A stretch of 64,000 bases of DNA. Source: Limosilactobacillus fermentum. Lineage in GTDB: Bacteria; Bacillota; Bacilli; Lactobacillales; Lactobacillaceae. The notes under the pieces were generated by a model. It did no database searches. It was given only the letters and a program-made list of their open reading frames with translations, and was not told the DNA's origin. Both the position numbers and the translations under genes were made by a program. Location of the stretch: contig NZ_CP040910.1 in assembly GCF_013394085.1 (NCBI RefSeq), forward strand, positions 1,784,767 to 1,848,766, in the 5' to 3' direction. This document shows positions 1-64,000 of the stretch, piece after piece. Within the stretch, counting starts at the first letter, position 1, and each line of letters opens with the position of its first letter.

Positions 1-680
1 CCGGGCTGTTAACCACCAAGGGAAAGATCCCCAGCCTCTTAGCCGGGATCCTCACCATGACCGCCGCTTACTCAATTAACCTGCGGATCATGGGCAAGTC
101 CAACACCTCCCTGCTCGGCCAAACCACCCTCTTTTCCAACGGTTTCTTAAAGAGCCTGCCCCAGTACTTTGACTCGGTGGTGCTCGGTTTCACCGTGATT
201 GTGATCGTGACGGTTTTAGTAATCTTCTTTTTAAACACCGATTACGGCCAGGCCTTCATCGCCACCGGGGATAACCCCACCATGGCCCGCTCGATGGGGA
301 TCCGGACCGACCGGATGACGATCGTTGGCTTGATGATCTCTAACGGGATGGTTGGGCTGGGGGGTGCCTTAATCGCCCAGTCCAACGGTTACGCCGACAT
401 CAACATGGGGATTGGGACCATCGTGATCGCCCTGGCCTCGATCATCATCGGTGAAGTAGCCTTTGGCGAACTGACGCTGGGCCAACGCCTGGTCGCCGTT
501 ACCCTGGGGTCGATCCTCTACCGGTTGATCCTCCTAGCCGTTTTGCAACTCGGTTTTTCGGCCAACGACCTCAACTTACTCTCCGCAATCGTCCTCGCCT
601 TATGCATGATGATCCCGCAAATTGACCGGATCTTAAATATCAAAAAGCCAATCTTAAAGGGGGTTGCCACCCATGACTAA
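1..680 (+). CDS. ABC transporter permease, partial (N-terminus outside window)
   Basis: Inner-membrane permease of the COG4120/TrpY-YufQ type, which passes a small substrate (amino acid or nucleoside-like) through the membrane for an ABC importer. The reading frame is open from base 3, with codons before the first ATG at 57 still family-like (GLLTTKGKIPSLLAGILT), so the gene starts before the window. Several hydrophobic helices follow, with a short conserved GDNPTMARSMGI cytoplasmic loop typical of BPD_transp_2 permeases. The stop overlaps the start of the partner ATPase by 8 bases, so the two are coupled. The substrate cannot be told from this half; the binding protein should lie upstream. 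Confidence 0.85.
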   Translation, partial: GLLTTKGKIPSLLAGILTMTAAYSINLRIMGKSNTSLLGQTTLFSNGFLKSLPQYFDSVVLGFTVIVIVTVLVIFFLNTDYGQAFIATGDNPTMARSMGIRTDRMTIVGLMISNGMVGLGGALIAQSNGYADINMGIGTIVIALASIIIGEVAFGELTLGQRLVAVTLGSILYRLILLAVLQLGFSANDLNLLSAIVLALCMMIPQIDRILNIKKPILKGVATHD

Positions 681-1434
681 ACCAATTCTCGAACTAAAAA
701 ACGTCACCACGGTTGTCAACCGCGGCACCGCCAGCCAAACCACGATCCTCAAGGGGATTAACCTGACGATCAACCCCGGTGACTTCATCACGATCGTCGG
801 AACCAACGGGGCGGGGAAATCAACCCTCTTCAACGTAATTGGTGGCAACCTGACCGCGGACGGCGGCCAACTACTCCACAACGGCCAAGACATCACCCAC
901 CTCTCCCAGGAGGGGCGGACCAAGTTCTTAGCCCGGGTCTTTCAAGACCCCAAACTAGGAACGGCGCCGCGGATGACGGTGGCCGAAAACCTCTTGTTAG
1001 CCGAAAAACGCGGTCAGGCCCGCCACCTGGTCTTCCGCCGCCTCAAGTCCCGGCTGACCGAATTTAAGACCCTGGTCGCCACGATGAATAACGGGCTGGA
1101 AAACCGCTTAATGACGGCCACCGGCGCCCTGTCTGGGGGTCAACGCCAAGCGCTCTCCTTTTTGATGGCGACCCTAAAGCGCCCCGACATCCTCTTGTTA
1201 GACGAACACACCGCCGCGCTCGACCCCCACACCAGTGCCACTTTAATGGCGGCGACCGACCAGCGGATCCGCGAAGACAAGTTGACCGCCCTGATGATCA
1301 CCCACCACATGGAAGACGCCATCCACTATGGCAACCGTCTCTTAGTCTTGAAGGACGGCCAGATCAAAGCCGACCTGACCGGTAAAGACAAGGCGACCCT
1401 GACGCCGGAGAAGTTGGCGGCGTACTTTGAATAG
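673..1434 (+). CDS. ABC transporter ATP-binding protein
   Basis: Cytoplasmic ATPase (253 aa) energising the permease encoded just upstream. Walker A is GTNGAGKST, the signature is LSGGQRQ, and Walker B is ILLLDEHTAALD, followed by the H-loop in MITHHMED. A TTG at 664 is in frame, but the ATG at 673 is preferred because AAAGGGGG at 656-663 sits 9 bases ahead of it. The aspartate-histidine pair DEH after Walker B is usual for this COG1101 subgroup. It is the last gene of the operon; R1 elements and a terminator follow. Confidence 0.9.
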   Translation: MTKPILELKNVTTVVNRGTASQTTILKGINLTINPGDFITIVGTNGAGKSTLFNVIGGNLTADGGQLLHNGQDITHLSQEGRTKFLARVFQDPKLGTAPRMTVAENLLLAEKRGQARHLVFRRLKSRLTEFKTLVATMNNGLENRLMTATGALSGGQRQALSFLMATLKRPDILLLDEHTAALDPHTSATLMAATDQRIREDKLTALMITHHMEDAIHYGNRLLVLKDGQIKADLTGKDKATLTPEKLAAYFE

Positions 1435-1438
1435 TTGA

Positions 1439-1553
1439 GTGCGACCCAGCCATTAGGCAGGCCGTGGGCTAAGGATAGAACACAGGTTATCGCGGTACGC
1501 GGTGTTCTGTGGTCGGACTTAGCCACTAGGTCTGCGGCTGGGGAGCACGTTAT
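1439..1553 (+). repeat. R1 palindromic element, copy a
   Basis: About 115 bp beginning GTGCGACCCAGCC and ending GGCTGGGGAGCACGTTAT, four bases after the ATPase stop. Outer arms pair; a second stem is CAGGCC with GGTCTG; the inner hairpin has CGCG arms around GTA. It shares conserved CTAAG and CTTAGCCACTAG blocks with the other R1 copies. Confidence 0.85.
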
Positions 1554-1559
1554 GAGTGA

Positions 1560-1600
1560 GTGCGACCCAGCCATTAGGCAGGCCGTGGGCTAAGCTAGGG
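1560..1600 (+). repeat. R1 left-half element
   Basis: Repeats only the left half of copy a (GTGCGACCCAGCC to GGGCTAAGCTAGGG) six bases after it, and then runs straight into the terminator at 1598. Confidence 0.8.
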
Positions 1601-1634
1601 TTGGGAGAAGAATTTCTCCTAGCCCTTTTCTTTG
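1598..1634 (+). terminator. Intrinsic terminator of the ABC operon
   Basis: Stem GGGTTGGGAGAA / TTTCTCCTAGCCC (12 pairs with G-T) followed by TTTTCTTT. Its first three bases are the last bases of the R1 half element. Confidence 0.8.
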
Positions 1635-1689
1635 TCCTCCCCTATCATTTCGGGCACAATAACTTTAAAAACGGAGGGCTGAACAAACC

Positions 1690-2025
1690 ATGCAAACCAA
1701 CTTCACGAACCGCCTCGCTCTTGCCATGCAAATTGACCCCGCCGTCCTCTGGGAGCACTTTCCAAATGGCGTAACCATTAATGATCTCCAAAGGGTCAAC
1801 GAGATACTGTATCCTGACGCCCCTGCTAACTTTCACTACTGCTTACCAGAGGATGTTGCCTACCATTTAATTGACGCTCCCGGGGGTGAATTAGAGAGAT
1901 TTTGGTTAGGAATCACAATGCTTGGTTCACTAGATGGCCCCCATTTGGTACCAATCCCGGATGTATTTCCGCCTATCACCACTTCGTTGACCACCGCAAT
2001 GATGGTTATTTTGACTAAGAACTAA
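1690..2025 (+). CDS. Hypothetical protein, possibly frameshifted at its C-terminus
   Basis: A 111-aa protein that I do not recognise. The ATG follows ACGGAGGG (1672-1679) at good spacing, so it is probably translated. The first ~75 residues look globular and acidic (VLWEHFPNGVTINDL near residue 20). The last ~20 residues (PPITTSLTTAMMVILTKN) are low in charge and unlike the rest; in the -1 frame the same DNA reads CISAYHHFVDHRNDGYFD before a stop, which looks more like protein. This suggests a recent indel near 1935-1955 or a natural variant end. Codon use is less GC-biased than in neighbours. Confidence 0.5.
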   Translation: MQTNFTNRLALAMQIDPAVLWEHFPNGVTINDLQRVNEILYPDAPANFHYCLPEDVAYHLIDAPGGELERFWLGITMLGSLDGPHLVPIPDVFPPITTSLTTAMMVILTKN

Positions 2026-2026
2026 A

Positions 2027-2072
2027 AAATAAGGGACCGAGAGGAAAGTTGTTTCCTCTCGGTCCCTTATTT
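2027..2072. terminator. Bidirectional terminator
   Basis: Long perfect stem AAATAAGGGACCGAGAGG / CCTCTCGGTCCCTTATTT with a short loop between the convergent orphan gene and amtB. A/T tracts on both sides let it work in both directions. Confidence 0.9.
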
Positions 2073-2097
2073 CATTGTTGGGTTGAAGAATAATCGA

Positions 2098-3312
2098 TTA
2101 GCGGGCCATGATTCGCTCGCCGTGTTGGGTGATGTCCAGGCCGACCGCTTCTTCCCTGGCCGAAACCCGAACCGGCATCACGAGGCGTAGGCCCTTGATG
2201 ATCAGCCAGCACGTTACCCCGGTAAAGACCATCGTGGCTAGGGTAGCAACGATTTGAACTAAGAACTGGTGCATCCCGCCGCCGTACAGGAGTCCGTTGT
2301 CGGTAACTTGGGAGTTAACCTGGCTGGTGGCAAAGAGTCCGGTGGCGATGCTTCCCCAGATCCCGGAAACCCCGTGGCAGCCAAAGGCGTCTAGGGTGTC
2401 ATCCAGGTGCAAACGTGGCTTAGCGTAGGTTACGAAGAGGTAGGAACAAATGGACGCCCCCAGGCCGATCATGACCGCCCCGCTGATGGTGACGTAGCCG
2501 GCCGCCGGCGTGATCGCCACCAACCCGCAGACGGTCCCGGTGCAGGTACCGACTAGGGAAACCTTCCCGGTAAAGCTGACTTCCAGTAGTTGCCAAGCGA
2601 CCATGGCTGCCGCGGTGGCCACCGTCGTCGTTAACATGGCTTGAACGGCCACGTTGTCAATCGCTAGGGCCGAACCGGCGTTAAAGCCGTACCAACCGAG
2701 CCACAGGATGGAAGTCCCGATCAAAACCAAGCCCAAGTTAGCCGGTTGGTCGTTGTGACGTTGCAAACGCGGCCCGACCATCCAGGAGAGGACCAAGGCC
2801 GTCACCCCCGCGTTGATGTGGACGACGGTCCCGCCGGCAAAGTCGAGCGTCCCTAGCTTACCGAGGATGCCGCCACCCCAAACCATGTGGACTAGCGGGT
2901 AATAAACCAAAAGCGACCAGAAGATGACGAAGGCGACGATGAACCACGGCCGGGCCCGACCAACCACTGCCCCGATGAAGAGGGCCGGGGTAATGATGGC
3001 AAACATCATTTGAAACATCGAGTACAGGCCGGTTGGAATCTTGGTGGCCGTCAGGGCAAAGATGTTAACGTGGTGAAACATCGCCCAGTGTAAATTCCCG
3101 AACAATCCCCAAACGTTACCGGAAAACGACAGGGAGTAGCCAACGATGATCCACATAATCACGGCGACTCCGCAAATGAAGTACACTGACATAAAAGTGT
3201 TGACCACGTTCTTCTTTTCGCTTAACCCTCCATAGAATAAGGCCAAGCCCGGTGTCATGAAAAAGACCAGGATGCTTGCGACCATCACGAACAATACGTT
3301 TGCTGCGTTCAT
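2098..3312 (-). CDS. amtB: Ammonium transporter
   Basis: Amt/MEP/Rh family channel (404 aa) importing ammonium across the cytoplasmic membrane. About eleven hydrophobic helices are visible, with family blocks LFYGGLSEKKNVVNTFM near the N-terminus, a VHINAGVTALVLSWMVG block in the middle and DTLDAFGCHGVSGIWG near the C-terminus; the two pore histidines are in those last two blocks. It starts close to its first helix, with only a short periplasmic lead. It stands alone: no PII gene (glnK) is next to it, unlike the amtB-glnK pairing common elsewhere, so how transport is gated is not visible here. Confidence 0.93.
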   Translation of the reverse strand: MNAANVLFVMVASILVFFMTPGLALFYGGLSEKKNVVNTFMSVYFICGVAVIMWIIVGYSLSFSGNVWGLFGNLHWAMFHHVNIFALTATKIPTGLYSMFQMMFAIITPALFIGAVVGRARPWFIVAFVIFWSLLVYYPLVHMVWGGGILGKLGTLDFAGGTVVHINAGVTALVLSWMVGPRLQRHNDQPANLGLVLIGTSILWLGWYGFNAGSALAIDNVAVQAMLTTTVATAAAMVAWQLLEVSFTGKVSLVGTCTGTVCGLVAITPAAGYVTISGAVMIGLGASICSYLFVTYAKPRLHLDDTLDAFGCHGVSGIWGSIATGLFATSQVNSQVTDNGLLYGGGMHQFLVQIVATLATMVFTGVTCWLIIKGLRLVMPVRVSAREEAVGLDITQHGERIMAR

Positions 3313-3548
3313 CTTTCTTCAACCCCTTCCGAATTAATGTTGATAAGATTAGACCATTCTAATCACCTTCGCAAGGGGCGCCGCTTGGTTTGTGGATATC
3401 TTTTGTTTGGTGGGGTTCAAACGGGGCTTTTTTAAGTTGGTAGCGGTTCCAACTTCTTATTTTTTCGACTAGACCAATTTTGCACTTGCACGCTCCTTCG
3501 CAATTCTCCTACAATGGATATAATATTTTTTAAGAAGGGAAACCCACC
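3313..3548. other. Divergent intergenic region amtB / MATE
   Basis: 236 bases with start signals for both flanking genes. A-T stretches near 3455-3525 (TATAATATT at 3518-3528) resemble a -10 region for the MATE gene. No riboswitch or operator palindrome was recognised. Confidence 0.4.
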
Positions 3549-4868
3549 ATGGAGCAACTATTTGAACACACTTCGATCCGCCGCGTCTACTTTACGCTGG
3601 CGATGCCGGTCGTTTTATCGATGGCCGTCACCCTAATTTACAACATGGTCGACACCTTCTTCGTCGCCCAAACCCAAAATCCCGCCCTGGTCGCCGGGGT
3701 TTCGCAGGGGGCCCCAGTCTTCACCCTTCTAATTGCCATTGGTGACATCTTCGGACTGGGGGGCTCGTCCGTGATCTCGCGCCTCTTTGGGGAAAAACGC
3801 GATCAAGAGGGGCGTAACGTTTCCGGCTACGCCTTTTACGCCGCCTTTTTCTGGGGCATCATCGTTTCCGCCCTAATGTTAATCTTCAAGGACCAGGCCC
3901 TACACTTGCTGGGGGCTAGCAAGGCGACTTGGAAGTACGCCGATGAATACTACACCGTGATGGCCTGGGGGGCGGCCTTTGTCGTCTTTGGCCTGGCCCC
4001 GAATAACATCTTGCGCACCGAGGGGTTAGCTCTAGAATCAATGAAGGCCTCGATGACCGGAACGATTATCAACATCGTCTTAAACCCGATCTTCATCTTC
4101 ACCCTCGGCCTGGGGGCGGCCGGGTCGGCGCTGGCCACCGTCACCTCCAACGTAATTGGTGACCTTTTAATGATTTACTACCTGCGCACCAAGTCCCAAA
4201 AGCTGACCACCTCGATCAAGGAAACCAAGGTCTCCTGGGACCTCAAACGCCAAATCTACGCGATCGGAATCCCCGCTAGCATCACCAACGTCATGGCCAC
4301 CCTAGCGATGGCGCTGACCAACCGCTACCTAATTGACTACGGCGCCGATTCCGTCGCCGCCATGGGGATCGCCCTTAAGGTATCGATGATCATCAACATG
4401 ATCTTCATTGGCTTCGCCTTCGGGGCCCAACCACTGATTGGTTACGTTTACGGCGCCAAGGACCGCCGCCGCTTCCAGAGTGCCCTGCGCTTCGACCTGT
4501 TAGTGGTCTGTGGTTTTGCCCTGGTCATGACGGCGATCATGTTCTTCTTAGCCCCGATCATTATCACCTGGTTCATGAAGGACCCGACGATCGTCAAGGA
4601 GGGGGCCATCATGGTTCGCTGGCTGGTTATCTCTTCAACTCTAGCCGGCTTCACCCTGGTCTTTACAACCGTCTTCCAGTCAATGGGCAAGGCCCTGCCC
4701 GCCCTGCTCTTGTCCCTGGCTCGCCAAGGGATCATCTTCACCGTGGCCATCGTCATTCTCGCCCACTTCTTCGGCTACCACGGCATCATCGCCGCCCAGG
4801 CCGTGGCCGACCTTTTGACCGCCATCTTAGCAATCGCCCTCTTTGCGCGGTATAAGCCGAAATTCTAG
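3549..4868 (+). CDS. MATE family efflux transporter
   Basis: Multidrug and toxin extrusion antiporter (439 aa), 12 predicted helices in two MatE domains (about residues 15-175 and 235-400). The N-terminal block PVVLSMAVTLIYNMVDTFFV and the GLGGSSVISRLFGE loop are typical of the NorM/DinF-type subgroup. It would export cationic or aromatic compounds using Na+ or H+ gradients; the actual substrate cannot be inferred. ATG at 3549 follows AAGAAGGGA. Monocistronic, with its own terminator. Confidence 0.9.
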   Translation: MEQLFEHTSIRRVYFTLAMPVVLSMAVTLIYNMVDTFFVAQTQNPALVAGVSQGAPVFTLLIAIGDIFGLGGSSVISRLFGEKRDQEGRNVSGYAFYAAFFWGIIVSALMLIFKDQALHLLGASKATWKYADEYYTVMAWGAAFVVFGLAPNNILRTEGLALESMKASMTGTIINIVLNPIFIFTLGLGAAGSALATVTSNVIGDLLMIYYLRTKSQKLTTSIKETKVSWDLKRQIYAIGIPASITNVMATLAMALTNRYLIDYGADSVAAMGIALKVSMIINMIFIGFAFGAQPLIGYVYGAKDRRRFQSALRFDLLVVCGFALVMTAIMFFLAPIIITWFMKDPTIVKEGAIMVRWLVISSTLAGFTLVFTTVFQSMGKALPALLLSLARQGIIFTVAIVILAHFFGYHGIIAAQAVADLLTAILAIALFARYKPKF

Positions 4869-4908
4869 TTAAAAGAAACGGGACCCAACCTCCGCTGCAG
4901 GTAAATTT

Positions 4909-4955
4909 AAAAGCCCCGCCGCGTTCGTTAAACGAACGTGACGGGGCTTATTTTG
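4909..4955 (+). terminator. Terminator of the MATE gene
   Basis: AAGCCCC(GCC)GCGTTCG / CGAACG(TGA)CGGGGCTT around a TTAA loop, followed by ATTTTGG. Confidence 0.8.
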
Positions 4956-4982
4956 GATGCTTATTTTTTTACGGTTACTCAG

Positions 4983-5044
4983 ATAACGTGCTCACCAACC
5001 TTCCCCCTAGCTTAGCCCACGGCCTGCCAATGGTTGGTCCGCAC
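4983..5044 (-). repeat. R1 element with inner hairpin deleted
   Basis: Read leftward it starts GTGCGGACCAACC, keeps CAGGCCGTGGGCTAAG, and jumps to TTGGTGAGCACGTTAT. Both outer ends are present but the central hairpin and right stem are missing, giving 62 instead of 115 bp. It abuts R2 at 5051. Confidence 0.75.
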
Positions 5045-5050
5045 TTTAAA

Positions 5051-5150
5051 CGCAGTACACCAATGGACTCCATTGGTTCTGGCGACCCCGCTGAAGTCCT
5101 ATTGGTGTTTGCGGGGGTGCGACTACGAAATCAGAGATTTCTGTCGCACT
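5051..5150 (+). repeat. R2 element with R3 hairpin, behind scrK
   Basis: CGCAGTACACCAATGGACTC pairs with GTCCTATTGGTGT; GCGGGGGTGCGA follows, then the R3 hairpin GTGCGAC..GAAATC-AGA-GATTTC..GTCGCAC. R3 ends two bases from the scrK stop codon, so it would lie at the very start of the scrK 3' UTR. No T-run follows, so it is not a standard terminator. Confidence 0.8.
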
Positions 5151-5152
5151 CC

Positions 5153-6034
5153 CTATTCCGTGGCCGCCTGCAACGCGAGGGCAAAGTCCCCGATCGTGGC
5201 CGAACCGTTGTTTTTGGCCATCGGCATCGTGATGTACTGGTCGAGGTCGCCCACTTCCACGTAGTCGTTTAAGAGCTTCTTGAATTCCGCCCGGACCTTC
5301 TTTAAGAAGTCTTCGGAGATGACCCCACCACCGAAGACGATTTGGGCCGGCCGGTACATCAGGGTCGTATCTAAAGCCGCTTGGGCCACGTAGTATGCCA
5401 TGATGTCCCAAACGTGGTCGGTCAGCGGTAATTCCTTCCCCGGCTTGCCTAAGCGGGCGTCGAAGGTTGGCCCGGCAACTAAACCTTCCAGGCAGTCGCC
5501 GTGGAACGGGCAGATTCCCTTAAAGTCTAGGTCATCTGGGTGGCGCTTAACGCGGATGTGCCCCATTTCGGTGTGGCCCTGTTCACCAACGAAGTGCCCG
5601 TCAATGACGGCCCCGCCGCCGACCCCGGTCCCAATGGTGAAGTAAACCAGGGAGTGAATCCGGCGGTTAAATAAGGTTGCCATCAGGTATTCCCCGTAAG
5701 CGGAGCCGTTTACGTCGGTCGTCCAAGCGATCGGCACGTTCAAAGCCTTCTTGATTGGGCCAACGAAATCCACGTTTGACCAACCCGGCTTCGGCGTGTC
5801 GGTGATGTAACCGTACTTCGGTGAGGAGCGGCGAATTTCGATCGGGCCAAAGGAGGCAATCCCGATAGCGGACAGGTTATCGAACTGCTTGAAGTAATCG
5901 ATAATCTTACCCAGCGTTTCTTCCGGCGTCGTGGTCGGAATGTGGATGGAATCCTTGATTTGGTAGTTGGTGTTTCCAACGGCACAAACCATCTTCGTTC
6001 CACCAGCTTCGATTGATCCTAATAACATGGTCAT
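5153..6034 (-). CDS. scrK: ROK family fructokinase
   Basis: Cytoplasmic sugar kinase (293 aa) phosphorylating fructose to fructose-6-phosphate, which the adjacent Pgi interconverts with glucose-6-phosphate. ROK features: N-terminal GSIEAGGTKMVCAVG phosphate loop, TIGTGVGGG, the catalytic Asp in TTDVNGSAYGE, and the zinc site GH-x9-CPFHGDC (about 165-190). The frame is open upstream, but the ATG at 6034 is chosen because AAAGGAG lies 7 bases before it and family members start MLLGSIEAGGTK. It begins 13 bases after pgi stops, so they form one transcript. Assignment to fructose rather than glucose rests on the ROK subgroup. Confidence 0.88.
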   Translation of the reverse strand: MTMLLGSIEAGGTKMVCAVGNTNYQIKDSIHIPTTTPEETLGKIIDYFKQFDNLSAIGIASFGPIEIRRSSPKYGYITDTPKPGWSNVDFVGPIKKALNVPIAWTTDVNGSAYGEYLMATLFNRRIHSLVYFTIGTGVGGGAVIDGHFVGEQGHTEMGHIRVKRHPDDLDFKGICPFHGDCLEGLVAGPTFDARLGKPGKELPLTDHVWDIMAYYVAQAALDTTLMYRPAQIVFGGGVISEDFLKKVRAEFKKLLNDYVEVGDLDQYITMPMAKNNGSATIGDFALALQAATE

Positions 6035-6047
6035 GGTAATTCTCCTT

Positions 6048-7400
6048 TTAGTCGTCCATTTCTTTCTTGAGTTGTTCACCGATTTCTTCAAAGCCCGGCT
6101 TGCCCAGCAGGCCAAACATGTTGGTCTTGTAAGCTTCGACCCCTGGTTGGTTGAACGGGTTGATCCCGTTTAGGTAACCGGAAATCGCGATCGCCACTTC
6201 AAAGAAGTAAATCAGGTAACCGAGGGTAAACTCGTCTTCTTTGGCAATGTTGACGGTCATCACCGGCACGCCCCCGGTGGTGTGAGCAGCGACCACGGCC
6301 CGGTAAGCTTGGGTGTTGACCCAATCAATTTCCTTGCCTTCCAGGTACTTGAGGCCGTCGAGGTCGCTCTTGGCACTCGGCACCTTGACGTTGTGGTTTG
6401 GTTCGGCCAGCTTCACGACCGTTTCCATCAGGTTACGGCGTCCCTCTTGGATGTATTGACCCAGGGAGTGGAGGTCGGTGGTGAAGTTAGCGCTGGACGG
6501 GTAAATCCCCTTTTGGTCCTTGCCTTCGGATTCACCGGCCAGTTGCTTCCACCATTCGGCCAGCATCGTCATGTTTGGTTCGTAGTTTTCCAGCAGTTCG
6601 GTCGTGTATCCCTTGCGGTACAAAATGTTGCGGTAAGCGGCGTACTGGTAAGCCTCATTTTGGGTCAGATCCGGGTTGACGTAGGTAGCTTCGGCCTTGG
6701 CAGCCCCGGCCATTAGTTGGTCGATGTCGGCGCCGGAAACGGCAATCGGCAAGAGCCCCACGGCAGTCAGGACTGAGAACCGGCCGCCGACCCCGTCCGG
6801 AATCACGAAGGTTTCCCAACCCTCGGCGTCGGCTTCGGTCTTTAAGGCACCGCGCTGACGGTCGGTGGTGGCGTAGATCCGGGCGTTGGCCCCGTCGACC
6901 CCGTACTTGTCTTCTAGCAGTTGGCGGAAGACCCGGAAGGCAATTGACGGTTCGGTCGTCGTCCCGGACTTGGAGATCACGTTAACCGAGAAGTCGCGGT
7001 CGCCGATCACGTCAATCAGGTCGGCGATGTAAGAAGAGGAGAGGCTGTTGCCGGCAAAGAGGACCAGCGGTTGCTTGCGGTCCGCCGCGGTTTGGGCCTG
7101 GTAAAAGGAGTGGTGCAAGAAATCCACCGCCATCCGGGCGCCCAAATAAGAGCCCCCGATCCCGATTACGACTAAGACCTCGGAATCGGCTTGGATCTTC
7201 TTGGCGGCCGCCTTGATCCGGGCGAACTCGTCCTTGTCGTAGTCGGTTGGCAGGTGCAGCCAGTCGCGGAAGTCGGCGCCGGCCCCAGTGCCGTTGCGCA
7301 ACTCGCTGTCGGCGGCGGTCACCATCGCCTGCATTTCACCGAGTTCGTTTGGGTGAACAAACTTCTTTAACGCACTTGAATCAAACGATAACGTTTCCAT
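6048..7400 (-). CDS. pgi: Glucose-6-phosphate isomerase
   Basis: Cytoplasmic isomerase (450 aa, usual length for Gram-positive Pgi) interconverting glucose-6-phosphate and fructose-6-phosphate. Family blocks are [12 protein letters not shown] (about 80-92), the SIS-domain [13 protein letters not shown] and [16 protein letters not shown], and a C-terminal [10 protein letters not shown] with the conserved lysine. Start ATG follows TAAGGAGTG. First gene of the pgi-scrK unit; a LacI-type palindrome (7499-7520) and a cre-like site (7449-7462) sit upstream, so both specific sugar control and CcpA control are plausible. Confidence 0.95.
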
Positions 7401-7448
7401 CTTGATGTCACTCCTTAGGTAAATCTCAATCGCGCGTTTTCAGTTTTA

Positions 7449-7462
7449 TGAAAGCGCTAACT
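7449..7462 (+). promoter_or_regulatory. Candidate cre (CcpA) site ahead of pgi
   Basis: TGAAAGCGCTAACT matches 13 of 14 positions of TGWAANCGNTNWCA. It lies between the LacI-like operator and the pgi start. Confidence 0.55.
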
Positions 7463-7498
7463 CCATTTCTCGGTTTTTATAATAGCTTGCTTGCTGCC

Positions 7499-7520
7499 AT
7501 ATGTAAACCGGTTTGTATAT
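7499..7520. promoter_or_regulatory. LacI-family operator-like palindrome ahead of pgi
   Basis: ATGTAAACCGGTTTGTAT, centred on AAACCGGTTT. The same core recurs at 9451 and 10543, which marks it as a probable site for the repressor at 7572-8555. Confidence 0.6.
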
Positions 7521-7532
7521 ATTTTTCAAAAA

Positions 7533-7572
7533 AAATCCCCCGCCCGCACCGCGAACGAGGAATAGCGGGGGC
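7533..7572 (-). terminator. Terminator of the LacI-type regulator gene
   Basis: On the minus strand GCCCCCGC pairs with GCGGGGGA-side sequence and is followed by eight T. It starts at the stop codon. Confidence 0.75.
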
Positions 7573-8555
7573 TAAGCAGTCGTCCCCTCAACTAATTTAA
7601 CCGGCAGGGTCCGGTACTGAACGGCGGGTTCCCCGGCGATTTTTTCCTTCAGCAATTCCACGGCCGCCTCGGCCATTTCCTGAATCGGCTGTTGGATGGT
7701 CGTCAACTCTGGCAAGAGCAAGCGGGTCATATCGGCGCCGTCAAAACCAATGATCTTAATGTCTTCTGGGCACCGCCGCCCCGCTTCGGTCGCTGCCGTA
7801 AGGGCCAAACGGGCGTTGGTGTCGTTATCGGCAAAGATCCCATCGACTTCGGGGTGTTCCTCAAAGATCTTGCGGATCCGGACCAGTTTTTGGTCCTCTG
7901 GTTCATCGAAGGGCACCTGGTAGACAATCGCCGGCCGGTCGTTTTGGCTCATTAAGTCGCGGTAGGCGCTCTCCCGGGCCTGGTTTGGCGAGGCAAAGCC
8001 CCCCGGGTAGTTGGTGTGAATGATATGTTGACAGCCGTCGTCGAGCAGGCGTTGGGTGGCTAGCCGCCCGCCCTCGTAGTTATCCACCGACACCACCGGC
8101 ACCTGATTGGAAACCACCCGTTCAATCGAAACGATTGGCAGGCTGGTTTTGTGGTAGGCCGGGATTTCCGGGTTGTGGGCCCCGACGATGAGGCCATCGA
8201 GTTGGCGGTCCAAGAGGAGTTGCAAGTAGTTCTCTTCCTTTTTGGCGTTGTTTTCGCTGTTTCCCATTACCGCCCGGTAGCCCTCGTTGTAGAGGCACTT
8301 TTCAAGGGCCGCCTCCAACTGGGCAAAGTAGGGGTTATTGATGGTCGGGAAAATCAGCCCCACCAGCATCGTCTCTTGTTTGTAGAGTTGGCGGGCAATT
8401 GCGTTGGGGCGGTAGTTAAGGTCCTCCATGGCCTGGTGAACCTTATCAATCGTCTTTTGGCTTAAATACCCGCGGTGGTTCAACACCCGCGAGGCCGTGG
8501 CCTTAGAAACCCCCGCCAAGCGCGCCACGTCGTCTAACTTAATCTTTTTTTCCAT
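7572..8555 (-). CDS. LacI family transcriptional regulator (ScrR-like)
   Basis: Sugar-responsive repressor (327 aa). Residues 5-26 form the LacI helix-turn-helix (LDDVARLAGVSKATASRVLN), followed by the hinge NYRPNAIARQL and a periplasmic-binding-protein-like sensor domain with the ScrR/RbsR-type GLIFPTINNPYF block. Its start overlaps the end of the upstream dehydrogenase gene by 17 bases, so they are cotranscribed. AACCGGTT palindromes ahead of pgi-scrK, its own operon and rbsK suggest it controls all three, with a fructose-, sucrose- or ribose-derived ligand. The neighbours favour fructose/sucrose or ribose; the sequence cannot decide. Confidence 0.88.
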   Translation of the reverse strand: MEKKIKLDDVARLAGVSKATASRVLNHRGYLSQKTIDKVHQAMEDLNYRPNAIARQLYKQETMLVGLIFPTINNPYFAQLEAALEKCLYNEGYRAVMGNSENNAKKEENYLQLLLDRQLDGLIVGAHNPEIPAYHKTSLPIVSIERVVSNQVPVVSVDNYEGGRLATQRLLDDGCQHIIHTNYPGGFASPNQARESAYRDLMSQNDRPAIVYQVPFDEPEDQKLVRIRKIFEEHPEVDGIFADNDTNARLALTAATEAGRRCPEDIKIIGFDGADMTRLLLPELTTIQQPIQEMAEAAVELLKEKIAGEPAVQYRTLPVKLVEGTTA

Positions 8556-9423
8556 CTTCTTTCTCGTCCTTCCACCAGAGTTTAATTAGGGCTTGGGTGC
8601 CCAAGTCGCCGTGGCCTGAGTCCACCAGCTGTTCGTAGAGTTGTTTTGCGACCTTAGTTGCCGGTAGGTCAATCCCCATGGCGTCCGCCTCTTCTAGGGC
8701 GATGCGCAGGTCCTTTAGGAAGTGCTTAGCAAAGAAGCCGGGCGTGTAATCGTCCTTTAGGATCCGGGGGGCGTAATTGGCGAGGCTCCAATTAGCCGCC
8801 GCCCCACCACCGACCGTGGCGACCACGTCTTGTAAATTGAGGCCCGCCGCCTTGGCGTAAACCAGGGTTTCCACCAGTCCGGTCATCGTGCCGGCCACCA
8901 TGATTTGGTTGGCCATCTTGGCGTGTTGCCCCGCCCCGGCGGTCCCAAAGTAGTGGATATCCTTGCCCAGTTGCAAAAAGACCGGGGTCATGGTTTGGTA
9001 GGCTTCTTGGTCGCCACCAACCATCACGGTCAGGGTCCCTTCCTTGGCCCCCTTATCGCCGCCAGAAACTGGGGCATCTAGGATTCCCACTCCGGCCGGG
9101 GTCTTTTGCTTAAGTTCTCGCTCCAAACTCGGCTTACTGGTGGTCATGTCCACCACGATTTGACCCGGCTGGACAACGCTAAAGATCCCTTTAGGTCCCA
9201 GGTAGGTTTCTTCAACGTCCGCCGGAAAGCCCACCATCACCATCACGGCCTCGCTATTTAAGGTGGCCTCCGCCGGGCTAGCCGCCCAACTAGCCCCCGC
9301 CGCGAGTACCTCCTCGGCGTGGGCTTTGGTCCGGTTGTAAACCGTTACCCGGTTACCAGCCTTCAACAAATTTTTGACAATTCCGGTGCCCATGACCCCA
9401 GTTCCGATAAATCCGATTTTCAT
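8539..9423 (-). CDS. NAD(P)-dependent 3-hydroxyisobutyrate dehydrogenase-family oxidoreductase
   Basis: Cytoplasmic beta-hydroxyacid dehydrogenase (294 aa), a family that includes GarR/GlxR tartronate semialdehyde reductases and 3-hydroxyisobutyrate dehydrogenases. The N-terminal Rossmann motif is GFIGTGVMGTGIVKNL, the substrate loop is DAPVSGGDKGAKEGTLTVM near residue 120, and the catalytic lysine is in GQHAKMANQ near 170. It precedes and overlaps the LacI gene. An operator-like palindrome at 9449-9464 lies upstream. The exact hydroxyacid is unknown; a role in sugar-acid or semialdehyde handling beside sugar kinases is inference. Confidence 0.85.
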   Translation of the reverse strand: MKIGFIGTGVMGTGIVKNLLKAGNRVTVYNRTKAHAEEVLAAGASWAASPAEATLNSEAVMVMVGFPADVEETYLGPKGIFSVVQPGQIVVDMTTSKPSLERELKQKTPAGVGILDAPVSGGDKGAKEGTLTVMVGGDQEAYQTMTPVFLQLGKDIHYFGTAGAGQHAKMANQIMVAGTMTGLVETLVYAKAAGLNLQDVVATVGGGAAANWSLANYAPRILKDDYTPGFFAKHFLKDLRIALEEADAMGIDLPATKVAKQLYEQLVDSGHGDLGTQALIKLWWKDEKEDGKKD

Positions 9424-9448
9424 TTTCTTCGCCTTCCTTTGTTAACAA

Positions 9449-9464
9449 TAGTAACCGGTTTCTT
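9449..9464. promoter_or_regulatory. LacI-family operator-like site
   Basis: TAGTAACCGGTTTCTTA with the AACCGGTT core, just upstream of the dehydrogenase-regulator operon; consistent with autoregulation. Confidence 0.5.
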
Positions 9465-9492
9465 ATTGATTGGAAAGCCATTTTGATGATAA

Positions 9493-9528
9493 ATAAAAAG
9501 CGCACCCCGCTTTAGAGTGCGCCTTAAA
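9493..9528 (-). terminator. Terminator of rbsK (first copy)
   Basis: Minus strand GGCGCAC..GTGCGC followed by TTTTTATTT. Confidence 0.8.
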
Positions 9529-9542
9529 AGTTTGTGCAGTAA

Positions 9543-10463
9543 TTAGTTTTTCAAGGCTTCTTCTACTTGGGCCCGGGTTGGGATCGATGGCATTGCCCCC
9601 ATCCCTTGAACCGTCAAGCTGGAGGCCCGTTGAGCGTAGGTAATGGCGTCCGCCAGGTTTTCCATTGACGGGGTCAGTTGGGAAACCAGACCGCCAATGA
9701 AGGTGTCGCCGGCCGCGGTCGTATCTACCGCCTTAACCTTAAAGGCCGGCACAATCCCGCTCTTGCCGTTGTGGTTGAAGTACGCCCCCCGGCTACCCAG
9801 GGTTACCAAGGTAGTAGCTACCCCTTGGCCCCGGAAGTAGTCCGCCGTCTTGGCCAGGTCAGCCTCATCGTTGATTTCAATTCCGGTTAACAGGGCGCTT
9901 TCGGTTTCGTTAGGGGCGATCACGTCGGTCACCGCCAGCAAGCCCGGTAGAATTTCCTTGGCTGGGGCCGGGTTTAAGATTGTCGTCACCCCGTGTTCCT
10001 TGGCCAGCTTAAAGGCCGCCAGGGTTACTTCTTGCGGAGTTTCGAACTGACTAACCAAAAAGTCGACTTGGTCCCACAGGTCGTCGGTCCGGTCTAACAC
10101 GGCGGTGGTCATCGCCTGGTTGGCCCCCCCGTAAACCATGATGTCGTTTTGGCCGTTTGCGTCTAGGGTCACCAGGGCCGTCCCGGTCCCGTGGCGAACG
10201 TCATTGCCAACAAACTGGGTGTCAACGCCGTCTTCTTGTAGGGCTTCACGCATGAAACGCCCTTCGTTATCGGCGCCCACCATCCCGATGAAGGTCGTCT
10301 GCGCCCCGGAACGAGCAGCGGCCACAGCTTGGTTAGCCCCCTTGCCCCCCGGTGCCGAGCTCTTGTCGGTAGCCGACAGCGTCTCCCCTGGTTCCGGGAA
10401 CCGAGCGACGTGGTAGGTGGTGTCTACGTTAATACTCCCTAAAACGGCGATGCGGTTAGTCAT
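9543..10463 (-). CDS. rbsK: Ribokinase (first copy)
   Basis: PfkB-family kinase (306 aa) making ribose-5-phosphate from ribose and ATP. It carries the N-terminal [11 protein letters not shown] block, the [13 protein letters not shown] substrate/dimer motif near residue 40, and the C-terminal [13 protein letters not shown] catalytic signature with the base Asp near 250. No permease or rbsD adjoins it; it sits alone between two operator-like palindromes upstream and its own terminator. A close paralogue lies at 61677-62594, with markedly different codon choice, so the two copies probably have different histories. Confidence 0.92.
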   Translation of the reverse strand: MTNRIAVLGSINVDTTYHVARFPEPGETLSATDKSSAPGGKGANQAVAAARSGAQTTFIGMVGADNEGRFMREALQEDGVDTQFVGNDVRHGTGTALVTLDANGQNDIMVYGGANQAMTTAVLDRTDDLWDQVDFLVSQFETPQEVTLAAFKLAKEHGVTTILNPAPAKEILPGLLAVTDVIAPNETESALLTGIEINDEADLAKTADYFRGQGVATTLVTLGSRGAYFNHNGKSGIVPAFKVKAVDTTAAGDTFIGGLVSQLTPSMENLADAITYAQRASSLTVQGMGAMPSIPTRAQVEEALKN

Positions 10464-10493
10464 GATTTTCCTCCTCTGGTGCGTTCGTTTTCA

Positions 10494-10555
10494 GTAAATC
10501 GTTTTACGTTACTTGATCGTTTACTAGTATACCGGACTTGTAAACCGGTTACAAG
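10494..10555. promoter_or_regulatory. Two operator-like palindromes ahead of rbsK
   Basis: GTAAATCGTTTTAC at 10494-10507 and CTTGTAAACCGGTTACAAG at 10537-10555. Both have the GTAAA..TTTAC shape of LacI-family operators; the second shares the AACCGGTT core of the sites at 7499 and 9449. Confidence 0.55.
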
Positions 10556-10565
10556 TAAAAGTTGA

Positions 10566-10680
10566 GTGCTAAACAACCTCCTCGGCAGGTCGTATGGCTA
10601 AGCTAGGACGAACGGTTGGTGCGAAACGCACCGTTCTTCGTCCGTACTTAGACACTAGACCTGCGGTTGGTTAGCACGAT
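10566..10680 (+). repeat. R1 palindromic element, copy b
   Basis: Outer arms GTGCTAAACAACC and GGTTGGTTAGCAC pair, although both differ from copy a; the second stem is GCAGGTC with GACCTGC. The inner hairpin GGTGCG-AAA-CGCACC is longer than in copy a. The paired changes are compensatory. Confidence 0.85.
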
Positions 10681-10702
10681 ATCTGTGTAAACTTAGGGAA
10701 TC

Positions 10703-10742
10703 AAAAAAAGGTGACCAAGAAATCACTGATTCCTGTCACCAC
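10703..10742 (-). terminator. Terminator of the terC-trxA unit
   Basis: Minus strand GGTGACAGGAATCAGTG...GGTCACC followed by TTTTTTTG, just after trxA. Confidence 0.75.
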
Positions 10743-10747
10743 TTTTT

Positions 10748-11068
10748 CTATCCCTCACTAAGTTTCCGTTCCAAGTAGTGGGCCAAGCGGTCCTTTGGGT
10801 ACAGTCCCGTCACCTTTTCCTTGGCCTTCCCGTCCCGGAATAAGACCAGGCTCGGAATGCTCATCACCTTGAATTGGGTGGCCGTTTCCTGATCCTCGTC
10901 GATATTAAATTTAACAAACTTAATCCGGTCGCCGTATTCGGCTTCTAGTTGATCCATGACCGGCGCCATCATCTTGCAGGGCCCACACCATGGAGCCCAG
11001 AAGTCGACCACGGTTACCGGACCCTCAACTAGTTGCTTAAAGTTATCTTTGTGTGCCACTTGTGCCAT
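10748..11068 (-). CDS. trxA: Thioredoxin
   Basis: Small cytoplasmic disulfide reductant (106 aa). The active site WCGPCKM is at about residues 28-34 (Cys29 and Cys32), with the cis-proline loop MSIPSLVLF near 72 and the usual FWAPWCGPC lead. It overlaps the 3' end of the TerC gene by 26 bases and is translated with it. A thioredoxin reductase proper is not in the window; the related flavoprotein at 24173 lacks the CxxC motif and should not serve this protein. Several thioredoxins are common in lactobacilli, so this may be one of a set. Confidence 0.95.
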   Translation of the reverse strand: MAQVAHKDNFKQLVEGPVTVVDFWAPWCGPCKMMAPVMDQLEAEYGDRIKFVKFNIDEDQETATQFKVMSIPSLVLFRDGKAKEKVTGLYPKDRLAHYLERKLSEG

Positions 11069-11852
11069 CTTTTTTCCCCCCTACTGACTTGCTTGAAGAA
11101 GCTGGGTGCTTCCCCCGGCGAAGGAAGTGTACCACCCCGGTCAAGGCAAAGACCAGTAAAATGAAAATCCCGAAGAGCCCCGATGGAATTTCGATGTCGA
11201 TTGCCGGGATCGTCAGAAACAGTTTAACGGCGATAACGGCAATTAATACGTAGGCCATGGGCTCCAGTTCCGGAACCTTCCGCATTAAGCGCATGATGAA
11301 TTCGGCGATCCCCCGCATACACAGGATCCCAATCAGGCCCCCGATCAAGACGATCACCGGATTGTTGGAGACGGCAAGGGCGGCTAAGACCGAATCGATG
11401 GAAAAGACGATGTCGGTAAACTCAATCTGCGCCACCACGGCCCAAAAGCGCTTGCGTCCGGTTAGCTTCCCCAGCCGGGAGCTCTTCTTATCCTTGTGTA
11501 GGGAATGCTTGCCAAAGAACTTAACGTGAAAGAAGCGGTAAGCCATATACATTAGGTAGGCCGCCCCGAGGGCCTTGATTTCCCAGAAGTGAATCAAGTA
11601 GGTCCCGATCCCAATCACCAGGAAACGGAACAGATACGAACCCCAGATTCCGTAGAAAAGGGATTCCTCTTGTTCCCTTAGGGTTGGCAAGACCCGGGTT
11701 TGGGCGGCTAAGACGACGGCGTTATCGACGGAGAGCAAACACTCCATCATTACCAAGGACAGGATGATTAACCAGTCCTGTCCGGAGGTTACGACCGCCG
11801 CCCAGTTGTGTAAGTCAAAGAATGGTCCGTAGAGATTCTCAATAAGTGACAA
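11043..11852 (-). CDS. TerC family integral membrane protein
   Basis: Polytopic membrane protein (269 aa, 7-8 helices) of the TerC/YkoY type. TerC proteins are linked to Mn2+ export and metal loading of secreted proteins in Firmicutes. The signature acidic pairs are visible: MECLLSVDNAVVLA near residue 40 and IEFTDIVFSIDSVLAALA near 145, both metal-coordinating in the family. The start is a TTG at 11852; AAGGGAG lies about 13 bases ahead, further than usual. Cotranscription with trxA suggests a link between metal handling and redox, which is inference. Confidence 0.85.
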   Translation of the reverse strand: MSLIENLYGPFFDLHNWAAVVTSGQDWLIILSLVMMECLLSVDNAVVLAAQTRVLPTLREQEESLFYGIWGSYLFRFLVIGIGTYLIHFWEIKALGAAYLMYMAYRFFHVKFFGKHSLHKDKKSSRLGKLTGRKRFWAVVAQIEFTDIVFSIDSVLAALAVSNNPVIVLIGGLIGILCMRGIAEFIMRLMRKVPELEPMAYVLIAVIAVKLFLTIPAIDIEIPSGLFGIFILLVFALTGVVHFLRRGKHPASSSKSVGGKKDGTSGTQR

Positions 11853-11908
11853 TTAATTATGCACACTCCCTTGTATTGTTGATTTGTGACTTGTCTACCC
11901 CTATTCTA

Positions 11909-12799
11909 TCAAAACTGGGGGAAATCGTCAGGGATTTTAGCCACAATCCGTTCCCGTTTTAAAGAAAAGGGGAGCACCAATTCTTGCGCCACCCCGTGCA
12001 AGTACATCCGGGGGGCCGCCACCGTACCGTATAACGGATCGCCCACAATCGGGCAGCCAGCCGCCGCCAAGTGCACCCGTAGCTGGTGGGTCCGCCCGGT
12101 CTCGAGGTTCAACACCACTAGCGCCCGGTCGTCATTGACGGCCAAGGTCCGGTAATGGGTCCGGGCGGGCTGGGCGTTTTTGCCGAAGACCTTGCGCTTA
12201 CGAACGTCGGTCGGGTCCTGTCCTAAGGGAAGGTCCCAAATCCCGCGGGCCGGGTTCGGCACCCCGGCCACCAGGGCCAAGTAGTCACGGTGAATTTCGC
12301 CGGTACTAATCAACCGGTCTAAAATCGGCACCACCACCGGATTTTTGGCCACGATCATCGCCCCGCTGGTTTCTTTGTCCAAGCGGTGAACCATGTAGGC
12401 GGCGTCGTTAGTCCCCTCTAAATAGGCTGCCACCCGGTTCATCAGGGTGCCGACTTCGCCCGCTTGGTTGGGGTGGCTTTTAATTCCGGCCGGCTTGTCG
12501 ACCACCAAGAGGTCCCGGTTTTCGTACAGGACGGTCAACGGTCCCGGATCGGGAAGGTACGATGAATCGGGCGTGCGAAACTCGTCGCCGGAAAAATTAA
12601 GCGTGATCACGTCGCCAGCCGCAACCGTCTTCGACACCGGACGGTAGGAGCCGTTGACTAGGACCTGACGGCGACTGCGCAGGTAGTGGACCAAACGCTT
12701 GGGCAACAGCCACTGGCGCTGCAAAAGGTGCCGTAAGGGCGTTGCCTCTTGATCCACCGGCAGGCGTTCTTCTATTTGCCAGCGATATTCCATCATCAT
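11909..12799 (-). CDS. RluA/RluD family 23S rRNA pseudouridine synthase
   Basis: RNA-modifying enzyme (296 aa) converting uridine to pseudouridine in rRNA or tRNA. An N-terminal S4-like stretch (RSRRQVLVNGSYRPVSKTV, about 40-60) precedes the catalytic block HRLDKETSGAMIVAK, whose Asp is the nucleophile, and the C-terminal TGRTHQLRVHLAAAGCPIVG. Start ATG follows AAGGGGGAA. The target uridine is not predictable; RluD-type (positions 1911/1915/1917) and RluA-type enzymes share these motifs. Divergent from the corA gene. Confidence 0.9.
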   Translation of the reverse strand: MMMEYRWQIEERLPVDQEATPLRHLLQRQWLLPKRLVHYLRSRRQVLVNGSYRPVSKTVAAGDVITLNFSGDEFRTPDSSYLPDPGPLTVLYENRDLLVVDKPAGIKSHPNQAGEVGTLMNRVAAYLEGTNDAAYMVHRLDKETSGAMIVAKNPVVVPILDRLISTGEIHRDYLALVAGVPNPARGIWDLPLGQDPTDVRKRKVFGKNAQPARTHYRTLAVNDDRALVVLNLETGRTHQLRVHLAAAGCPIVGDPLYGTVAAPRMYLHGVAQELVLPFSLKRERIVAKIPDDFPQF

Positions 12800-12885
12800 T
12801 CCCCCTTTGTGACTATTGTAACCTAGACCAAGGGATTGGCAAACTGGTGTATAATGGGGAAAGCTAAGAAAGAGGGGTGTGCAAT

Positions 12886-13806
12886 GTGTTAAGTTCCGTT
12901 AAGTTTAATGACCACAGTTACTGGGTGTCGGTCTTTGAGCCCCTCCCCCACGAACGCGATGAGCTCTTTGAAAAATACGAAGTGACGAGTGATCTGCTTG
13001 ACTACGCCATCGACCCCTACGAAAAGGCCCGGATTGAAATCGATCGTGACGCCGGGATCACCCTGCTCATCTTTGACGTCTACATCCCCAACCACGAGGA
13101 ATCAGCCCCCCAAACCGCCCCGGTCGGGATCATGCTGACCGAAAACAACGTCTTGACCTTTACCAACGCCCACACTAACTTCGTTAACGGTTTAATTGCC
13201 GAACAACTCAAGCGCCTCCAGGCTCACGGCGACATCGACACCCGCTACGACTTTATCTTGCCGATCCTCTACCGGCTGTCAACGGCCTACTTTCCCCCGA
13301 TTCGGCGGGCCGACCAGCAACGCCAAAAGATCCAAAATAACTTGCGGCGCCGGACCGAACGCTCGGCGATCACCGAGTTTATGGAACTAGAAACCGGGTT
13401 GGTCTACATCTTGACCTCCCTGCAGGGCAACGTTTCTTTGCTCCAGGAATTCAAGCGCCGCTTCGGTTACCGGATGAGCGTCGACCAGCAATCCGACCTG
13501 GACGACGTTATCATCGAAGCCCAGCAGGGGTTGGAAATGGCCCAGATGACCTCGGACGTGACCGGCCGGGTCTCCGACGCCTACAGCAAGGTGCTGGATT
13601 CCAACCTGAACCAAACGATGAAGTTTTTGACCGTCTACTCAATTATCTTATCGATCCCGCCGATCGTCTCTGGTTTTTACGGGGAAAACGTCAAGTCCCT
13701 CCCCTTTGCCAACAACGACTTTGCTTGGCAAATCACCATCATCATTACCCTGATCATGGTCGCCATTTCGATTTGGCTGATCTTTAACAAACGGTGGTGG
13801 CGTTAA
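12886..13806 (+). CDS. CorA family divalent cation transporter with GEN instead of GMN
   Basis: Membrane Mg2+/metal channel family protein (306 aa): long cytoplasmic N-terminal region, then two C-terminal helices (about 240-262 and 278-298) and a basic tail KRWWR. The family's GMN signature at the pore mouth is replaced: the sequence reads GFYGENVKSLP, so Met is Glu. GMN changes usually abolish Mg2+ transport in studied CorA proteins, so ion choice or function may differ. The start is GTG 12886 rather than GTG 12877, because AGAGGGG (12871-12877) is then 8 bases away. Confidence 0.85.
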   Translation: MLSSVKFNDHSYWVSVFEPLPHERDELFEKYEVTSDLLDYAIDPYEKARIEIDRDAGITLLIFDVYIPNHEESAPQTAPVGIMLTENNVLTFTNAHTNFVNGLIAEQLKRLQAHGDIDTRYDFILPILYRLSTAYFPPIRRADQQRQKIQNNLRRRTERSAITEFMELETGLVYILTSLQGNVSLLQEFKRRFGYRMSVDQQSDLDDVIIEAQQGLEMAQMTSDVTGRVSDAYSKVLDSNLNQTMKFLTVYSIILSIPPIVSGFYGENVKSLPFANNDFAWQITIIITLIMVAISIWLIFNKRWWR

Positions 13807-13898
13807 TTTTCGGAAAATAACGATGATTAAGTTTCCATAAGATTGTATCGTTCGCTTTTAAGTGGTAAGATACTGGTATCAAATTTAGAAAACGTAAG

Positions 13899-13967
13899 TG
13901 CCTATATAATCGCCGTAATATGGTCGGCAAGTCTCTACCTTCAGCCGCAAACTGAAGACTATAAGCA
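13899..13967 (+). promoter_or_regulatory. Guanine-class purine riboswitch
   Basis: P1 is TGCCTATA / TATAAGCA with one C-A mismatch; conserved TATAATCG and ATATGG loop, GCCG/CGGC P2, J2/3 AAGTCTCTACC (T to C at the flipped-out position), and P3 TTCAG / CTGAA. The specificity base is C (GACTAT), as in xpt, so guanine or hypoxanthine rather than adenine. It precedes a terminator and the permease gene. Confidence 0.93.
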
Positions 13968-13973
13968 AAAGTG

Positions 13974-14003
13974 AGTGGGCTTTTGTGGGTCCACTTTTTT
14001 TAT
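13974..14003 (+). terminator. Riboswitch expression-platform terminator
   Basis: AGTGGGC..GGTCCACT followed by TTTTTTT, seven bases after the aptamer. Ligand binding would be expected to favour this hairpin and shut off the permease. Confidence 0.85.
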
Positions 14004-14028
14004 TTAGGTACCTGCGGGGAGGAATCTT

Positions 14029-15360
14029 TTGAAACTTTCACCGTCAATTTCCGCTGAACAACGCCTGGAGGGGCAAGCAACCACCTTCTGGCGCCACCTT
14101 ATCCTAGGTTTCCAACACCTGTTAGCCATGTACTCCGGTGACGTCTTAGTGCCGTTGTTGATCGGGAACTACCTGCACTTTAACGCCGCCCAGATGACCT
14201 ACCTGTTTTCCATCGACATCTTCATGTGCGGGATCGCTACCTTACTCCAGTTAAAACGGACCGCTTTAACTGGGATCGCCCTACCGGTGGTCCTGGGCTG
14301 CGCCGTCCAGGCCGTCGCCCCCTTGGAATCAATCGGCGGCAAGCTCGGGATCGGCTACATGTACGGCGCCATTATTTGCTCGGGGTTGTTTATCTTCTTG
14401 ATTGCCGGCGTCTTTGCCAAGCTCAAGAAGCTCTTCCCACCGGTGGTGACCGGGTCCTTGATCACGATCATCGGTTTCACCCTGGTACCGGTCGGTTTTC
14501 AAAACCTCGGTGGTGGGGATGCCACGGCGAAGAGCTTTGGTGCCCCTAGCAACCTCTTAATCGGGATCGTTACGATCATCATCATCGTCATGATCAACCG
14601 CTTTGCCAAGGGCTTTTTAAAGTCGATCGCTATTCTGCTGGGGATCTTACTGGGGTCCTTATTTGCCGGCGTCTTGGGGATGGTTTCTTTAAGCACCGTC
14701 GCCAGCGCCGCTTGGTTCCACGCCCCACAGTTCTTCTACTTCGCCACCCCACAATTTAACTCCAGCGCCATCGTTACCATGATGCTCGTCGCCTTAACCA
14801 CGATGATCGAATCAACTGGGGTCTACTTTGCCTTAAGTGACGCCACCGACACCAAGATCACCAGCAAGGATATGGCCCGTGGATACCGGGCCGAAGGGAT
14901 TGCCGCCATGCTGGGGGGGCTGTTTAACACCTTCCCGTACTCGACTTTCTCGCAAAACGTCGGGGTGCTCAAGATGTCCGGGGTCAAAACCAAGAAGCCG
15001 GTTTACTACGCCGCCTTCCTTTTGATCTTGCTGGGCTTATTGCCAAAGGCCGGCGCCCTTGCCACCATCATTCCCACGCCCGTTTTAGGGGGCACGATGA
15101 TCGTCATGTTCGGGATGGTCGGGGTCCAGGGGATCCAAATCCTGCACAAGGTCGACTTTGCTAAGGGTTCCAACCTCTTGGTGGCCTCCCTGTCCGTGGG
15201 GTTAGGCCTCGGGGTCACCGTCTACCCGCAAATCTTTCAACAACTGCCCACCGAAGCCCAAATCATCTTGGGTAACGGGGTGGTTGTCGGTTCGGCCTGC
15301 GCCGTTATCTTAAACCTAATTTTGAACTACCAAGACTTCTTCAAAAAGGAAGCCAAGTAA
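14029..15360 (+). CDS. pbuX: NCS2 family xanthine/purine permease
   Basis: Polytopic purine importer (443 aa, about 12-14 helices). The family blocks GFQHLLAMYSGDVLVPLLIG near the N-terminus, the SIGVYFALSD-like MIESTGVYFALSD near 265 and the TFPYSTFSQNVGVLKMSGVKTKKP block are typical of the PbuX xanthine branch rather than uracil permeases. Start TTG at 14029 is fixed by GGGGAGG at 14016-14022. In many Firmicutes pbuX follows xpt; here it stands alone under its own guanine riboswitch, so purine uptake is switched off when guanine is plentiful. Confidence 0.92.
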   Translation: MKLSPSISAEQRLEGQATTFWRHLILGFQHLLAMYSGDVLVPLLIGNYLHFNAAQMTYLFSIDIFMCGIATLLQLKRTALTGIALPVVLGCAVQAVAPLESIGGKLGIGYMYGAIICSGLFIFLIAGVFAKLKKLFPPVVTGSLITIIGFTLVPVGFQNLGGGDATAKSFGAPSNLLIGIVTIIIIVMINRFAKGFLKSIAILLGILLGSLFAGVLGMVSLSTVASAAWFHAPQFFYFATPQFNSSAIVTMMLVALTTMIESTGVYFALSDATDTKITSKDMARGYRAEGIAAMLGGLFNTFPYSTFSQNVGVLKMSGVKTKKPVYYAAFLLILLGLLPKAGALATIIPTPVLGGTMIVMFGMVGVQGIQILHKVDFAKGSNLLVASLSVGLGLGVTVYPQIFQQLPTEAQIILGNGVVVGSACAVILNLILNYQDFFKKEAK

Positions 15361-15391
15361 AAAAAGGACCCGCGTCGGCGGGTCCTTTTTT
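15361..15391. terminator. Terminator between pbuX and SDR gene
   Basis: AAAAAGGACCCGC / GCGGGTCCTTTTTT, tight loop GTCG; works for both convergent genes. Confidence 0.9.
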
Positions 15392-16247
15392 ACTTAGCCA
15401 GCAATTCCTTGATGCTAGCAACTAACGTCGGCAACGGGTGACCGAGGACGGTGGCCAAGTCATCGCTTGTCACATCCAAGTCCCCCGCCTCGTGCGGTTC
15501 TTCAAAGGAGGCGATCATGGTTGCCATCGCCTCGTCCATACCACTCTTTACCAAAGCGGCTTCATAAGCTTCCCGGCTTAGTTTAGCCACTTCTACCTCC
15601 TTACCCAGGGCTTCTTTTAAGGCGTCCCCGAGTTCTTCGTAGCTGATTGGTTGACCGCCAAATTCGTAAACTTCCTTTGGCTGGTCACTCACCAGCACCT
15701 TAGCGGCGGCGGTGGCGTAAAGGGCTTCCGGTGCCCAAGCTGCCTTACCAGTGGTCCAGTAAATGGCCGCTTGCCCCTCCTTGCCAGCCGTCAGGAAGCT
15801 GGCGTCGTTTTCCAGGTACCAGTTATCACGCAAGAAAGCGTGGGCGAGCCCGGCTTCCTTTATGGCCGCTTCAGTCACCTGGTGATCGTGGGCCAAAGGA
15901 GCCTTAGCTTGGTCCGCCTGCGGGTAGCTAGTGTAGGCAACCAAGGAAACGCCGGCTTCCTTCGCAGCGGCAACCACGTTTAAGTGTTGCGTCTCCCGGG
16001 AAACTGGCCCCCCTGGTTGTGAGGAAATAAAGAGTAAACGATCAATGCCTGCCAAGGCACTGGTCATCCCCGCTTGGTCGGCGTAGTCACCCTGGCGAAT
16101 TTCAATTCCCGCCGGCAATAGCTCTCGCCCCTTGGCAACGTCGCGTACGATCGCTACCACTTGATCCTTACCAACTAAATCAACCAATTGTTCAACGGCC
16201 ACCCGACCAAAACGTCCGGTTGCTGCGGTTACTGCATACTTCATCAT
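15390..16247 (-). CDS. NmrA/QOR2-type NAD(P)-binding SDR protein
   Basis: Atypical short-chain dehydrogenase (285 aa) with N-terminal Rossmann motif VTAATGRFGRVAVEQLV, then VRDVAKGRELLPAGIEIRQGDY and LLFISSQPGG, as in NADPH:quinone reductase QOR2 (YtfG) and NmrA-like sensors. It probably binds NADPH and either reduces quinones/aldehydes or senses redox. Start ATG at 16247 follows AAGGAGGAAG. Monocistronic. Substrate not predictable. Confidence 0.85.
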   Translation of the reverse strand: MMKYAVTAATGRFGRVAVEQLVDLVGKDQVVAIVRDVAKGRELLPAGIEIRQGDYADQAGMTSALAGIDRLLFISSQPGGPVSRETQHLNVVAAAKEAGVSLVAYTSYPQADQAKAPLAHDHQVTEAAIKEAGLAHAFLRDNWYLENDASFLTAGKEGQAAIYWTTGKAAWAPEALYATAAAKVLVSDQPKEVYEFGGQPISYEELGDALKEALGKEVEVAKLSREAYEAALVKSGMDEAMATMIASFEEPHEAGDLDVTSDDLATVLGHPLPTLVASIKELLAK

Positions 16248-16335
16248 TTACTTCCTCCTTCGGTTCATATCTGTTACTTTTTAAATTACAACATTGATTG
16301 TAACATATGTTATTTTATTATCAACAACTATGGCC

Positions 16336-16380
16336 GAAAAAAGAGGTTAGAAGAAAACAAGGTTTTCTTCCAGCCTCTTG
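16336..16380 (-). terminator. Terminator of the histidine phosphatase transcript
   Basis: Minus strand AAGAGGCTGGAAGAAAA / TTTTCTTCTAACCTCTT followed by TTTTTTC. It lies beyond two R1 copies, so these would be transcribed into the 3' UTR. Confidence 0.65.
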
Positions 16381-16403
16381 CTGTATGTCCGAATATTAGA
16401 CAG

Positions 16404-16518
16404 AAAACGTGGTCAATAACCGCAAGCCTAGTGGCTAAGTACGGGCAAAGAACGGTACTGGCGCACCAACCATTTGCCCTAGCTTAGTCATAAGGCTCGT
16501 CGAGAAGGCTAGTCGCAC
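16404..16518 (-). repeat. R1 palindromic element, copy c
   Basis: Read leftward: GTGCGACTAGCC ... GGTTATTGACCACG, second stem CGAGCC with GGCTTG, inner stem GGGCAAATGGTTGGTGC / GCACCGTTCTTTGCCC-like. Preceded by CGAATATTAGACAGAAAACG, also found next to the copy at 37002. Confidence 0.85.
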
Positions 16519-16524
16519 TCCCTG

Positions 16525-16637
16525 ATAACGTGCTCCCAACCACAGGCCTAGTGGCTAAGTCTGGCCACAGAACACCGCTGACGCGCTAACCTGTGCCCGA
16601 ACCTTACCAACGGCCTGTCGAGGAGGTTGGGTCGCAC
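16525..16637 (-). repeat. R1 palindromic element, copy d
   Basis: Read leftward from just after the phosphatase stop: GTGCGACCCAACC ... GGTTGGGAGCACGTTAT; second stem ACAGGCC / GGCCTGT; inner hairpin CACAGGTTAGCGCG / CAGCGGTGTTCTGTG. Tandem with copy c, same orientation. Confidence 0.85.
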
Positions 16638-16645
16638 TTCCTTTT

Positions 16646-17299
16646 TTAATGATTATAAAACTCAACGCTGACCCGGTCGCCATCCATCACCAACTTGGAT
16701 AGGCTCCCGTTTGCCGGCCGTTCGGTAATGTCATACTTCCCCTCGCCGAAACGTTCAATCAAGGACAGGCAGGTGTTGCCGTGGGAAACCAACAAAACGT
16801 TGGCCCCGTCCGGCAGCCCCGCGTCCCGAATGATCGCTAAGCCTTCGTTCATCCGTTTCCAGTACTCGGTGCTGTTTTCGGCGTCGTGGAAGGGATCGGC
16901 GTCTTTTAACCAGTCCTTGGCGGTGTCGATGTTGTACTTGGTGACGATGTCTTTGAAGGTCTTTAACCCGTGGGGAGCCCCGGCGTTATACCAAGCTTGG
17001 TCCATATAGGTCCCTTCGTAAGAGCCGTAGAACTCCTCGCGGAAATACGGTGCCGTCGTCGGCTCCTTGACCGAATCGGCCTTATTTTCATCGAGGATTG
17101 TTTGGGCGGTTTCAACGGCGCGGGTAAGGTCGGAACAAAAGGCGGCGTCAAAGTGGACGTCCTTTAAGCGTTGTCCCGCCTTTTCGGCGTCTTGGTAACC
17201 CTGGTCAGTCAAGGGCGAGTTACTCCAGCCCTGCAGCTTGTTATAAATGTTGTAGTAGGTTTGCCCGTGGCGAACGAGGTAAATATTGATCTTGGTCAT
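16646..17299 (-). CDS. Histidine phosphatase family protein (phosphoglycerate mutase-like)
   Basis: Cytoplasmic phosphatase or mutase (217 aa) of the 2H/RHG superfamily. The catalytic RHGQT motif is at residues 9-13, the second histidine is in LLVSHGNTCLSL near 180, and GSYEGTYMDQ supplies the acid region. The frame extends upstream, but ATG 17299 is chosen since GGAGGG ends 6 bases before it, while ATG 17305 directly abuts the binding site. Its length and the FREEFYGSYEGT block match broad-specificity phosphatases of lactobacilli rather than glycolytic GpmA, so the substrate is unknown. Confidence 0.88.
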   Translation of the reverse strand: MTKINIYLVRHGQTYYNIYNKLQGWSNSPLTDQGYQDAEKAGQRLKDVHFDAAFCSDLTRAVETAQTILDENKADSVKEPTTAPYFREEFYGSYEGTYMDQAWYNAGAPHGLKTFKDIVTKYNIDTAKDWLKDADPFHDAENSTEYWKRMNEGLAIIRDAGLPDGANVLLVSHGNTCLSLIERFGEGKYDITERPANGSLSKLVMDGDRVSVEFYNH

Positions 17300-17522
17300 C
17301 GTCATCCCTCCATTGTTAGTGCTTTCACGCCTTATTGTACCCCATTTTCGGGTTGAATGTAGCGGCGCCCCGCTTTGAATTCCGTTAAGTTTCTTCAACG
17401 ATTTTTCAAATCCCCCAACTCCCTGCTCCCCCTATGTTAAAATGTTGATCGTTATCGGCTAATTTACTTAGCCCCATCGCTTTAATAACGAAATTATTTA
17501 TGTTTGCGAGGATCACTTTACG

Positions 17523-19652
17523 ATGAAACGACTCGGAAAATTCGTGAACACCCGGATCGGCTTTTTTGCCCTTCTGGTGGTTCTCTTTTGGGCCAAGACC
17601 CTCTTTGCCTACTTTACCGACTTTAAGTTGGGCGCCGAGGGAATTGTCCAATACGCCATCCTGTTAGTTAACCCGCTTGGGACCACCCTGCTCTTATTCG
17701 GACTCGCCTTTTACTTTAAGCGGTCCCGCTTCTTTTACCCGGTCCTGATGGGAATTGACGTTTTAAATACCGTCTTGCTCTATTTAAACGTCATCTACTA
17801 CCGGGAATTCACCGACTTCATGACGATCGCCACCATGACCGGCTACTCCAAGGTTAACCAGGGGCTGTCGGGAAGCTCGATTGCTCTGACCAACCTCCAC
17901 GACGTCTTTTACTGGCTAGACATCGTGGTGATCTTAGTCTTGATGCTCTTTCGCAAGATCAAGTTCGATCCGCGGGCGGTCAGCCACCGGGTCGCTTTCG
18001 CCTTCACCTCGGTGGCCCTGGTGGTCTTTGGGGTGAACTTGGCGGTCGCGGAAATGGACCGGCCCCAACTACTGGGGCGGACCTTTGACCGGACCTACAT
18101 CGTCAAGTACCTCGGCCTAGATACCTTTACCGCCTACGACCTAGTTAAGACCGAGCACGTCAACGACATGCGTAAGTCGGCGACCAAATCGGAGCTAGAA
18201 AAGGTTAAAAAGTTTACCGATTCGCACTACGCTTCACCGAACGTCAAAATGTACGGGATTGCCAAGGGGCGGAACGTAATCGTTATCCACCTGGAAAGCT
18301 TCCAACAGTTCCTGATTAACTTGAAGGTCAACGGCCAGGAGGTAACGCCGTTCTTGAACTCCCTGTACAAGAGCAAGGAGACCTACGCCTTCGATAACTT
18401 CTTCCACCAGGTCGGTCAAGGAAAGACCTCTGACGCCGAGAACCTGCTGGAGACCTCTACCTTTGGCCTCTCCCAGGGGTCCTTGTTTGCCACCTTGGGT
18501 AGTGACAACACCTTTGAAGCGGCGCCGGCCATTTTAAACCAGCGGGCCGGCTACACCTCCGCCGTCTTCCACGGTAACATCGCCTCATTTTGGAACCGTA
18601 ACAACGTCTACAAAAACATGGGTTACCAGTACTTCTTCGACGCCTCTTACTACGACACGTCGGGTGACAAGTCGACCGGCTACGGCTTAAAGGATAAGCT
18701 TCTCTTTAAGGACTCGATCAAGTACTTAGAAAACCTGCAACAACCGTTCTACGTCAAGTACATCACGGTTACCAACCACTTCCCGTTTGACCTCGATAGC
18801 GAAGATACCGACCCGAACTTTACCGCCCCGGACACCGGGAGCACCACAGTCGACAATTACTTTGTCACCGCCCACTACCTCGATCAGGCGGTCAAGGAAT
18901 TCTTCACCTACCTCGATAAGTCGGGACTGGCTAAGAAATCAATTATCGTCTTGTACGGGGACCACTACGGGATTTCCAACAGCGAAAACACCGCCTTGGC
19001 CTCCGTGCTCGGTAAGAATGCCGACGACTGGACCGACTTTGACAACGCCCAGCTCCAACGGGTACCGTTAATGTTTGTTATTCCAGGCACTAACAAGGGG
19101 GGCGTCTTCAACACCTACGGGGGCGAAGTGGACGTCTTACCGACCCTCTTGCACCTGCTGGGCATTTCCACCAAGCGTTACATCATGTTTGGGACCGACC
19201 TCTTCTCCAAGGAGCACAGCCAGGTCGTTGCCTTCCGCAACCACGACTTTGTGACCCCGAACTTCACCTCGATTTCGGGCACGGTCTACAGCAATAAGAC
19301 CGGTAAAACCGCTACGCTGACGGCGGCCAAAAAGAAGAAGGTCAAGGCCGACGCCAAGTTAGTCAACGAAGAACTATCCTTATCCGACTCGCTCAACCAA
19401 AAGAACCTCCTGCGCTTCTACACGCCGAAGGGCTTCACCAAGGTCAAGGCAAGTGATTACAACTACGCCAACGGGCTGAAGAAAGAAGAGGCGATCGAAA
19501 AGAAACTTGGTAACAAGTCGACTTCGCTCATTAATGAAAACGGCGGTAAGACAACCGCCGACGTCTTCAGTACCGATGCCCCAGAAGTGAGCCACTCTTC
19601 GACTAGTTCGAACCGGATTAAGATTACGAACCCGGATGATAATAATAATTAG
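17523..19652 (+). CDS. LTA synthase family sulfatase (polyglycerolphosphate polymerase)
   Basis: Membrane enzyme (709 aa) that polymerises glycerol-phosphate from phosphatidylglycerol to build lipoteichoic acid. Five N-terminal helices (to about residue 185) are followed by an extracellular sulfatase-fold domain. The metal-site glutamate is in VIVIHLESFQQF, the catalytic threonine is at about 302 in GQGKTSDAEN, and the metal-binding DH pair is in YGDHYG. A Lys/Ser-rich tail of about 120 residues follows, ending NNN. Lactobacilli often carry several LtaS paralogues; which role this one has cannot be read from sequence. An R3-R2-R1 repeat block directly follows its stop. Confidence 0.92.
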   Translation: MKRLGKFVNTRIGFFALLVVLFWAKTLFAYFTDFKLGAEGIVQYAILLVNPLGTTLLLFGLAFYFKRSRFFYPVLMGIDVLNTVLLYLNVIYYREFTDFMTIATMTGYSKVNQGLSGSSIALTNLHDVFYWLDIVVILVLMLFRKIKFDPRAVSHRVAFAFTSVALVVFGVNLAVAEMDRPQLLGRTFDRTYIVKYLGLDTFTAYDLVKTEHVNDMRKSATKSELEKVKKFTDSHYASPNVKMYGIAKGRNVIVIHLESFQQFLINLKVNGQEVTPFLNSLYKSKETYAFDNFFHQVGQGKTSDAENLLETSTFGLSQGSLFATLGSDNTFEAAPAILNQRAGYTSAVFHGNIASFWNRNNVYKNMGYQYFFDASYYDTSGDKSTGYGLKDKLLFKDSIKYLENLQQPFYVKYITVTNHFPFDLDSEDTDPNFTAPDTGSTTVDNYFVTAHYLDQAVKEFFTYLDKSGLAKKSIIVLYGDHYGISNSENTALASVLGKNADDWTDFDNAQLQRVPLMFVIPGTNKGGVFNTYGGEVDVLPTLLHLLGISTKRYIMFGTDLFSKEHSQVVAFRNHDFVTPNFTSISGTVYSNKTGKTATLTAAKKKKVKADAKLVNEELSLSDSLNQKNLLRFYTPKGFTKVKASDYNYANGLKKEEAIEKKLGNKSTSLINENGGKTTADVFSTDAPEVSHSSTSSNRIKITNPDDNNN

Positions 19653-19655
19653 GGA

Positions 19656-19760
19656 GCACGACAGAAATCTCTGATTTCGTCGTCGTGCCCCCGCAAGCGC
19701 CAATAGGATTCCAGCAGACTCGGCTTTGTCGAGCCAATGGGGTCCATTGGCGTACTGCGT
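19656..19760 (-). repeat. R2 element with R3 hairpin, behind ltaS-like gene
   Basis: R3 (GCACGAC..GAAATC-TCT-GATTTC..GTCGTGC) begins four bases after the stop codon, then GCCCCCGCAAGCGCCAATAG pairs with CCATTGGCGTACTGCG across a hairpin. Arms read GCGCC/GGCG here against ACACC/GGTG at 5051: compensated changes. Confidence 0.8.
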
Positions 19761-19765
19761 GAGAA

Positions 19766-19879
19766 GTGCGACTAGCCTTCTCGACGAGCCGCATGACTAA
19801 GCTAGGGCAAATGGTTGGTGCGCCAGCACCGTTCTTTGCCCGTACTTAGGCACTAGGCTCGTGGCTAGGAGCACGTTAT
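19766..19879 (+). repeat. R1 palindromic element, copy e
   Basis: GTGCGACTAGCC ... GGCTAGGAGCACGTTAT; second stem CGAGCC / GGCTCG; inner stem GGGCAAATGG..GGTGC / GCACC..TTTGCCC. Linked to the R2 block by six bases, in the same relative order as at 4983-5150. Confidence 0.85.
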
Positions 19880-19885
19880 CAGGAA

Positions 19886-19911
19886 GTACGACCCAACCAT
19901 TGGTAGGCCGT
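19886..19911 (+). repeat. R1 left-end fragment
   Basis: GTACGACCCAACC..TAGGCCGT only; six bases after copy e, as for the fragment at 1560. Confidence 0.65.
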
Positions 19912-19939
19912 TTGACCACCACGCACCTACAGAATAAAC

Positions 19940-19981
19940 AAAAAGGCCGCTCGCAGCACCTGCTGCCAACGGCCTTTTATT
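19940..19981 (+). terminator. Terminator after the ltaS-like gene
   Basis: AAGGCCG with inner GCAG-CAC-CTGC and CGGCCTTTTATT. It lies ~290 bases after the stop, so the R2/R1 block would be in the transcript. Confidence 0.7.
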
Positions 19982-20046
19982 ATGGATCCCGGCGTGGTCG
20001 CGGTCCACTTTGATGTATAATTAACTTGATAAAGGAGGAGATTGTG

Positions 20047-20523
20047 ATGGCAACTGTTTTCGTCGCCCACGTTAAGTTAAGTTGGGGCCAAGAGGCCGAT
20101 TATTTGATCGCTAACGACGTCGAACCGGGCCTGGCCAGCCGCCGGGATCGCGGGGATAACGACTGGAACGCCGTGATGCTAAACGCCTTGATTAACGTCC
20201 CGGTTGCTCCCTACCTCAAAGACAACCGCGTGACCCCGCCAATTGCGACCGGGCTGGTTACTAGCCTAACCGCGGTAGAAGCGGGGCCCGCTACCGCTAA
20301 GCTCTTACGGACCCGTAGCCAGTTCATCATGGCCGAAATGTGGCAAAAACAAGACGTTTCCGTTGACGCCACCTTTTTGCACCACGACCACCCCCAGCTG
20401 AGTCAGTACCAAATCCGTGCCGACGTTGATTACTGGCTCAACCACCGCCGCCACCCACTGATCACTCTAATCACCAAGTGGCGAATCCGGCTTCAGCTAG
20501 CCCGGGTCAAAAAAGAGAAGTAG
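20047..20523 (+). CDS. Hypothetical protein
   Basis: A 158-aa protein without a recognised family. AAAGGAGGAG (20031-20040) fixes the ATG at 20047. It is mixed alpha/beta by eye with no signal peptide or membrane helix; the C-terminal third is basic (WLNHRRHPLITLITKWRIRLQLARVKKEK ends in two Lys-Glu-Lys turns). It is monocistronic and convergent with the regulator gene. Codon use matches the neighbours, so it looks like a resident gene. Confidence 0.6.
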   Translation: MATVFVAHVKLSWGQEADYLIANDVEPGLASRRDRGDNDWNAVMLNALINVPVAPYLKDNRVTPPIATGLVTSLTAVEAGPATAKLLRTRSQFIMAEMWQKQDVSVDATFLHHDHPQLSQYQIRADVDYWLNHRRHPLITLITKWRIRLQLARVKKEK

Positions 20524-20590
20524 GAAACAGCTAGTTAACGGGCCATTGGGCTAAGAAAGGTGATTCTTCCCTCTCCCATTAGCAAACTAA

Positions 20591-20630
20591 CCAATAAAAA
20601 AGGAAGCCTAGTGGCGTCCTTTTTTATTGG
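20591..20630. terminator. Bidirectional terminator
   Basis: CCAATAAAAAAGGA / TCCTTTTTTATTGG between convergent genes, overlapping the regulator's stop. Confidence 0.8.
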
Positions 20631-21271
20631 CTAATGGTCACTACACGGTTCTGGCGGGTAATCTTCCCTTCTTCTTGCAGGTGGCGGAACTTGCGCGACA
20701 GAGTTTCTGGCGTTGTCCCTAGGTAGGCGGCCAAATCCTTCATCTTCATCGGCAGGGTAAAGCGCCCGCCCCTTTGGCTGGCCAGGTGGGATAGGTAGGC
20801 CCACAGACGTTCTTCCACCCCATCAATTACCAAAAACTGGTTTTGGGCGGTTAATTCCCGCACCTTGGCCATCGTCAGTTGCAAGAGCCGGGCCGCCAAT
20901 TCCGGGTACTCGGCTAAAAGGTTGGTAAAGGCGTCGTAGGTTAGTTCGCAAATGGCGGCGTCTTGTTCAACCACCGCAAAGGTTGCTTCGTTGGCGGCCC
21001 CGTAAAGCCACTGCTCGCCCACGTACTCGCCAGTCCCCAGCACCGCCAGCACCTGTTCGTCGCCGCTTTCGCTGAGTTGGTAGAGTTTCAACCGTCCCGC
21101 TTCGACGATCAGTAGCTTTCCCTCGTCGCCCGGGGAAAGGATAATTTCACGGCGTTGGTAGTGGTGGTGGTGCACCATGGTTTCAATCCGTTTTTGATCC
21201 GGCAAAGACAGTTGGTTAAAGAGCGGCACCAGTGAAACGCAGAGGTGCTCACCATTGATCGTCGTCATCAT
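20624..21271 (-). CDS. Crp/Fnr family regulator, FLP type
   Basis: Cytoplasmic transcription factor (215 aa): cNMP-like beta-roll (about 20-125) and a C-terminal winged helix with DLAAYLGTTPETLSRKFRHL as recognition region. It lacks the FNR iron-sulfur cysteine cluster but has exactly two cysteines, Cys11 (EHLCVSLVPLF) and Cys108 (AAICELTYDAF), the pattern of the Lactobacillus FLP thiol-disulfide switch. It overlaps the Dps-like gene by 23 bases and ends a metal/redox gene group, so it likely senses oxidation or zinc/copper stress and controls that group (inference). Confidence 0.85.
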   Translation of the reverse strand: MMTTINGEHLCVSLVPLFNQLSLPDQKRIETMVHHHHYQRREIILSPGDEGKLLIVEAGRLKLYQLSESGDEQVLAVLGTGEYVGEQWLYGAANEATFAVVEQDAAICELTYDAFTNLLAEYPELAARLLQLTMAKVRELTAQNQFLVIDGVEERLWAYLSHLASQRGGRFTLPMKMKDLAAYLGTTPETLSRKFRHLQEEGKITRQNRVVTISQ

Positions 21272-21797
21272 CTTCTTGATACCTTCCCGTCATCAAATCA
21301 TTTCCCAGGAAATTTTGCCCGGCCAAAATTTGCGTCCGCATCCAGGTGTCGAGGTCGACTAGGGTGTGAACTAACTTCATCAACCCTTCTTTTTTACCGA
21401 GGGCAATCGCCTTTTGGAGGAAGAGCAGTTGGGTGTCAAAGTCCTTGATTAGGTCAAAGAGCTGGTCCTTGCCCGGAGCATACTTCTGGGCGCCGTTTTC
21501 CTTTAGCATCGTGTACTGGGTAAACTGAGCGGTTGTGGTCGGTACCGCCTCGCCATTGATCACTAGCAGTTGATTAATTCGATCAAAGTATTGGCGTTCC
21601 GTGTTCAACCATTCGCCCGTGTACTGAGCCAAAAAGAGGCTGGCGCAGCCCTTGGCAAACAGGCGGGCCTGATTAATCTTTTGTTGGTGGAGCCAGAGGT
21701 TAGCCAAAATGTGGCCGGTCATCGCCCCGGCCGTGGGGGTGTGGTGGTCGACGTCGGCTTGCTTTAACTCCACTTCGTATTGTTCTTGGATCTCCAT
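21249..21797 (-). CDS. Dps/ferritin-like protein
   Basis: Predicted four-helix ferritin-like protein (182 aa), closest by pattern to Dps-type iron-storage/DNA-protection proteins of lactobacilli. Helix order fits, and the hydrophobic spacing after TAGAMTGHILANLWLHQQK matches Dps. The ferroxidase acidic pair usually written D-x3-E is here YFDRINQL, i.e. Asp then Gln, so iron oxidation may be weak or absent (alignment by eye). A C-terminal run of five Asp near the end (QEDDDDDQW) is unusual. Its start directly abuts the HMA gene's stop, so it is cotranscribed. Confidence 0.7.
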   Translation of the reverse strand: MEIQEQYEVELKQADVDHHTPTAGAMTGHILANLWLHQQKINQARLFAKGCASLFLAQYTGEWLNTERQYFDRINQLLVINGEAVPTTTAQFTQYTMLKENGAQKYAPGKDQLFDLIKDFDTQLLFLQKAIALGKKEGLMKLVHTLVDLDTWMRTQILAGQNFLGNDLMTGRYQEDDDDDQW

Positions 21798-22027
21798 TAA
21801 ACTAACTCCTTTTCCTTAACCTTATTAACCTGATAACCAAGGTTTTCGACGACCTGCTTCAAAGCAGCGGCCGTGGTTTGGTCGCTATCCACGGTCGCCT
21901 TTAACTTACCGGCGTTAAAGAGGACCTTAACCTCACTGACCCCGGCCTGGTGTTCAACCGCCGTTTTAATCTTGTCCAAGCATGACGGGCATGACATCCC
22001 GCCCAACTCCATTAGTACCTTTTCCAT
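21797..22027 (-). CDS. Heavy-metal-associated (CopZ-like) chaperone
   Basis: Small HMA-domain protein (76 aa) binding a soft metal ion through MSCPSCLDKI (the GMxCxxC motif at about residues 10-15). Such proteins hand Cu(I), Zn or similar ions to P-type ATPases. It follows the broken ATPase gene by 67 bases and precedes the Dps-like gene with overlap. AAAGGGGGAT supplies the ribosome site. As the ATPase is disrupted here, the chaperone may have lost its partner. Metal identity is not determined by sequence. Confidence 0.85.
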   Translation of the reverse strand: MEKVLMELGGMSCPSCLDKIKTAVEHQAGVSEVKVLFNAGKLKATVDSDQTTAAALKQVVENLGYQVNKVKEKELV

Positions 22028-22094
22028 GATAAATCCCCCTTTTGGGCTTCAGTATAGGCAGGCCAACTCGAAAAATAATTGATCCCCATCAACT

Positions 22095-23979
22095 TTAATG
22101 AATTTTTAAGAGTCGCATCCCGTTGATGATCACGATTAAAATACTGAGCTCGTGAATCAACATTCCCGAGGCCATGTGGACGTAGCCGGCAAAGAGGCCG
22201 CCAAAGAGCAGGGTAACGGTCAAAATGGCAATCGCGATGTTTTGGTTCATGTTGGCGACCATCCTCTTGGCAATCGTCAGGGCGACCGGTAACTTGGCTA
22301 AATCGGAATGGAGCAAGACGACGTCGGAAACTTCTAAGGCAACGTCAGTCCCGTTGCCCATCGCAATTCCGACCTCGGCCGTGGCTAGGGCCGGGCTGTC
22401 GTTGACCCCGTCGCCCAGAAAGGCGACCCGGTGACCAGCTGCTTGGAGCTCCTTGATCTTTTCAACCTTCTCTGCCGGCATCAGGTTCCCGACCACCTGG
22501 GTCATCCCAACTTCTTTTCCGACCCGTTCGGCGGTGGTCTGGTTATCGCCACTTAGCATGATCAGGTTCTGGTAACCCAACGCCCGCCACTTAGCATGAT
22601 CAGGTTCTGGTAACCCAACGCCCGCAACTTAGTAAAGGTCGCCCGGGCCTCGTCTTTGAGCGGGTCACTAATACCAAGCAGGCCCCTCAACTGACCATCA
22701 ACGGCGAAGTAAACCAGGGAGCGTCCCACTACTTGCCATGCCGACGCCGTGGTGGCCACCGCAGTTAAGTCCACCTGGTGGGTAGCTAATAATTTAGCGT
22801 TGCCAACCAACACCGTAGCCCCTGCCACCTGCGCCACCATCCCCTGGCCCGCCAGCACCTTGCTTTGGTCCACCGGTAAGGGGGCGACCGCTTCGTATTT
22901 AAGCACCGCCTTGGCCAGCGGGTGGTTAGCGACCGTCTCGACACTGACTAGCAATTGGTGGTCGCGCTCGCTAACACCTGTATCCCACCAGTCACTCACC
23001 ACCGCGGGCAAGCCCTTAGTAACGGTGCCGGTCTTATCAAAGACCAGTGTGTCAACCTTACTCAAAGCGCTCAAACTGGCACTCCCCTTGGTCAACACCC
23101 CGAGCTTGGCGGCCCGACCGATCCCGGCGACGGTCGACACCGGCACCCCAATTACCAGGGCCCCGGGGCAACCAAGCACCAGGACGGTGATGGCTAGGGC
23201 GACGTCTTTCGTTGCCAGTCCAACCACCAGGGCAATTAGCATAATCAGCGGGGTGTAGTACTTGGCAAAGCGATCAATCACCCGCTGAGCCTTGGACTTA
23301 CTGTCTTGGGCCTCTTCGACTAGTTCGATGATCTGGCCAAAGGTCGTGTCTTCCCCGACCCGGCTAGCTTCGACAACCAGGGTGCCATCCGCTAAGATTG
23401 TTCCGGCGCTAACGGTTTGGTCCACCGCCTTGGGAAGCGGCCGGGCCTCCCCCGTTAAGCTGGCTTCGTTCACTAAGCCGTGGCCCGTTTTACCACCCCG
23501 TCGACTGGTACCCGGTCGCCCGCTTTCACTAAGACCAAGTCCCCCGCGTCCACGAAGTCAATGTCCGTAACCTCCCCGGTGGCGTCGTTTACGTCGGCGA
23601 GGACGGTGGCGGTTTGCGGCGCCATGTAGGTCAACGACTTGACGGCCGCCCGGGTTTTCTTTAGGGTTAACGCCTCCAAGACGTCGCCGAGGTTAAAGAG
23701 CCACACGACGATGGCCGCCTCGTTGTACTCACCAATGATCAGGGCGCCAACGATGGCCACGGCCACCAATAGTTCGATCGAGATCACCCGGTAGGTCAAG
23801 GCGCTGACCGCCCGTAAGACCAGTGGCACACCCCCCATGATGGCGACGAGCACCATCAAGAGTGAGTAGGCTTGCCCCAAGTTAGTTAAACGGCTGAGTT
23901 CGGCGAAGATGATTAACCCCGTCATCGCCCAGACGTTTTGCTGTTGGTGGCGATTAAAGAATTCTTGGACTTTTCCCAT
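22095..23979 (-). pseudogene. Heavy-metal P1B-type ATPase, two frameshifts
   Basis: Remnant of a ~630-aa metal exporter. Pieces in order: 23979-23473 (helices and actuator start), 23473-22562 (TGEA loop, CPG membrane motif in LGCPGALVIGVPV, phosphorylation DKTGT), 22580-22095 (GDGVNDSPAL and last helices). Break 1, near 23484: a base is missing after GTGGTAAAACG, so VDGVVK is not joined to GHGLVNEAS. Break 2, 22548-22623: a 38-bp tandem duplication throws the frame out between LRALGYQNLIML and GDNQTT. The CPG (not CPC) motif is usual for a lactobacillar subgroup. Without correction no full-length pump can be made. Confidence 0.85.
22548..22623. repeat. 38-bp perfect tandem duplication inside the ATPase gene
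   Basis: Unit GCCACTTAGCATGATC..CAACGCCC occurs at 22548-22585 and 22586-22623. 38 is not a multiple of three, so it breaks the reading frame. Removing one unit restores it. Confidence 0.9.
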
Positions 23980-24059
23980 AATTATCCCTCCTTTGTTACC
24001 TTAAGGATATCCGGTACCACCCCCATTTAAATTGATCGGAATCAAGAGTACCAAAAGAA

Positions 24060-24100
24060 GTGCGGAACAACCGTAAAGCAGGCTGTGGACTAAGCTAGGG
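24060..24100 (+). repeat. R1 left-half element
   Basis: GTGCGGAACAACC..CAGGCTGTGGACTAAGCTAGGG, followed at once by the hairpin at 24108. Same truncation point as the half elements at 1560 and 26304. Confidence 0.75.
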
Positions 24101-24107
24101 TGAAACG

Positions 24108-24153
24108 TAAAAAGGCGGCCGACGGAAAGTTCTTCCGTCAGTCGCCCGCTTTA
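24108..24153 (-). terminator. Terminator of the ferredoxin-NADP reductase gene
   Basis: Minus strand AAAGCGGGCGACTGACGGAA / TTCCGTCGGCCGCCTTTTT. Confidence 0.8.
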
Positions 24154-24172
24154 GTTTAAGAATAATCGTTAG

Positions 24173-25165
24173 TTAGCCAATCCCCATCGATGAACTGTGA
24201 GTAGCCATCCGTTTGTCGGGGTAGAGTTCCTTGGCTAGGTTGGTGATTGCCGTAGGCGCCTCCCCGAAGCCGGTCGCAATCAGGGCCACCTTACCTTCGT
24301 AAACGACCCCGTCGCCGATTGCGTACACCCCAGGAACTGAGGTCTTCATCGTTTGGTCGACCTTGATTTGCCCCCGTTCACTCGCTAGGTCCAAAGACCA
24401 GTCCTTTAAAGCGGCGTTATTGGAGGTGAAGCCGTAGTTTACCAAGACCTTATCAACTTCGAGTGGTCGCTCTTCGTCAGCGCGCATCTTCTTGAGGTTC
24501 AAGGTGACCGATTGATCGGCGTTGACGGTTAAGTCCTTGGGCAGGTACGGGGTCAACTTTTCAATCGTTGAGGCCTCCAGTTGGGCAACGGTGTGTTCAA
24601 GGGCCCGGAAAGCATCGCGGCGGTGAACCAGGTAAACTTGCTCAGCCACGTCTTCTAGCATCAAGGCCATGTCGATGGCGGCGTCCCCACCACCGAGGAC
24701 GGCAACGCGTTGGTCCTTAAAGTCTTCCTTGTGGTTGGCAAAGTAGCGTACCTGTTTGCCCTCCAGTTCTTCGGCGCCGGGCAGGGCCAGCTTGCGGGGA
24801 CTAAAGGCGCCGTTACCCATCGCAATTACAATCGACTTGGAGGTCGACGTCCGCTTGGCGCTGTGAATGGTGAAGGAGCCGTCATCTTCTTTGACCACGT
24901 CGGTGACCTTTTCGCCCAGGAATTGATCGACCGGCGCCACTTCGATTTGGGCTGCTAGGTCATCCGCCAGTTCCTGGCCAGTGACCCCAGCCTTACCGGC
25001 CACGTCCCAAACCCGCTTTTCCGGGTAGAGGGCGGCGGGTTGGCCCCCCAGTTGGGGCAGTGCTTCGATTAGTTGGGCCTTTAGCTGGTGTAGGCCGCAG
25101 TAAAAGGCGGCGAACATCCCGGCCGGACCCCCACCAATAATCGTCACGTCATAGCGTTCTTCCAT
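24173..25165 (-). CDS. Ferredoxin/flavodoxin-NADP reductase, thioredoxin reductase-like
   Basis: FAD flavoprotein (330 aa) of the YumC type: NADPH to ferredoxin or flavodoxin. FAD-binding GGGPAGMFAAFYCG at about 10-24, NADPH-binding GGGDAAIDMALML near 158, and the C-terminal FAD block GVYAIGDGV followed by ATGFGEAPTAI. It lacks the CxxC disulfide of true thioredoxin reductases, which separates it from TrxB. Start ATG follows GAGGAGGAAG. Monocistronic. Confidence 0.88.
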   Translation of the reverse strand: MEERYDVTIIGGGPAGMFAAFYCGLHQLKAQLIEALPQLGGQPAALYPEKRVWDVAGKAGVTGQELADDLAAQIEVAPVDQFLGEKVTDVVKEDDGSFTIHSAKRTSTSKSIVIAMGNGAFSPRKLALPGAEELEGKQVRYFANHKEDFKDQRVAVLGGGDAAIDMALMLEDVAEQVYLVHRRDAFRALEHTVAQLEASTIEKLTPYLPKDLTVNADQSVTLNLKKMRADEERPLEVDKVLVNYGFTSNNAALKDWSLDLASERGQIKVDQTMKTSVPGVYAIGDGVVYEGKVALIATGFGEAPTAITNLAKELYPDKRMATHSSSMGIG

Positions 25166-25289
25166 CGTTTCTTCCTCCTCGTTTTGGTTACCCTGCCGAT
25201 TATACCACGCCCGCTTTTCTGAACAATTATTATGAATGTTCGGACTTTCTTGATTTTAATTTGTATTTATCCGGTGATTCAAGTATCAT

Positions 25290-25303
25290 TGAAAGCGAAA
25301 TCA
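25290..25303 (+). promoter_or_regulatory. Candidate cre site ahead of nucleoside hydrolase
   Basis: TGAAAGCGAAATCA fits 13 of 14 positions of the CcpA consensus, about 35 bases before the start codon; repression by good carbon sources is plausible. Confidence 0.5.
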
Positions 25304-25337
25304 CAATCCTAAATTATACGTTACGGAGGGTTTTATA

Positions 25338-26297
25338 ATGGCACAAAAGAAAATGATTTTGGACCTGGACACCGGGGTCGATGACGCACTAGCAATTGCT
25401 TACGCGGTTGCTGCACCCGACGTTGATTTGATCGGGATTATTTCTTCTTACGGAAACAACCTGCTCGACGTCTGCGCTAAAAACAGCCTTAAGTTGCTAG
25501 AACTGCTCGGTCAGACCGATGTTCCGGTTTACAAGGGTTTACCTCACTCCAGCACCAGCGATCATTTCGATGTGATGCAAGTTTCCAAGGACATCCACGG
25601 TGACAACGGAATTGGTGACGTTGACCTGCCAGAACCAAAGCGGGCCTTAGAAGAAATGTCTGGGGTCGACTTCTACATTGAAGCCGCCCACCAATACGGC
25701 CAAGACCTGATCATCATTCCAACCGGCCCGATGACCAACCTGGCCGCCGCCCTGGAAAAGGACCCCGAGATTGCCCACTTGATCGGCAACGTTACCTTCA
25801 TGGGTGGGGCCCTGACCGTTGAAGGGAACGTGACCGACGTGGCCGAAGCCAACATCAACCAAGATGCTAAGGCAGCCGACGTGGTCTTACGAAGCGACCT
25901 ACCACTGACGATGGTTGGCTTGGACGTCACTTTGCGGACCCTCTTAACTAAGAAGGAAACCCAACAGTGGCGCGAACTGGGCACCAAGTCCGGGATTGCC
26001 TTTGCTGACATCACCGACTTTTACATCGATGCCTACTACAACTTAGACATCGACAAGAACGGTTGCGCCCTGCACGACCCACTGGCCGTCGGGGTCTCCT
26101 TAGACCCAACCTTTGTGACCACGATTTCCCTGTTCATGAAGGTAATCTACGACGAAAACAACTACGGCCGTACGATTGGGGATAAGGACCGCTTAAACGA
26201 CCCGAACCCGAATACCAAGGTGGCCGTCGACGTCGACAAGGAGCGCTACTTAGCCACCTTCATGGACCTGTTGACCAACTTGTTTAAGGAACACTAA
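25338..26297 (+). CDS. Inosine-uridine-preferring nucleoside hydrolase
   Basis: Cytoplasmic N-ribohydrolase (319 aa) splitting nucleosides into base and ribose. The family's Ca2+-binding DLDTGVDDALAI is at residues 9-20, and the second metal/histidine region HDPLAV is at about 244. The freed ribose can enter the ribokinase route encoded at 9543 and 61677, and bases link to the purine permease. ACGGAGGG sets the ATG at 25338. Monocistronic, with a cre-like site and a terminator. Confidence 0.93.
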   Translation: MAQKKMILDLDTGVDDALAIAYAVAAPDVDLIGIISSYGNNLLDVCAKNSLKLLELLGQTDVPVYKGLPHSSTSDHFDVMQVSKDIHGDNGIGDVDLPEPKRALEEMSGVDFYIEAAHQYGQDLIIIPTGPMTNLAAALEKDPEIAHLIGNVTFMGGALTVEGNVTDVAEANINQDAKAADVVLRSDLPLTMVGLDVTLRTLLTKKETQQWRELGTKSGIAFADITDFYIDAYYNLDIDKNGCALHDPLAVGVSLDPTFVTTISLFMKVIYDENNYGRTIGDKDRLNDPNPNTKVAVDVDKERYLATFMDLLTNLFKEH

Positions 26298-26303
26298 TAG
26301 GAA

Positions 26304-26344
26304 GTGCGGAACAACCTTCTCGACGGGCCATGGGCTAAGCCAGG
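26304..26344 (+). repeat. R1 left-half element
   Basis: GTGCGGAACAACC..CGGGCCATGGGCTAAGCCAGG, six bases after the nucleoside hydrolase stop, then directly the terminator. Confidence 0.75.
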
Positions 26345-26376
26345 AAGTGAGCGAAATAATGCTCACTTCCTTTTTC
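26341..26376 (+). terminator. Terminator of the nucleoside hydrolase gene
   Basis: AGGAAGTGAGC / GCTCACTTCCT followed by TTTTCTTTT. Confidence 0.9.
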
Positions 26377-26668
26377 TTTTGTCCTCCACACCACTCTCCG
26401 TTGTCTTACGATGTTACCCGTTTTCGTCACGCCACGTTCCGTGGTCTTAGTCTTTTGGTAACTTTTCCACCGCTTTTCCACTTTTCCCCAAGGGGTTGTG
26501 GATAATTACGGACTTATCCCCAAGATATGGGTAGCCCTTTTTCCAACCTAGTCAGAGCACTCCCGTTTTTTAACAAGGCGTGGCGCCACGAACCGTCCTA
26601 AGCAGGCGATCGGTAAGAATTTTCTTGCCCCCACTACCAAAAACAGGTATGATGGTCTTAAATCATAT
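26377..26668. other. Gene-free stretch with DnaA-box-like cluster
   Basis: About 290 bases without coding signs. TTTTCCACC, TTTTCCACT, TGTGGATAA (exact DnaA consensus in reverse, 26497-26505) and TTATCCCCA (26514-26522) fall within about 60 bases. The promoter of the thiamine transporter must also be here; TATGAT at 26648-26653 is a candidate -10. Confidence 0.35.
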
Positions 26669-26743
26669 CTTGTCTGGGGTGCCATTGGCTGATAAATACC
26701 CATTGAACCTGCTTTGGTTAGGACCAACGAAGGGAACGACAGG
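26669..26743 (+). promoter_or_regulatory. TPP riboswitch (THI element)
   Basis: P1 CTTGTC / GACAGG encloses GGGGTGCC, GGCTGATAAATACCC, TTGAACCTG and GACCAACGAAGGGAA, the conserved THI-box blocks in order. It lies ahead of ykoEDC genes and fits thiamine-pyrophosphate repression of their expression. Confidence 0.93.
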
Positions 26744-26758
26744 TAATCACCGTCAAAA

Positions 26759-26795
26759 ATCAGCCACCCCATGTCCCGGGGTGGCTTTTTCTTTG
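26759..26795 (+). terminator. TPP riboswitch terminator
   Basis: CAGCCACCCC / GGGGTGGCTTTTT, 16 bases after the aptamer. Confidence 0.85.
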
Positions 26796-26824
26796 GGCAA
26801 GGAATGGTAAAAATTTTTGGAGGA

Positions 26825-27403
26825 ATGTTTCTCATAAATAAATCACGTTTCGGATTGCGCGACGTCATCTTACTTGCCCTAATCGGGATCATCTTCGGGG
26901 TGATCTACTTTGCCGGCGACTTTGTTTACAACGCCGTTACCTTAGCCCTGACGCCAATCGGCCTGGGGGCGGCCGGCAACGACTTTACAATGGGCCTGTG
27001 GTGCATGGCCGGACCATTAGCCGGTTTCATGCTCAAGCGCCCGGGATCCGCCTTTTTGGGCGAATTTCTCGGGGCGGCCGGGGAAATGTTTTTAGGCGGC
27101 CAATGGGGGGCTTCGAACCTGATTTCCGGGGCGGTCCAAGGGGTTGCTTCTGAACTCGGGTTCACCCTAGTTGGCTACCGGATGTACAACTGGCTGACGA
27201 TCCTGTCAACGACGGCCACCACCACCATCCTAACCTTTGCCTGGGACTGGTTCCGTAACGGTTACAGCCACTTCGCCCTGCCGATCCTCTTAGCCTGCTT
27301 TGCGATTCGCTTCATCTCGATGTTTCTTTTCTGCGGGGTCTTGGTCAAGTTGATCACTAACCTCTTGGAACGCGCCCACGTCATCCCGCAAGCCCAGGCC
27401 TAA
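26825..27403 (+). CDS. ykoE: ECF transporter S component YkoE
   Basis: Substrate-binding membrane subunit (192 aa, 5-6 helices) of an energy-coupling-factor importer for thiamine or its pyrimidine precursor HMP. LRDVILLALIGIIFGVIYF opens the protein and is characteristic of YkoE. The ATG at 26825 sits only one base after GGAGG, which is unusually close; ATG 26804 is an alternative with a weak site. First gene after the TPP riboswitch; the ykoF thiamine-binding gene of other Firmicutes is absent. Confidence 0.88.
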   Translation: MFLINKSRFGLRDVILLALIGIIFGVIYFAGDFVYNAVTLALTPIGLGAAGNDFTMGLWCMAGPLAGFMLKRPGSAFLGEFLGAAGEMFLGGQWGASNLISGAVQGVASELGFTLVGYRMYNWLTILSTTATTTILTFAWDWFRNGYSHFALPILLACFAIRFISMFLFCGVLVKLITNLLERAHVIPQAQA

Positions 27404-27406
27404 CCC

Positions 27407-28789
27407 ATGGAATACCGTATCCAGCACCTAAACTTTGCCTACCAAGAGGAACCGGTTTTAGTCGACCTAAACCTAACCCTGCCGGCCGGGGAGCTCTACC
27501 TCTTTTCCGGCCCTTCTGGTAGTGGAAAATCGACCCTCTTGAGCATTATGGCCGGCCTCTTACCCCGGTACGGAGGGACCTTAACCGGCGAGGTAAGTGG
27601 GGTCGAACCGGGCACGGCTTCCTTGATGTTTCAGGACCCGAGCCTCCAGTTTGCCCTCGACACCCCGCGCCACGAGGTTGAGTTTGCCCTGGAAAACCTG
27701 GCGCTTCCGGCCAACCAGATCCCGGCCAAGGTGGAACAAGCGCTGAAGTTTTGCCAGGCCGACCACCTAGCCGACCGGCGCTTAGTAACCCTGTCCGGTG
27801 GTGAACAACAGCTCGTCGCCCTTGCGATCACCGTGGCCATGGATAGCCAGTTGATCCTCCTGGACGAACCCTTCGCCTCCCTCGATCATGACCACCGGAC
27901 CCAATTGTTGGCCCGCTTAGTGGAGCTTAAAAACCAGGGCAAGACCGTTATCATCGCCGACCACGACTTACAGGGCTACCGCCAGTACCAGCCGACCGTG
28001 ATCGCCTTTGAAAAGGGGCGCTGTCGCTTATTACAAGGCGAAGAGGCAACGGAGCGCTTTGATCAAGCCGAGCAACTAGCTAAACCACTCCCAGCTTACT
28101 TGCCAACTGAAGGGACCACGCCCCTCTTTTCCCTGGCCGACTTAAAACTAATTACGAACGGTGCAACACTGTTAACCATCGACCAGCTAGGCCTCTTTAA
28201 AGACCGGGTCACCCTGCTAACCGGGGAATCCGGTAGCGGCAAAACCACCCTCTTTCGGGCCCTGACCAAGCTACGCCCCTACCTAGGTTCGGTTACCTAC
28301 CAGGGCCAAGAAATCAAACAGGCCAAGGCGGCCCCGTACGCCCGCCAAGTCGGCCTCGTCTTTCAGCGCGCCTCTGACCAGTACCTCAACGTGACGGTCA
28401 AAGAAGAACTGGAGCTTAGCCAACAACAGGGGCAAAACCCCTACTTTACCCCGGAACGGGTCCAAGCTACCCTGAAAAAACTGGGGCTGACCGGGATGGA
28501 CGAACGGGTCGTTTACTCGCTTTCCGGCGGCCAGCAAAAAAAGCTCCAACTGCTGTTGATGCTAATGATGGGTCAACCGGTCTTACTCCTGGACGAACCC
28601 TTCGCCGGCCTCGACAGTAAGTCGATTGAAGTGGTGTGGGAGCTGATCGACGCGAGCCGCCAAGTTTGGCCGCAAACGCTGATCATCATCAGCCACCAGC
28701 TAGCCGGGCTGGCCAACCACATCGATTACCGCCTCCACTTAGCCGACCACCACTTAACTTACCAAGGGGAGGTGCACCATGAATCCTAG
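27407..28789 (+). CDS. ykoD: ECF transporter double ATPase YkoD
   Basis: Fused energising subunit (460 aa) with two ABC domains. First: Walker A GPSGSGKST near 36-44, signature LSGGEQQ, Walker B ILLDEPFASLD. Second: TGESGSGKT near 270, LSGGQQKK, VLLLDEPFAGLD. Each would contact the T subunit encoded next. It starts 3 bases after ykoE ends and overlaps the T gene by 11 bases, so the three form a translationally coupled operon under TPP control. Substrate thiamine/HMP follows from the riboswitch. Confidence 0.93.
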   Translation: MEYRIQHLNFAYQEEPVLVDLNLTLPAGELYLFSGPSGSGKSTLLSIMAGLLPRYGGTLTGEVSGVEPGTASLMFQDPSLQFALDTPRHEVEFALENLALPANQIPAKVEQALKFCQADHLADRRLVTLSGGEQQLVALAITVAMDSQLILLDEPFASLDHDHRTQLLARLVELKNQGKTVIIADHDLQGYRQYQPTVIAFEKGRCRLLQGEEATERFDQAEQLAKPLPAYLPTEGTTPLFSLADLKLITNGATLLTIDQLGLFKDRVTLLTGESGSGKTTLFRALTKLRPYLGSVTYQGQEIKQAKAAPYARQVGLVFQRASDQYLNVTVKEELELSQQQGQNPYFTPERVQATLKKLGLTGMDERVVYSLSGGQQKKLQLLLMLMMGQPVLLLDEPFAGLDSKSIEVVWELIDASRQVWPQTLIIISHQLAGLANHIDYRLHLADHHLTYQGEVHHES

Positions 28790-29432
28790 TCTGCAACTGC
28801 TGTTGGTTCTCCTAATTTCCTTTGAGGTCTCCTTTACCAGCCGCTTAACGGCCAACCTGGTCTTCTTAGTGATTGCCATTTTCGTCTTATTGGCCCACCG
28901 CCTTCACTGGCGCCAGTGGCTGCGGCTGCTGGCTGGCCCCTTCTTACCGGCCCTGGCCCTCTTTGTGACGATCGTTTTCTATAGCCCCGGCCACGACTGG
29001 CACTTTGGCTTCGTCTTAGTCAGCCGGATCTACCTCTACGTAATGCTAGGGGCGACGGTGACCTTTACCACCACCCCGCTCAAATTGGCCCAGTCCCTGG
29101 AACAAACCGCCCACCTGCCGGCTAAGTTTGCTTACGGGACCTTGTCGGCGGTCAACCTCTTGCCTAAGATCAAGCAAGAAGTCATCCAAATCCGGGCGGC
29201 CGCTTTAATGCGCGGCGTCACCCTCCACCTGTGGTCACCCACCCTGTACTTCAAGGCGATCCTGGTGGCGATTAACTGGTCCGACCAGCTGGCCCAAGCG
29301 ATCGAATCGCACGGCTTTGTCGAAGGTAAACAACGCACCTTCGCCCACCCCATCGCCGTTCACTGGTACGACTGGGCGCTCCTCGGCGGCGGAATTATAA
29401 TTTTACAGGTGCTCTTAATTGCCTTTCCCTAG
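28779..29432 (+). CDS. ykoC: ECF transporter T component YkoC
   Basis: Transmembrane coupling subunit (217 aa; 5-6 helices) that links YkoD to YkoE. It has the T-protein coupling-helix region: AALMRGV near 145 (the AxxxRG motif) and a second Ala-Arg-like helix further on, SHGFVEGK. It is the last gene of the TPP-riboswitch operon. Start overlaps the end of ykoD. Confidence 0.88.
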   Translation: MNPSLQLLLVLLISFEVSFTSRLTANLVFLVIAIFVLLAHRLHWRQWLRLLAGPFLPALALFVTIVFYSPGHDWHFGFVLVSRIYLYVMLGATVTFTTTPLKLAQSLEQTAHLPAKFAYGTLSAVNLLPKIKQEVIQIRAAALMRGVTLHLWSPTLYFKAILVAINWSDQLAQAIESHGFVEGKQRTFAHPIAVHWYDWALLGGGIIILQVLLIAFP

Positions 29433-29476
29433 GCTTTTCGGTATGCTAAAAGAAAAGTTTTGGGGGAGGAGATTTG

Positions 29477-29836
29477 ATGAACGAGCAGACCTTAACAAAC
29501 CGAATCGTGGGGGGCTTAAGCTACCTGGCAGTCCTTTTCTTGCCAGTCTTATTTCCGCTGATCGTTTGGATCGTGGCCCGGCAAGATAACCCGCCGTTGG
29601 CCCACCATGGTAAGGTCGCCTTTTGGACTCAACTGGCGCCCTTCTTAGTCGTCATAGTCTTGCTAGTGGTCGTCGCCATCTTAAACGCAGTCGGGATTAG
29701 CGCCAGCCACCATACCATCACCGGGGGCGCCGCCTGGTTAAACATCCTCTGGGTGGTTGCCCTACTCGTCGGTAGTGCCGCCCTCTTTGCTTATAACATT
29801 GTCATGGCCGTCCTCGTCTTCTTAGGTCGGCGTTAA
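29477..29836 (+). CDS. DUF4870 / Tic20-like membrane protein
   Basis: Short membrane protein (119 aa) with three hydrophobic segments: about 10-32, 45-65 and 85-115. The LSYLAVLFLPVLFPLIVWIV block and HHGKVAFWTQL fit DUF4870 proteins, which have no firm function. ATG at 29477 follows GGGGGAGGAG; a TTG 3 bases earlier is less likely. Monocistronic between the ykoEDC operon and an antiporter gene. Confidence 0.75.
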   Translation: MNEQTLTNRIVGGLSYLAVLFLPVLFPLIVWIVARQDNPPLAHHGKVAFWTQLAPFLVVIVLLVVVAILNAVGISASHHTITGGAAWLNILWVVALLVGSAALFAYNIVMAVLVFLGRR

Positions 29837-29869
29837 CTTTTTGCGTTGTTACAAATAATGCGGAAGCCA

Positions 29870-29924
29870 CCCACCCTTGCTTAGCACCCTTGCTTAGAAG
29901 GGAGTTGTTTCCGCCCATTTTTAG
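29870..29924 (+). terminator. Terminator-like hairpin with 13-bp tandem repeat in the loop
   Basis: GCGGAA..TTCCGC with loop containing CACCCTTGCTTAG twice (29876-29901 region), then ATTTTTAG. Weak T-run. Confidence 0.45.
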
Positions 29925-29939
29925 AAAGGATGATAATTC

Positions 29940-31901
29940 TTGTCGACGATTTTTGGGATCTTAATGCTCCTAATTGCCGTGGTGGCCGCCAACGTCTTAC
30001 ACCTCTTGTGGCCCCGGCTGCCACTGGCCATCTACCGAATTTTAGCCGGGATTGTCTTGGCCCTGATTCCCGTTCAATCCCACACCTTTGAACTAGATCC
30101 CAAAACCTTCCTCTTGTTAATCATTGCCCCCCTACTCTTTAACGACGGGCAGGGAACCTCCCCACGCGAACTATCGCGTAACCTCAAACAAACGCTATCA
30201 ATGGCGGTCACCTTAGTTGTCTTCTCGGTACTGGTGGTAGGGACTGGCTTGCACTTAGCGATGGCGGAGACCTTCTCCTTACCGCTAGCCTTCATGTTGG
30301 GGGCAATCATCACCCCCACCGATGCGGTCGCCGTCAAGTCACTATCGGCAACGGTGGCGATGCCCAGAAACGTCAACCGGACCTTAGAGCACGAAGCCCT
30401 TTTTAACGATGCGTCCGGCCTGGTCTTGTTCGGCCTGGCCACCTCCACCCTGTCATCGGGGCACTTTTCCTTAGGGCAGGGGATCTTCACCTTCCTCTAC
30501 GTCTTCTTAGGCGGGATCATCTTTGGGGCGCTGATCGGTTTCCTAGCCATCCAATTGCGGACAACCTTGATGCGGACCCACGTTGATATCGGGCGAATTG
30601 TGATCCCGATCAACCTGATGACTCCAATCGTCACCTACTGGTTTGCCGAGGAACTCCACTTATCCGGGATCCTGGCCGTGGTGGCCGCTGGGATCGTCCA
30701 CGCCCTCTTGTACACCCGCTTGCGGTTGACCTCGGCTAAGGTCCAAATTGCCTCCACCACGATCTGGTCGATGGTCGCTGACATTTTAAACGGGCTGGTC
30801 TTCGTCTTCTTGGGGGTCACCTTGCCCAGCGTGCTCGGTAACACTTCCCTAGCGCGCCTAGCCAAGATTTTCGTGGTCGCCATTGCCCTCTACTTAGTAA
30901 TGGGGGCGCTACGCTACTTCTGGAGCCAACTCAAGTTCGTTGACCTCCACTCTAAGAAAAAGCAGCGCCAAAAGGACAGTTTCCTACTCTCCCTTGGCGG
31001 AATCCACGGGACGATCACTTTAGCGATGGCCTTTTCAATCCCCCACACCATCAACGGCCAACCCCTAGCGGCCCGCAACACGATAATTTTGATCGCCGCC
31101 CTCGTGATCATCATCAGCATCACGGTCGGGGCGCTCGCCTTTCCACGCATCCTACCGGCCAAAAAGAAGAGTTACCGGCAAAGCGAGTTCCAATATCAAC
31201 TTAACAAGACCGTCCACTACGCCATCGACCAACTCGCCAATGAACCGGGCGGGGCGGCCGAAAAAGCGGTGGTCTTAAACGTGTTATCCAGCCAAAGCAC
31301 CCTAACCTTTAAGACCAACCAGGCCCGCTTCCAAAGGATTTATGACCGGGCCCACGAGGTCGAACTCGCCGCGATCACCAAGCTCAGTGAAGAAGGCAAG
31401 GTGACCGACAAGATCGCCCGCCTGTACGTCGGGTTGATCTCACGGGAACTGGCTAGCCACGGGGACGGGCTGATCAACTTCTGTCGGGGGATTTACTACC
31501 GGATCAAGTGGCACCGGGTCCGCCACCGGGTTTCGCACATAACCCCGGCCCAAACCGCCTACTTCAAGCGCGAGGTCGCCCCGATCCAGCAACAGGTCGC
31601 CCGCGTCTTTGACCTGATCTACCCCCAAGTCATCGCCTACCTGAATGACATCCAGACCCCCGCCAACACCCACGAGGTGACGATGGTCCGGCGCTCCTAT
31701 TTCAACCGCCAGCGTTTCTTCCGCCAGCACGAGCACCTCGACGGCGAGCAAATCGACATCCTCTTCGTGGCGGCCTTCCAATTTGAACATTCCTACATCC
31801 AGCAGGCGGCCGCCAAAGGTACGATTTCGGTTGAACTGGCCAACGCCCTTAACGAACACATCTCCACCGACCAGTTGGTGTACATTCAATCGACTAACTA
31901 G
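29940..31901 (+). CDS. CPA1 family Na+/H+ antiporter (NhaP-like)
   Basis: Membrane antiporter (653 aa) exchanging Na+ for H+. About 12 helices span residues 1-410, with the ion-site FNDASGLVLF (ND pair, residue ~156), preceded by IITPTDAVAVKSL, and the re-entrant GGIHGTITLAMAF near 357. A cytoplasmic helical tail of about 230 residues follows. Start is TTG at 29940 with GAAAGGATG ahead. Ion specificity is not fixed by sequence; it may support acid and salt tolerance. Stop is followed within 4 bases by R1. Confidence 0.88.
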   Translation: MSTIFGILMLLIAVVAANVLHLLWPRLPLAIYRILAGIVLALIPVQSHTFELDPKTFLLLIIAPLLFNDGQGTSPRELSRNLKQTLSMAVTLVVFSVLVVGTGLHLAMAETFSLPLAFMLGAIITPTDAVAVKSLSATVAMPRNVNRTLEHEALFNDASGLVLFGLATSTLSSGHFSLGQGIFTFLYVFLGGIIFGALIGFLAIQLRTTLMRTHVDIGRIVIPINLMTPIVTYWFAEELHLSGILAVVAAGIVHALLYTRLRLTSAKVQIASTTIWSMVADILNGLVFVFLGVTLPSVLGNTSLARLAKIFVVAIALYLVMGALRYFWSQLKFVDLHSKKKQRQKDSFLLSLGGIHGTITLAMAFSIPHTINGQPLAARNTIILIAALVIIISITVGALAFPRILPAKKKSYRQSEFQYQLNKTVHYAIDQLANEPGGAAEKAVVLNVLSSQSTLTFKTNQARFQRIYDRAHEVELAAITKLSEEGKVTDKIARLYVGLISRELASHGDGLINFCRGIYYRIKWHRVRHRVSHITPAQTAYFKREVAPIQQQVARVFDLIYPQVIAYLNDIQTPANTHEVTMVRRSYFNRQRFFRQHEHLDGEQIDILFVAAFQFEHSYIQQAAAKGTISVELANALNEHISTDQLVYIQSTN

Positions 31902-31904
31902 GAA

Positions 31905-32019
31905 GTGCGACCCAACCTATCAAACAGGCCGTGGGCTAGGTATAGGTCACAGGTTAGCGCGCCAGCGGTGTTCTGTGGCCGGACTTAGCCACTAGGCCTG
32001 TGGTTGGGGAGCACGTTAT
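31905..32019 (+). repeat. R1 palindromic element, copy h
   Basis: GTGCGACCCAACC ... GGTTGGGGAGCACGTTAT; second stem ACAGGCC / GGCCTGT; inner stem CACAGG..GCGC / GCGG..TTCTGTG. Begins 3 bases after the antiporter stop. A left-end fragment GTGCGACCCAACC repeats at 32025-32040. Confidence 0.85.
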
Positions 32020-32082
32020 GGGAAGTGCGACCCAACCGTTAGCCGCCATTCCCCTTATAACATTTGGTAACCCACCTAACGA

Positions 32083-32124
32083 AAAAACGCCCCCGTGGTT
32101 AAAACCACGACGGGCGTTTTTGAT
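32083..32124. terminator. Terminator after the antiporter gene
   Basis: AACGCCCCCGTGGTT / AACCACGACGGGCGTTTTT. Confidence 0.85.
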
Positions 32125-32150
32125 TCCCGGGTAATTTCCCGAGAAATATT

Positions 32151-32755
32151 AGGGACTACTGACGCTTGCGAGGGTGCGATTACTACCCAACTACTCTTTT
32201 TTAAAGGCAACACGGCAGTACACCAATGGACTCTAGCAGTTCGTTTCACGAACCTAGCTAGAGTCCTATTGGTGCTTGCGGAGGTACGATCCACCTTATC
32301 ACCATTTTTCCTGAATTCTACATACGCAGTACGTCAGTGGCTTCCACTCGTTCGACTAGCGAACTTCCTAGAACCCTACTGACGCTTGCGAGGGTGCGAT
32401 TATTACCCAACTACTCTTTTTTAAAGGCAACACGGCAGTACACCAATGGACTCTAGCAGTTCGTTTCACGAACCTAGCTAGAGTCCTATTGGTGCTTGCG
32501 GAGGCACGATCCACCTTATCACCATTTTTCCTGAATTCTACATACGCAGTACGTCAGTGGCTTCCACTCGTTCGACTAGCGAACTTCCTAGAACCCTACT
32601 GACGCTTGCGAGGGTGCGATTACTACCCAACTACTCTTTTTTAAAGGCAACACGGCAGTACACCAATGGACTCTAGCAGTTCGTTTCACGAACCTAGCTA
32701 GAGTCCTATTGGTGCTTGCGGAGGCACGACTAAGAAATCAGAGATTTCAGTCGTG
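32151..32755. repeat. 220-bp tandem array of two alternating R2-like hairpins, ending in R3
   Basis: Units start at 32161, 32381 and 32601 (each begins GACGCTTGCGAGGGTGCGAT), so the period is 220 bp with about 2.6 units and only single-base differences. Each unit has hairpin A (GTACACCAATGGACTC / GAGTCCTATTGGTGC) and hairpin B (GTACGTCAGTGG / CCCTACTGACGC). A and B differ by compensated base changes. The last A ends in the R3 hairpin GCACGAC..GTCGTGC three bases from the lplA stop. Confidence 0.88.
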
Positions 32756-32758
32756 CTC

Positions 32759-33772
32759 TCATTCCTGCCGGACCAGCAGGTCGACAATTTCGTCCTTGGT
32801 GATCTTACCAAAGACCCGGGCCACCAAGCCCTCGTCAATCTTTTGGTTGATGGCTTCCCGGTCGTAGCGAACCCCCAACAAACGCTGTTCAAAATCGCGC
32901 ACGTCTTCTTGACCTAAGAAGTCACCATAGACCTTGAGGTAGGCAATCTTACCGCCCTCAATTTGAAAACGGAAGTCGACCGTCCCCTGGTCAAAGTGTT
33001 GGCGGTGTTGGATGGCCGCCTTGGGCGACTTGCCATATACGAAGTCCCAGTTGCTAAAGATCTCCGCGTTGATCTTGGCCACGGCGGCCTTGTCTTCATC
33101 ACTCAGCACGTATTCCTTGGCATCGGCTAGGTCACTGACACCGAGGATCTTCTTGGCTAGCGTGTCGCGGAATTCCTCGATCGTCAGGTGCTGGTAGTCC
33201 GGCGTGAAGTGGGGCTTTAGGTTAGTTACCCGGCTGTGGACCGACTTAATTCCCTTGGATTCAATCTTGTCCTTAGGCACATTGAGGGCGTGGCCAATCA
33301 CGTCGAGGTCGACGTCGTACATCAGGGTGCCATGGGAGAACATCCGCCCGTGGGCAATCCGCATGGCGTTGCCGGAGAACTTCTTACCTTCGATCTGTAA
33401 GTCGTTGCGCCCGGATAGTTCAGCCTTGGTCGCCCCCATTTCGTGCAGGACTTCGATCACCGGGTCGGTGAACTTAGCGAAGTTCCCGTTAGAGTGGCCA
33501 TCATCTTTAGTGATAAAGCTAAAGGAAACGTTGCCCAGGTCGTCAAAGACCGCCCCACCCCCGGAGGTCCGGCGGGTAACGATGATGTTATGTTCACGCA
33601 CGTAATCAAGGTTGACCTCTTCATAGGCGTCCTGATTGCGGCCGAGAATGATGCAAGGCGAATTGATGTAAAAGTAGAGGATCGGCTCATCGAGTTGGAC
33701 GTGCTCCATCAGGTAGGTTTCTAGCGCCAGGTTATAGCGAATGTCCCTGGTATCAGTGACTAAGTACTTCAT
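32759..33772 (-). CDS. lplA: Lipoate-protein ligase A
   Basis: Enzyme (337 aa) attaching lipoate to the E2/GcvH lysine of dehydrogenase complexes, via lipoyl-AMP. The active region is RRTSGGGAVFDDLGNVSFSF near residue 68, the adenylate/lysine motif is GKKFSGNAM near 130, and a C-terminal accessory domain of about 90 residues is present (from about 245). ATG at 33772 follows AGAGGAGG. It probably follows the OsmC gene in one transcript (11 bases apart). R3 hairpin directly follows its stop. Confidence 0.9.
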   Translation of the reverse strand: MKYLVTDTRDIRYNLALETYLMEHVQLDEPILYFYINSPCIILGRNQDAYEEVNLDYVREHNIIVTRRTSGGGAVFDDLGNVSFSFITKDDGHSNGNFAKFTDPVIEVLHEMGATKAELSGRNDLQIEGKKFSGNAMRIAHGRMFSHGTLMYDVDLDVIGHALNVPKDKIESKGIKSVHSRVTNLKPHFTPDYQHLTIEEFRDTLAKKILGVSDLADAKEYVLSDEDKAAVAKINAEIFSNWDFVYGKSPKAAIQHRQHFDQGTVDFRFQIEGGKIAYLKVYGDFLGQEDVRDFEQRLLGVRYDREAINQKIDEGLVARVFGKITKDEIVDLLVRQE

Positions 33773-33783
33773 GCTCTCCTCCT

Positions 33784-34206
33784 CTAAAATGCGAATTGCT
33801 TAACCAGGTGCACCCTGACGTTTTGGCTTGAACCAACGATTTTAGCAACTGGGCAGCGGCGTTCGCACTTGGCCAAGATCTCTTGGGTCTCTGCTTCAGC
33901 GACTTGGGGAATCCGGACCTGGCAGTCCAAAAAGAACTGGTAGCCCTCGGTATCCTTGCCCATGTCAACGCCAACCTTAACTTCGGCGGCGTGTTCTAGT
34001 CCCCGGCGCCCCTCTTCAGCTTCGATCGTGGCGTTTAAACAAGTAGCCAGCGCTAATCCCAGGAGCTGTTCCGGGTTGGTCCCCGGGTCATCCTGGAGCG
34101 GGCTGGACGTCAAAACATCTAAGTCACCGCCCAGGGTCACGCGGGCGTGGCCGTTTAAACCGGCATCATTAATCACTTCGGTGTGGTATAAAGAACGAAA
34201 AGTCAT
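33784..34206 (-). CDS. OsmC/Ohr family peroxiredoxin-like protein
   Basis: Thiol peroxide-reducing protein (140 aa) of the OsmC type: NPEQLLGLALATCLNATIEA near 50 contains the first active Cys, and CPVAKIVG near 115 the second. Such enzymes detoxify organic hydroperoxides with lipoyl/lipoamide reductants in some species, which would fit the adjacent lplA. ATG 34206 is chosen because AAGGAGGG lies just ahead; a GTG one codon earlier is possible. Four cysteines in all (also KCERRCP). Confidence 0.85.
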   Translation of the reverse strand: MTFRSLYHTEVINDAGLNGHARVTLGGDLDVLTSSPLQDDPGTNPEQLLGLALATCLNATIEAEEGRRGLEHAAEVKVGVDMGKDTEGYQFFLDCQVRIPQVAEAETQEILAKCERRCPVAKIVGSSQNVRVHLVKQFAF

Positions 34207-34286
34207 CACTTTTCCCTCCTTATGAATGCGTTTGCACCCATTATACGCTGAACTGACTAAAAGAAAAGGGAAGTGCGTTATTGGAA

Positions 34287-34401
34287 GTACGCACCAACCA
34301 ATTGGCAGGCCGTGGGCCAAGGATAGGGCACAGGTTAGCGCGGTACGCGGTGTTCTGTGTCCAGACTTAGCCACTAGGTCTGCGGTTGGGGAGCACGTTA
34401 T
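34287..34401 (+). repeat. R1 palindromic element, copy i
   Basis: GTACGCACCAACC ... GGTTGGGGAGCACGTTAT; second stem CAGGCC / GGTCTG; inner hairpin CGCGGTACGCG. It is nearly identical in its inner part to copy a at 1439. Confidence 0.85.
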
Positions 34402-34408
34402 CTGTACA

Positions 34409-34446
34409 ACAAAAAGAGGTTAGAGAAAGATTTACCCTAACCTCTT
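34409..34446 (-). terminator. Terminator of the hydrolase gene
   Basis: Minus strand AAGAGGTTAGGGTAAA..CTAACCTCTTTTTG. Confidence 0.75.
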
Positions 34447-34579
34447 AATATGTATGTCCTTCCTCTAGCTAAGAGGAAGGGTGAACAACTATGCTACATC
34501 AAGTGGCTAATCTTGATTATGGTAGCTAGCCATCGTGTGTTTACAACTACACCTTAGCGTATCAAGTAGGGCTTAGCAA
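34447..34579. other. Intergenic stretch with hairpin
   Basis: Contains CCTTCCTCTAGCTAAGAGGAAGG (34456-34479 region), an imperfect palindrome. Nothing else recognised. Confidence 0.3.
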
Positions 34580-35542
34580 CTATTTAATATACTTCTCCAA
34601 AAAGTCCTTCACGTGCTCTTGGTAAGCCGCTGGGGCGGTCGCAAAGGACTTAGCGTGAACGGCTCCCTTGACCAACCACAGTTCCTTGGGACCCCTAGTC
34701 GCGGCGTAGTTTTGGTAGACCATCGCGGTTGGGACAAAGGTGTCCTTGGTACCGTGAATGAAGAGCATTGGGCGATGGTTGTGGTGTAGGGACTTCACCG
34801 AACTAGCCTGGCCGATGAAAAAGCCGTTGGCAACCCGGTTGATACCACTCATCGTCTTGATCAGCGGCCAGGCGACAAATACCGGCAAGCCGTACAGGTC
34901 CTTAGCTTCGTGCATCAGTTCGGCGTTAACGCTGGTGTAGCCACAGTCTTCAATGAAGGCCTTGACCTGGCTAGGCAACTTGATGCCCGACGTCATCATC
35001 GTCGTGGCGCCCCCCATTGAGACCCCGAACATCACGATCTGACTATCGGCGCCGTTTTCTTTAATCAGACGGTTAATCCACTTACGTTCGTCGTAGCGTT
35101 CCGGCCAGCCGTAACCGATGTATTTCCCCTGGCTATCGCCGTGGGCCCGGGCGTCCGGGATCAAGACGTTGTAGCCCAGCTGGTGGAACATCGCGGCGTA
35201 GGCCCCCATCGAATCCTTGTTATTCATGTAACCGTGGGCGATCAGGACCGACTTATTGGTCTTCTTGGCCGCCGGAATGTAATCGGCGTCCAGCTTCAGG
35301 TTGTCGGTCGCCGACTTCATCGTCCAAACCTGCTTAGGGGTCTTTTGGAACCACATCTTCTGGGCGTAAAGCGGGTCGGACTTTTCAATCTTGGTATTGT
35401 TGTTAATAAAGGACTTGTGCCCCGCCACCATTGCGACGTTAAAGAAATACAGGGCCACCCCTAAAAAGGCGACCACTAAGAGGGTCACTAAGCCACCGAC
35501 CACCCAGGGCCAGCGGCGGCGTTTGTTGCTCGTTTTTTGCAT
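34580..35542 (-). CDS. Membrane-anchored alpha/beta hydrolase
   Basis: Hydrolase (320 aa) with an N-terminal helix (WPWVVGGLVTLLVVAFLGVALYF region, about 10-33) and an external alpha/beta fold. The nucleophile elbow is GVSMGGATT near 170, with a HG oxyanion-region HGYMNNKDS and a C-terminal catalytic histidine in KGAVHAKSF. Asp in GTKDTFVPT completes the triad. It belongs to the S9/DUF-type lipase-esterase group common in lactobacilli; substrate unknown. ATG 35542 follows GAGGAG at 7 bases; an upstream ATG lacks such a site. Confidence 0.85.
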   Translation of the reverse strand: MQKTSNKRRRWPWVVGGLVTLLVVAFLGVALYFFNVAMVAGHKSFINNNTKIEKSDPLYAQKMWFQKTPKQVWTMKSATDNLKLDADYIPAAKKTNKSVLIAHGYMNNKDSMGAYAAMFHQLGYNVLIPDARAHGDSQGKYIGYGWPERYDERKWINRLIKENGADSQIVMFGVSMGGATTMMTSGIKLPSQVKAFIEDCGYTSVNAELMHEAKDLYGLPVFVAWPLIKTMSGINRVANGFFIGQASSVKSLHHNHRPMLFIHGTKDTFVPTAMVYQNYAATRGPKELWLVKGAVHAKSFATAPAAYQEHVKDFLEKYIK

Positions 35543-35671
35543 CGTTTTCTCCTCAATTTTCAATCGTTTCATTTTACCACGCTGTGTGGGTAATCGTCAT
35601 TTGCTTTTCTAAGACCACGGGGCGTGGCGTGAATGGTATAATAAAACTGAATTGAGGAAGGAAGTGTCGAT

Positions 35672-36097
35672 ATGTTTCCAGAACGACTCCGGGCCTTGCG
35701 CGCCGGACAAAAAATTACCCTCCAAGAACTAGCCGACGCCCTGAGCAAGAACTTAGCCCCGGGTGAAAAGCCTAACTCCCCCTCCCAAATCGGGAACTGG
35801 GAGCGGGGGATCCGGACCCCGTCTTACGTTGAGGTCCGCAAGCTAGCCGAGTACTTTAACGTCAGCCTCGACTACTTGACCGGGCGCTCCGACCACGACG
35901 AAACCGATTTGGCCAAGCTCTTTTTTGATACCAACAAGGCCCTGACCTTCAACCAGCGGACCCTAACCAGCGAGGACCGCTACGAAATCTTCCAACTGAT
36001 TGACGGCTACTTTAAGGGCCAGGCCAACCGTCGCGAAACCGCCACTTTCTATGCCCAACAAGAAGAACTGAACTTAAACTTTAAGGACGAATCATGA
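35672..36097 (+). CDS. XRE family transcriptional regulator
   Basis: DNA-binding protein (141 aa). Residues 5-62 form a HTH_3 domain (LQELADALSKNLA then NSPSQIGNWERGIRTPSYVEVRKLAEYF) with an unusual 11-residue insertion between the two core helices; the rest (to 141) is helical and unassigned. AGGAAGGAAG precedes the ATG at 35672. Its stop overlaps the start of the methyltransferase-like gene by 4 bases, so the pair is coupled. Confidence 0.85.
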   Translation: MFPERLRALRAGQKITLQELADALSKNLAPGEKPNSPSQIGNWERGIRTPSYVEVRKLAEYFNVSLDYLTGRSDHDETDLAKLFFDTNKALTFNQRTLTSEDRYEIFQLIDGYFKGQANRRETATFYAQQEELNLNFKDES

Positions 36098-36945
36098 ACC
36101 CCAAAAAACTCCGCCAACTCAAAAAAGCTACTAAAAAGGCCCGGACCACGGCCCCAGCTCCCTACATTGCACAACTAACCCGCTACCGGGACCTGTTTGA
36201 CAAGGTACCCCAGGTCAAGTACCTGCTCAACGCCGCCTTGTTAGACGACCAGTTGTTAAAGTCTGGGCTCTTGCCCCAGCCGTTGCCGAAGTTGCTCTTG
36301 CCCGATGACATCCAAACCGTCATCTTCAACCAGCTTGCGGCTAAGTACCCCCAGGGCGACGCAACCGGCGACCGCTTGTGGGACCAGTACACGGCCGCCC
36401 TGCCCAAGGTTGACGCCCTCTTGCGCGACTACCGTGACTACCTAGAGGAAACCTACGGAATGTGGTCCTTTACCAACGTCTCCTTTATCAGCAGCCTGAG
36501 TGATTATTTAAAGGGCGCACCGGTCTTGGAAGTGATGGCCGGCAACGGTTATTTGTCCAAGGGCTTAAAGGACAAACGCCCGACCCAAACGGTGTTCACC
36601 ACCGATTCCACGGCCTGGGTCAAGGAGAACCAAACTGGGCGCCATCCGGTCATTTCAATTGAACCCTTAGACGCGCTCGCCGCCGTCGACAAGTACGCCG
36701 ACCAGGTTGAATACGTGATCATGTCGTGGGCCCCGGACAAGGGCGAGGCCGACTGGGACTTGTTAGAACATTTGCGGGAACACTACCCCGCCCTCAAGCT
36801 CCTCGTGATTGGGGAAAAGGACGGCGCCACCAATTCCAAGCGTTTCTGGCAAGAAGCCCAGCTCTCCCAAGACGGCCTAGCCCAGGTTAACGCCGCTCTA
36901 AAGTCCTTTGACCTGATTGATGAACAGGTTTATTTAGCTAAATAA
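36094..36945 (+). CDS. SAM-dependent methyltransferase-like protein
   Basis: Predicted class I methyltransferase (283 aa). Motif I is visible as VLEVMAGNGYLSKGL near residue 145, followed by an acidic strand VFTTDSTAW and a SWAPDK loop in place of the usual NPPY. The N-terminus is basic (KKLRQLKKATKKARTT). An LVIGEKDGATNS block near 245 is conserved in its lactobacillar relatives as I recall. Cofactor binding is likely, substrate unknown. Overlaps the XRE gene start-to-stop. Confidence 0.7.
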   Translation: MNPKKLRQLKKATKKARTTAPAPYIAQLTRYRDLFDKVPQVKYLLNAALLDDQLLKSGLLPQPLPKLLLPDDIQTVIFNQLAAKYPQGDATGDRLWDQYTAALPKVDALLRDYRDYLEETYGMWSFTNVSFISSLSDYLKGAPVLEVMAGNGYLSKGLKDKRPTQTVFTTDSTAWVKENQTGRHPVISIEPLDALAAVDKYADQVEYVIMSWAPDKGEADWDLLEHLREHYPALKLLVIGEKDGATNSKRFWQEAQLSQDGLAQVNAALKSFDLIDEQVYLAK

Positions 36946-36949
36946 AGAA

Positions 36950-36965
36950 GTGCGATCCAACTCCT
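36950..36965 (+). repeat. R1 left-end fragment
   Basis: GTGCGATCCAACTCC, four bases after the methyltransferase stop. Confidence 0.55.
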
Positions 36966-37001
36966 AGTAAGCATCTTACTATCTTCACGAATGTTGGACA
37001 G

Positions 37002-37118
37002 AAAACGTGGAAAATAACCGCAGGTCTAGTGCCTAAGTACGGCCGAAGAACGGTGCGTGCCGCACCAACCGTTCGTCCTAGCTTAGTCATACGACCTGCT
37101 TCGGAGGTTATTTCCCAC
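37002..37118 (-). repeat. R1 palindromic element, copy j
   Basis: Read leftward: GTGGGAAATAACC ... GGTTATTTTCCACG. These outer arms pair over 12 positions although both arms differ from the other copies (GTGC/CCC forms), a clear compensatory change. Second stem GCAGGTC / GACCTGC. Preceded by CGAATGTTGGACAGAAAACG like copy c. Confidence 0.85.
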
Positions 37119-37124
37119 TCAGCA

Positions 37125-37165
37125 ATATAAAAACGCCACCCGCTTCTCCGTGGAGAAGTAGGTGG
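37125..37165. terminator. Bidirectional terminator
   Basis: AAAAACGCCACC(CG)CTTCTCC / GGAGAAG(TA)GGTGGCGTTTT. Serves the methyltransferase transcript and the candidate RNA from the right. Confidence 0.85.
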
Positions 37166-37370
37166 CGTTTTCGTTTGGCAAACGTGGCTTGGCGGCCACG
37201 TGGATGTGTATTGATACTATCTCAGGTCGCACCGGTCGTCCACTACCAGCTGGACCAGGCACCCTACAATCCGGTAGGTTACGTGCCCCACTCGAGAATC
37301 ATTTCCGTTCGCACGGGGGAACCAAATAAGGGTCGGTTCCCTGACCTCTCGACTCATCGCAGTCTTTACC
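37166..37370 (-). ncRNA. Candidate structured small RNA (~200 nt)
   Basis: Minus strand. TTGCCG - 17 bases - TATGGT (37398-37370) is a good promoter, directly behind the stop of the 37399 gene; transcription would end at 37125-37165. The ~200 nt between has several perfect stems: GGGAACC..GGTTCCC, CGTGC..GCACG, ACCTAC..GTAGGGT, GTCCA..TGGAC and ACGTGGC-CGCCAA-GCCACGT. No open frame of note. It has no tmRNA, SRP or RNase P signature I recognise. A Lactobacillales Lacto-usp/6S-like RNA is one possibility, given the uspA gene 1 kb away. Confidence 0.45.
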
Positions 37371-37398
37371 ATACCACGATTTTAAGCTTCCGGCAAGG

Positions 37399-37875
37399 CT
37401 AATCGTCCTCTTCTTGGGCGGCCCGGTTTTGGGTCAAGGCGCTGAGCTGGTTAACCAGCCACTCACCTAGCGGGGTCACAAAACTGTTTGGCTGGTCGCT
37501 AACGGCGTCGGCGTCCCCCAGTTCATCGATCCGCAGGCCGGATTGGTTAAGCTGTTCGCCCTCAACGATCATGTAAACCTTCACCGGGTAAGGCTGGTCC
37601 CGTTCTAAAAGCTTGGGGTCTAAGCGCTGTGCTTCGGCCATCGGCACGTTGATCAGGTTCATTTCTAGGCGCACGCTGACTGGGTCACCAACCGGTACTT
37701 TGACCTCCCAGTTGTACTGGCTTAAGTGTCCGGTCGCGATTTGCTCGGCCATATCCATTAAACCGGCCTTTAGGGTGGTTGCTTGCTGGACAACGGCGGC
37801 GCTCACTTGCCCCGTGGTGACGTGTACCCGTTCACTCTCTAATTCCTCCAGGTATTGTTCGTAGGTCATTTCCAT
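37399..37875 (-). CDS. Hypothetical cytoplasmic protein
   Basis: Acidic protein (158 aa) of unknown function, with no signal or helix. The first 40 residues look coiled (EQYLEELESERVHV), the middle shows alternating beta strands (NWEVKVPVGDPVSVRLEMNL), and it ends AAQEEDD. In pattern it is a SecB-like or small cytosolic beta protein, but no motif supports a name. It lies 7 bases downstream of a small membrane protein gene, probably cotranscribed. Confidence 0.55.
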   Translation of the reverse strand: MEMTYEQYLEELESERVHVTTGQVSAAVVQQATTLKAGLMDMAEQIATGHLSQYNWEVKVPVGDPVSVRLEMNLINVPMAEAQRLDPKLLERDQPYPVKVYMIVEGEQLNQSGLRIDELGDADAVSDQPNSFVTPLGEWLVNQLSALTQNRAAQEEDD

Positions 37876-37881
37876 TGCTTG

Positions 37882-38280
37882 TTACTTCCCTTCTAAGCGC
37901 GAGTAGGTGTAGTTGAGCCGCTGGCGAATTCCTTGGATAATCCCGGCCACCGCCACGACGATTCCGCAGATGGCCACCAGTTGGATCAACAGGCCGGACA
38001 TGGCGGAGCGGTCGTGCACTTGCAGGAGCCCCCCGAGGTTAATAATCCCCAAGTAGAGGTTAACCAGAATCGTGACGTAACTAGACAGGCGGACCCGCAA
38101 GGCCACGAAGATTACCACTAGGACGGCTAGGGCCACCAAAAAGCCCACCCGGCCTAAGACGGCCGCTGAATTCCAGGCTTGGCCAACCTGGGCGTACATA
38201 CAAAACTCAATCACCGCCGCCAGAACCATGGCAATAATGGTGTAGGCGATGATCTTATTCGCGTTCGTTGTTTTTTTCAT
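37882..38280 (-). CDS. Four-helix membrane protein, unknown function
   Basis: Membrane protein (132 aa) with four clear hydrophobic segments at about 10-30, 42-60, 66-86 and 92-112 and a short basic C-terminal tail (RQRLNYTYSRLEGK). I recognise no family. It likely forms one transcript with the cytoplasmic protein at 37399. Confidence 0.6.
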   Translation of the reverse strand: MKKTTNANKIIAYTIIAMVLAAVIEFCMYAQVGQAWNSAAVLGRVGFLVALAVLVVIFVALRVRLSSYVTILVNLYLGIINLGGLLQVHDRSAMSGLLIQLVAICGIVVAVAGIIQGIRQRLNYTYSRLEGK

Positions 38281-38396
38281 TTTGTTCCCCTTTTGCTAAT
38301 CTTCCCCTATTCTAACTGATCAACCTGTAAAGCTCAATTTTCCTCCCGCCCCGGGTAGCGTATAATATAGGTGAAAGCATGAATGGAGGAATTGTT

Positions 38397-38849
38397 ATGA
38401 CAAACGGAACTTACCAACGCATCTTAGTCCCCATCGACGGCTCCCGGGCGACCCCGGTCGTCATGGAAAAGGCGATTGCCGCCGCCAAAAAGCACCAGGC
38501 CCACTTAGACATCCTAAACGTCGCCCAGGTTAACCAGCTGACCGACGGCTACGCGATTGCCAGTTCGCTGAGCACCAGCCAAACCTTCGACCTGGTTAAA
38601 ACGACCCAGGAGCGGCTGGGCGACTTAAAGAAGCACGCCGAAGAAAGCGGGGTTAAATCGGTCGCTATCCACATCCGCTTTGGCAACCCCAAGCAGGTGA
38701 TCGCCCGCGACTTTATCGCCGACCACCACAACGATTTAATCGTGATTGGTACCACCGGCCTGTCGATGGTCGAACGCCTGATTGTCGGCTCGGTCACTAG
38801 TTACGTGGTCCGTAACGCCGCTTGCGACGTGGAGGTCGTACGGGTTTAG
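38397..38849 (+). CDS. Universal stress protein UspA family
   Basis: Cytoplasmic Usp (150 aa) that binds ATP. N-terminal ILVPIDGSRATPVVMEKAI and C-terminal GTTGLSMVERLIVGSVTSYVV carry the Gly-2x-Gly-9x-Gly(S/T) ATP-binding pattern, with VVRNAACDVEVVRV at the end. ATG 38397 is set by GGAGG (38383-38387). Typical role is stress survival; a direct target is not known. Monocistronic. Confidence 0.92.
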   Translation: MTNGTYQRILVPIDGSRATPVVMEKAIAAAKKHQAHLDILNVAQVNQLTDGYAIASSLSTSQTFDLVKTTQERLGDLKKHAEESGVKSVAIHIRFGNPKQVIARDFIADHHNDLIVIGTTGLSMVERLIVGSVTSYVVRNAACDVEVVRV

Positions 38850-38875
38850 GTTTTGAATGAAAGGACGGCGCCCCT

Positions 38876-39226
38876 ATGGTTTCGCATCAACTGACAATTT
38901 CCCTTGACGAAGATGCCTTTCGGGCCCTTGAAAAGAGGGCGCAAAGCGAACGACGCCCACTAGAAGAGGTGGCGGCTTCCATGCTGACCACCGCTAGCAA
39001 GGTCCCGGCGACCGGGATGACCAGTTTAGAGGGGCGCTTCGTGGTTGGCCAAATCGTCACCCCATCTGCTTTCGACCCCACCGAGCCACTCGTCTTGGTG
39101 CGGGGGATTTACTACCGCTACCGGATTGCGGGCAAGCCACAACCCGGCCAACGTTTCGTGGTCACCGCAGTCAAAGATAACGTCTTAACCCTCACCCCCA
39201 CCAACGAAAGCGAGGATGATGCCTGA
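38876..39226 (+). CDS. Small RHH-like/OB-like protein coupled to the SPFH gene
   Basis: Protein of 116 aa. Residues 1-40 (LTISLDEDAFRALEKRAQSERRPLEEVAASML) resemble a ribbon-helix-helix fold; residues 52-110 read as a small all-beta domain (GRFVVGQIV..LVRGIYYRYRIAG..GQRFVVTAVKDNVLTLTP) that recalls the NfeD C-terminal OB domain. NfeD proteins partner with SPFH/stomatin proteins, and the stop overlaps the start of such a gene (TGATG), so a matching role is likely. Its own domain assignment is by eye. Confidence 0.55.
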   Translation: MVSHQLTISLDEDAFRALEKRAQSERRPLEEVAASMLTTASKVPATGMTSLEGRFVVGQIVTPSAFDPTEPLVLVRGIYYRYRIAGKPQPGQRFVVTAVKDNVLTLTPTNESEDDA

Positions 39227-40224
39227 TGTTTTTCTCCCTTGTAATCGTATTTATCATCTTCTTTCTCCTTTACGGCTACTTCGCCGCTAAAAGCGAGGCC
39301 AAGAAAAAACCGGATAACCCAACGGCGCCAGCCAAGCAAAACACTAACCGCCCCGTCGCCACCGGAGTTTCCTACCGCAGTGCCAAACATACAGGAGGTT
39401 TTAGCATGTTCGGAATTGCCATCGTCAAGCAAAACACCCAGGGGCTGATTGAAACCTTAGGGAAGTACTCCCGGACTGTCGAAGCCGGTTTACACCTGTA
39501 CATTCCCCTGGTTCAACACGTCCGCCACGTTAGCTTGGCCATGCAGCCCATCTTATTGCAAAAGTACAGCGTCATCACCAGCGATAACGCCGACGTACAG
39601 GCCTCGGTTTCGTTAAACTACCACGTCACCGACGCCGTTAAGTACAGCTACGAAAACACCAACTCCGAGGAGTCGATGATCCAACTGGTCCGCGGCCACC
39701 TGCGCGACATCATCGGCCGGCTGGAATTAAACCAGGCCCTCGGTTCGACTTCCAACATCAACGCCCAGCTGGCCGCTGCGATCGGCGATTTAACCGGCCT
39801 GTACGGAATTAACGTTGACCGGGTCAACATTGATGAACTGACCCCGTCACCGGAGATCCAAAAGGCGATGGACAAGCAGCTGACCGCCGACCGGGAACGG
39901 GTAGCCACGATCGCCCGGGCCGAAGGGGAAGCCCGCAACATCAAGCTGACCACCGACGCTAAAAACGCCGCCCTGGTCGAAACCGCGCAGGCCCAAGCCA
40001 CGGCGACGCGGACCAAGGCCGACGCCGAAGCCTACCGGATTGAAAAGATTCGCCAGGCCCTGAGTAGCGTTGACGACAAGTACTTCCGCGACCAAAGCCT
40101 ACTGGCCTTCTCTAAGCTGGCGGAGGGCAACAACAATTTAGTGGTGATGGATAAAGACGACATCACCGAACTAGGTAAGGTCCCGGTCGCTAAGGAATTG
40201 TGGGACGCCGGCAAAAACAAATAA
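39226..40224 (+). CDS. SPFH domain (stomatin/prohibitin-like) membrane protein
   Basis: Membrane microdomain scaffold (332 aa): N-terminal helix MFFSLVIVFIIFFLLYGYFAA (about 1-20), basic linker, SPFH domain (about 65-225; QNTQGLIETLGKYSRTVEAG and LHLYIPLVQ), then a coiled-coil rich in Ala/Glu/Arg (AEGEARNIKLTTDAK..TKADAEAYR) to about 300. A second start is strongly suggested: ATG at 39406 (residue 61) has ACAGGAGG 7 bases before it, better than the site at 39226; it would make a protein without the membrane helix. Both forms may exist. Confidence 0.88.
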   Translation: MFFSLVIVFIIFFLLYGYFAAKSEAKKKPDNPTAPAKQNTNRPVATGVSYRSAKHTGGFSMFGIAIVKQNTQGLIETLGKYSRTVEAGLHLYIPLVQHVRHVSLAMQPILLQKYSVITSDNADVQASVSLNYHVTDAVKYSYENTNSEESMIQLVRGHLRDIIGRLELNQALGSTSNINAQLAAAIGDLTGLYGINVDRVNIDELTPSPEIQKAMDKQLTADRERVATIARAEGEARNIKLTTDAKNAALVETAQAQATATRTKADAEAYRIEKIRQALSSVDDKYFRDQSLLAFSKLAEGNNNLVVMDKDDITELGKVPVAKELWDAGKNK

Positions 40225-40247
40225 AGCAAGAAATTACTCCTAGAGAT

Positions 40248-40292
40248 AAAACAGCCACCCAATTCGCCAAGTTACGAATTGGGTGGCTGTTT
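40248..40292. terminator. Terminator after the SPFH gene
   Basis: AAACAGCCACCCAATTCG / CGAATTGGGTGGCTGTTT, loop CCAAGTTA. Confidence 0.9.
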
Positions 40293-40298
40293 CATTTA

Positions 40299-40317
40299 GA
40301 GGAGGTTGGGTCGCACT
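40299..40317 (-). repeat. R1 end fragment
   Basis: AGGAGGTTGGGTCGCAC, i.e. an R1 left end in reverse, next to copy k. Confidence 0.6.
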
Positions 40318-40320
40318 TCC

Positions 40321-40435
40321 ATAACGTGCTCCCCACCACGGGGCTAGTGTCTAAGCTGGCCGAAGAACGATGCGTACCGCATCAACCGTTCGTCCCAGCT
40401 TAGCCATACGCCCCGTCGAGGAGGTTGGGTCGCAC
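40321..40435 (-). repeat. R1 palindromic element, copy k (last in window)
   Basis: Read leftward from the antiporter stop: GTGCGACCCAACC ... GGTGGGGAGCACGTTAT; second stem CGGGGC / GCCCCG, a full change of both arms against other copies; inner stem GGACGAACGG..GATGCG / CGCATC..TTCTTCGG. Confidence 0.85.
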
Positions 40436-40438
40436 TTC

Positions 40439-41800
40439 CTAATTTCCGTTAGCCGCGTTGGCCTTGGCTTCCATTTGCATGATCTTGCGTTCCTTGAAGA
40501 CCAGGTAAACCAAGAGCAAGAAGGCAGCGGCGGCCGCCACGTAAATCGTCGTCGCCGAAGCGCCCCAACCAAAGTGGTCGACCAGTTGACCGATCAGGGC
40601 CGTCGCGGCCGTTTCACCGAAGACGTATTGGAAGAAGCCCATGAACCCGGTCGACAGCCCAACGGCGTAGTTCGGCACGGCTTCATTGACCATTAGTCCC
40701 ACTAAGGACAGTGGGGCGTAAATCAGGCTCCCCATAATGAAGAGGACTACCGTGATTACGGCTTGACTGGTGCTAGTAAAGTAAGTGATCAGGCAGGCAA
40801 TCAAACCAATCACGCAGATGAAACAAACTAAGGAACGGCGCCCCTTCAAGAAGTCGGAGACCAACCCTAAGATGATTACCCCTGGCACGGCCGAAAGTTC
40901 AAAGATCCCGACTAACCACTTGGCCCAGTCGGCGGAGAAGCCCTTGGTCGGCAGGTAACTTGGGATCCAACTCATGACCCCGTAACGGACAATGTAAATT
41001 GACATTGACGTCAAAGTAACGGCCCAAACCACCTTGTTAGTCAAGATGTCTTGGAAGAGGATCTGGGTGAAGGACTTTTGGGAAAGTTCTTGGGAGGTAG
41101 CTTCCCCCTTTTCGTCCAGTTCCACGTAACCAGAGTATTCCGCCATGTTTGGCAGCCCTACTGCTTCTGGCCGTTCCGAGTTAATAAGCAACATTAAGGT
41201 TGCGATAATAGCTGAGATAACGGAAGCGGTCAAGAAAACCATCGTTAAAGAACCTGAGAAGAGCAGGGTGGCCATTTGAATCACGGCCACGCAGGCAAAG
41301 GCCCCGGCGTTGTGGGCAGAGGCCCAGATGGAGAACATCGTCCCCCGGTTCTTCTTAGCGAACCAGAGCGAGATTTCACGTTGGCAGGCCACGGCCCCCA
41401 TGGCTTGGGTCACGGCCACTAAGATCATCAGGAATAAGATGATGTAAAAGTTCTTGGTGAAGCCCAAGAAGGCGTTGAAAATACAAGATAGGTACAGCCC
41501 GGAAGCCAAGAACCACTTGGTGTTGGACTTATCGGCTAAGCCCCCCATGAACAGCTTGGCCACCCCGTAACCAATCCCAAAGGTTGATAAAATCAGCCCA
41601 ATTTGACCGATTGAAAAGCCGTACGCCTCCATGATCGGCTTTTGTTCGGTGGTGAAAATCAGCCGAATGATGTAGTAGGACAGGTAGGTAACACAAGTGG
41701 CGACTAAGACCCCCGCCTGACGCTTGCGGTATTCGCCGGCGACCTTTTCTTTAGGCACCAGTTTCGTTGCGTCCGGTGACGGCTTTAAGAAGTTAAACAT
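40439..41800 (-). CDS. Organophosphate:Pi antiporter (OPA family MFS)
   Basis: Twelve-helix importer (453 aa) of the GlpT/UhpT group, exchanging sugar-phosphates or glycerol-3-phosphate for phosphate. N-terminal RKRQAGVLVATCVTYLSYYI and the GVAKLFMGGLADKSNTKW loop are family blocks; CQREISLWFAKKNRGTMFSIW also fits. Its neighbours (transketolase, transaldolase, rpiA) suggest a sugar-phosphate such as a pentose- or hexose-phosphate, which is inference. Downstream of transketolase by about 210 bases, with a cre-like site (41954-41967) ahead. Confidence 0.85.
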   Translation of the reverse strand: MFNFLKPSPDATKLVPKEKVAGEYRKRQAGVLVATCVTYLSYYIIRLIFTTEQKPIMEAYGFSIGQIGLILSTFGIGYGVAKLFMGGLADKSNTKWFLASGLYLSCIFNAFLGFTKNFYIILFLMILVAVTQAMGAVACQREISLWFAKKNRGTMFSIWASAHNAGAFACVAVIQMATLLFSGSLTMVFLTASVISAIIATLMLLINSERPEAVGLPNMAEYSGYVELDEKGEATSQELSQKSFTQILFQDILTNKVVWAVTLTSMSIYIVRYGVMSWIPSYLPTKGFSADWAKWLVGIFELSAVPGVIILGLVSDFLKGRRSLVCFICVIGLIACLITYFTSTSQAVITVVLFIMGSLIYAPLSLVGLMVNEAVPNYAVGLSTGFMGFFQYVFGETAATALIGQLVDHFGWGASATTIYVAAAAAFLLLVYLVFKERKIMQMEAKANAANGN

Positions 41801-41953
41801 CTAATCACTCCTATTCTGTTTGATGTCCCCACCAGCAGAATAGTTACGAGAGGACCGAATTAAACCAGTGCTCATCTATGTATTTCCCGGGAAATTACCC
41901 CGGGGTCATAAATTGGACGGTTAACCGAGTTATCTACGAACTTGACCTGCGAG

Positions 41954-41967
41954 TGGTAGCGCTTTCG
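41954..41967 (-). promoter_or_regulatory. Candidate cre site ahead of the OPA gene
   Basis: Minus strand CGAAAGCGCTACCA, 12 of 14 consensus positions. Confidence 0.4.
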
Positions 41968-42010
41968 CCAACCGTATTATATATGGATTATCGACCAATT
42001 GCAACGTGGT

Positions 42011-44014
42011 TTATTGAATCACAGGTGTTTTGACGGCTAGGTAATTCGTTTTATTTAAATGCTTATACTCCCGAAAAATGTGTTCCGGCGTGAAGCCCAG
42101 GGCTTTAACGACTTCGGCCCCCTGACCGCTAATACCAAACCGGTCAACGCCCATAACTTTTCCGTTTAAGCCGACGTATTTGTACCACGACTGACTGGCA
42201 CCCATCTCGACAGCGAGCCGCCGGGTTACTTGTGGCGGTAAGACCGCATCTCGGTACGCCTTCGGTTGCTCATCGAAAAGGTTAGTGCTTGGCATCGAAA
42301 CGACCCGAACATCGATCCCGTCATCGAAAAGGAGCTCGCGGGCTTGTAAGGCTAGGGAGACTTCCGAACCGGCCGCAATGATAATGCCATCCGGCACCTC
42401 ACGACTCGAATCCGCCAACACGTAACCCCCCCGCTCGACCGGTGCGTCCACCGTTTCTTCTAGCACCGGTAAGCTTTGGCGTGACGCCACTAATAACGAC
42501 GGGCGGTCGGTCGTCTGTGCCATCACCCGCCAGGCCGCGGCCGTTTCGTTAGCGTCAGCGGGGCGAATAACGTTGAGGTTCGGCATCGCCCGGAAGCTAG
42601 CCAGCTGCTCTACCGGCTGGTGGGTCGGCCCGTCCTCCCCCACGGCGATCGAGTCGTGGGTACCGATAAAGATCGACGGCAGGTGCATCAGTGCCGCTTG
42701 GCGGATGGCGGCCCGCAGGTAGTCGGTGAAGACTAAAAAGGTGCTCCCAAAGGCCCGGGTCCCCCCGTGGAGGTTGATCCCGTTGACGGCCGCGGCCATC
42801 CCAAACTCGCGGACGCCAAAGAAGATGTTCTTGCCGGCCGGGGTGTCCTTACCAAAGGTGCCACCGCCGTCCAAGAAGGTCTTGTTCGAGCTAGCCAGGT
42901 CGGCCGCCCCACCCCAGAACTGCGGGTTGGCGCCGGCCACCGTTTGCAAGACCTCCGCACTAGCTTGACGAGTCGCCACCTTCTCCCCCGGTTTACGGGT
43001 GGTCGCTACCCCCGTCACACTTAATTGCGGGTTAGTCAACTGGCGGGCTTCCTTTGGGTACTGAGCCCGGTAGGTGGCAAAGAGGGCTTGCCAGTTGTCG
43101 TAGGCTGCCCGCTTATTAGCCACCGCGGTTTCGAAGCGTTGGCGGATCGCCGGGGCAATTTCAAAGGGCGCCGCTGACCAGGAATAGAAGTCGGCCATCG
43201 CTTGACGCCCCTCTTCCCCCAGGGGAGCGCCGTGCACCTTGTTTGTGCCGCCATTCGGGGCCCCGTAACCAATCGTGGTCTTAACTTCGATCATGGTTGG
43301 CTGCGTGCTTTGCTGGGCCTGCTTGATCGCCGCTTCAATCGCATCCAGATCGGCGTTGCCATCGTCAACCACCAGGTACTGCCAACCAGCTGCCGTTAAG
43401 CGTTGGCGTGGGTCCTCGTGGCTACTAAAGCTTAGCGGGCCATCTAAGGAAACCTGGTTGGAGTCGTACAAGACGATCAGCTTGCCCAGCCCTAATTGAC
43501 CGGCCAGGTTGATTGCTTCCTGGCTGAGCCCCTCCATCAAGTCGCCGTCACCGGCCAGAACGTAGGTGTAGTGGTCGATCAGCGGCAGGCCCGGCCGGTT
43601 GTAGACGGCGGCCAAATGCTTTTCGGCCATTGCCAGCCCAGCCGCCATCCCTAGCCCCTGGGAGAGCGGGCCCGTCGAGGCATCCACCCCTGGGGTCCAG
43701 CCGTATTCGGGGTGACCGGGAGTCTTGGAGCCGAGTTGGCGAAAAGCCTTCAAGTCGGCGAGCGACAGGTCAAACCCGTTGAGGTGCAAGAGGCTGTATA
43801 ACAACGCCGAGCCGTGCCCCGCCGAGAGGATAAAACGGTCGCGGTTAAGCCACTCTGGGTCGCGGGGGTTAAAGTTCATCACCCGTTCCCACAGGGTGTA
43901 GGCCATCGGGGCGGCGTCAATGGCAATCCCGGGGTGACCGCTGTTAGCTTGGTTAATCATATCGACGCTCAAAAAGCGTAGGGCGTTAACCGCCAGCATT
44001 TCTTCTCGTTGCAT
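42011..44014 (-). CDS. tkt: Transketolase
   Basis: Thiamine-pyrophosphate enzyme (667 aa, full length) of the pentose phosphate pathway, moving two-carbon units between sugar phosphates. TPP-binding GDGDLMEGLSQEAINLAG at about 155, N-terminal SGHPGIAIDAAPMAYTL near 25, and the C-terminal EDGPTHQPVEQLASFR block near 470 are clear. ATG at 44014 follows AGGGGGAAG. It starts 12 bases after the transaldolase gene stops. A second transketolase gene at 46132 is only a C-terminal half. Confidence 0.95.
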   Translation of the reverse strand: MQREEMLAVNALRFLSVDMINQANSGHPGIAIDAAPMAYTLWERVMNFNPRDPEWLNRDRFILSAGHGSALLYSLLHLNGFDLSLADLKAFRQLGSKTPGHPEYGWTPGVDASTGPLSQGLGMAAGLAMAEKHLAAVYNRPGLPLIDHYTYVLAGDGDLMEGLSQEAINLAGQLGLGKLIVLYDSNQVSLDGPLSFSSHEDPRQRLTAAGWQYLVVDDGNADLDAIEAAIKQAQQSTQPTMIEVKTTIGYGAPNGGTNKVHGAPLGEEGRQAMADFYSWSAAPFEIAPAIRQRFETAVANKRAAYDNWQALFATYRAQYPKEARQLTNPQLSVTGVATTRKPGEKVATRQASAEVLQTVAGANPQFWGGAADLASSNKTFLDGGGTFGKDTPAGKNIFFGVREFGMAAAVNGINLHGGTRAFGSTFLVFTDYLRAAIRQAALMHLPSIFIGTHDSIAVGEDGPTHQPVEQLASFRAMPNLNVIRPADANETAAAWRVMAQTTDRPSLLVASRQSLPVLEETVDAPVERGGYVLADSSREVPDGIIIAAGSEVSLALQARELLFDDGIDVRVVSMPSTNLFDEQPKAYRDAVLPPQVTRRLAVEMGASQSWYKYVGLNGKVMGVDRFGISGQGAEVVKALGFTPEHIFREYKHLNKTNYLAVKTPVIQ

Positions 44015-44026
44015 TCTTCCCCCTCC

Positions 44027-44773
44027 TTACTTAACCGGGTCAGCGACGTCATCGAGGATGCTAAAGCCCAGTGCCTGGATGTCTTCTTCGAAACCACGCA
44101 CCGTGTCTAAGGCGACGTCGGCCGGCGTCATGTCCCGGCGCGATAGCCACTTTTGCAGGATCGTCGGTGGTACCGTGATGATGTCTAAGCCGGATTGTTC
44201 GGCCTGGCGGATGTTATCAACTTCCCGGGTCGACGCCCAGAGCAACTTCACGTTGGGGTAGCGGTATGACATTGCCGAGCTGCAAATCACAAAGGAAGTC
44301 GGGTCAACCCCGGTGTCGGCGACCCGCCCAACGAAGAGGGACACAATCGCGGGCACCACGGGATCGAGGGCGTCTAAGGCCCAGCGCACCTGTTCCTTGG
44401 TCGTGATCGCCGTTACGTTAAGCTTGATCCCCTGGTTGGAGAGTTCACGCAACAGGTTGATATTGGGTTGCCCATCTAAGGATAAGATCGGTACCTTGAC
44501 GTAGACGTTGGGCCCCAAAGAGGACAGGATCGTGGCCTCTTCTTTAATCTGATCCGGGTCCTGGGTGAAGACCTCAAAGGAAACCGGCATCGACGGGAAC
44601 TCGGCAACCACCTGCTTGGCAAAGGCCAGGTAGTTGGTTACCCCAGCCCGCTTCATCAAGGACGGGTTGGTGGTAAAGCCAGTCACTTCCGGTAACTTGG
44701 CCATTTCACGCATGTCATTAATGTCGGCCCCGTCGGCGTAAATTTCAATCGTTGCTTGGTTCGTAAATTGCAT
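44027..44773 (-). CDS. Transaldolase / fructose-6-phosphate aldolase family
   Basis: Class I aldolase (248 aa) of the short TalC/FSA group, transferring or cleaving a dihydroxyacetone unit. The Schiff-base lysine is in NVYVKVPIL near 92, and LNVTAITTKEQ follows, as in this group; MAKLPEVTGFTTNPSLMKRAG marks the N-terminus. Length (248) is between FSA (~220) and TalB (~315). In operon with transketolase it likely supports non-oxidative pentose phosphate interconversion. Confidence 0.88.
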   Translation of the reverse strand: MQFTNQATIEIYADGADINDMREMAKLPEVTGFTTNPSLMKRAGVTNYLAFAKQVVAEFPSMPVSFEVFTQDPDQIKEEATILSSLGPNVYVKVPILSLDGQPNINLLRELSNQGIKLNVTAITTKEQVRWALDALDPVVPAIVSLFVGRVADTGVDPTSFVICSSAMSYRYPNVKLLWASTREVDNIRQAEQSGLDIITVPPTILQKWLSRRDMTPADVALDTVRGFEEDIQALGFSILDDVADPVK

Positions 44774-45111
44774 AACTAAATCGCTCCTTTTAAGAGTATA
44801 CCAATTTCACATTATTAAGTTCGTCATGCTTCATATCATGCACGTCTCACCCAACTGGGTCAACAACCTTTTTGTAAATTGGAGCGGTTAATTTGTTAAG
44901 ACCAATTATGTTTAATTCAATTATATCAACCGATTTAGCGATGAAATAAAGCTAATTTAACGCTTATTTAATTGGATAGACCATTTTGGAATAAGGGCGT
45001 CGATTTTTCACCCAAGCGGTTGCGCAAATTTTATAATCGCCGCATAATGAATGATCGATTCTTCATAGATTCAGCCAAAATTAAAATTAGACCAATCTGA
45101 AAATTTCGACA
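44774..45111. other. Gene-free region ahead of the tal-tkt unit
   Basis: A/T-rich stretch of about 340 bases; promoter expected on the minus strand (AT-rich tract near 44880-44960). I see no riboswitch, and no clear operator. Confidence 0.35.
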
Positions 45112-45147
45112 AAAAAAGGAGTGCACGCATGTTACACTCCTTTTTTG
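45112..45147 (-). terminator. Terminator of rpiA
   Basis: AAAAAAAGGAGTG..CACTCCTTTTTTG. Confidence 0.85.
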
Positions 45148-45164
45148 TTAGCAAAACCTATTTT

Positions 45165-45845
45165 TTATCGCGCGTGTAGAACTTCCGGGCCGTCTTGGCG
45201 ACCAACGATTACTTCGTTGACCCGATCCAAGAAGAGACCGTGTTCAACAACGCCCACGGTGTGAATAAGGTCCTCAGCTAGGGTCTTCGGGGCATCAATC
45301 TTCCCCATCTTGAGGTCGATAATGTAGTTCTTTTCGTCAGTCAGGTAACGGTTATCCCCGTCCATCCGCCACTGCGGTTGGTAGCCCTTCTTTTCAAACT
45401 TGCGGAAAACGTGGGCCGCCCCAAACGGGATTACTTCTACTGGTACCCCAAAGTCGCCAAGCTTATCAACTAACTTTGATTCGTCAACAATCCAAATATT
45501 CTTGGTTGAGGCATCGTTAACGACCTTTTCCCAAAGCAGGGCGCCCCCGCCCCCCTTAATACCTTGGAAATCGTTGCTCACTTCATCGGCACCATCAATG
45601 GTAAGGTCAACGTGATCAACTTCATCAATATCTTTGATCGTGATCCCCAGTTCAGTTGCTTGCTTGGTTGTCCGACGTGAAGTAGTCACCCCAACGATCT
45701 TCAAACCTTCGTTTTTAACTCGTTCACCTAGGGCATCCACCATGAAGCGAACGGTTGACCCGGTCCCCAACCCAACGATCATACCATCTTCAACGTACTT
45801 AACGGCTTCTTTTCCAACGAGTGCTTTTAATTCATTTTGATCCAT
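45165..45845 (-). CDS. rpiA: Ribose-5-phosphate isomerase A
   Basis: Cytoplasmic isomerase (226 aa) interconverting ribose-5-phosphate and ribulose-5-phosphate. Motifs: [15 protein letters not shown] near 27, [20 protein letters not shown] near 83 (catalytic Asp, Lys) and [17 protein letters not shown] near 120. ATG 45845 follows GGAGATGAT. A terminator and a 280-base gap separate it from the truncated transketolase upstream. It links ribokinase product to the phosphoketolase/transketolase routes. Confidence 0.94.
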
Positions 45846-45879
45846 AACTATATCATCTCCAATGTTTAGTTTTACATTA

Positions 45880-45909
45880 AAAAAGACCGGAAACCCCGGC
45901 CTTTTTTAC
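45880..45909 (-). terminator. Terminator upstream of rpiA
   Basis: Minus strand AAGGCCGG..CCGGTCTTTTTT (one mismatch). Either ends the upstream transcript or attenuates rpiA. Confidence 0.65.
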
Positions 45910-46131
45910 AAGTCTGAGAATGCGAGTCATTCCGATCCGCTCATTACTTCCAGGTTCGCTATTGATCATTACTGTAAGGTGTTGTAAGGAGAGTAACTAA
46001 TGATCACTGCTCACACGGTTTTAACTGGCCGGTAACTTGGTAATCACAATGACTTCGCATCCTTGAGACAACGAAATTAACTATCAACCGTGGATTGGTA
46101 TTAATGGATTTGATTTTATCCTAGCTGACAG
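45910..46131 (-). other. Gene-free structured stretch between truncated transketolase and rpiA
   Basis: About 220 bases. TGATCATTA..TAATGATCA is a perfect 9-bp inverted repeat around a GTTACTCTCCTTACAACACC-type loop, and ACCGGCCAGTTAAAACCGT also folds. No known riboswitch fits. Confidence 0.35.
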
Positions 46132-47124
46132 TTAATTTTGATCTTCCCACATTTTGTTGAAAACGTCAACAACGTGATCAACAGTGAAGCCGTAGTCCGC
46201 GACCACTTCCGGTCCCTTCCCACTCTTACCAAAGGTGTCGACGCCGACAACTCGACCGTCAAGGCCCACAAATTGGTACCAAGCTTGCGTGTTCCCCATT
46301 TCAACCGCCAGTCGGTGACGAACACCAGTCGGTAAGACTTGCTCTTGGTAATCAGCGGATTGTTCCTTAAAGCGTTCAATACTTGGTACGGAAACCACTT
46401 GAATGTCGTATTCGCCTTGCTTTTGAAGCTTTGCTTTAACTTCTAGGGCTAAGGAAACTTCGGACCCAGACGCTAACAAGATCCCATCTGGTTCTTGCGT
46501 CTTGGCCGGCGAAATGATGTAGGCACCCTTTTCAACGTCGGCGCCCTTCGTTTCATCTAACACCGGCAATTTTTGCCATGATGCGATCAAAACGCTTGGC
46601 TTATCCGTCGTCTTAGCAATCACCTTCCAAGCTTCCACTGTTTCGTGCGCATCAGCCGGGCGGAAGACCTGAACGTTTGGAATCGTCCGTAACATTGCCA
46701 ACTGCTCGATTGGTTCGTGGGTGGGACCGTCTTCACCAACGGCTAAGGAGTCGTGAGTAAAGATGAAGATTGATGGTAAGTGTTGAATGGCAACCAAGCG
46801 AATGGCAGCCTTAAGGTAGTCACTAAAGACCATAAAGGTACTTACGTAAGCACGGCTCCCCACGTGAAGGTTAATCCCGTTAGTTGCGGTTGCGGCCCCG
46901 AACTCACGGACCCCGTAGTAGACGTTGCGGCCGGCGTAGTTGTCGGGCGTAAAGTTGCCATCGTCCTTTAAGGCCGTCTTGTTTGAGGAGGCCAGGTCAG
47001 CCGCTCCACCCCAGAACTGTGGGTTTGCCTTGGCAAGTTGTTGCAAGACGTCGGAACTGGCAACCCGGGTTGCCATTTGATCACCAGTTTGATATTCGTC
47101 AACCAAGTCGGTCACGTCTAACAT
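46132..47124 (-). pseudogene. Transketolase, C-terminal half only
   Basis: Encodes residues corresponding to about 337-667 of a transketolase: the pyrimidine domain (ANPQFWGGAADLASSNKT) and the C-terminal domain (EDGPTHEPIEQLAMLR). The TPP-binding N-terminal half is missing; an IS256 fragment begins at its edge. An ATG at 47124 lies right after the transposase stop (TAACATG), so the half protein may be translated, but it could not bind TPP alone. The two halves of transketolase occur as separate genes in some bacteria, yet no N-half gene is nearby, so loss is more likely. Distinct in sequence from the full copy at 42011. Confidence 0.85.
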
Positions 47125-47125
47125 G

Positions 47126-48136
47126 TTAGAAGAACGTGAATAGCTCCTCCATTTGGACTAGATTCTTGATTCGACGCTTATAACTGGACTCCCACTTAGC
47201 ACTGAAAGCCGCCAATCGTTCTTTGGCGGCTTGTAGGTTCTCTGCTTGCCGAATAGCCTTAAAGTCGGTGATAATCTCCCTGCGATCGTTTTTGCGAACG
47301 TACCCTAACAGGTTGCGCTCTGCGTGGACCCAGCACCGTTGAAACTTTGCCTGCGGGTAGTTAGCCTCAATCGCAGATTGAAGTCCAACTAAACCGTCGG
47401 CGATGAACAACTGAATATCTTTAATCCCCCGTGCGCGTAATCCCTGGAGTAGTTCAGACCAAGCGGCTCCGTTCTCGGTCGGTGCGATACTGTAGTCAAG
47501 AACTTCCTTACCGCCGTCACTTCGAATTCCGATCGCTACGTTAACGGCTTCTCGTTCAACGGTACCACGGCGTAACGGAATGTAAGTAGCATCGAGGAAC
47601 ACACAGACGTACTGTGAGTACTTGAATTTGCGCTCGTGGAACTCTTCAACCAGGTGTTCCGTCCGCTTAGTGATGTTTGAAACCGTGGTTGGTGAGTAGT
47701 AGTGGCCATACATTCTCTCAACCATATCAGCGATTTCACGAGTTGTGACGCCCTTGGAGTACATCTTGATGACCATTTCCTCCAGTCCATCAGTCCGACG
47801 CACGTAAGGAGGGAAGAGGGCGTTTTGAAACTTGTTTAACCGGTCCCGTGGGATCGTCAGATTAATTTCACCATACTCAGTGTCGATCGTGCGGGTGTAC
47901 GTCCCGTTCCGGTAGTTCACGTCGTCTTTTGATCGGTCGATCCGAGTATGTGGTTCGTAGCCTAGCACCGCAGTCAGTTCATTTTGAAGGAACTGATTAG
48001 CGGCCACTTCGATTTGACGACGTAAGACTTCATTCAGGGTAATATCTTTGTCTGAAGATAGCGCTGCGATAATATCTTTGTTAAACTGGTTCATGGGGAA
48101 AGCCTCCGTATTCTGATTGGTTTTTAGCGATTTCAA
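47126..48136 (-). pseudogene. IS256 family transposase, truncated
   Basis: 336 aa of an expected ~390. The DDE Asp is in VFLDATYIPLRRG and the second in FIADGLVGL, and the CWVHAERN helper motif is present. The sequence stops at LVQMEELFTFF, before the usual C-terminal NLIESFN block with the catalytic Glu, so it is inactive. The stop codon comes from the junction itself. Confidence 0.85.
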
Positions 48137-48203
48137 TCATACGGGGAAGGCTTTCCCTTTTTCAATACCCTCAAGGTATCAATTTACACAAAATATTTTA
48201 CAC
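47126..48203 (-). mobile_element. IS256 family element, 3'-truncated
   Basis: Left end GTGTAAAATATTTTGTG at 48203 (leftward), transposase gene, and no right end: it is cut where the transketolase half starts. A typical IS256 is about 1.3 kb; this is 1.08 kb. Confidence 0.75.
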
Positions 48204-48294
48204 TCCCCTTTCCACGACTCACATCAATACCTAAAACGTGCACTTTATCGCCTTCCATATATTTTTGAGGTAACAACTTCGCAGATTCGTTCAT
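48204..48294 (-). pseudogene. IS110 family transposase, N-terminal remnant
   Basis: Minus strand from ATG 48294: MNESAKLLPQKYMEGDKV then HVLGIDVSRGKG, the typical IS110 start with the first DEDD Asp. After about 30 codons the IS256 end interrupts it. So IS256 inserted into an older IS110. Confidence 0.7.
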
Positions 48295-48424
48295 TTTCTA
48301 AATTCGATCTCAAGGACCCACATCCTAAATCTAACTGTTCACTACGTGTTGTTGGGCCAGTTTGACACTCGGAATGTATATTCCACTGATGTTGACGACC
48401 TCAACCTTAATTTAAGTATAGTAA
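48295..48424. other. IS110 upstream remnant
   Basis: 130 bases, probably the IS110 leader, with no other gene seen. Confidence 0.3.
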
Positions 48425-48466
48425 AAGAGGTATCAAGATTGTCGTCACAATCTTGATACCTCTTAC
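48425..48466. terminator. Perfect long hairpin
   Basis: AAGAGGTATCAAGATTGT / ACAATCTTGATACCTCTT around CG. Could be a terminator or an IS-related hairpin. Confidence 0.5.
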
Positions 48467-48489
48467 TTTAGGATGTTTGACGAACTTCC

Positions 48490-48531
48490 AAAAAACGCCA
48501 CTCGGTCTTAACTTACCGAGTAGCGTCTTCC
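48490..48531 (-). terminator. Terminator of the lar/NiCoT unit
   Basis: Minus strand GACGCTACTCGGTAAG..ACCGAGTGGCGTTTTTTGG. Confidence 0.85.
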
Positions 48532-48535
48532 AGTT

Positions 48536-49516
48536 CTATTCTTCTAGTTTATGCGTTTTACGATGCCAACCCAAGTAGGCTGCGGCCCACACGATCAGCA
48601 GTAGGGCGACCAGATAATAACCCACCTGACCGAATTCCAAGTTTCCCAGCCATAGCCACATCCCACTGGCTTTCTTCATGAGGCTGACGCCCACTTGGAG
48701 CAATTCGATGCTGCCAATCATAAAGGCGGCAATGACCGAAATCGCGGTAACGGTCAAGTTATAATGTCGTTTGCGTTCCGGTGTGGCAAATGCCCACTGG
48801 TAAGCACCAGTCATCATAACAGAGTCCGTGGTATCCATGAGGTTCATTCCGGCAGCGAAGAGCAGCGGAAAGGCAGCCACGCCCCAACCCGCCGTTTGCG
48901 CATGGCCTGCCGAGAGGGCAATCAAGGCAATCTCCGTGGCCGTATCAAAGCCGAGGCCAAAAAGAAAGCCAATTGGATACATTTGCCAGCTATGATTAAT
49001 CAAGCGGAGGAGTGGCGCTAAAATTCGCGTTAGGAAGCCCCGTTGTTGTAAGAGCTCGTCCGTGGTGGTAGCCGATTGACGAGTTGTTCGATACAAGTTG
49101 ATAAAGATTAACAAGTTCGCAAAAGCTAAGATTAACAAAAAGCTCCCAGATACCAAGCCACCGATTCGACCACCCAGACTTTCTAAAATCGGTAGGTGTT
49201 GCTTAACTAAAGACATCGAGATGCTGACGACTAGGATTAAGAGACACACTACCGTGGAATGGCCCAGCGAGAAGTAAAAGCCCACTCCCGTTGCGGGTTG
49301 GCGCTGATTCACCAGCTTGCGAACGGTATTGTCAATGGCGGCAATGTGATCGGCGTCAAAGGCGTGACGGAGGCCCAGTGTGTAAGCCAGTAAGCCGAGT
49401 CCCCAGAAAGTTGGTTGTTGGCTAGCGGCGAGCCACAGACAAAGAAGCGCGATGGCATGTAGCAAAAAAGAGAGAAGATAGTAGGGAAGCGCTGCGGTAA
49501 AGATCAGCTTTTTCAT
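48536..49516 (-). CDS. NiCoT family nickel/cobalt permease
   Basis: Eight-helix importer (326 aa) for Ni2+ or Co2+. The signature RHAFDADHIAAIDNTVR near 55 contains the metal-binding HX4DH motif; further blocks are LGHSTVV and LFGLGFDTATEIALI. Placed at the end of the lactate racemase operon, it most likely brings nickel for LarA's cofactor. In L. plantarum this job is done by an ECF-type system (larMNQO) instead. ATG 49516 is chosen as MKKLIF fits the family's basic start; upstream codons lack a site. Confidence 0.9.
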   Translation of the reverse strand: MKKLIFTAALPYYLLSFLLHAIALLCLWLAASQQPTFWGLGLLAYTLGLRHAFDADHIAAIDNTVRKLVNQRQPATGVGFYFSLGHSTVVCLLILVVSISMSLVKQHLPILESLGGRIGGLVSGSFLLILAFANLLIFINLYRTTRQSATTTDELLQQRGFLTRILAPLLRLINHSWQMYPIGFLFGLGFDTATEIALIALSAGHAQTAGWGVAAFPLLFAAGMNLMDTTDSVMMTGAYQWAFATPERKRHYNLTVTAISVIAAFMIGSIELLQVGVSLMKKASGMWLWLGNLEFGQVGYYLVALLLIVWAAAYLGWHRKTHKLEE

Positions 49517-49547
49517 TGAAAGGAACGTCCTTTCTAAAAACAAAAAG

Positions 49548-49580
49548 CAGGTTGCCTGATAAAGCCGGGCAACTTACTTT
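49548..49580 (-). terminator. Internal hairpin between larD and the nickel permease
   Basis: Minus strand AAGTTGCC..GGCAACCTGCTTTTTG. May partly end transcription and lower permease expression. Confidence 0.6.
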
Positions 49581-49602
49581 TTCAAAAATAACGAGTTAGA
49601 GC

Positions 49603-50325
49603 TTATTGGAAGACGCCCTGATAGAGGACGGCTGCCGCAATCGCACCAGCAATTGGCGCGATGATTGGCACCCAGCTATACCCAAATTGGGAGCTACCTT
49701 TATGCTCAAATGGCCAAATGGCGTGGAGTAACCGTGGGCCAATATCTCTGGCGGGATTCAACGCTGGACCAGTTGGTCCCCCAAAGGAAATGACTAAACA
49801 CATGACTAAGAAGCCTAAGCCGATAAAATCCGCCCGTGGATCAAGTTTATCTGCCGTCATACTGATGGCCCCCAACACAAGTAAAAAGGTTCCAATAAAT
49901 TCGTTAATGAACCCATTTAACTTGCTGTCAGCGGCATCAATCGTGGAAAAGGTTCCCAGGATGGCTTCTGCATCGGTTGTTTTGTCGTAGTAAGGCTTGT
50001 AAGCCAATACCAAAGTGAGTTGACCAATGATGGCCCCCAAGACTTGCGCCACGATGTAGGGCGCTACTTCGCCCCAAGGGAAATTACCCGTAACGGCCAT
50101 AGCCAGCGTCATGGCAGGATTAATTTGCGCACCCGATACGGTGGCAAACATTAAGGCGGGGATCATGACCCCAATACCGTAGCCAAAGCCAATTAAGACC
50201 CAACCACCGTGATAACCTTTGGTACCCTTTAATTCAACGTTAGCGACGGAACCGTTACCCAAGGCAACCATGATAGCCGTCCCAATAAATTCTGCGATAC
50301 AACGAACCAATAAAGAATAATGCAT
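49603..50325 (-). CDS. larD: Lactic-acid-permeable aquaglyceroporin
   Basis: MIP channel (240 aa, six helices). The two NPA-type motifs are INPAMTLA near 67 and LNPARDIGPR near 195, with a long loop between halves typical of glycerol facilitators. Its place among lar genes identifies it as LarD, which passes lactic acid in L. plantarum (GlpF1). It starts 7 bases after larE. Note ordering E-D here against D-E in L. plantarum. Confidence 0.9.
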   Translation of the reverse strand: MHYSLLVRCIAEFIGTAIMVALGNGSVANVELKGTKGYHGGWVLIGFGYGIGVMIPALMFATVSGAQINPAMTLAMAVTGNFPWGEVAPYIVAQVLGAIIGQLTLVLAYKPYYDKTTDAEAILGTFSTIDAADSKLNGFINEFIGTFLLVLGAISMTADKLDPRADFIGLGFLVMCLVISFGGPTGPALNPARDIGPRLLHAIWPFEHKGSSQFGYSWVPIIAPIAGAIAAAVLYQGVFQ

Positions 50326-50332
50326 GTAAATT

Positions 50333-51169
50333 CTACCCCACTAAAACTTTCTCCTTTTGTGCTACCGAAAGCGTTTGATTCATCCGACCACTGGAGAACC
50401 CTTGTAAATCAACAGTAATATAATTATACCCCAACTGACGCAAGTGTTCAGAAACTTTTTCATTTTGAGCAACTAATTGTGAAAGTTGGTTAACTGGGAC
50501 TTCAATACGGGCAATTTGATCGTGGACCCGAACCCGAACGGTAGCAAAGCCTAAGCTGCGTAAATAAGTTTCAGCGGCCATGACGCGTTGGAGCTTTTCA
50601 CTCGTTAAGTCTGTGTTGTATGGGAAGCGGGAAGAAACAGAGCAAGAGGCCACTTTGTTCCAATTAGTTAGCCCTAAGCTTTGAGCCAATTCGCGAACCT
50701 CGCGTTTATAGAGGTCGGCTGTTTGAAGTGGGGAGACGGCACCGGCTTCGTCACGTGCACGCAGACCGGGCCGGAAGTCAGCATTATCATCCATAATCAT
50801 GCCATCTAATACGGCATCAGCATTGAATTGGGTCGCTACTTGTGTCATGGCTTGGTAGAACATCTGCTTCATGGCGTACCAAGATTCAGGGGTATTGTGC
50901 TTGATCTGATCATTAGCCAAGTAGTCTAATTGAATACCGGTAACTTGTGCGCCCATGTCCTTGGCTAGTTGACCAGCCATTTCGTATTCTGCATCTAAGA
51001 AGAGTTCGGAGTTGGCAACGACTGCGAGGACATTATCGTGGCCTAAAACATCTAAAGCCTCTTTCAAAACAACGGTCGAGTCAATTCCGCCAGAGAAACC
51101 GACTACGACCCGGTTGTAAGCTTTTAAGGTATTTTGTAAAGTTGTTTCTTTATCAGCTAAAGTCATCAT
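50333..51169 (-). CDS. larE: Pyridinium-3,5-bisthiocarboxylate synthase LarE (sulfur donor)
   Basis: ATP-dependent sulfur insertase (278 aa). PP-loop SGGIDST at residues 26-32, and the sacrificial cysteine is Cys176 in KVASCSVSSRF, the same number as in L. plantarum LarE. This single-cysteine form gives its own sulfur and is used once per reaction. Two ATGs start the gene; both fit. Seven bases separate larC and larE, so one operon. Converts the LarB product to the thiocarboxylate that LarC then loads with nickel. Confidence 0.95.
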   Translation of the reverse strand: MMTLADKETTLQNTLKAYNRVVVGFSGGIDSTVVLKEALDVLGHDNVLAVVANSELFLDAEYEMAGQLAKDMGAQVTGIQLDYLANDQIKHNTPESWYAMKQMFYQAMTQVATQFNADAVLDGMIMDDNADFRPGLRARDEAGAVSPLQTADLYKREVRELAQSLGLTNWNKVASCSVSSRFPYNTDLTSEKLQRVMAAETYLRSLGFATVRVRVHDQIARIEVPVNQLSQLVAQNEKVSEHLRQLGYNYITVDLQGFSSGRMNQTLSVAQKEKVLVG

Positions 51170-51175
51170 AATTGA

Positions 51176-52408
51176 TTATCCTTTCTGTTCCATAGTGGTA
51201 AGTTCATTTAAAATCTTGGCCTGTAAGTCAGCCATAGTCAGCTGATGAGTGGTTGCCAATTGTCGCAAATCATCATGTTCTAAGGTACGCTTGGTTGTGT
51301 TATGGTAGCGCAGATATTTGACATGAATCGGTCCGTAGCTAGTCGTGACTAACTTAACCTGGCGATCCATGATGGCACGGTGAACGTGGTGGTAACGAAT
51401 TCCGATCGCTGGGGTGGTTGTTAGCAGATAGGTCACAATGGCGGCTTGTTGTTGGGGAGTAATCAAACAACAAAGTTTGTAAGCCGGGCGACCTTTTTTC
51501 ATGACAATGGGTTCACTCCAAGCATCCTTTGCGCCGCGATCTAACAGTCCCGCAATCGTATCGGCTAGTTGTTGGCCGGTGATATCGTCAAGGTTAGTTG
51601 CTAACAGCGTGACGTGATCCTGTTCTTGATTGACCGTTTGCTGGCTTAACTGGGAATTTACCAGTGTGGCCCGTAATGCATTTAGGCTGCCAGTCTCACG
51701 TTTACCAAAACCGTAGCCGGTCCGTTCAATAACGCCGTCACTGGTCGTGTCAAAGGCCGTGGCACAGCATTTGACAATGGCCATACCGGTGGGGGTAATC
51801 AGCTCCGTATGCACATCGAAACGTTGATGAATCGGAATGGCAGTTCCAATCCGCATCTGCATGACAGCCGGTACTGGGACGGGAACGGTGCCGTGAGCAA
51901 TCTCGATGGTACCGCTCCCGTCAGCCAGATTATTCACAATAACGCGGTCAATGCCCATCAGTTCCAAGGCAATCGCCGCGCCGACCATATCGACGATGGA
52001 ATCAATAGCGCCCACCTCATGAAAGTGAACGTCTTCTAAAGACTTATGGTGAACGTGGCCTTCAGCAATTGCGACCTGTTCAAACAGCGCAGTGGCCCGC
52101 CGCTTAACGGTGGGGGCTAATGTACTTTGCGCAATGAGTTGCTTGATTGTTGCAAAGCTCCGGCCGTGATGGTGACCATGTTCTGTAATGCCATTGTCTT
52201 TAACCTGGTGGTCGTCTAAGATGACATCGAAGTCAGTGCCTTGAATGCTTGAGCGACTACTAGGGGTGACGGTCAAATGGTAACCGGTCACTGGTAGTTT
52301 CTTCAATTCGGTTTCAAAGTCTGTTTGAGATAATCCGAGATCAAATAGCGCCCCTAGGAACATGTCACCACTGATGCCCGAAAAAGCATCTAACACTAAT
52401 GTTTTCAT
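51176..52408 (-). CDS. larC: Nickel insertase LarC, single frame
   Basis: Cyclometallase (410 aa) that puts nickel into the pyridinium cofactor using [22 protein letters not shown] opens the protein; HGHHHGRSF near 77 is a His-rich stretch; [16 protein letters not shown] and the C-terminal CTP-binding domain ([14 protein letters not shown] near 277, KKGRPAYKL) follow. In L. plantarum this protein comes from larC1 and larC2 by a programmed frameshift; here both halves lie in one uninterrupted frame. It overlaps larB by 4 bases. Confidence 0.94.
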
Positions 52409-53166
52409 GGCTGCTCCTCCTTCACGAGATGATTAATCATACTGGCATTGTAAGCCGCGCCGAAGCCATTATCGATGTTAACGACACTGATACCGGCCGA
52501 ACAGCTATTGAGCATTGACAAAAGTGGTGTGAGACCGTTCAGATGGGTGCCATAACCGACACTGGTTGGCACGGCAATCACTGGCCGATCGACTAGGCCA
52601 CCGACGACACTAGTTAAAGCGCCCTCCATGCCGGCGATGACGATCACAACGTTGGCTTGGCGAATGAGGGGTAATTTGGCAAATAACCGATGAATTCCGG
52701 CTACGCCAACATCATAGACGCGTGTTACCTGGTTGCCGAAAAGTTCTGCAGTCACAGCAGCTTCTTCAGCCACTCGCATGTCGGAAGTACCGGCCGTGAC
52801 AATGGCAATATTTCCGACCGCAGGTAAGGCGTGGGCAGTTCGGACTAACGTCTGTGAGGTTTGGTCATAGGCCAATTCAGGTAGTATTTCTTGGACCGCC
52901 GCTGATTTTTCAAGATCGACTCGTGTCACGAGGATGGGTTGTTGGCGTTTCTCCATAGCTTGAACAATGCCCACAATCTGTTGCGCGGTTTTACCAGCGC
53001 CATAGATCACTTCAGGATAACCAGTTCGTTGCGTCCGCGCCGTATCAATCTTGGCGTAGGCTAGGTCATCAAACCCGGTATCGCTGACCTGTTTGGCAGC
53101 TTGTTCTGGTGTGAGTTGGTGGTTAGCAACTTGTTGGAGACAAGTTAATAAATCAGTTGATGCCAT
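52405..53166 (-). CDS. larB: Nicotinate mononucleotide-type carboxylase/hydrolase LarB
   Basis: Cofactor enzyme (253 aa): carboxylates and hydrolyses nicotinic acid adenine dinucleotide to start the nickel-pincer cofactor. C-terminal PurE-like domain: [14 protein letters not shown] near 125 and the catalytic cysteine in [19 protein letters not shown] near 220-225. It begins 2 bases after larA stops. AAAGGATG precedes the ATG. Confidence 0.94.
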
Positions 53167-53168
53167 TA

Positions 53169-54449
53169 TTATTCATCCTTTACGATTACGCCAAGACCAT
53201 CGGGAATGACCGTCACTTGGGCTGCAGGTCCTTCACGGTTGAAGGCGCTGGCGAGTGCGTCATCGATTGAGGTTGCCAGTTCCATATGCATGTTTGTGAT
53301 GAGACTGGGTTCAACCAAGTCAGAAACCACAATCACGTGGTGGTTAACCAAGATCCGGGCCAAAATTTGTGAAGTCCATTGGTCAGGCACCGTTTCTAAG
53401 CGCGGTGTGTTAATCGCCTTATCCAAGAATTCTTGGGGATCGGCGACGTCAGCAATGTTGTGATAAAAGCCGTCACCACCATGACCATCACGACAGCCAG
53501 CTACGATGATAATCGTCCCGTTTTGCTTATTGGTGGCTTCAGCGGCCGTCATGCCTTTAACTGCTTGATAGATATTTTGATCGAGTGGATAACCACCATT
53601 AGTGGTGATGGCAATGTCGCTCTTGATGGCCTTAACACCAGCTAACTCACTAACAAAATCCGTTCCTTGTTTATGAGCCGCTTCAAGGTCACCGGCAAAG
53701 GAGCCAATGATGTGCTTGTCTTCATCCAAAACCACGTTCAAAATAAACTTTAAACCAGCTTTTCTGGCGGCGTAGACCATATCATGGTGCACCATGTTGT
53801 GGTGAAGATTCCCGGTTCGAGAGTGCTTGTCGTTGATAAACTCACCGGAGTGGTTAGCCATGATTGTCTTGTAAGAAGAAATACCCGGCAAGACGGACTT
53901 GCGCCCACCAGAGAACCCAGCGAAAAAGTGGGATTCAATGAAGCCTTCGGAGATCAATAGATCGGCTTCTTCGGCCACCTTGTTGATAATGAGGTCACCG
54001 CCAGAAGGAAGCTTACCAATTTTCACCATGTCTTCATCAACTTGAGATTTATGCATAACAATTTCTTCATTGGCCACAATCTCTTCGCCATATTTGGCGA
54101 CTAATTCGGCATGCGTTGAAGGTCGGTGGAATCCAGTTGCTACGAGAATGCGAATCCGCGCCTCTGGTGCTACTGAGCGCAAGCGCCGAAGTAAGATTGG
54201 CGTAATGATGTGTGAAGGAACGGGCCGGGTGTGATCAGAGCTGATAATCACGATATTTTTCTTTCCCGTAGCCAATTCTTCTAGGGAAGGACTACCGATA
54301 GGGTTGTCTAACGACTGTTCAACCAAGTCTTTTTCAGAGAGGCTGGCTTGATAGGTCGCCGCTTTGGAGACCAAGATGCCGGCTAGGTTGGCATCGTTGA
54401 TGTGTGCCGTGACCGATCCGTGGTCATAAGGGAGCTTAATGTCTGCCAT
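53169..54449 (-). CDS. larA: Nickel-dependent lactate racemase
   Basis: Racemase (426 aa) interconverting L- and D-lactate by hydride transfer to a nickel pincer nucleotide on a lysine. All key residues known for L. plantarum are in place by position: His108 (ATGFHRP), His174 (IESHFFAG), Lys184 ([10 protein letters not shown], cofactor attachment) and His200 (MANHSGEF), plus Arg75. First gene of the lar unit, divergent from larR by about 200 bases. Confidence 0.96.
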
Positions 54450-54654
54450 AATCTAATCAATCTTCTTTCTTTCAAAGGTACAGTTAGCAATTATAAACGT
54501 TTCATTTTCGTTTTCATTGACAATCCTCACTATGAAAGTGAATAATCGGATATCAATAGCCAGTGTCATTACCAAATGTTAATGCGAAGGGATATCCTTT
54601 TTCGCTAAGATAGGACTTTGCTAACGATAATTAATTTTGGAAGGAGTACCGCTT
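54450..54654. promoter_or_regulatory. larA-larR divergent control region
   Basis: About 205 bases expected to hold the LarR site. Candidates are AACGTTTCATTTTCGTTTTC near 54505 and GATATCAATAGCCAG near 54549-54563; neither is a firm palindrome. Confidence 0.4.
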
Positions 54655-55341
54655 TTGCCGAATAAAGATATTGATGATCTGGTCCGCTTCTTAAAGGACA
54701 AACAGATTTCGACGATCACGAAGAAGTATCACAGTTATTTAACCTTCCACGGTCTGAAGGACGCTAATGTCTTTATTTTGAAAGAAGGCATCATTAAGAC
54801 GTCCGTTATCTTGCAAGACGGACGTGAATTTAACATTTCTTATATCAACCAACCTGACGTTATTTCACTGTTACATGACGAAGCTTTGCAATATGATGAG
54901 CAACCTTTTAACGTCCGCATTGAATCGGAGACGGCAACCTTTTATCAGGTTAATCGGGTAGAATTTTGGCAGTACGTGAATGCCAATTCAGAGTTACAGA
55001 ACTACGTTAAACAGTATTATCGACACCGATTATCAGAAACCTTTGCCCGGATTCAACGACTCACCATGAACGGTAAGATGGGGGCACTGGCTAATTTCTT
55101 ACATGACATTGCTGAGAAGTTTGGTCGGGATCTTCCCGATGGGGCCGGCGTGTTGATTGACTTTAACGTGACGAATGAAGATATTGCTGGGTTCTGTGGC
55201 ATTGCTAATCAAACCAGTGTTAGCCGTATGATGCGTAAACTTAAGCTTGAAGATATCATTGACTTTGGCATGAGCAATGATCGTAAACGCCGAATTATCA
55301 TTACCAATATGAAAAAATTAGACGACTACATTGCCTATTAA
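54655..55341 (+). CDS. larR: Crp/Fnr-type lactate regulator LarR
   Basis: Transcription activator (228 aa) with a cNMP-like sensor domain (to about 140) and a winged helix (TNEDIAGFCGIANQTSVSRMMRKL near 180). It stands divergently to larA, as LarR does in L. plantarum, where L-lactate activates and D-lactate inhibits it. TTG 54655 is chosen since AAGGAG ends 8 bases before it; the in-frame TTG at 54637 lies ahead of that site. Sequence does not show the ligand; the role is by context. Confidence 0.88.
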   Translation: MPNKDIDDLVRFLKDKQISTITKKYHSYLTFHGLKDANVFILKEGIIKTSVILQDGREFNISYINQPDVISLLHDEALQYDEQPFNVRIESETATFYQVNRVEFWQYVNANSELQNYVKQYYRHRLSETFARIQRLTMNGKMGALANFLHDIAEKFGRDLPDGAGVLIDFNVTNEDIAGFCGIANQTSVSRMMRKLKLEDIIDFGMSNDRKRRIIITNMKKLDDYIAY

Positions 55342-55344
55342 TTT

Positions 55345-55407
55345 TGGGTCTAGAATTTTTGGTGTTGGAAAGTATTTCCATTCCAAAAGTACTAGGCCCT
55401 TTTTGAT
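55345..55407 (+). terminator. Terminator of larR
   Basis: GGGTCTAG..CTAGGCCCTTTTTG with a long inner palindrome (TTTTTGGTGTTGGAAA / TTTCCATTCCAAAAG). Confidence 0.75.
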
Positions 55408-55483
55408 AACAAAAAAAGGCATCTAAGCCTCCCTAGTGCTATGCTTTAAGCGACGAAACTCAAGATAAGCGGGGTAGGAATAG

Positions 55484-56722
55484 ATGTCTCAACTAGATAA
55501 TACACTTAAATTACTGGGAATTACAGACACAAACATTCAGGTGTTCGGTACTCGTGAGGAATTTCATGGTCGGGGCTCGGGTCGCAAAAAGTATTTGGTC
55601 ATCCAGGCAGAGCTTACCTACACACTCAGGCGCTGTCCCAGCTGTGGATACAATACGTTGCACCCTAACGGACACAAGCTCACTCATGTCCACATTGCAG
55701 GACCCATGGACCGGCCCGTAATTCTAGAGCTAAACAAGCAACGCTGGCGTTGTAGTAACTGCCATAGCACTTGTACGGCCACCACTCCAGTGGTATCAAC
55801 CAACCACGCCATCGGTCACGGACTAGCGACTCATGTGCTGAAGCTAGCCAGTAAATCACTCCCGGCTAAGACTATCGCCAGTCTCACCGGTATTTCGACA
55901 AACTCAGTTCAGCGTATTTTGACGGCTAATATTCATCCACACGCGAGCCGCCGGTTACCGATTAATCTATGCTTTGATGAATTCCGTTCCACGCACGGCT
56001 CCATGTCGTTTATTTGCATTGACGCCGACACTCACAAATCAGTTAAAGTACTTAGCGACCGCCTTAATAGAACCATCAAACAGTTCTTTCTTAGTCAGTA
56101 CAGCACCGCAGAACGGGCCGCGGTTCAACGCGTCATCATGGACATGAACGCCTCCTATCAGGCATTCGTGCACGAACTATTCCCTAACGCCGAACTCATT
56201 ATTGATCGGTTCCACATTATTCAATTAATGGGCCGGACGATGGGTACCATTCGCACTCAATGTTTAAAGTAACTCGACAAGCATTCGCGGGAATATAAAG
56301 TACTGAAATCACTATGGCGCCTATTCCACAAGGCCAACCCTGACGCACAAAAGAGCCGCTACCTCTTCGGCCTGAATGAGTACTCGACCGAACAGAACGC
56401 CATTGATATTGGAACCGATACGTTTCCGGCCTTCAAAACAGCTTATGAAACCTACATCGATCTCCACGATGTTTTGATGGGGCGTCACGCTGATGAACTC
56501 AAGAATATCATCACTAACTATCAGCCTAACGGCACGCCCCTAGATACGGCCATGCATACCCTACGAAAGAATCTTAATGGAGTAATTAACGCCGCCAAAT
56601 CGTCCTACTCTAACGGACCGATAGAGGGTATCAACCGTAAGATCAAGGAGCTCAAACGTGCTTGTTATGGCTTCTCCAATCAGGCCAATATGTTCACACG
56701 CGTCTACCAGCTGATTGCCTAG
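55484..56722 (+). pseudogene. ISL3 family transposase, one in-frame stop
   Basis: 412 codons of an ISL3 transposase: zinc-binding [15 protein letters not shown] and [12 protein letters not shown] parts ([22 protein letters not shown]) and C-terminal NGPIEGINRKIKELKRACYG. A single TAA at 56270 breaks it after TQCLK; the frame then goes on in phase (LDKHSREYK). A CAA-to-TAA change explains it. It flanks the lar island on the right. Possible ends: AAGCCTCCCTAGTG near 55425 and inverse AAGCCTACC near 56752, not exact. Confidence 0.85.
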
Positions 56723-56940
56723 ATTAGCTACCACAATAACGTCACGATGGTAGGCTTATTTGTTATGCCTTCAAGTACGATATTCAGACAACACACCAGA
56801 TTAAACGCCGCAACTAATAAAACAACAAAAAAGATCTCCCACACGAGCTTCTTAGACTTACTTCCCCGATAGATATAAATTGCGGGTTATGTCCGTATAA
56901 TTGGTGTAAATTCTAAATAGGACTTTGTGAAATCTGAAAG
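56723..56940. other. IS-derived intergenic stretch
   Basis: About 218 bases between two transposase remnants. A leftward hydrophobic frame (KKLVWEIFFVVLLVAAFNLV at about 56855-56796) lacks a start codon and may belong to the ISL3 end. Confidence 0.35.
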
Positions 56941-56950
56941 GAACTTCATT

Positions 56951-57727
56951 ATGCCAAAAGTTGAATTAAATTGGCTCTACACTAAATCTTGTTGATGGAT
57001 TACCATAGTGGTGATTCGTTGACAGGATTTTTTGGTTTTGAGGGCGGCGAATTATCAAACTCAGCTGCCCACGACTGACATTCTGATTCGTGGTGATAGT
57101 GGCTTCGCCACGCCAGAAGTTTACGATGTCTGTGAAGCCAACGATGTGTTTTACATTATTCGACTCAAACGCAATCGAAAATTACAGAATCTAGCTGAAA
57201 AGTTCGTCAAGATCAGTGATCAAACCCAGTGGTAAGAGGAAGAGACCCATTACTACTCTGAAATCTATCAATCAGCATCGTGGCCTAAGCCACGGCAGAT
57301 TTATATTAAATCAACTCGAGTAGCTGGTGAACTGATCTTTTCACATGAATTTATCGTCACTAATCTGACTAATTTAACGGCTGAAACTGCCTTCGAACTG
57401 TATCACAAACGCAGCCAAATGGAAAATTACATCAAAGAAGCTAAAACAGGTTTCTTTTTCGATAAGACTGATAGTTCAACGTTTAATGCCAATGCTGCCC
57501 CGATGATGGTTAGTGTACTGGCTTACAATATTGTCAACTTTTTAAAGCAGCTAGCACTGACAAAACATGATTCCGGCTTGTGCGTTAGCACATTGCGGAT
57601 TCGTTTATTCAAAGTTGCGGCACGTGTTGTGCATACTGACCGACGAATTCAGTTGCGGCTGAGCTCGTATCATGTTTACCATCGGCTGTCCTACCAGGCT
57701 CTACAGCGTATCCAGGCTATTGAATAA
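56951..57727 (+). pseudogene. IS1380 family transposase remnant
   Basis: The N-terminal start (ATGCCAAAAGTTGAATTAAA at 56951) jumps after a few codons to a central region: a large deletion removed most of the N-half. Then TDILIRGDSGFATPEVYD (DDE Asp), a TAA stop at 57233, and in the same frame SQMENYIKEAKTGFFFDKTD to the end at 57727. So at least one deletion and one nonsense codon. Confidence 0.8.
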
Positions 57728-57860
57728 CCGGTAAAATTAAAAAAATCTGTACAACCAAGGGACAAGTGTATCCAAAAGTTCAAAGCAATTCTGAGTTAGT
57801 TGAAAGATCTCACTAGCTAGAACTGATAAACATCGTATTTCAGCAAAAGATAAAGACATA
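57728..57860. other. Gene-free stretch
   Basis: IS1380 right flank; nothing recognised. Confidence 0.3.
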
Positions 57861-57903
57861 CCCGTCAGTTTTCGAAAAAATACGAAAACTGGCGGGATTT
57901 TTA
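57861..57903 (+). terminator. Strong hairpin after the IS1380 remnant
   Basis: CCCGTCAGTTTTCG / CGAAAACTGGCGGG followed by ATTTTT. A rightward terminator without a live gene before it, so a trace of a lost gene. Confidence 0.75.
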
Positions 57904-57931
57904 TGAACTATGAATAATTCAGGTGTATATA

Positions 57932-57976
57932 AAAACTGCTAACGCTACCTATTGTTAGGTAAAATTAGCAGTTTTA
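57932..57976 (-). terminator. Terminator of ptsI
   Basis: Minus strand AAAACTGCTAA..TTAGCAGTTTTTATAT. Confidence 0.8.
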
Positions 57977-58005
57977 GTTAGTGTTTAATTAATTGGTTCA
58001 ATTTT

Positions 58006-59727
58006 TTAGCCCAACTTGCTCTTCACGAAGTCTTGAACTTCTTCAACAGTGGCGTAGTTGGCGATGATTTCGTCAACGTAGCCGGCCCATTCCTTGGTGT
58101 CGAGCTTCTTCATCATGCTCCGGGTACGGAGGATGGAAGTAGCGGACATGGAGTATTCATCCAGGCCCATCCCCATCAAGAGTGGCAGTGCCATTTCGTC
58201 ACCGGCCATTTCCCCACACATGGCGGCCTTAGCGCCGTTTTCGTGAGCGGAGGTGATGACGTGCTTAACTAGGGATAAGAAGGCTGGGTTCAGCGGTTGG
58301 TAAAGGTAGGAAACGGCTTCGTTCCCACGGTCAGCGGCGAAGCTGTATTGGATCAAATCGTTGGTCCCAATGGAGAAGAAGTCCACTTCCTTAGCCAGTT
58401 GAGCGGCGTTTAAAGCGGCCAGCGGGATTTCAATCATCATCCCGATCTTAACGTCGTCGCCCAGACCTGGGTGATCCTTTTGAACTTCAGCCTTGGCTTC
58501 TTCAAAGATCGCCTTGGCTTGACGAAGTTCGGCCACCGTCGCAATCATTGGGAACATGATTGAAACAGGTCCGAATTCAGAGGCGCGCACCAGGGCCCGT
58601 AATTGGGTCTTGAAGAGTTCTGGCCGGTCCAAGCAGATCCGGATGGCCCGGTAGCCCAAGAATGGGTTTTCTTCCTTTGGCAGTGGCATGTAATCGAGCG
58701 GCTTGTCCCCACCGATGTCCATCGTCCGAACCACGACTGGCTTACCATTCATGCCCACTACGGCCTTCTTGTAAGCTTCAAACTGTTCGTCTTCGCTTGG
58801 CATGTGGTCGTTGTCCATGTACAAGAATTCGCTCCGGAAGAGACCCACCCCGTCAGCACCTTGCTTAACGGCGTCTTCCGTGTCATCCGGCGTCCCGATG
58901 TTGGCCGCAATTTCAAATTCCTTGCCGTCCTTAGAAACGGATGGGGCATCGACTAACTTAGCCCATTCTGCCCGTTCGGCTTCGAAGGCTTCGGCCTTAG
59001 CTTCGTATTCCTTCACTTGGTCGTCACTCGGGTCAATGATGGCGTCCCCGTTCAAACCATCCACGATCATCATTTGACCGTGTTCAACGGAAGTCGTGAT
59101 TTTGTTAGAACCAACGATGGCTGGAATCCGTAAGGTCCGGGACATGATGGCGGCGTGGCTCGTCCGGCCCCCCAGGTCGGTTACGATCCCCTTGACGAAC
59201 TTAGCGTCCATCTGAGAAGTATCGGATGGGGTAATTTCGTGGGCCACGATCACCACCGGGCTGTTGATGCCGGCGATGTTTGGCAATTGCTTACCCAACA
59301 GGTGGCTCATTGCCCGCTTAGCAACGTCCTTAACGTCGGCAGCCCGTTCTTGCATGTAGGCGTTGTCGGTCATGGCGGCCAACATGTCAGCAAAGGCGGT
59401 CGTTACCTTGTCAACGGCTTCTTCGGCACCGGTGTGGTTGTTTTCGATGTTATCCTTAATTTGGCCCAGCATTTCCGGGTCAGATAAGATGGCGATGTGA
59501 GCGTCAAACACGCCCAGCTCTTCTTCCCCAAGGCGATCCTTAGCGTTCTCCTTGATTTGCGTCAATTCTTCAATTGAGTCTTGGAAGGCTTTTTCAACCC
59601 GAGCGTATTCCGCCGCCGTGTCATCAACCTTTACCTTGTCGTAGGACAGATCTGGGTCAACCAACAGGTATGCCGGGGCAATCCCGATCCCATCACTAGC
59701 TGCAATTCCCTTCACGTCTTTTGCCAT
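58006..59727 (-). CDS. ptsI: PTS enzyme I
   Basis: Phosphoenolpyruvate-protein phosphotransferase (573 aa, normal length), first phosphate carrier of the sugar PTS. The phospho-histidine is in LGGRTSHAAIMSRTLRIPA near 190; the PEP-binding TIM-barrel has RTMDIGGDKPL near 330, SIGTNDLIQY near 450 and the C-terminal CGEMAGDE cysteine near 500. ATG follows AGGAGGAAC. ptsH (HPr) is not next to it; usually ptsH-ptsI overlap. AACCGGTT-type sequence at 59833-59842 lies ahead. Codon use is chromosomal (G/C ended), unlike the IS-rich stretch on its left. Confidence 0.95.
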   Translation of the reverse strand: MAKDVKGIAASDGIGIAPAYLLVDPDLSYDKVKVDDTAAEYARVEKAFQDSIEELTQIKENAKDRLGEEELGVFDAHIAILSDPEMLGQIKDNIENNHTGAEEAVDKVTTAFADMLAAMTDNAYMQERAADVKDVAKRAMSHLLGKQLPNIAGINSPVVIVAHEITPSDTSQMDAKFVKGIVTDLGGRTSHAAIMSRTLRIPAIVGSNKITTSVEHGQMMIVDGLNGDAIIDPSDDQVKEYEAKAEAFEAERAEWAKLVDAPSVSKDGKEFEIAANIGTPDDTEDAVKQGADGVGLFRSEFLYMDNDHMPSEDEQFEAYKKAVVGMNGKPVVVRTMDIGGDKPLDYMPLPKEENPFLGYRAIRICLDRPELFKTQLRALVRASEFGPVSIMFPMIATVAELRQAKAIFEEAKAEVQKDHPGLGDDVKIGMMIEIPLAALNAAQLAKEVDFFSIGTNDLIQYSFAADRGNEAVSYLYQPLNPAFLSLVKHVITSAHENGAKAAMCGEMAGDEMALPLLMGMGLDEYSMSATSILRTRSMMKKLDTKEWAGYVDEIIANYATVEEVQDFVKSKLG

Positions 59728-59832
59728 TATATGTTCCTCCTAAATCTGGGTGTCAACCGTGTGACACTGCTCAATACGTCTAATTATAAACCGTTATCAT
59801 TGTGAATTCTACCGTATATTAAGCGGTTGCAT

Positions 59833-59842
59833 GTAACCGGTT
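59833..59842. promoter_or_regulatory. AACCGGTT-cored site ahead of ptsI
   Basis: GTAACCGGTT, same core as the operators at 7499, 9449 and 10537. Preceded by AAGCGGTTGCA, a weak cre match. Confidence 0.35.
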
Positions 59843-59861
59843 CAACACGTTGTTATCCTAT

Positions 59862-59906
59862 AAAAAACAGGCTGATTCTGCAAGAGAATCACCCTGTTTT
59901 TTGTAA
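59862..59906 (-). terminator. Terminator of the ribose unit
   Basis: Minus strand AAACAGGGTGATTCTC..GAATCAGCCTGTTTTTT. Confidence 0.85.
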
Positions 59907-59914
59907 ATTTATAA

Positions 59915-61243
59915 TTAAGCCTTTTGAGCTTCCTTCTTAGCGATCTTGTGTTCAGAAAGGAAGAACCACAGGATCAGGGCAAAACCAATTGCCGGAACGA
60001 TGAAGGAGAATTGCATGGAACCAGTCAGGTCAGAAACACGACCCATGATAACCGGAAGGGCTGCCCCACCAACGAGGGACATAACCATCAGGGCACCACC
60101 AGTTTCGGTGTGTTGCTTTTCTTCGATCTGGTCCAACCCGTGAGCGTAAACCGTTGGGTAAACTGGGCCGAAGAAGAAACTAGTCGCAACGGCACCCCAG
60201 ATTGCCAATGGTGAGTGAATTGAGCAAGTCAGCAGAAGAACAATCGTCCCTAATACACAGTACCAAATCATCGTCTTGGTAATGGAGTAACGGTTCATGA
60301 ACCAGTTGGCAAAGAGCTTCCCAACAAACCATACCATGTAGCTAATGATCATGTAGTTAGTTGCGGCATGGTCAGAAATCCCCGGAACAATCCGCAGTGC
60401 CAAACGAATGGTGAAGGACCATACACAGGTCTGGATCCCAACGTAAAGGAATTGGGCCCCAACCGCCTTCATGAAGCGCCAGTTGTGGAACAGGTAGTTT
60501 AAGGATTCACCCATACTTGGTTGGTTAGCAGTCTTAGCGTCCGCCTTCGCCTTCCCGTATGGCATCTTCGTAATTGCTACCAATACTAACAGGATCAACA
60601 GAACAAACAAGATGTACTTGTACGGACGAAGCGTCAGGGCAAGGACTTCCTTGTTTAGTGCCATCTTTTGTGCAGCGTTCAAACCAGCAGACTCATTTTG
60701 CAAGTTACTGTGACCGCTAAAGATCAGGTACTTCCCTAAGATGATCCCCATGGCATCCCCGAACGGAATCAAAGTTTGGGAGATGTTAATCCGCCGGTTG
60801 GCAAACTCACGCGGCCCCATCATCGTTGAGTAAGTGTCACAAGAAGTTTCCAAAAAACTCAAACCAATGGCGATAACGAAGATGGCCGCTAAGAACATCC
60901 CGTAGGTTGCCATGTGAGAAGCCGGGAAGAACAGCGCACAACCAATAATGAAGAATGTCAAACCGGTCATAATAGCTGTCTTGTACGTGTTCTTCCGAAT
61001 AATGTATGACGCAGGAAGGGCGATCAAGAAGTACCCACCGTAAAAGGCCGATTGAACGAAGGCAGTTGCCGTATCGCTCAACGTAAAGACCGTCTTGAAC
61101 TGCGTGATCAAAATATCGTTAAGTGACGCTGCCATCCCCCACATTGGGAAGATCAACGAAACTAAAATGTATTGCCAAACCGGCGTCTTGCTGAGGTAGC
61201 CGTCGTCATATTGAACCCACGACTGCTTCTTTAAGTTATCCAT
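59915..61243 (-). CDS. FucP-type MFS sugar:H+ symporter (probable ribose permease)
   Basis: Twelve-helix symporter (442 aa) of the FucP group. LIFPMWGMAASLNDILITQF opens the protein and FVQSAFYGGYFLIALPASYI follows, both matching the FucP family; SFLETSCDTYSTMMGP near 135 is also typical. Located 14 bases behind rbsD in an rbsK-rbsD-permease unit, so ribose import is the most probable role. Ribose would then be phosphorylated by the adjacent kinase. A G-type (RbsU) or ABC (RbsABC) importer is absent. Confidence 0.88.
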   Translation of the reverse strand: MDNLKKQSWVQYDDGYLSKTPVWQYILVSLIFPMWGMAASLNDILITQFKTVFTLSDTATAFVQSAFYGGYFLIALPASYIIRKNTYKTAIMTGLTFFIIGCALFFPASHMATYGMFLAAIFVIAIGLSFLETSCDTYSTMMGPREFANRRINISQTLIPFGDAMGIILGKYLIFSGHSNLQNESAGLNAAQKMALNKEVLALTLRPYKYILFVLLILLVLVAITKMPYGKAKADAKTANQPSMGESLNYLFHNWRFMKAVGAQFLYVGIQTCVWSFTIRLALRIVPGISDHAATNYMIISYMVWFVGKLFANWFMNRYSITKTMIWYCVLGTIVLLLTCSIHSPLAIWGAVATSFFFGPVYPTVYAHGLDQIEEKQHTETGGALMVMSLVGGAALPVIMGRVSDLTGSMQFSFIVPAIGFALILWFFLSEHKIAKKEAQKA

Positions 61244-61257
61244 GTCCTTACTCCTCC

Positions 61258-61653
61258 TTAGAAGGTTACCCCGGACTCAAGAATGATGTTTGAGTACGGC
61301 GTCATCTCACCCGTCCGAATAAATGCATGCGTCTTAGCTAAGTTCTTCTTCAAATCCGTGTGTGGCATAAACTCAATTTCAACATCTGGCAGTGCCTGCT
61401 TGATGTTTTCTAATTGTTCTGGGTTTTGGTCCTTGATTTCATCTGCTAAGTAGATCTTTTGAACCTTCATTTCCTTCAGAACGTTTTCCAAGATTTGCAT
61501 GAACGTAGGCAATTCCTTGTCTACGCACAGGTCAATCTTCTTCGTCCCCATCGGAACTGGCATCCCGGCATCACCAATTGATAACCAGTCCATGTGTCCC
61601 ATGCCAGCAACGACAGATGCTACTTCTGAATTTAAAATTCCACTCTTCTTCAT
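61258..61653 (-). CDS. rbsD: D-ribose pyranase
   Basis: Ribose mutarotase (131 aa): pyranose to furanose form for ribokinase. [34 protein letters not shown] is the family start (motif His at about 20 and Asp at about 28), and the C-terminal [17 protein letters not shown] block is present. Lies 23 bases after rbsK and before the permease. Confidence 0.95.
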
Positions 61654-61676
61654 GACTAATAACCTCCAAAACGACT

Positions 61677-62594
61677 CTACTTCAATGCTTCTTGAACTTG
61701 GTCAAACGTTGGGATTGATGGCATTGCCCCCATCCCTTGAACCGTCAAACTCGATGCGCGCTGAGCGTAGGTAATGGCGTCTGCCAAGTTCGAGAAGTCC
61801 GGTAACAATTGTGAAATTAACGCCCCAATAAAAGTATCCCCTGCTGCGGTAGTATCAATTGCCTTTACCTTGAAGGCTGGTACCGTTCCGGAACCATCCT
61901 TAGTTGAGTAGTAGGCCCCCTTTGAACCTAGGGTTACTAGGGTTACGCCAACCCCTTTGGCACGGAAGTACTCAGCAGTTTGATCCAGTGATGCATCATC
62001 CGTGATCTCAATCCCAGTCAGCAAAGCACTTTCCGTTTCGTTAGGAGCAATGATGTCCGTGTATTCCAGCAACTCCGGCAGGATTTCCGTTGCCGGTGCT
62101 GGATTCAAAACTGTAATAACACCATTTGCCTTCGCCATCTTAAATGCTTCTAAGGCAACAGTCTGTGGTGTTTCAAATTGGGTGATCAAAAAGTCGACCT
62201 TCTTCATCACTTCCTCGCTCTTACTAAGAACGTCCTTAGTCATCGCTTGGTTAGCCCCACCATAAACCATGATGTCATTTTGGCCATTTTCATCTAAAGT
62301 AACTAGCGCAGTCCCCGTACCGTGGCGCGGGTCATTCCCCACGTTCGTCGTGTCAATGTGATCTTCTTGTAAGGCATCACGCATGAACTTCCCTTCGGAG
62401 TCTGCGCCAACCATTCCAATGAAGTACGTCTCTGACCCAGAACGGACTGCAGCGACTGCTTGGTTCGCTCCCTTACCACCAGGCGCTGAACTCTTATCCG
62501 TTGCAGCTAGCGTTTCACCAGGTTCTGGGAAACGGTGAACGTGATAAGTCGTATCAACATTGATGCTTCCAAGAACAGCAACTTTGTTTGACAT
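61677..62594 (-). CDS. rbsK: Ribokinase (second copy)
   Basis: PfkB-family kinase (305 aa) with [31 protein letters not shown] and [13 protein letters not shown]. It is very similar in protein to the copy at 9543 (long identical blocks) but uses many more A/T-ended codons, so it was not made by a recent local duplication. First gene of the rbsK-rbsD-permease unit; TCCTCC-type site precedes. Operator-like sites at 62624-62653 lie upstream. Confidence 0.94.
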
Positions 62595-62623
62595 ATAATT
62601 TCCTCCTGTTACAACGCATCCAC

Positions 62624-62653
62624 GTAAAACGTTTTGTTAAAACCTTTTACGTA
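62624..62653. promoter_or_regulatory. LacI-family operator-like pair ahead of the ribose unit
   Basis: GTAAAACGTTTTG at 62624-62636 and TTAAAACCTTTTAC just after. Core AAAACGTTTT differs from AACCGGTT, so another regulator (RbsR-type) probably acts. GAAAGCGGTTGCA at 62686-62698 and GCAAGCGTTTGC near 62741-62752 are candidate cre sites. Confidence 0.5.
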
Positions 62654-62793
62654 CCAATCGACCCGTTTAGTTTATCATCACAAGAAAGCGGTTGCAACAA
62701 AAAATAGCGTCTTCAAAATCCTGATTATCACTCGTTATGCAAGCGTTTGCTAAATAATTTATTCGCAAATACCTATCATTACAACAATCAAAA

Positions 62794-63850
62794 TGGCAGA
62801 TTGTAAAATTTAAGTTGAACATTTAAGTGGACAGAAAAACCCATCAAGGTCTTTAATGGTGTTACCACAACATTCCATTAGAAAGAAGGACCCTGATGAG
62901 CACCACTATTTTATCATTCCAGAACCGTGTTGTCATTGAAACGCTCCATAATGAAGGACGTTCCTTGCGATACATCGCTAACTACTTAGGCTTTAGTAAG
63001 GCCACCATCTTTAACGAACTTCACCGGCTAAATAGTGAGTACCGGGCTGAGCTAGCGCAAACTGACTTTGAACGCAAGGTTAGTCAACGGGGGCGGAAGT
63101 CTTCGCTCACTAAAAACCTTAAACACTTAATCGAGGAAAAGATTCAAGTCCAGAAGTGGTCCCCTGAACAAGTTGCCCATGTGGTGGGGGTTGCCTACAA
63201 GACGGTCTATAACTGGATTGATCAAGGCTGGCTTGATATACAGTTGCCCGATTTACCTGATCATGGAATTCGTCGTCATCGTGCTAAAGAAAAGCGTGGT
63301 ACGTTCAATCACGGCCGCTCCATTGAGGAGCGTCCTCATAAAGTCGAAACTCGCCAGGAATTCGGCCACTTTGAAGCTGATACCGTACTTTCTGGTAAAC
63401 GTAAAGGTCAAGCTGTGGCTACTTTTGTGGAGCGTAAAAGTCGCCTGACAATTGTTAAACGGCTCCATGGTCGCGATAGTCGGTCCATGACTCAAGCCGT
63501 ACTTGAACTAGCTAGTCAACTTCAAGGCAAGCTCAAGACGCTTACCGTGGATCATGGTAAAGAGTTCGCTAACTACCAGACAATTGAACAGCTAACAGGT
63601 ACTCAGGTTTATTTTGCCCATGCTTATTCACCACATGAACGCGGTAGTAATGAAAACCGTAACCGAGTTTTGCGACGGTTTATTCCCAAGGGACAAGCCA
63701 TTGAAGAACTAAGTGATTACCAACTGGTTCAAATCAATTGGTATCTGAATTCACGGCCACTTAAATGTCTTAATTGGCATACACCAATCGAGATCTTCTT
63801 GCTTAATCTACGTCACTAAATTCGTTCAAGTTATTTCTTGCAATCTGCCA
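62794..63850 (+). mobile_element. Intact IS30 family insertion sequence
   Basis: Inverted ends TGGCAGATTG..TTAAGTTGAAC (62794-62820) and GTTCAAGTTAT..CAATCTGCCA (63824-63850), matching at about 20 of 27 positions, bracket one transposase gene. 1.06 kb, as usual for IS30. No target duplication could be fixed with certainty. Confidence 0.85.
62896..63819 (+). CDS. IS30 family transposase
   Basis: DDE transposase (307 aa), full length. N-terminal helix-turn-helix region (RSLRYIANYLGFSKATIFNEL, about 18-40), second HTH WSPEQVAHVVG near 85, and catalytic block HFEADTVLSGKRKGQAVATF near 155, KTLTVDHGKEFANY near 215 and HAYSPHERGSNENRNRVLR near 240 (DDE). ATG 62896 follows AGAAAGAAGGA. Looks active. 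Confidence 0.92.
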   Translation: MSTTILSFQNRVVIETLHNEGRSLRYIANYLGFSKATIFNELHRLNSEYRAELAQTDFERKVSQRGRKSSLTKNLKHLIEEKIQVQKWSPEQVAHVVGVAYKTVYNWIDQGWLDIQLPDLPDHGIRRHRAKEKRGTFNHGRSIEERPHKVETRQEFGHFEADTVLSGKRKGQAVATFVERKSRLTIVKRLHGRDSRSMTQAVLELASQLQGKLKTLTVDHGKEFANYQTIEQLTGTQVYFAHAYSPHERGSNENRNRVLRRFIPKGQAIEELSDYQLVQINWYLNSRPLKCLNWHTPIEIFLLNLRH

Positions 63851-63854
63851 AATA

Positions 63855-63895
63855 AAAAAAGAATTTTAGCAAAAGCACTAAAATTCTTTTTAATT
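63855..63895 (-). terminator. Terminator of the partial gene
   Basis: AAAGAATTTTAG / CTAAAATTCTTTTTAA. Confidence 0.8.
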
Positions 63896-63897
63896 TT

Positions 63898-64000
63898 TTA
63901 CATCTCTATGAGTTGTTTTGCATCTTCTAAATCGGTAATTAACTCGCTTGCGTACCCACCAACTAAGGCGGCGTGAAGTGCTGCTAGCTTCGTACTCCCG
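63898..64000 (-). CDS. Partial gene, C-terminus only
   Basis: The last 33 codons of a leftward gene enter the window edge: STKLAALHAALVGGYASELI, then TDLEDAKQLIEM and TAA. A terminator follows, so this is a real 3' end. Too short to name. Confidence 0.6.
   Translation of the reverse strand, partial: GSTKLAALHAALVGGYASELITDLEDAKQLIEM

Follow-up and report, generated by a model that had tools for sequence, protein, structure and literature searches.

The closest described systems are the REP/BIME elements associated with RAYT (TnpA-REP) in E. coli and other Proteobacteria. These are high-copy intergenic palindromes that form species-specific subfamilies and carry a short tetranucleotide, GTAG, at their 5′ foot. 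Many intergenic copies, a share of which lie no more than 15 nt from a stop codon, mark a REP family, and in RAYT-associated REPs inverted copies flank the gene of a cognate Y1 (HUH) transposase. The REP definition in PMC8266576 gives a unit length of 20–50 nt. According to PMC12306157, E. coli REPs lower translation only if they lie <16 nt from the stop codon; this paper cites an earlier study with 260 of 496 REPs at <16 nt (Liang 2015) and gives a newer count of 446 of 4,072 (11%) within 15 nt.

The hairpin family described here is REP-like in copy number, intergenic location, subfamily structure, 5′ tetranucleotide and the position of some copies just past a stop codon, yet it fails the defining features of REPs. 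Its units are ~116 nt long, the leader is GTGA, GGAA or GAGA instead of GTAG, and no cognate transposase was found. Unlike REPs, the units keep a single orientation relative to the gene, are coupled to terminators and occur in a genus of Bacillota. ERIC/RU-1 (127 bp), bcr1, RUP and BOX are also imperfect intergenic palindromes in this size range but, by their descriptions, are set apart by the head-to-tail arrays and the sense-polar placement before terminators seen here. Integron attC sites go with an integrase and gene cassettes. The original prediction knew of no described family that fits, and this agrees with our searches: nothing matched in Rfam 15 or in the limited set of literature searched. 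With Rfam 15 there was no match at any hairpin of the window (the whole 64,000-nt stretch analysed) at the gathering cut-off, and in four loci from relatives the hairpins were overlapped by no match up to E 1.

Architecture of the unit and its copies in the window

Each unit is an irregular hairpin preceded by a short purine-rich leader of 4 nt (GGAA, GTGA, GAGA or GTAA). A 13-bp outer stem is followed by a 6-nt bulge on the 5′ arm, a 7-bp stem, a 3×3 internal loop, another 7-bp stem, another 3×3 loop and a long terminal stem. The internal loops, the bulge and a wobble cluster are conserved beyond mere pairing. Behind the hairpin many L. fermentum copies carry a conserved tail, CTGTSTAACATTCG, and a terminator often comes next, AGAGGCTGGGAGAAAA being a common type. 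Such intrinsic terminators sit directly downstream of the hairpin, which unlike them has no adjoining T-run and possesses its own conserved internal architecture. Units occur in tandem, in head-to-tail arrays.

Nine full copies had been predicted in the window, and all nine are present, five on the plus strand (starting at 1439, 10566, 19766, 31905 and 34287) and four on the minus strand (lower ends 16404, 16525, 37002 and 40321). Each copy holds the pattern CTTAG.CACTAG, named as a shared block, a single time, the window has none beyond these nine, and the predicted variants of the second stem and the outer arms exist in the sequence. The commonest outer arm is GTGCGACCCAACC/GGTTGGGGAGCAC with a GA/GA internal mismatch; the columns at this place (5–6) hold mostly standard pairs in other subtypes. 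A covariance model built partly from the nine copies (R1) recovered all of them in sense with 88–130 bits. Its ten further matches in the window (E up to 1) were the same nine palindromes hit again in antisense (15–35 bits) and one fragment. The CTAAG stem of R1 is out of register between two subtypes, and model R2 was used in its place. The span 1439–40435 describes this window only; the hairpin family extends through the genome and the genus.

Unit 1 (1439..1553, plus strand, 127.7 bits) starts 4 nt past the stop of ORF 664–1434 (plus) and is followed by a partial second unit (1557..1600, plus) that appears as direct repeat D7, as inverted repeat I22 and in the array listing. A unit fragment lies at 4983..5044 (minus, 29.3 bits). 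Unit 2 (10566..10682, plus), of the GTGCTAA subtype, scored 104.9 bits and 123.2 bits with R2; a CTGTGTAA tail comes next, and then what looks by eye like a terminator hairpin. A two-unit array on the minus strand begins with unit 4 (16525..16637, 120.9 bits), 8 nt past the stop of ORF 16646–17398 (minus), and continues with unit 3 (16404..16518, 87.9 bits), which on that strand precedes a CTGTCTAATATTCG tail and a AGAGGCTGG-type terminator. Unit 5 (19766..19879, plus, 105.4 bits) has the second stem CGAGCC/GGCTCG. A different stop-adjacent hairpin family is found upstream of it. Direct repeat D7 also marks a partial 5′ unit at 24057..24094 (plus). Unit 6 (31905..32019, plus, 129.9 bits) lies 3 nt past the stop of ORF 29940–31901 (plus), and unit 7 occupies 34287..34401 (plus, 122.1 bits). 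Unit 8 (37002..37118, minus, 105 bits; R2, 120.9 bits) belongs to the GTGGGAAATAACC subtype, the form found in other species, and has a CTGTCC tail. Unit 9 (40321..40435, minus, 96.7 bits) lies 3 nt past the stop of ORF 40439–41800 (minus).

Covariation and strand polarity of the fold

Folded singly, the copies at 31905, 10566, 37002 and 19766 gave energies between −55 and −72 kcal/mol, with z-scores from −5.6 to −7.4, and none of 200 shuffles folded as well. We aligned 22 hand-picked sequences from the own genome and seven others with MAFFT by sequence only (alignment A3). Standard pairs made up 97.9% of the paired cells, and 27 of the 41 pairs showed double-sided changes; none of 500 shuffles was as good, and slid structures reached at most 43.4% standard pairs. 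An alignment of 116 distinct rows from the own genome gave 92.1%. Against a tree-based null with independent sites, 11 of the 41 pairs covaried at E<0.05, and nine of these outscored every non-structural pair, the best of which had E 1.3 over all pairs. Covariation in two alignments and against the tree-based null bears out the proposal that selection acts on the fold beyond simple copying.

That proposal had left the nature of the fold as RNA or cruciform. In A3 the wobbles read on the sense strand were 85 G·U versus 3 A·C; in the own-genome alignment 371 G·U cells stood against 50 A·C cells, or 147 against 50 without the constitutive wobbles. Counted as pair types, the own-genome figures were 37 G·U and 31 A·C (p 0.54), so that the excess lies in cells, not in types. 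Because G·U cells so outnumber A·C cells, the choice leans to one strand folding in sense polarity, and on the ground of strand polarity we reject a cruciform as the main reading. A hairpin required as single-stranded DNA by a transposase, however, would yield covariation and strand polarity just as an RNA would.

Position between stop codon and terminator

In the own L. fermentum-like genome (1.89 Mb) we found 120 arrays, which together hold at least 150 units. The gene upstream of the array was in sense in 92 cases and antisense in 21, and there was none in 7. A stop codon lies ≤12 nt upstream of the hairpin or within its first 14 nt in 68 of the 120 arrays, so that, as in REP families, many intergenic copies include some close to a stop. 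Chromosomal genes such as leuS are among those followed by hairpins. The stop was within 12 nt in 58 of 86 cases versus 9.6 expected under uniform intergenic placement, whereas the 3′ end of the hairpin was ≤12 nt from a convergent stop in only 1 of 80 (6.7 expected). In the independent annotation of strain DR9, read from tables, 14 of 30 arrays began 0–12 nt past an annotated CDS stop. Terminator-like hairpins were found ≤160 nt downstream of 57 of the 120 arrays, compared with 14 on the opposite side that read outward. Most arrays thus sit in sense between stop codon and terminator.

Hairpin-free genes (n=53) have a median stop-to-terminator gap of 19 nt. Uniform placement in such a gap would put ~61% of hairpins within 12 nt of the stop, compared with the 67% (58/86) observed. 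Lack of room therefore largely explains the stop adjacency, and the short gap weakens targeting of the stop codon as such.

Array density is highest at 0.1–0.3 Mb and between 1.6 Mb and the record end, that is, around the record start, which we presume to be near the origin. We saw no clear strand bias by chromosome half. Of 50 Limosilactobacillus genomes, the own one included, 32 carry related units; the other 18 had none among the 74 candidates scored per genome, and a family-wide scan outside the genus gave three weak matches.

Mobility, rival readings and meaning

Our main reading, to which we give a probability of about 0.5, is that the hairpins are genus-wide and apparently undescribed 3′-UTR modules, REP-like, coupled to terminators, formerly or slowly mobile, and acting on mRNA stability or termination. 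A mobile 3′-end element that affects messenger RNA is probably what they are. The hairpin would be transcribed together with the upstream gene and, by analogy with stop-proximal REPs of E. coli, may shield the mRNA 3′ end from 3′–5′ exonucleases; within ~15 nt of the stop it might also, by the same analogy, slow terminating ribosomes. The family may have spread as a non-autonomous element, and arrays may lengthen or shorten through slippage between direct repeats.

Purely selfish spread of a non-autonomous MITE or REP-like element is a possible, though less probable, alternative. The fold would then be kept because a transposase has to recognize it, perhaps an HUH enzyme that acts on single strands, and the slot between stop and terminator would merely be tolerated. 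Consistent with this, subfamilies are species-specific and nearly uniform within species, a 4-nt leader stands beside the hairpin as in REPs, and in the part of the own genome searched the hairpin sites mostly differ between species. A few candidates for orthologous genes at hairpin sites of L. fermentum and other species emerged there (L120, L123, L143 and L147 on the convergent gene, and L149 at 44% identity). At two sites, each compared in seven genomes, related species show filled, empty and inverted states. Against the selfish reading, strain DR9 has a hairpin at every one of the 21 own arrays whose flanks are orthologous, and the reverse comparison gave a single DR9 site at which the own genome holds only a partial unit. 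The strains have sites in common and differ mostly by whole units, so array units are gained and lost. A MITE of a resident IS would be expected to share terminal inverted repeats with that IS and to be flanked by a target-site duplication. At both sites compared between species intergenic DNA is replaced, and by eye no clear target-site duplication is visible. Among the six empty-looking relatives at site 1, G015 has by eye an apparent truncated reverse copy that the covariance model did not match.

The own genome encodes 15 copies of a Y1 transposase. The distance to an array is 201 bp for one copy, but only 2 of the 15 lie ≤1.5 kb from an array (2.9 expected). Since Y1 genes occur in 22 of 32 hairpin-positive and in 9 of 18 hairpin-negative genomes, there is no clear association. 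Ten of the 32 positive genomes gave no PF01797 match at E≤0.001, although drafts may miss genes, and no Y1 was found in hairpin-rich genomes such as G045, G019, G050 and G051. We reject Y1 as the driver; a past or trans-acting role may remain. Among 869 ORFs (≥90 codons) within 1.5 kb of 160 loci, we inspected the top 25 families present at ≥3 loci. The most recurrent, by eye an ABC ATPase, reached only 11 of the 160 loci, which speaks against a common neighbouring protein as driver, and the sole transposase-like family among these 25, IS30-like by eye, was at three loci in two genomes (two own, one in G051). The prediction that no transposase is linked thus stands in the sense that none is linked regularly, by the Y1 survey of 50 genomes, the distances of own Y1 copies and the IS30-like count. 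One copy queried against 50,697 phage records had no match, and we set a phage origin aside. Hairpins matched 35 plasmid records, including the 760-kb DR9 replicon; in the two smaller plasmids examined, the hairpin is 3 nt after asnB and therefore just hitch-hikes, so plasmid spread was also discarded.

In the comparison of sites between species, AGAGGCTGGGAGAAAA-type terminators were partly exchanged along with the hairpin. A more speculative reading, which we regard as doubtful, is that hairpin, tail and terminator form a transposable RNA module, a mobile gene-end cassette. Lacking its own DNA transposase, it would be inserted or swapped in, in sense, behind stop codons, where it would displace native terminators and so rewrite the 3′ UTRs of many genes, with a different outcome in each species. 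Slightly less probable still is an RNA processed in RNase III manner or bound by protein, forming a post-transcriptional regulon or 3′-UTR small RNAs. Conservation of internal loops, bulge and wobble cluster and the tandem arrays fit such an RNA, but in a partial search the gene sets differed between species. We consider it very unlikely that the hairpins are DNA elements, either cruciforms or nucleoid or supercoiling sites; they are long palindromes, densest around the presumed origin, but a function of double-stranded DNA would not be expected to bring strand-specific wobbles and sense polarity. That the hairpin itself is an intrinsic terminator can be dismissed: it is strong and lies at gene ends, but nearly all listed copies have no T-run directly behind the stem (CGTTAT, then CTG.. 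or CTT..), and separate terminator-like hairpins follow many arrays.

Species have different subfamilies, at mostly different sites in the part of the own genome searched, and 18 of 50 genomes showed no hairpin among the 74 candidates scored in each; therefore, it has no essential role at given genes. Beyond the original prediction, our analysis adds the sense orientation, the slot between stop and terminator, the tandem arrays, the species-specific subfamilies and module exchange between related species. A further question is by what means such a hairpin spread with fixed polarity and no visible transposase. If our reading as RNA is true, ~100 genes in L. fermentum, L. reuteri and their kin, widely used food and gut bacteria, share a structured 3′ UTR absent from Rfam and the literature searched, and the genes bearing it differ between related species. 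This would provide natural matched gene pairs with and without the hairpin, in a Gram-positive, that could show how a stop-proximal hairpin influences termination, ribosome rescue and mRNA decay.

Hairpin copies and their common fold

All nine copies of the repeat proposed for the window by the original prediction, a hairpin of ~116 nt, were recovered, both with sequence patterns and with a covariance model. In the whole genome (1,887,974 bases, single contig, with the window at 1784767–1848766), the covariance model R1 found at least 150 units at E≤0.001, a lower bound since 150 of 923 candidates were scored and 150/150 passed. The later model R2 yielded additional places, e.g. 1122843 and 1232484. 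Using a 60-nt rule, the 150 units were grouped into 120 arrays (95 single, 20 double, 5 triple). As those at 1267199 and 1267615 really form one array, the true number is 119.

When 22 units from this and seven other genomes were folded singly, essentially one architecture was obtained. In their cross-species alignment (A3), 97.9% of 898 cells were paired and both sides had changed in 27 of 41 pairs, which was equalled by 0/500 shuffles; sliding the partners by 1–3 columns reduced pairing to 38–43%. An alignment of 116 distinct rows from the own genome, which had been fitted to the model, was 92.1% paired. Against a null that kept the tree and its substitutions but scattered the latter over sites, 11 of the 41 pairs covaried significantly (E<0.05, corrected for 41 pairs), as determined with our own script after the R-scape idea (89 rows in an alignment that had been fitted to the structure; 20 alignments were simulated). 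These pairs were spread over all four helices, and nine outscored the best non-structural pair (E over all pairs: 1.3). The compensatory stem changes originally proposed are supported by this R-scape-like test. The commonest outer arm retains a GA/GA mismatch, and in the own genome almost all rows share two terminal-stem wobbles [columns 56/83 (111/116) and 58/81 (113/116)].

G·U pairs are tolerated when the sense strand folds, whereas folding of the antisense strand would appear as A·C. We counted 85 G·U versus 3 A·C in A3 and 371 versus 50 in the own genome; the latter ratio was 147 versus 50 without the columns in which a wobble is the rule, and 37 versus 31 when counted by pair types present. 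Because G·U exceeds A·C in paired cells, folding of the sense strand alone, as RNA or single-stranded DNA, is favoured over a cruciform, the other form initially considered beside RNA.

Placement between genes and terminators

It is a solid observation that the hairpins lie mostly in sense, between stop codon and terminator. The most credible upstream neighbour of the 120 arrays was a same-strand ORF in 92, an opposite-strand ORF in 21 and none in seven cases (uncurated ORFs of ≥70 codons, ≤400 nt away), and divergent ORFs on both sides were found once. The longest upstream sense ORF ended 0–12 nt ahead of the hairpin in 63/120 arrays (mode: 3 nt), or 68/120 when any such ORF, or a stop inside the hairpin's first 14 nt, was counted. 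A convergent ORF followed 80 arrays, and the 3′ end of the hairpin was ≤12 nt from its stop in one (828562, the weakest covariance model match) versus 6.7 expected. Terminator-like hairpins occurred within 160 nt 3′ of 57/120 arrays versus 14 reading outward on the 5′ side. Terminators of the AGAGGCTGGGA type were enriched behind hairpins (16/40 versus 23/177, p 3e-4; the background of 177 contains reverse readings of the same terminators). In hairpin-less genes (n=53), the median stop-to-terminator gap was 19 nt. Since uniform placement in this gap predicts ~61% within 12 nt, close to the observed 58/86 (67%), we limit the claim to placement in sense between stop and terminator; special targeting of stop codons is unsupported.

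Other elements were also noted. A second hairpin family (GGAGTGCGACAGAAATCTCTGATTTC...) is located at 5052–5152 (−), 19653–19758 (+) and 32655–32758 (−) of the window; in three of six BLAST places in the own-genome DNA searched, its start coincides with the stop codon of an ORF on the same strand. It has stretches in common with a 220-nt unit present in three head-to-tail copies (99% and 73% to the first) at 32156–32815, immediately 3′ of unit 6. Some hairpins (near 111382, 587717, 748812, 1518476 and 1704179 of the own genome) are flanked by inverted repeats such as GACAGGACAAAT..TTTGCGCAA and TTGCGCAAA..ATTTGTCCTGTC, as though they sat inside a further palindromic element. The Rfam small RNA Ref68 (Lacto-3) lies at 37233–37361 (−), on the strand of hairpin unit 8 and 114 nt upstream of it; a purine riboswitch (13882–13981, +) and a TPP riboswitch (26665–26754, +) scored above the Rfam gathering score.

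Distribution, turnover and spread

R2 matched 32/50 genomes of the genus, own genome counted, and 28/41 good assemblies (74 candidates scored per genome); the earlier R1 had matched fewer (24). R1 matched six of 151 genomes sampled from the family (24 candidates scored per genome): the own genome and two others of the genus, plus three genomes from two other genera, whose putative matches are weak. With a degenerate pattern, 21 stretches matched in the species-genome collection, titled L. ingluviei, kribbianus, balticus, reuteri, oris and one uncultured Lactobacillus. No Rfam 15 family was found at the hairpins of the window or at those of four loci from relatives (E up to 1), nor was the family found in the literature searched, mostly outside subscription journals.

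In Limosilactobacillus fermentum DR9, the closest named relative seen, both flanks of 22 arrays were present in the compared DNA and ~98–100% identical at 21; array 1650777, with one flank matching at only 68%, was excluded as a comparison. Each of the 21 sites carries a hairpin array in both strains. At three sites the copy number varied, by ~120 bp (2 versus 3, 3 versus 2, 1 versus 2). In the reverse comparison of nine DR9 places that had failed to map onto the own genome, six lay in DNA aligning unbroken with it. One held a unit plus a 33-nt partial where the own genome has the partial only, one held two units versus one, with a ~150-nt deletion that also removes DNA behind the unit, and for one no ortholog was found in the DNA compared. 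Most of this within-species change is as expected from slippage between direct repeats.

Few hairpin sites were common to L. fermentum and more distant species in the part of the own genome searched. Turnover between related species was followed at a small sample of two orthologous intergenic sites. At site 1 (flanks 95–98% identical), G017 has the module, five relatives have different intergenic DNA and a sixth, G015, has an apparent truncated reverse copy, judged by eye. At site 2, G053 has the module in one orientation, whereas G055 and G054 have it, terminator included, in the opposite one; G015, G014 and G020 carry a different terminator only (G017 was not alignable; G056, a partial match, was left out). 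The covariance model confirmed the four filled sites and gave no match at the remaining loci of both sites (E up to 1).

Y1 (HUH-type) transposases occurred in 31/50 genomes (22/32 hairpin-positive, 9/18 hairpin-negative), and 2/15 own-genome copies lay ≤1.5 kb from an array (2.9 expected), in agreement with the original prediction that no transposase is linked, in the sense that none is linked regularly. An apparently IS30-like transposase was among the recurrent families listed, at three of 160 loci surveyed; the others were ordinary genes, as far as inspected. A hairpin also follows asnB by 3 nt on Latilactobacillus sakei and Secundilactobacillus paracollinoides plasmids (plasmid stretches L032 6001–6115 and L033 6001–6126). 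This position is a sign that asnB and hairpin travelled together.

Comparison with REP and proposed function

The nearest functional precedent is the E. coli REP near stop codons. Size, leader and transposase all differ from REP as described in the defining passages of PMC8266576, and for this reason the hairpin would be better said to 'work like' REP than to 'be' one. By analogy with E. coli REP, the hairpin would shield the 3′ end of the mRNA, and copies closest to the stop may additionally delay terminating ribosomes.
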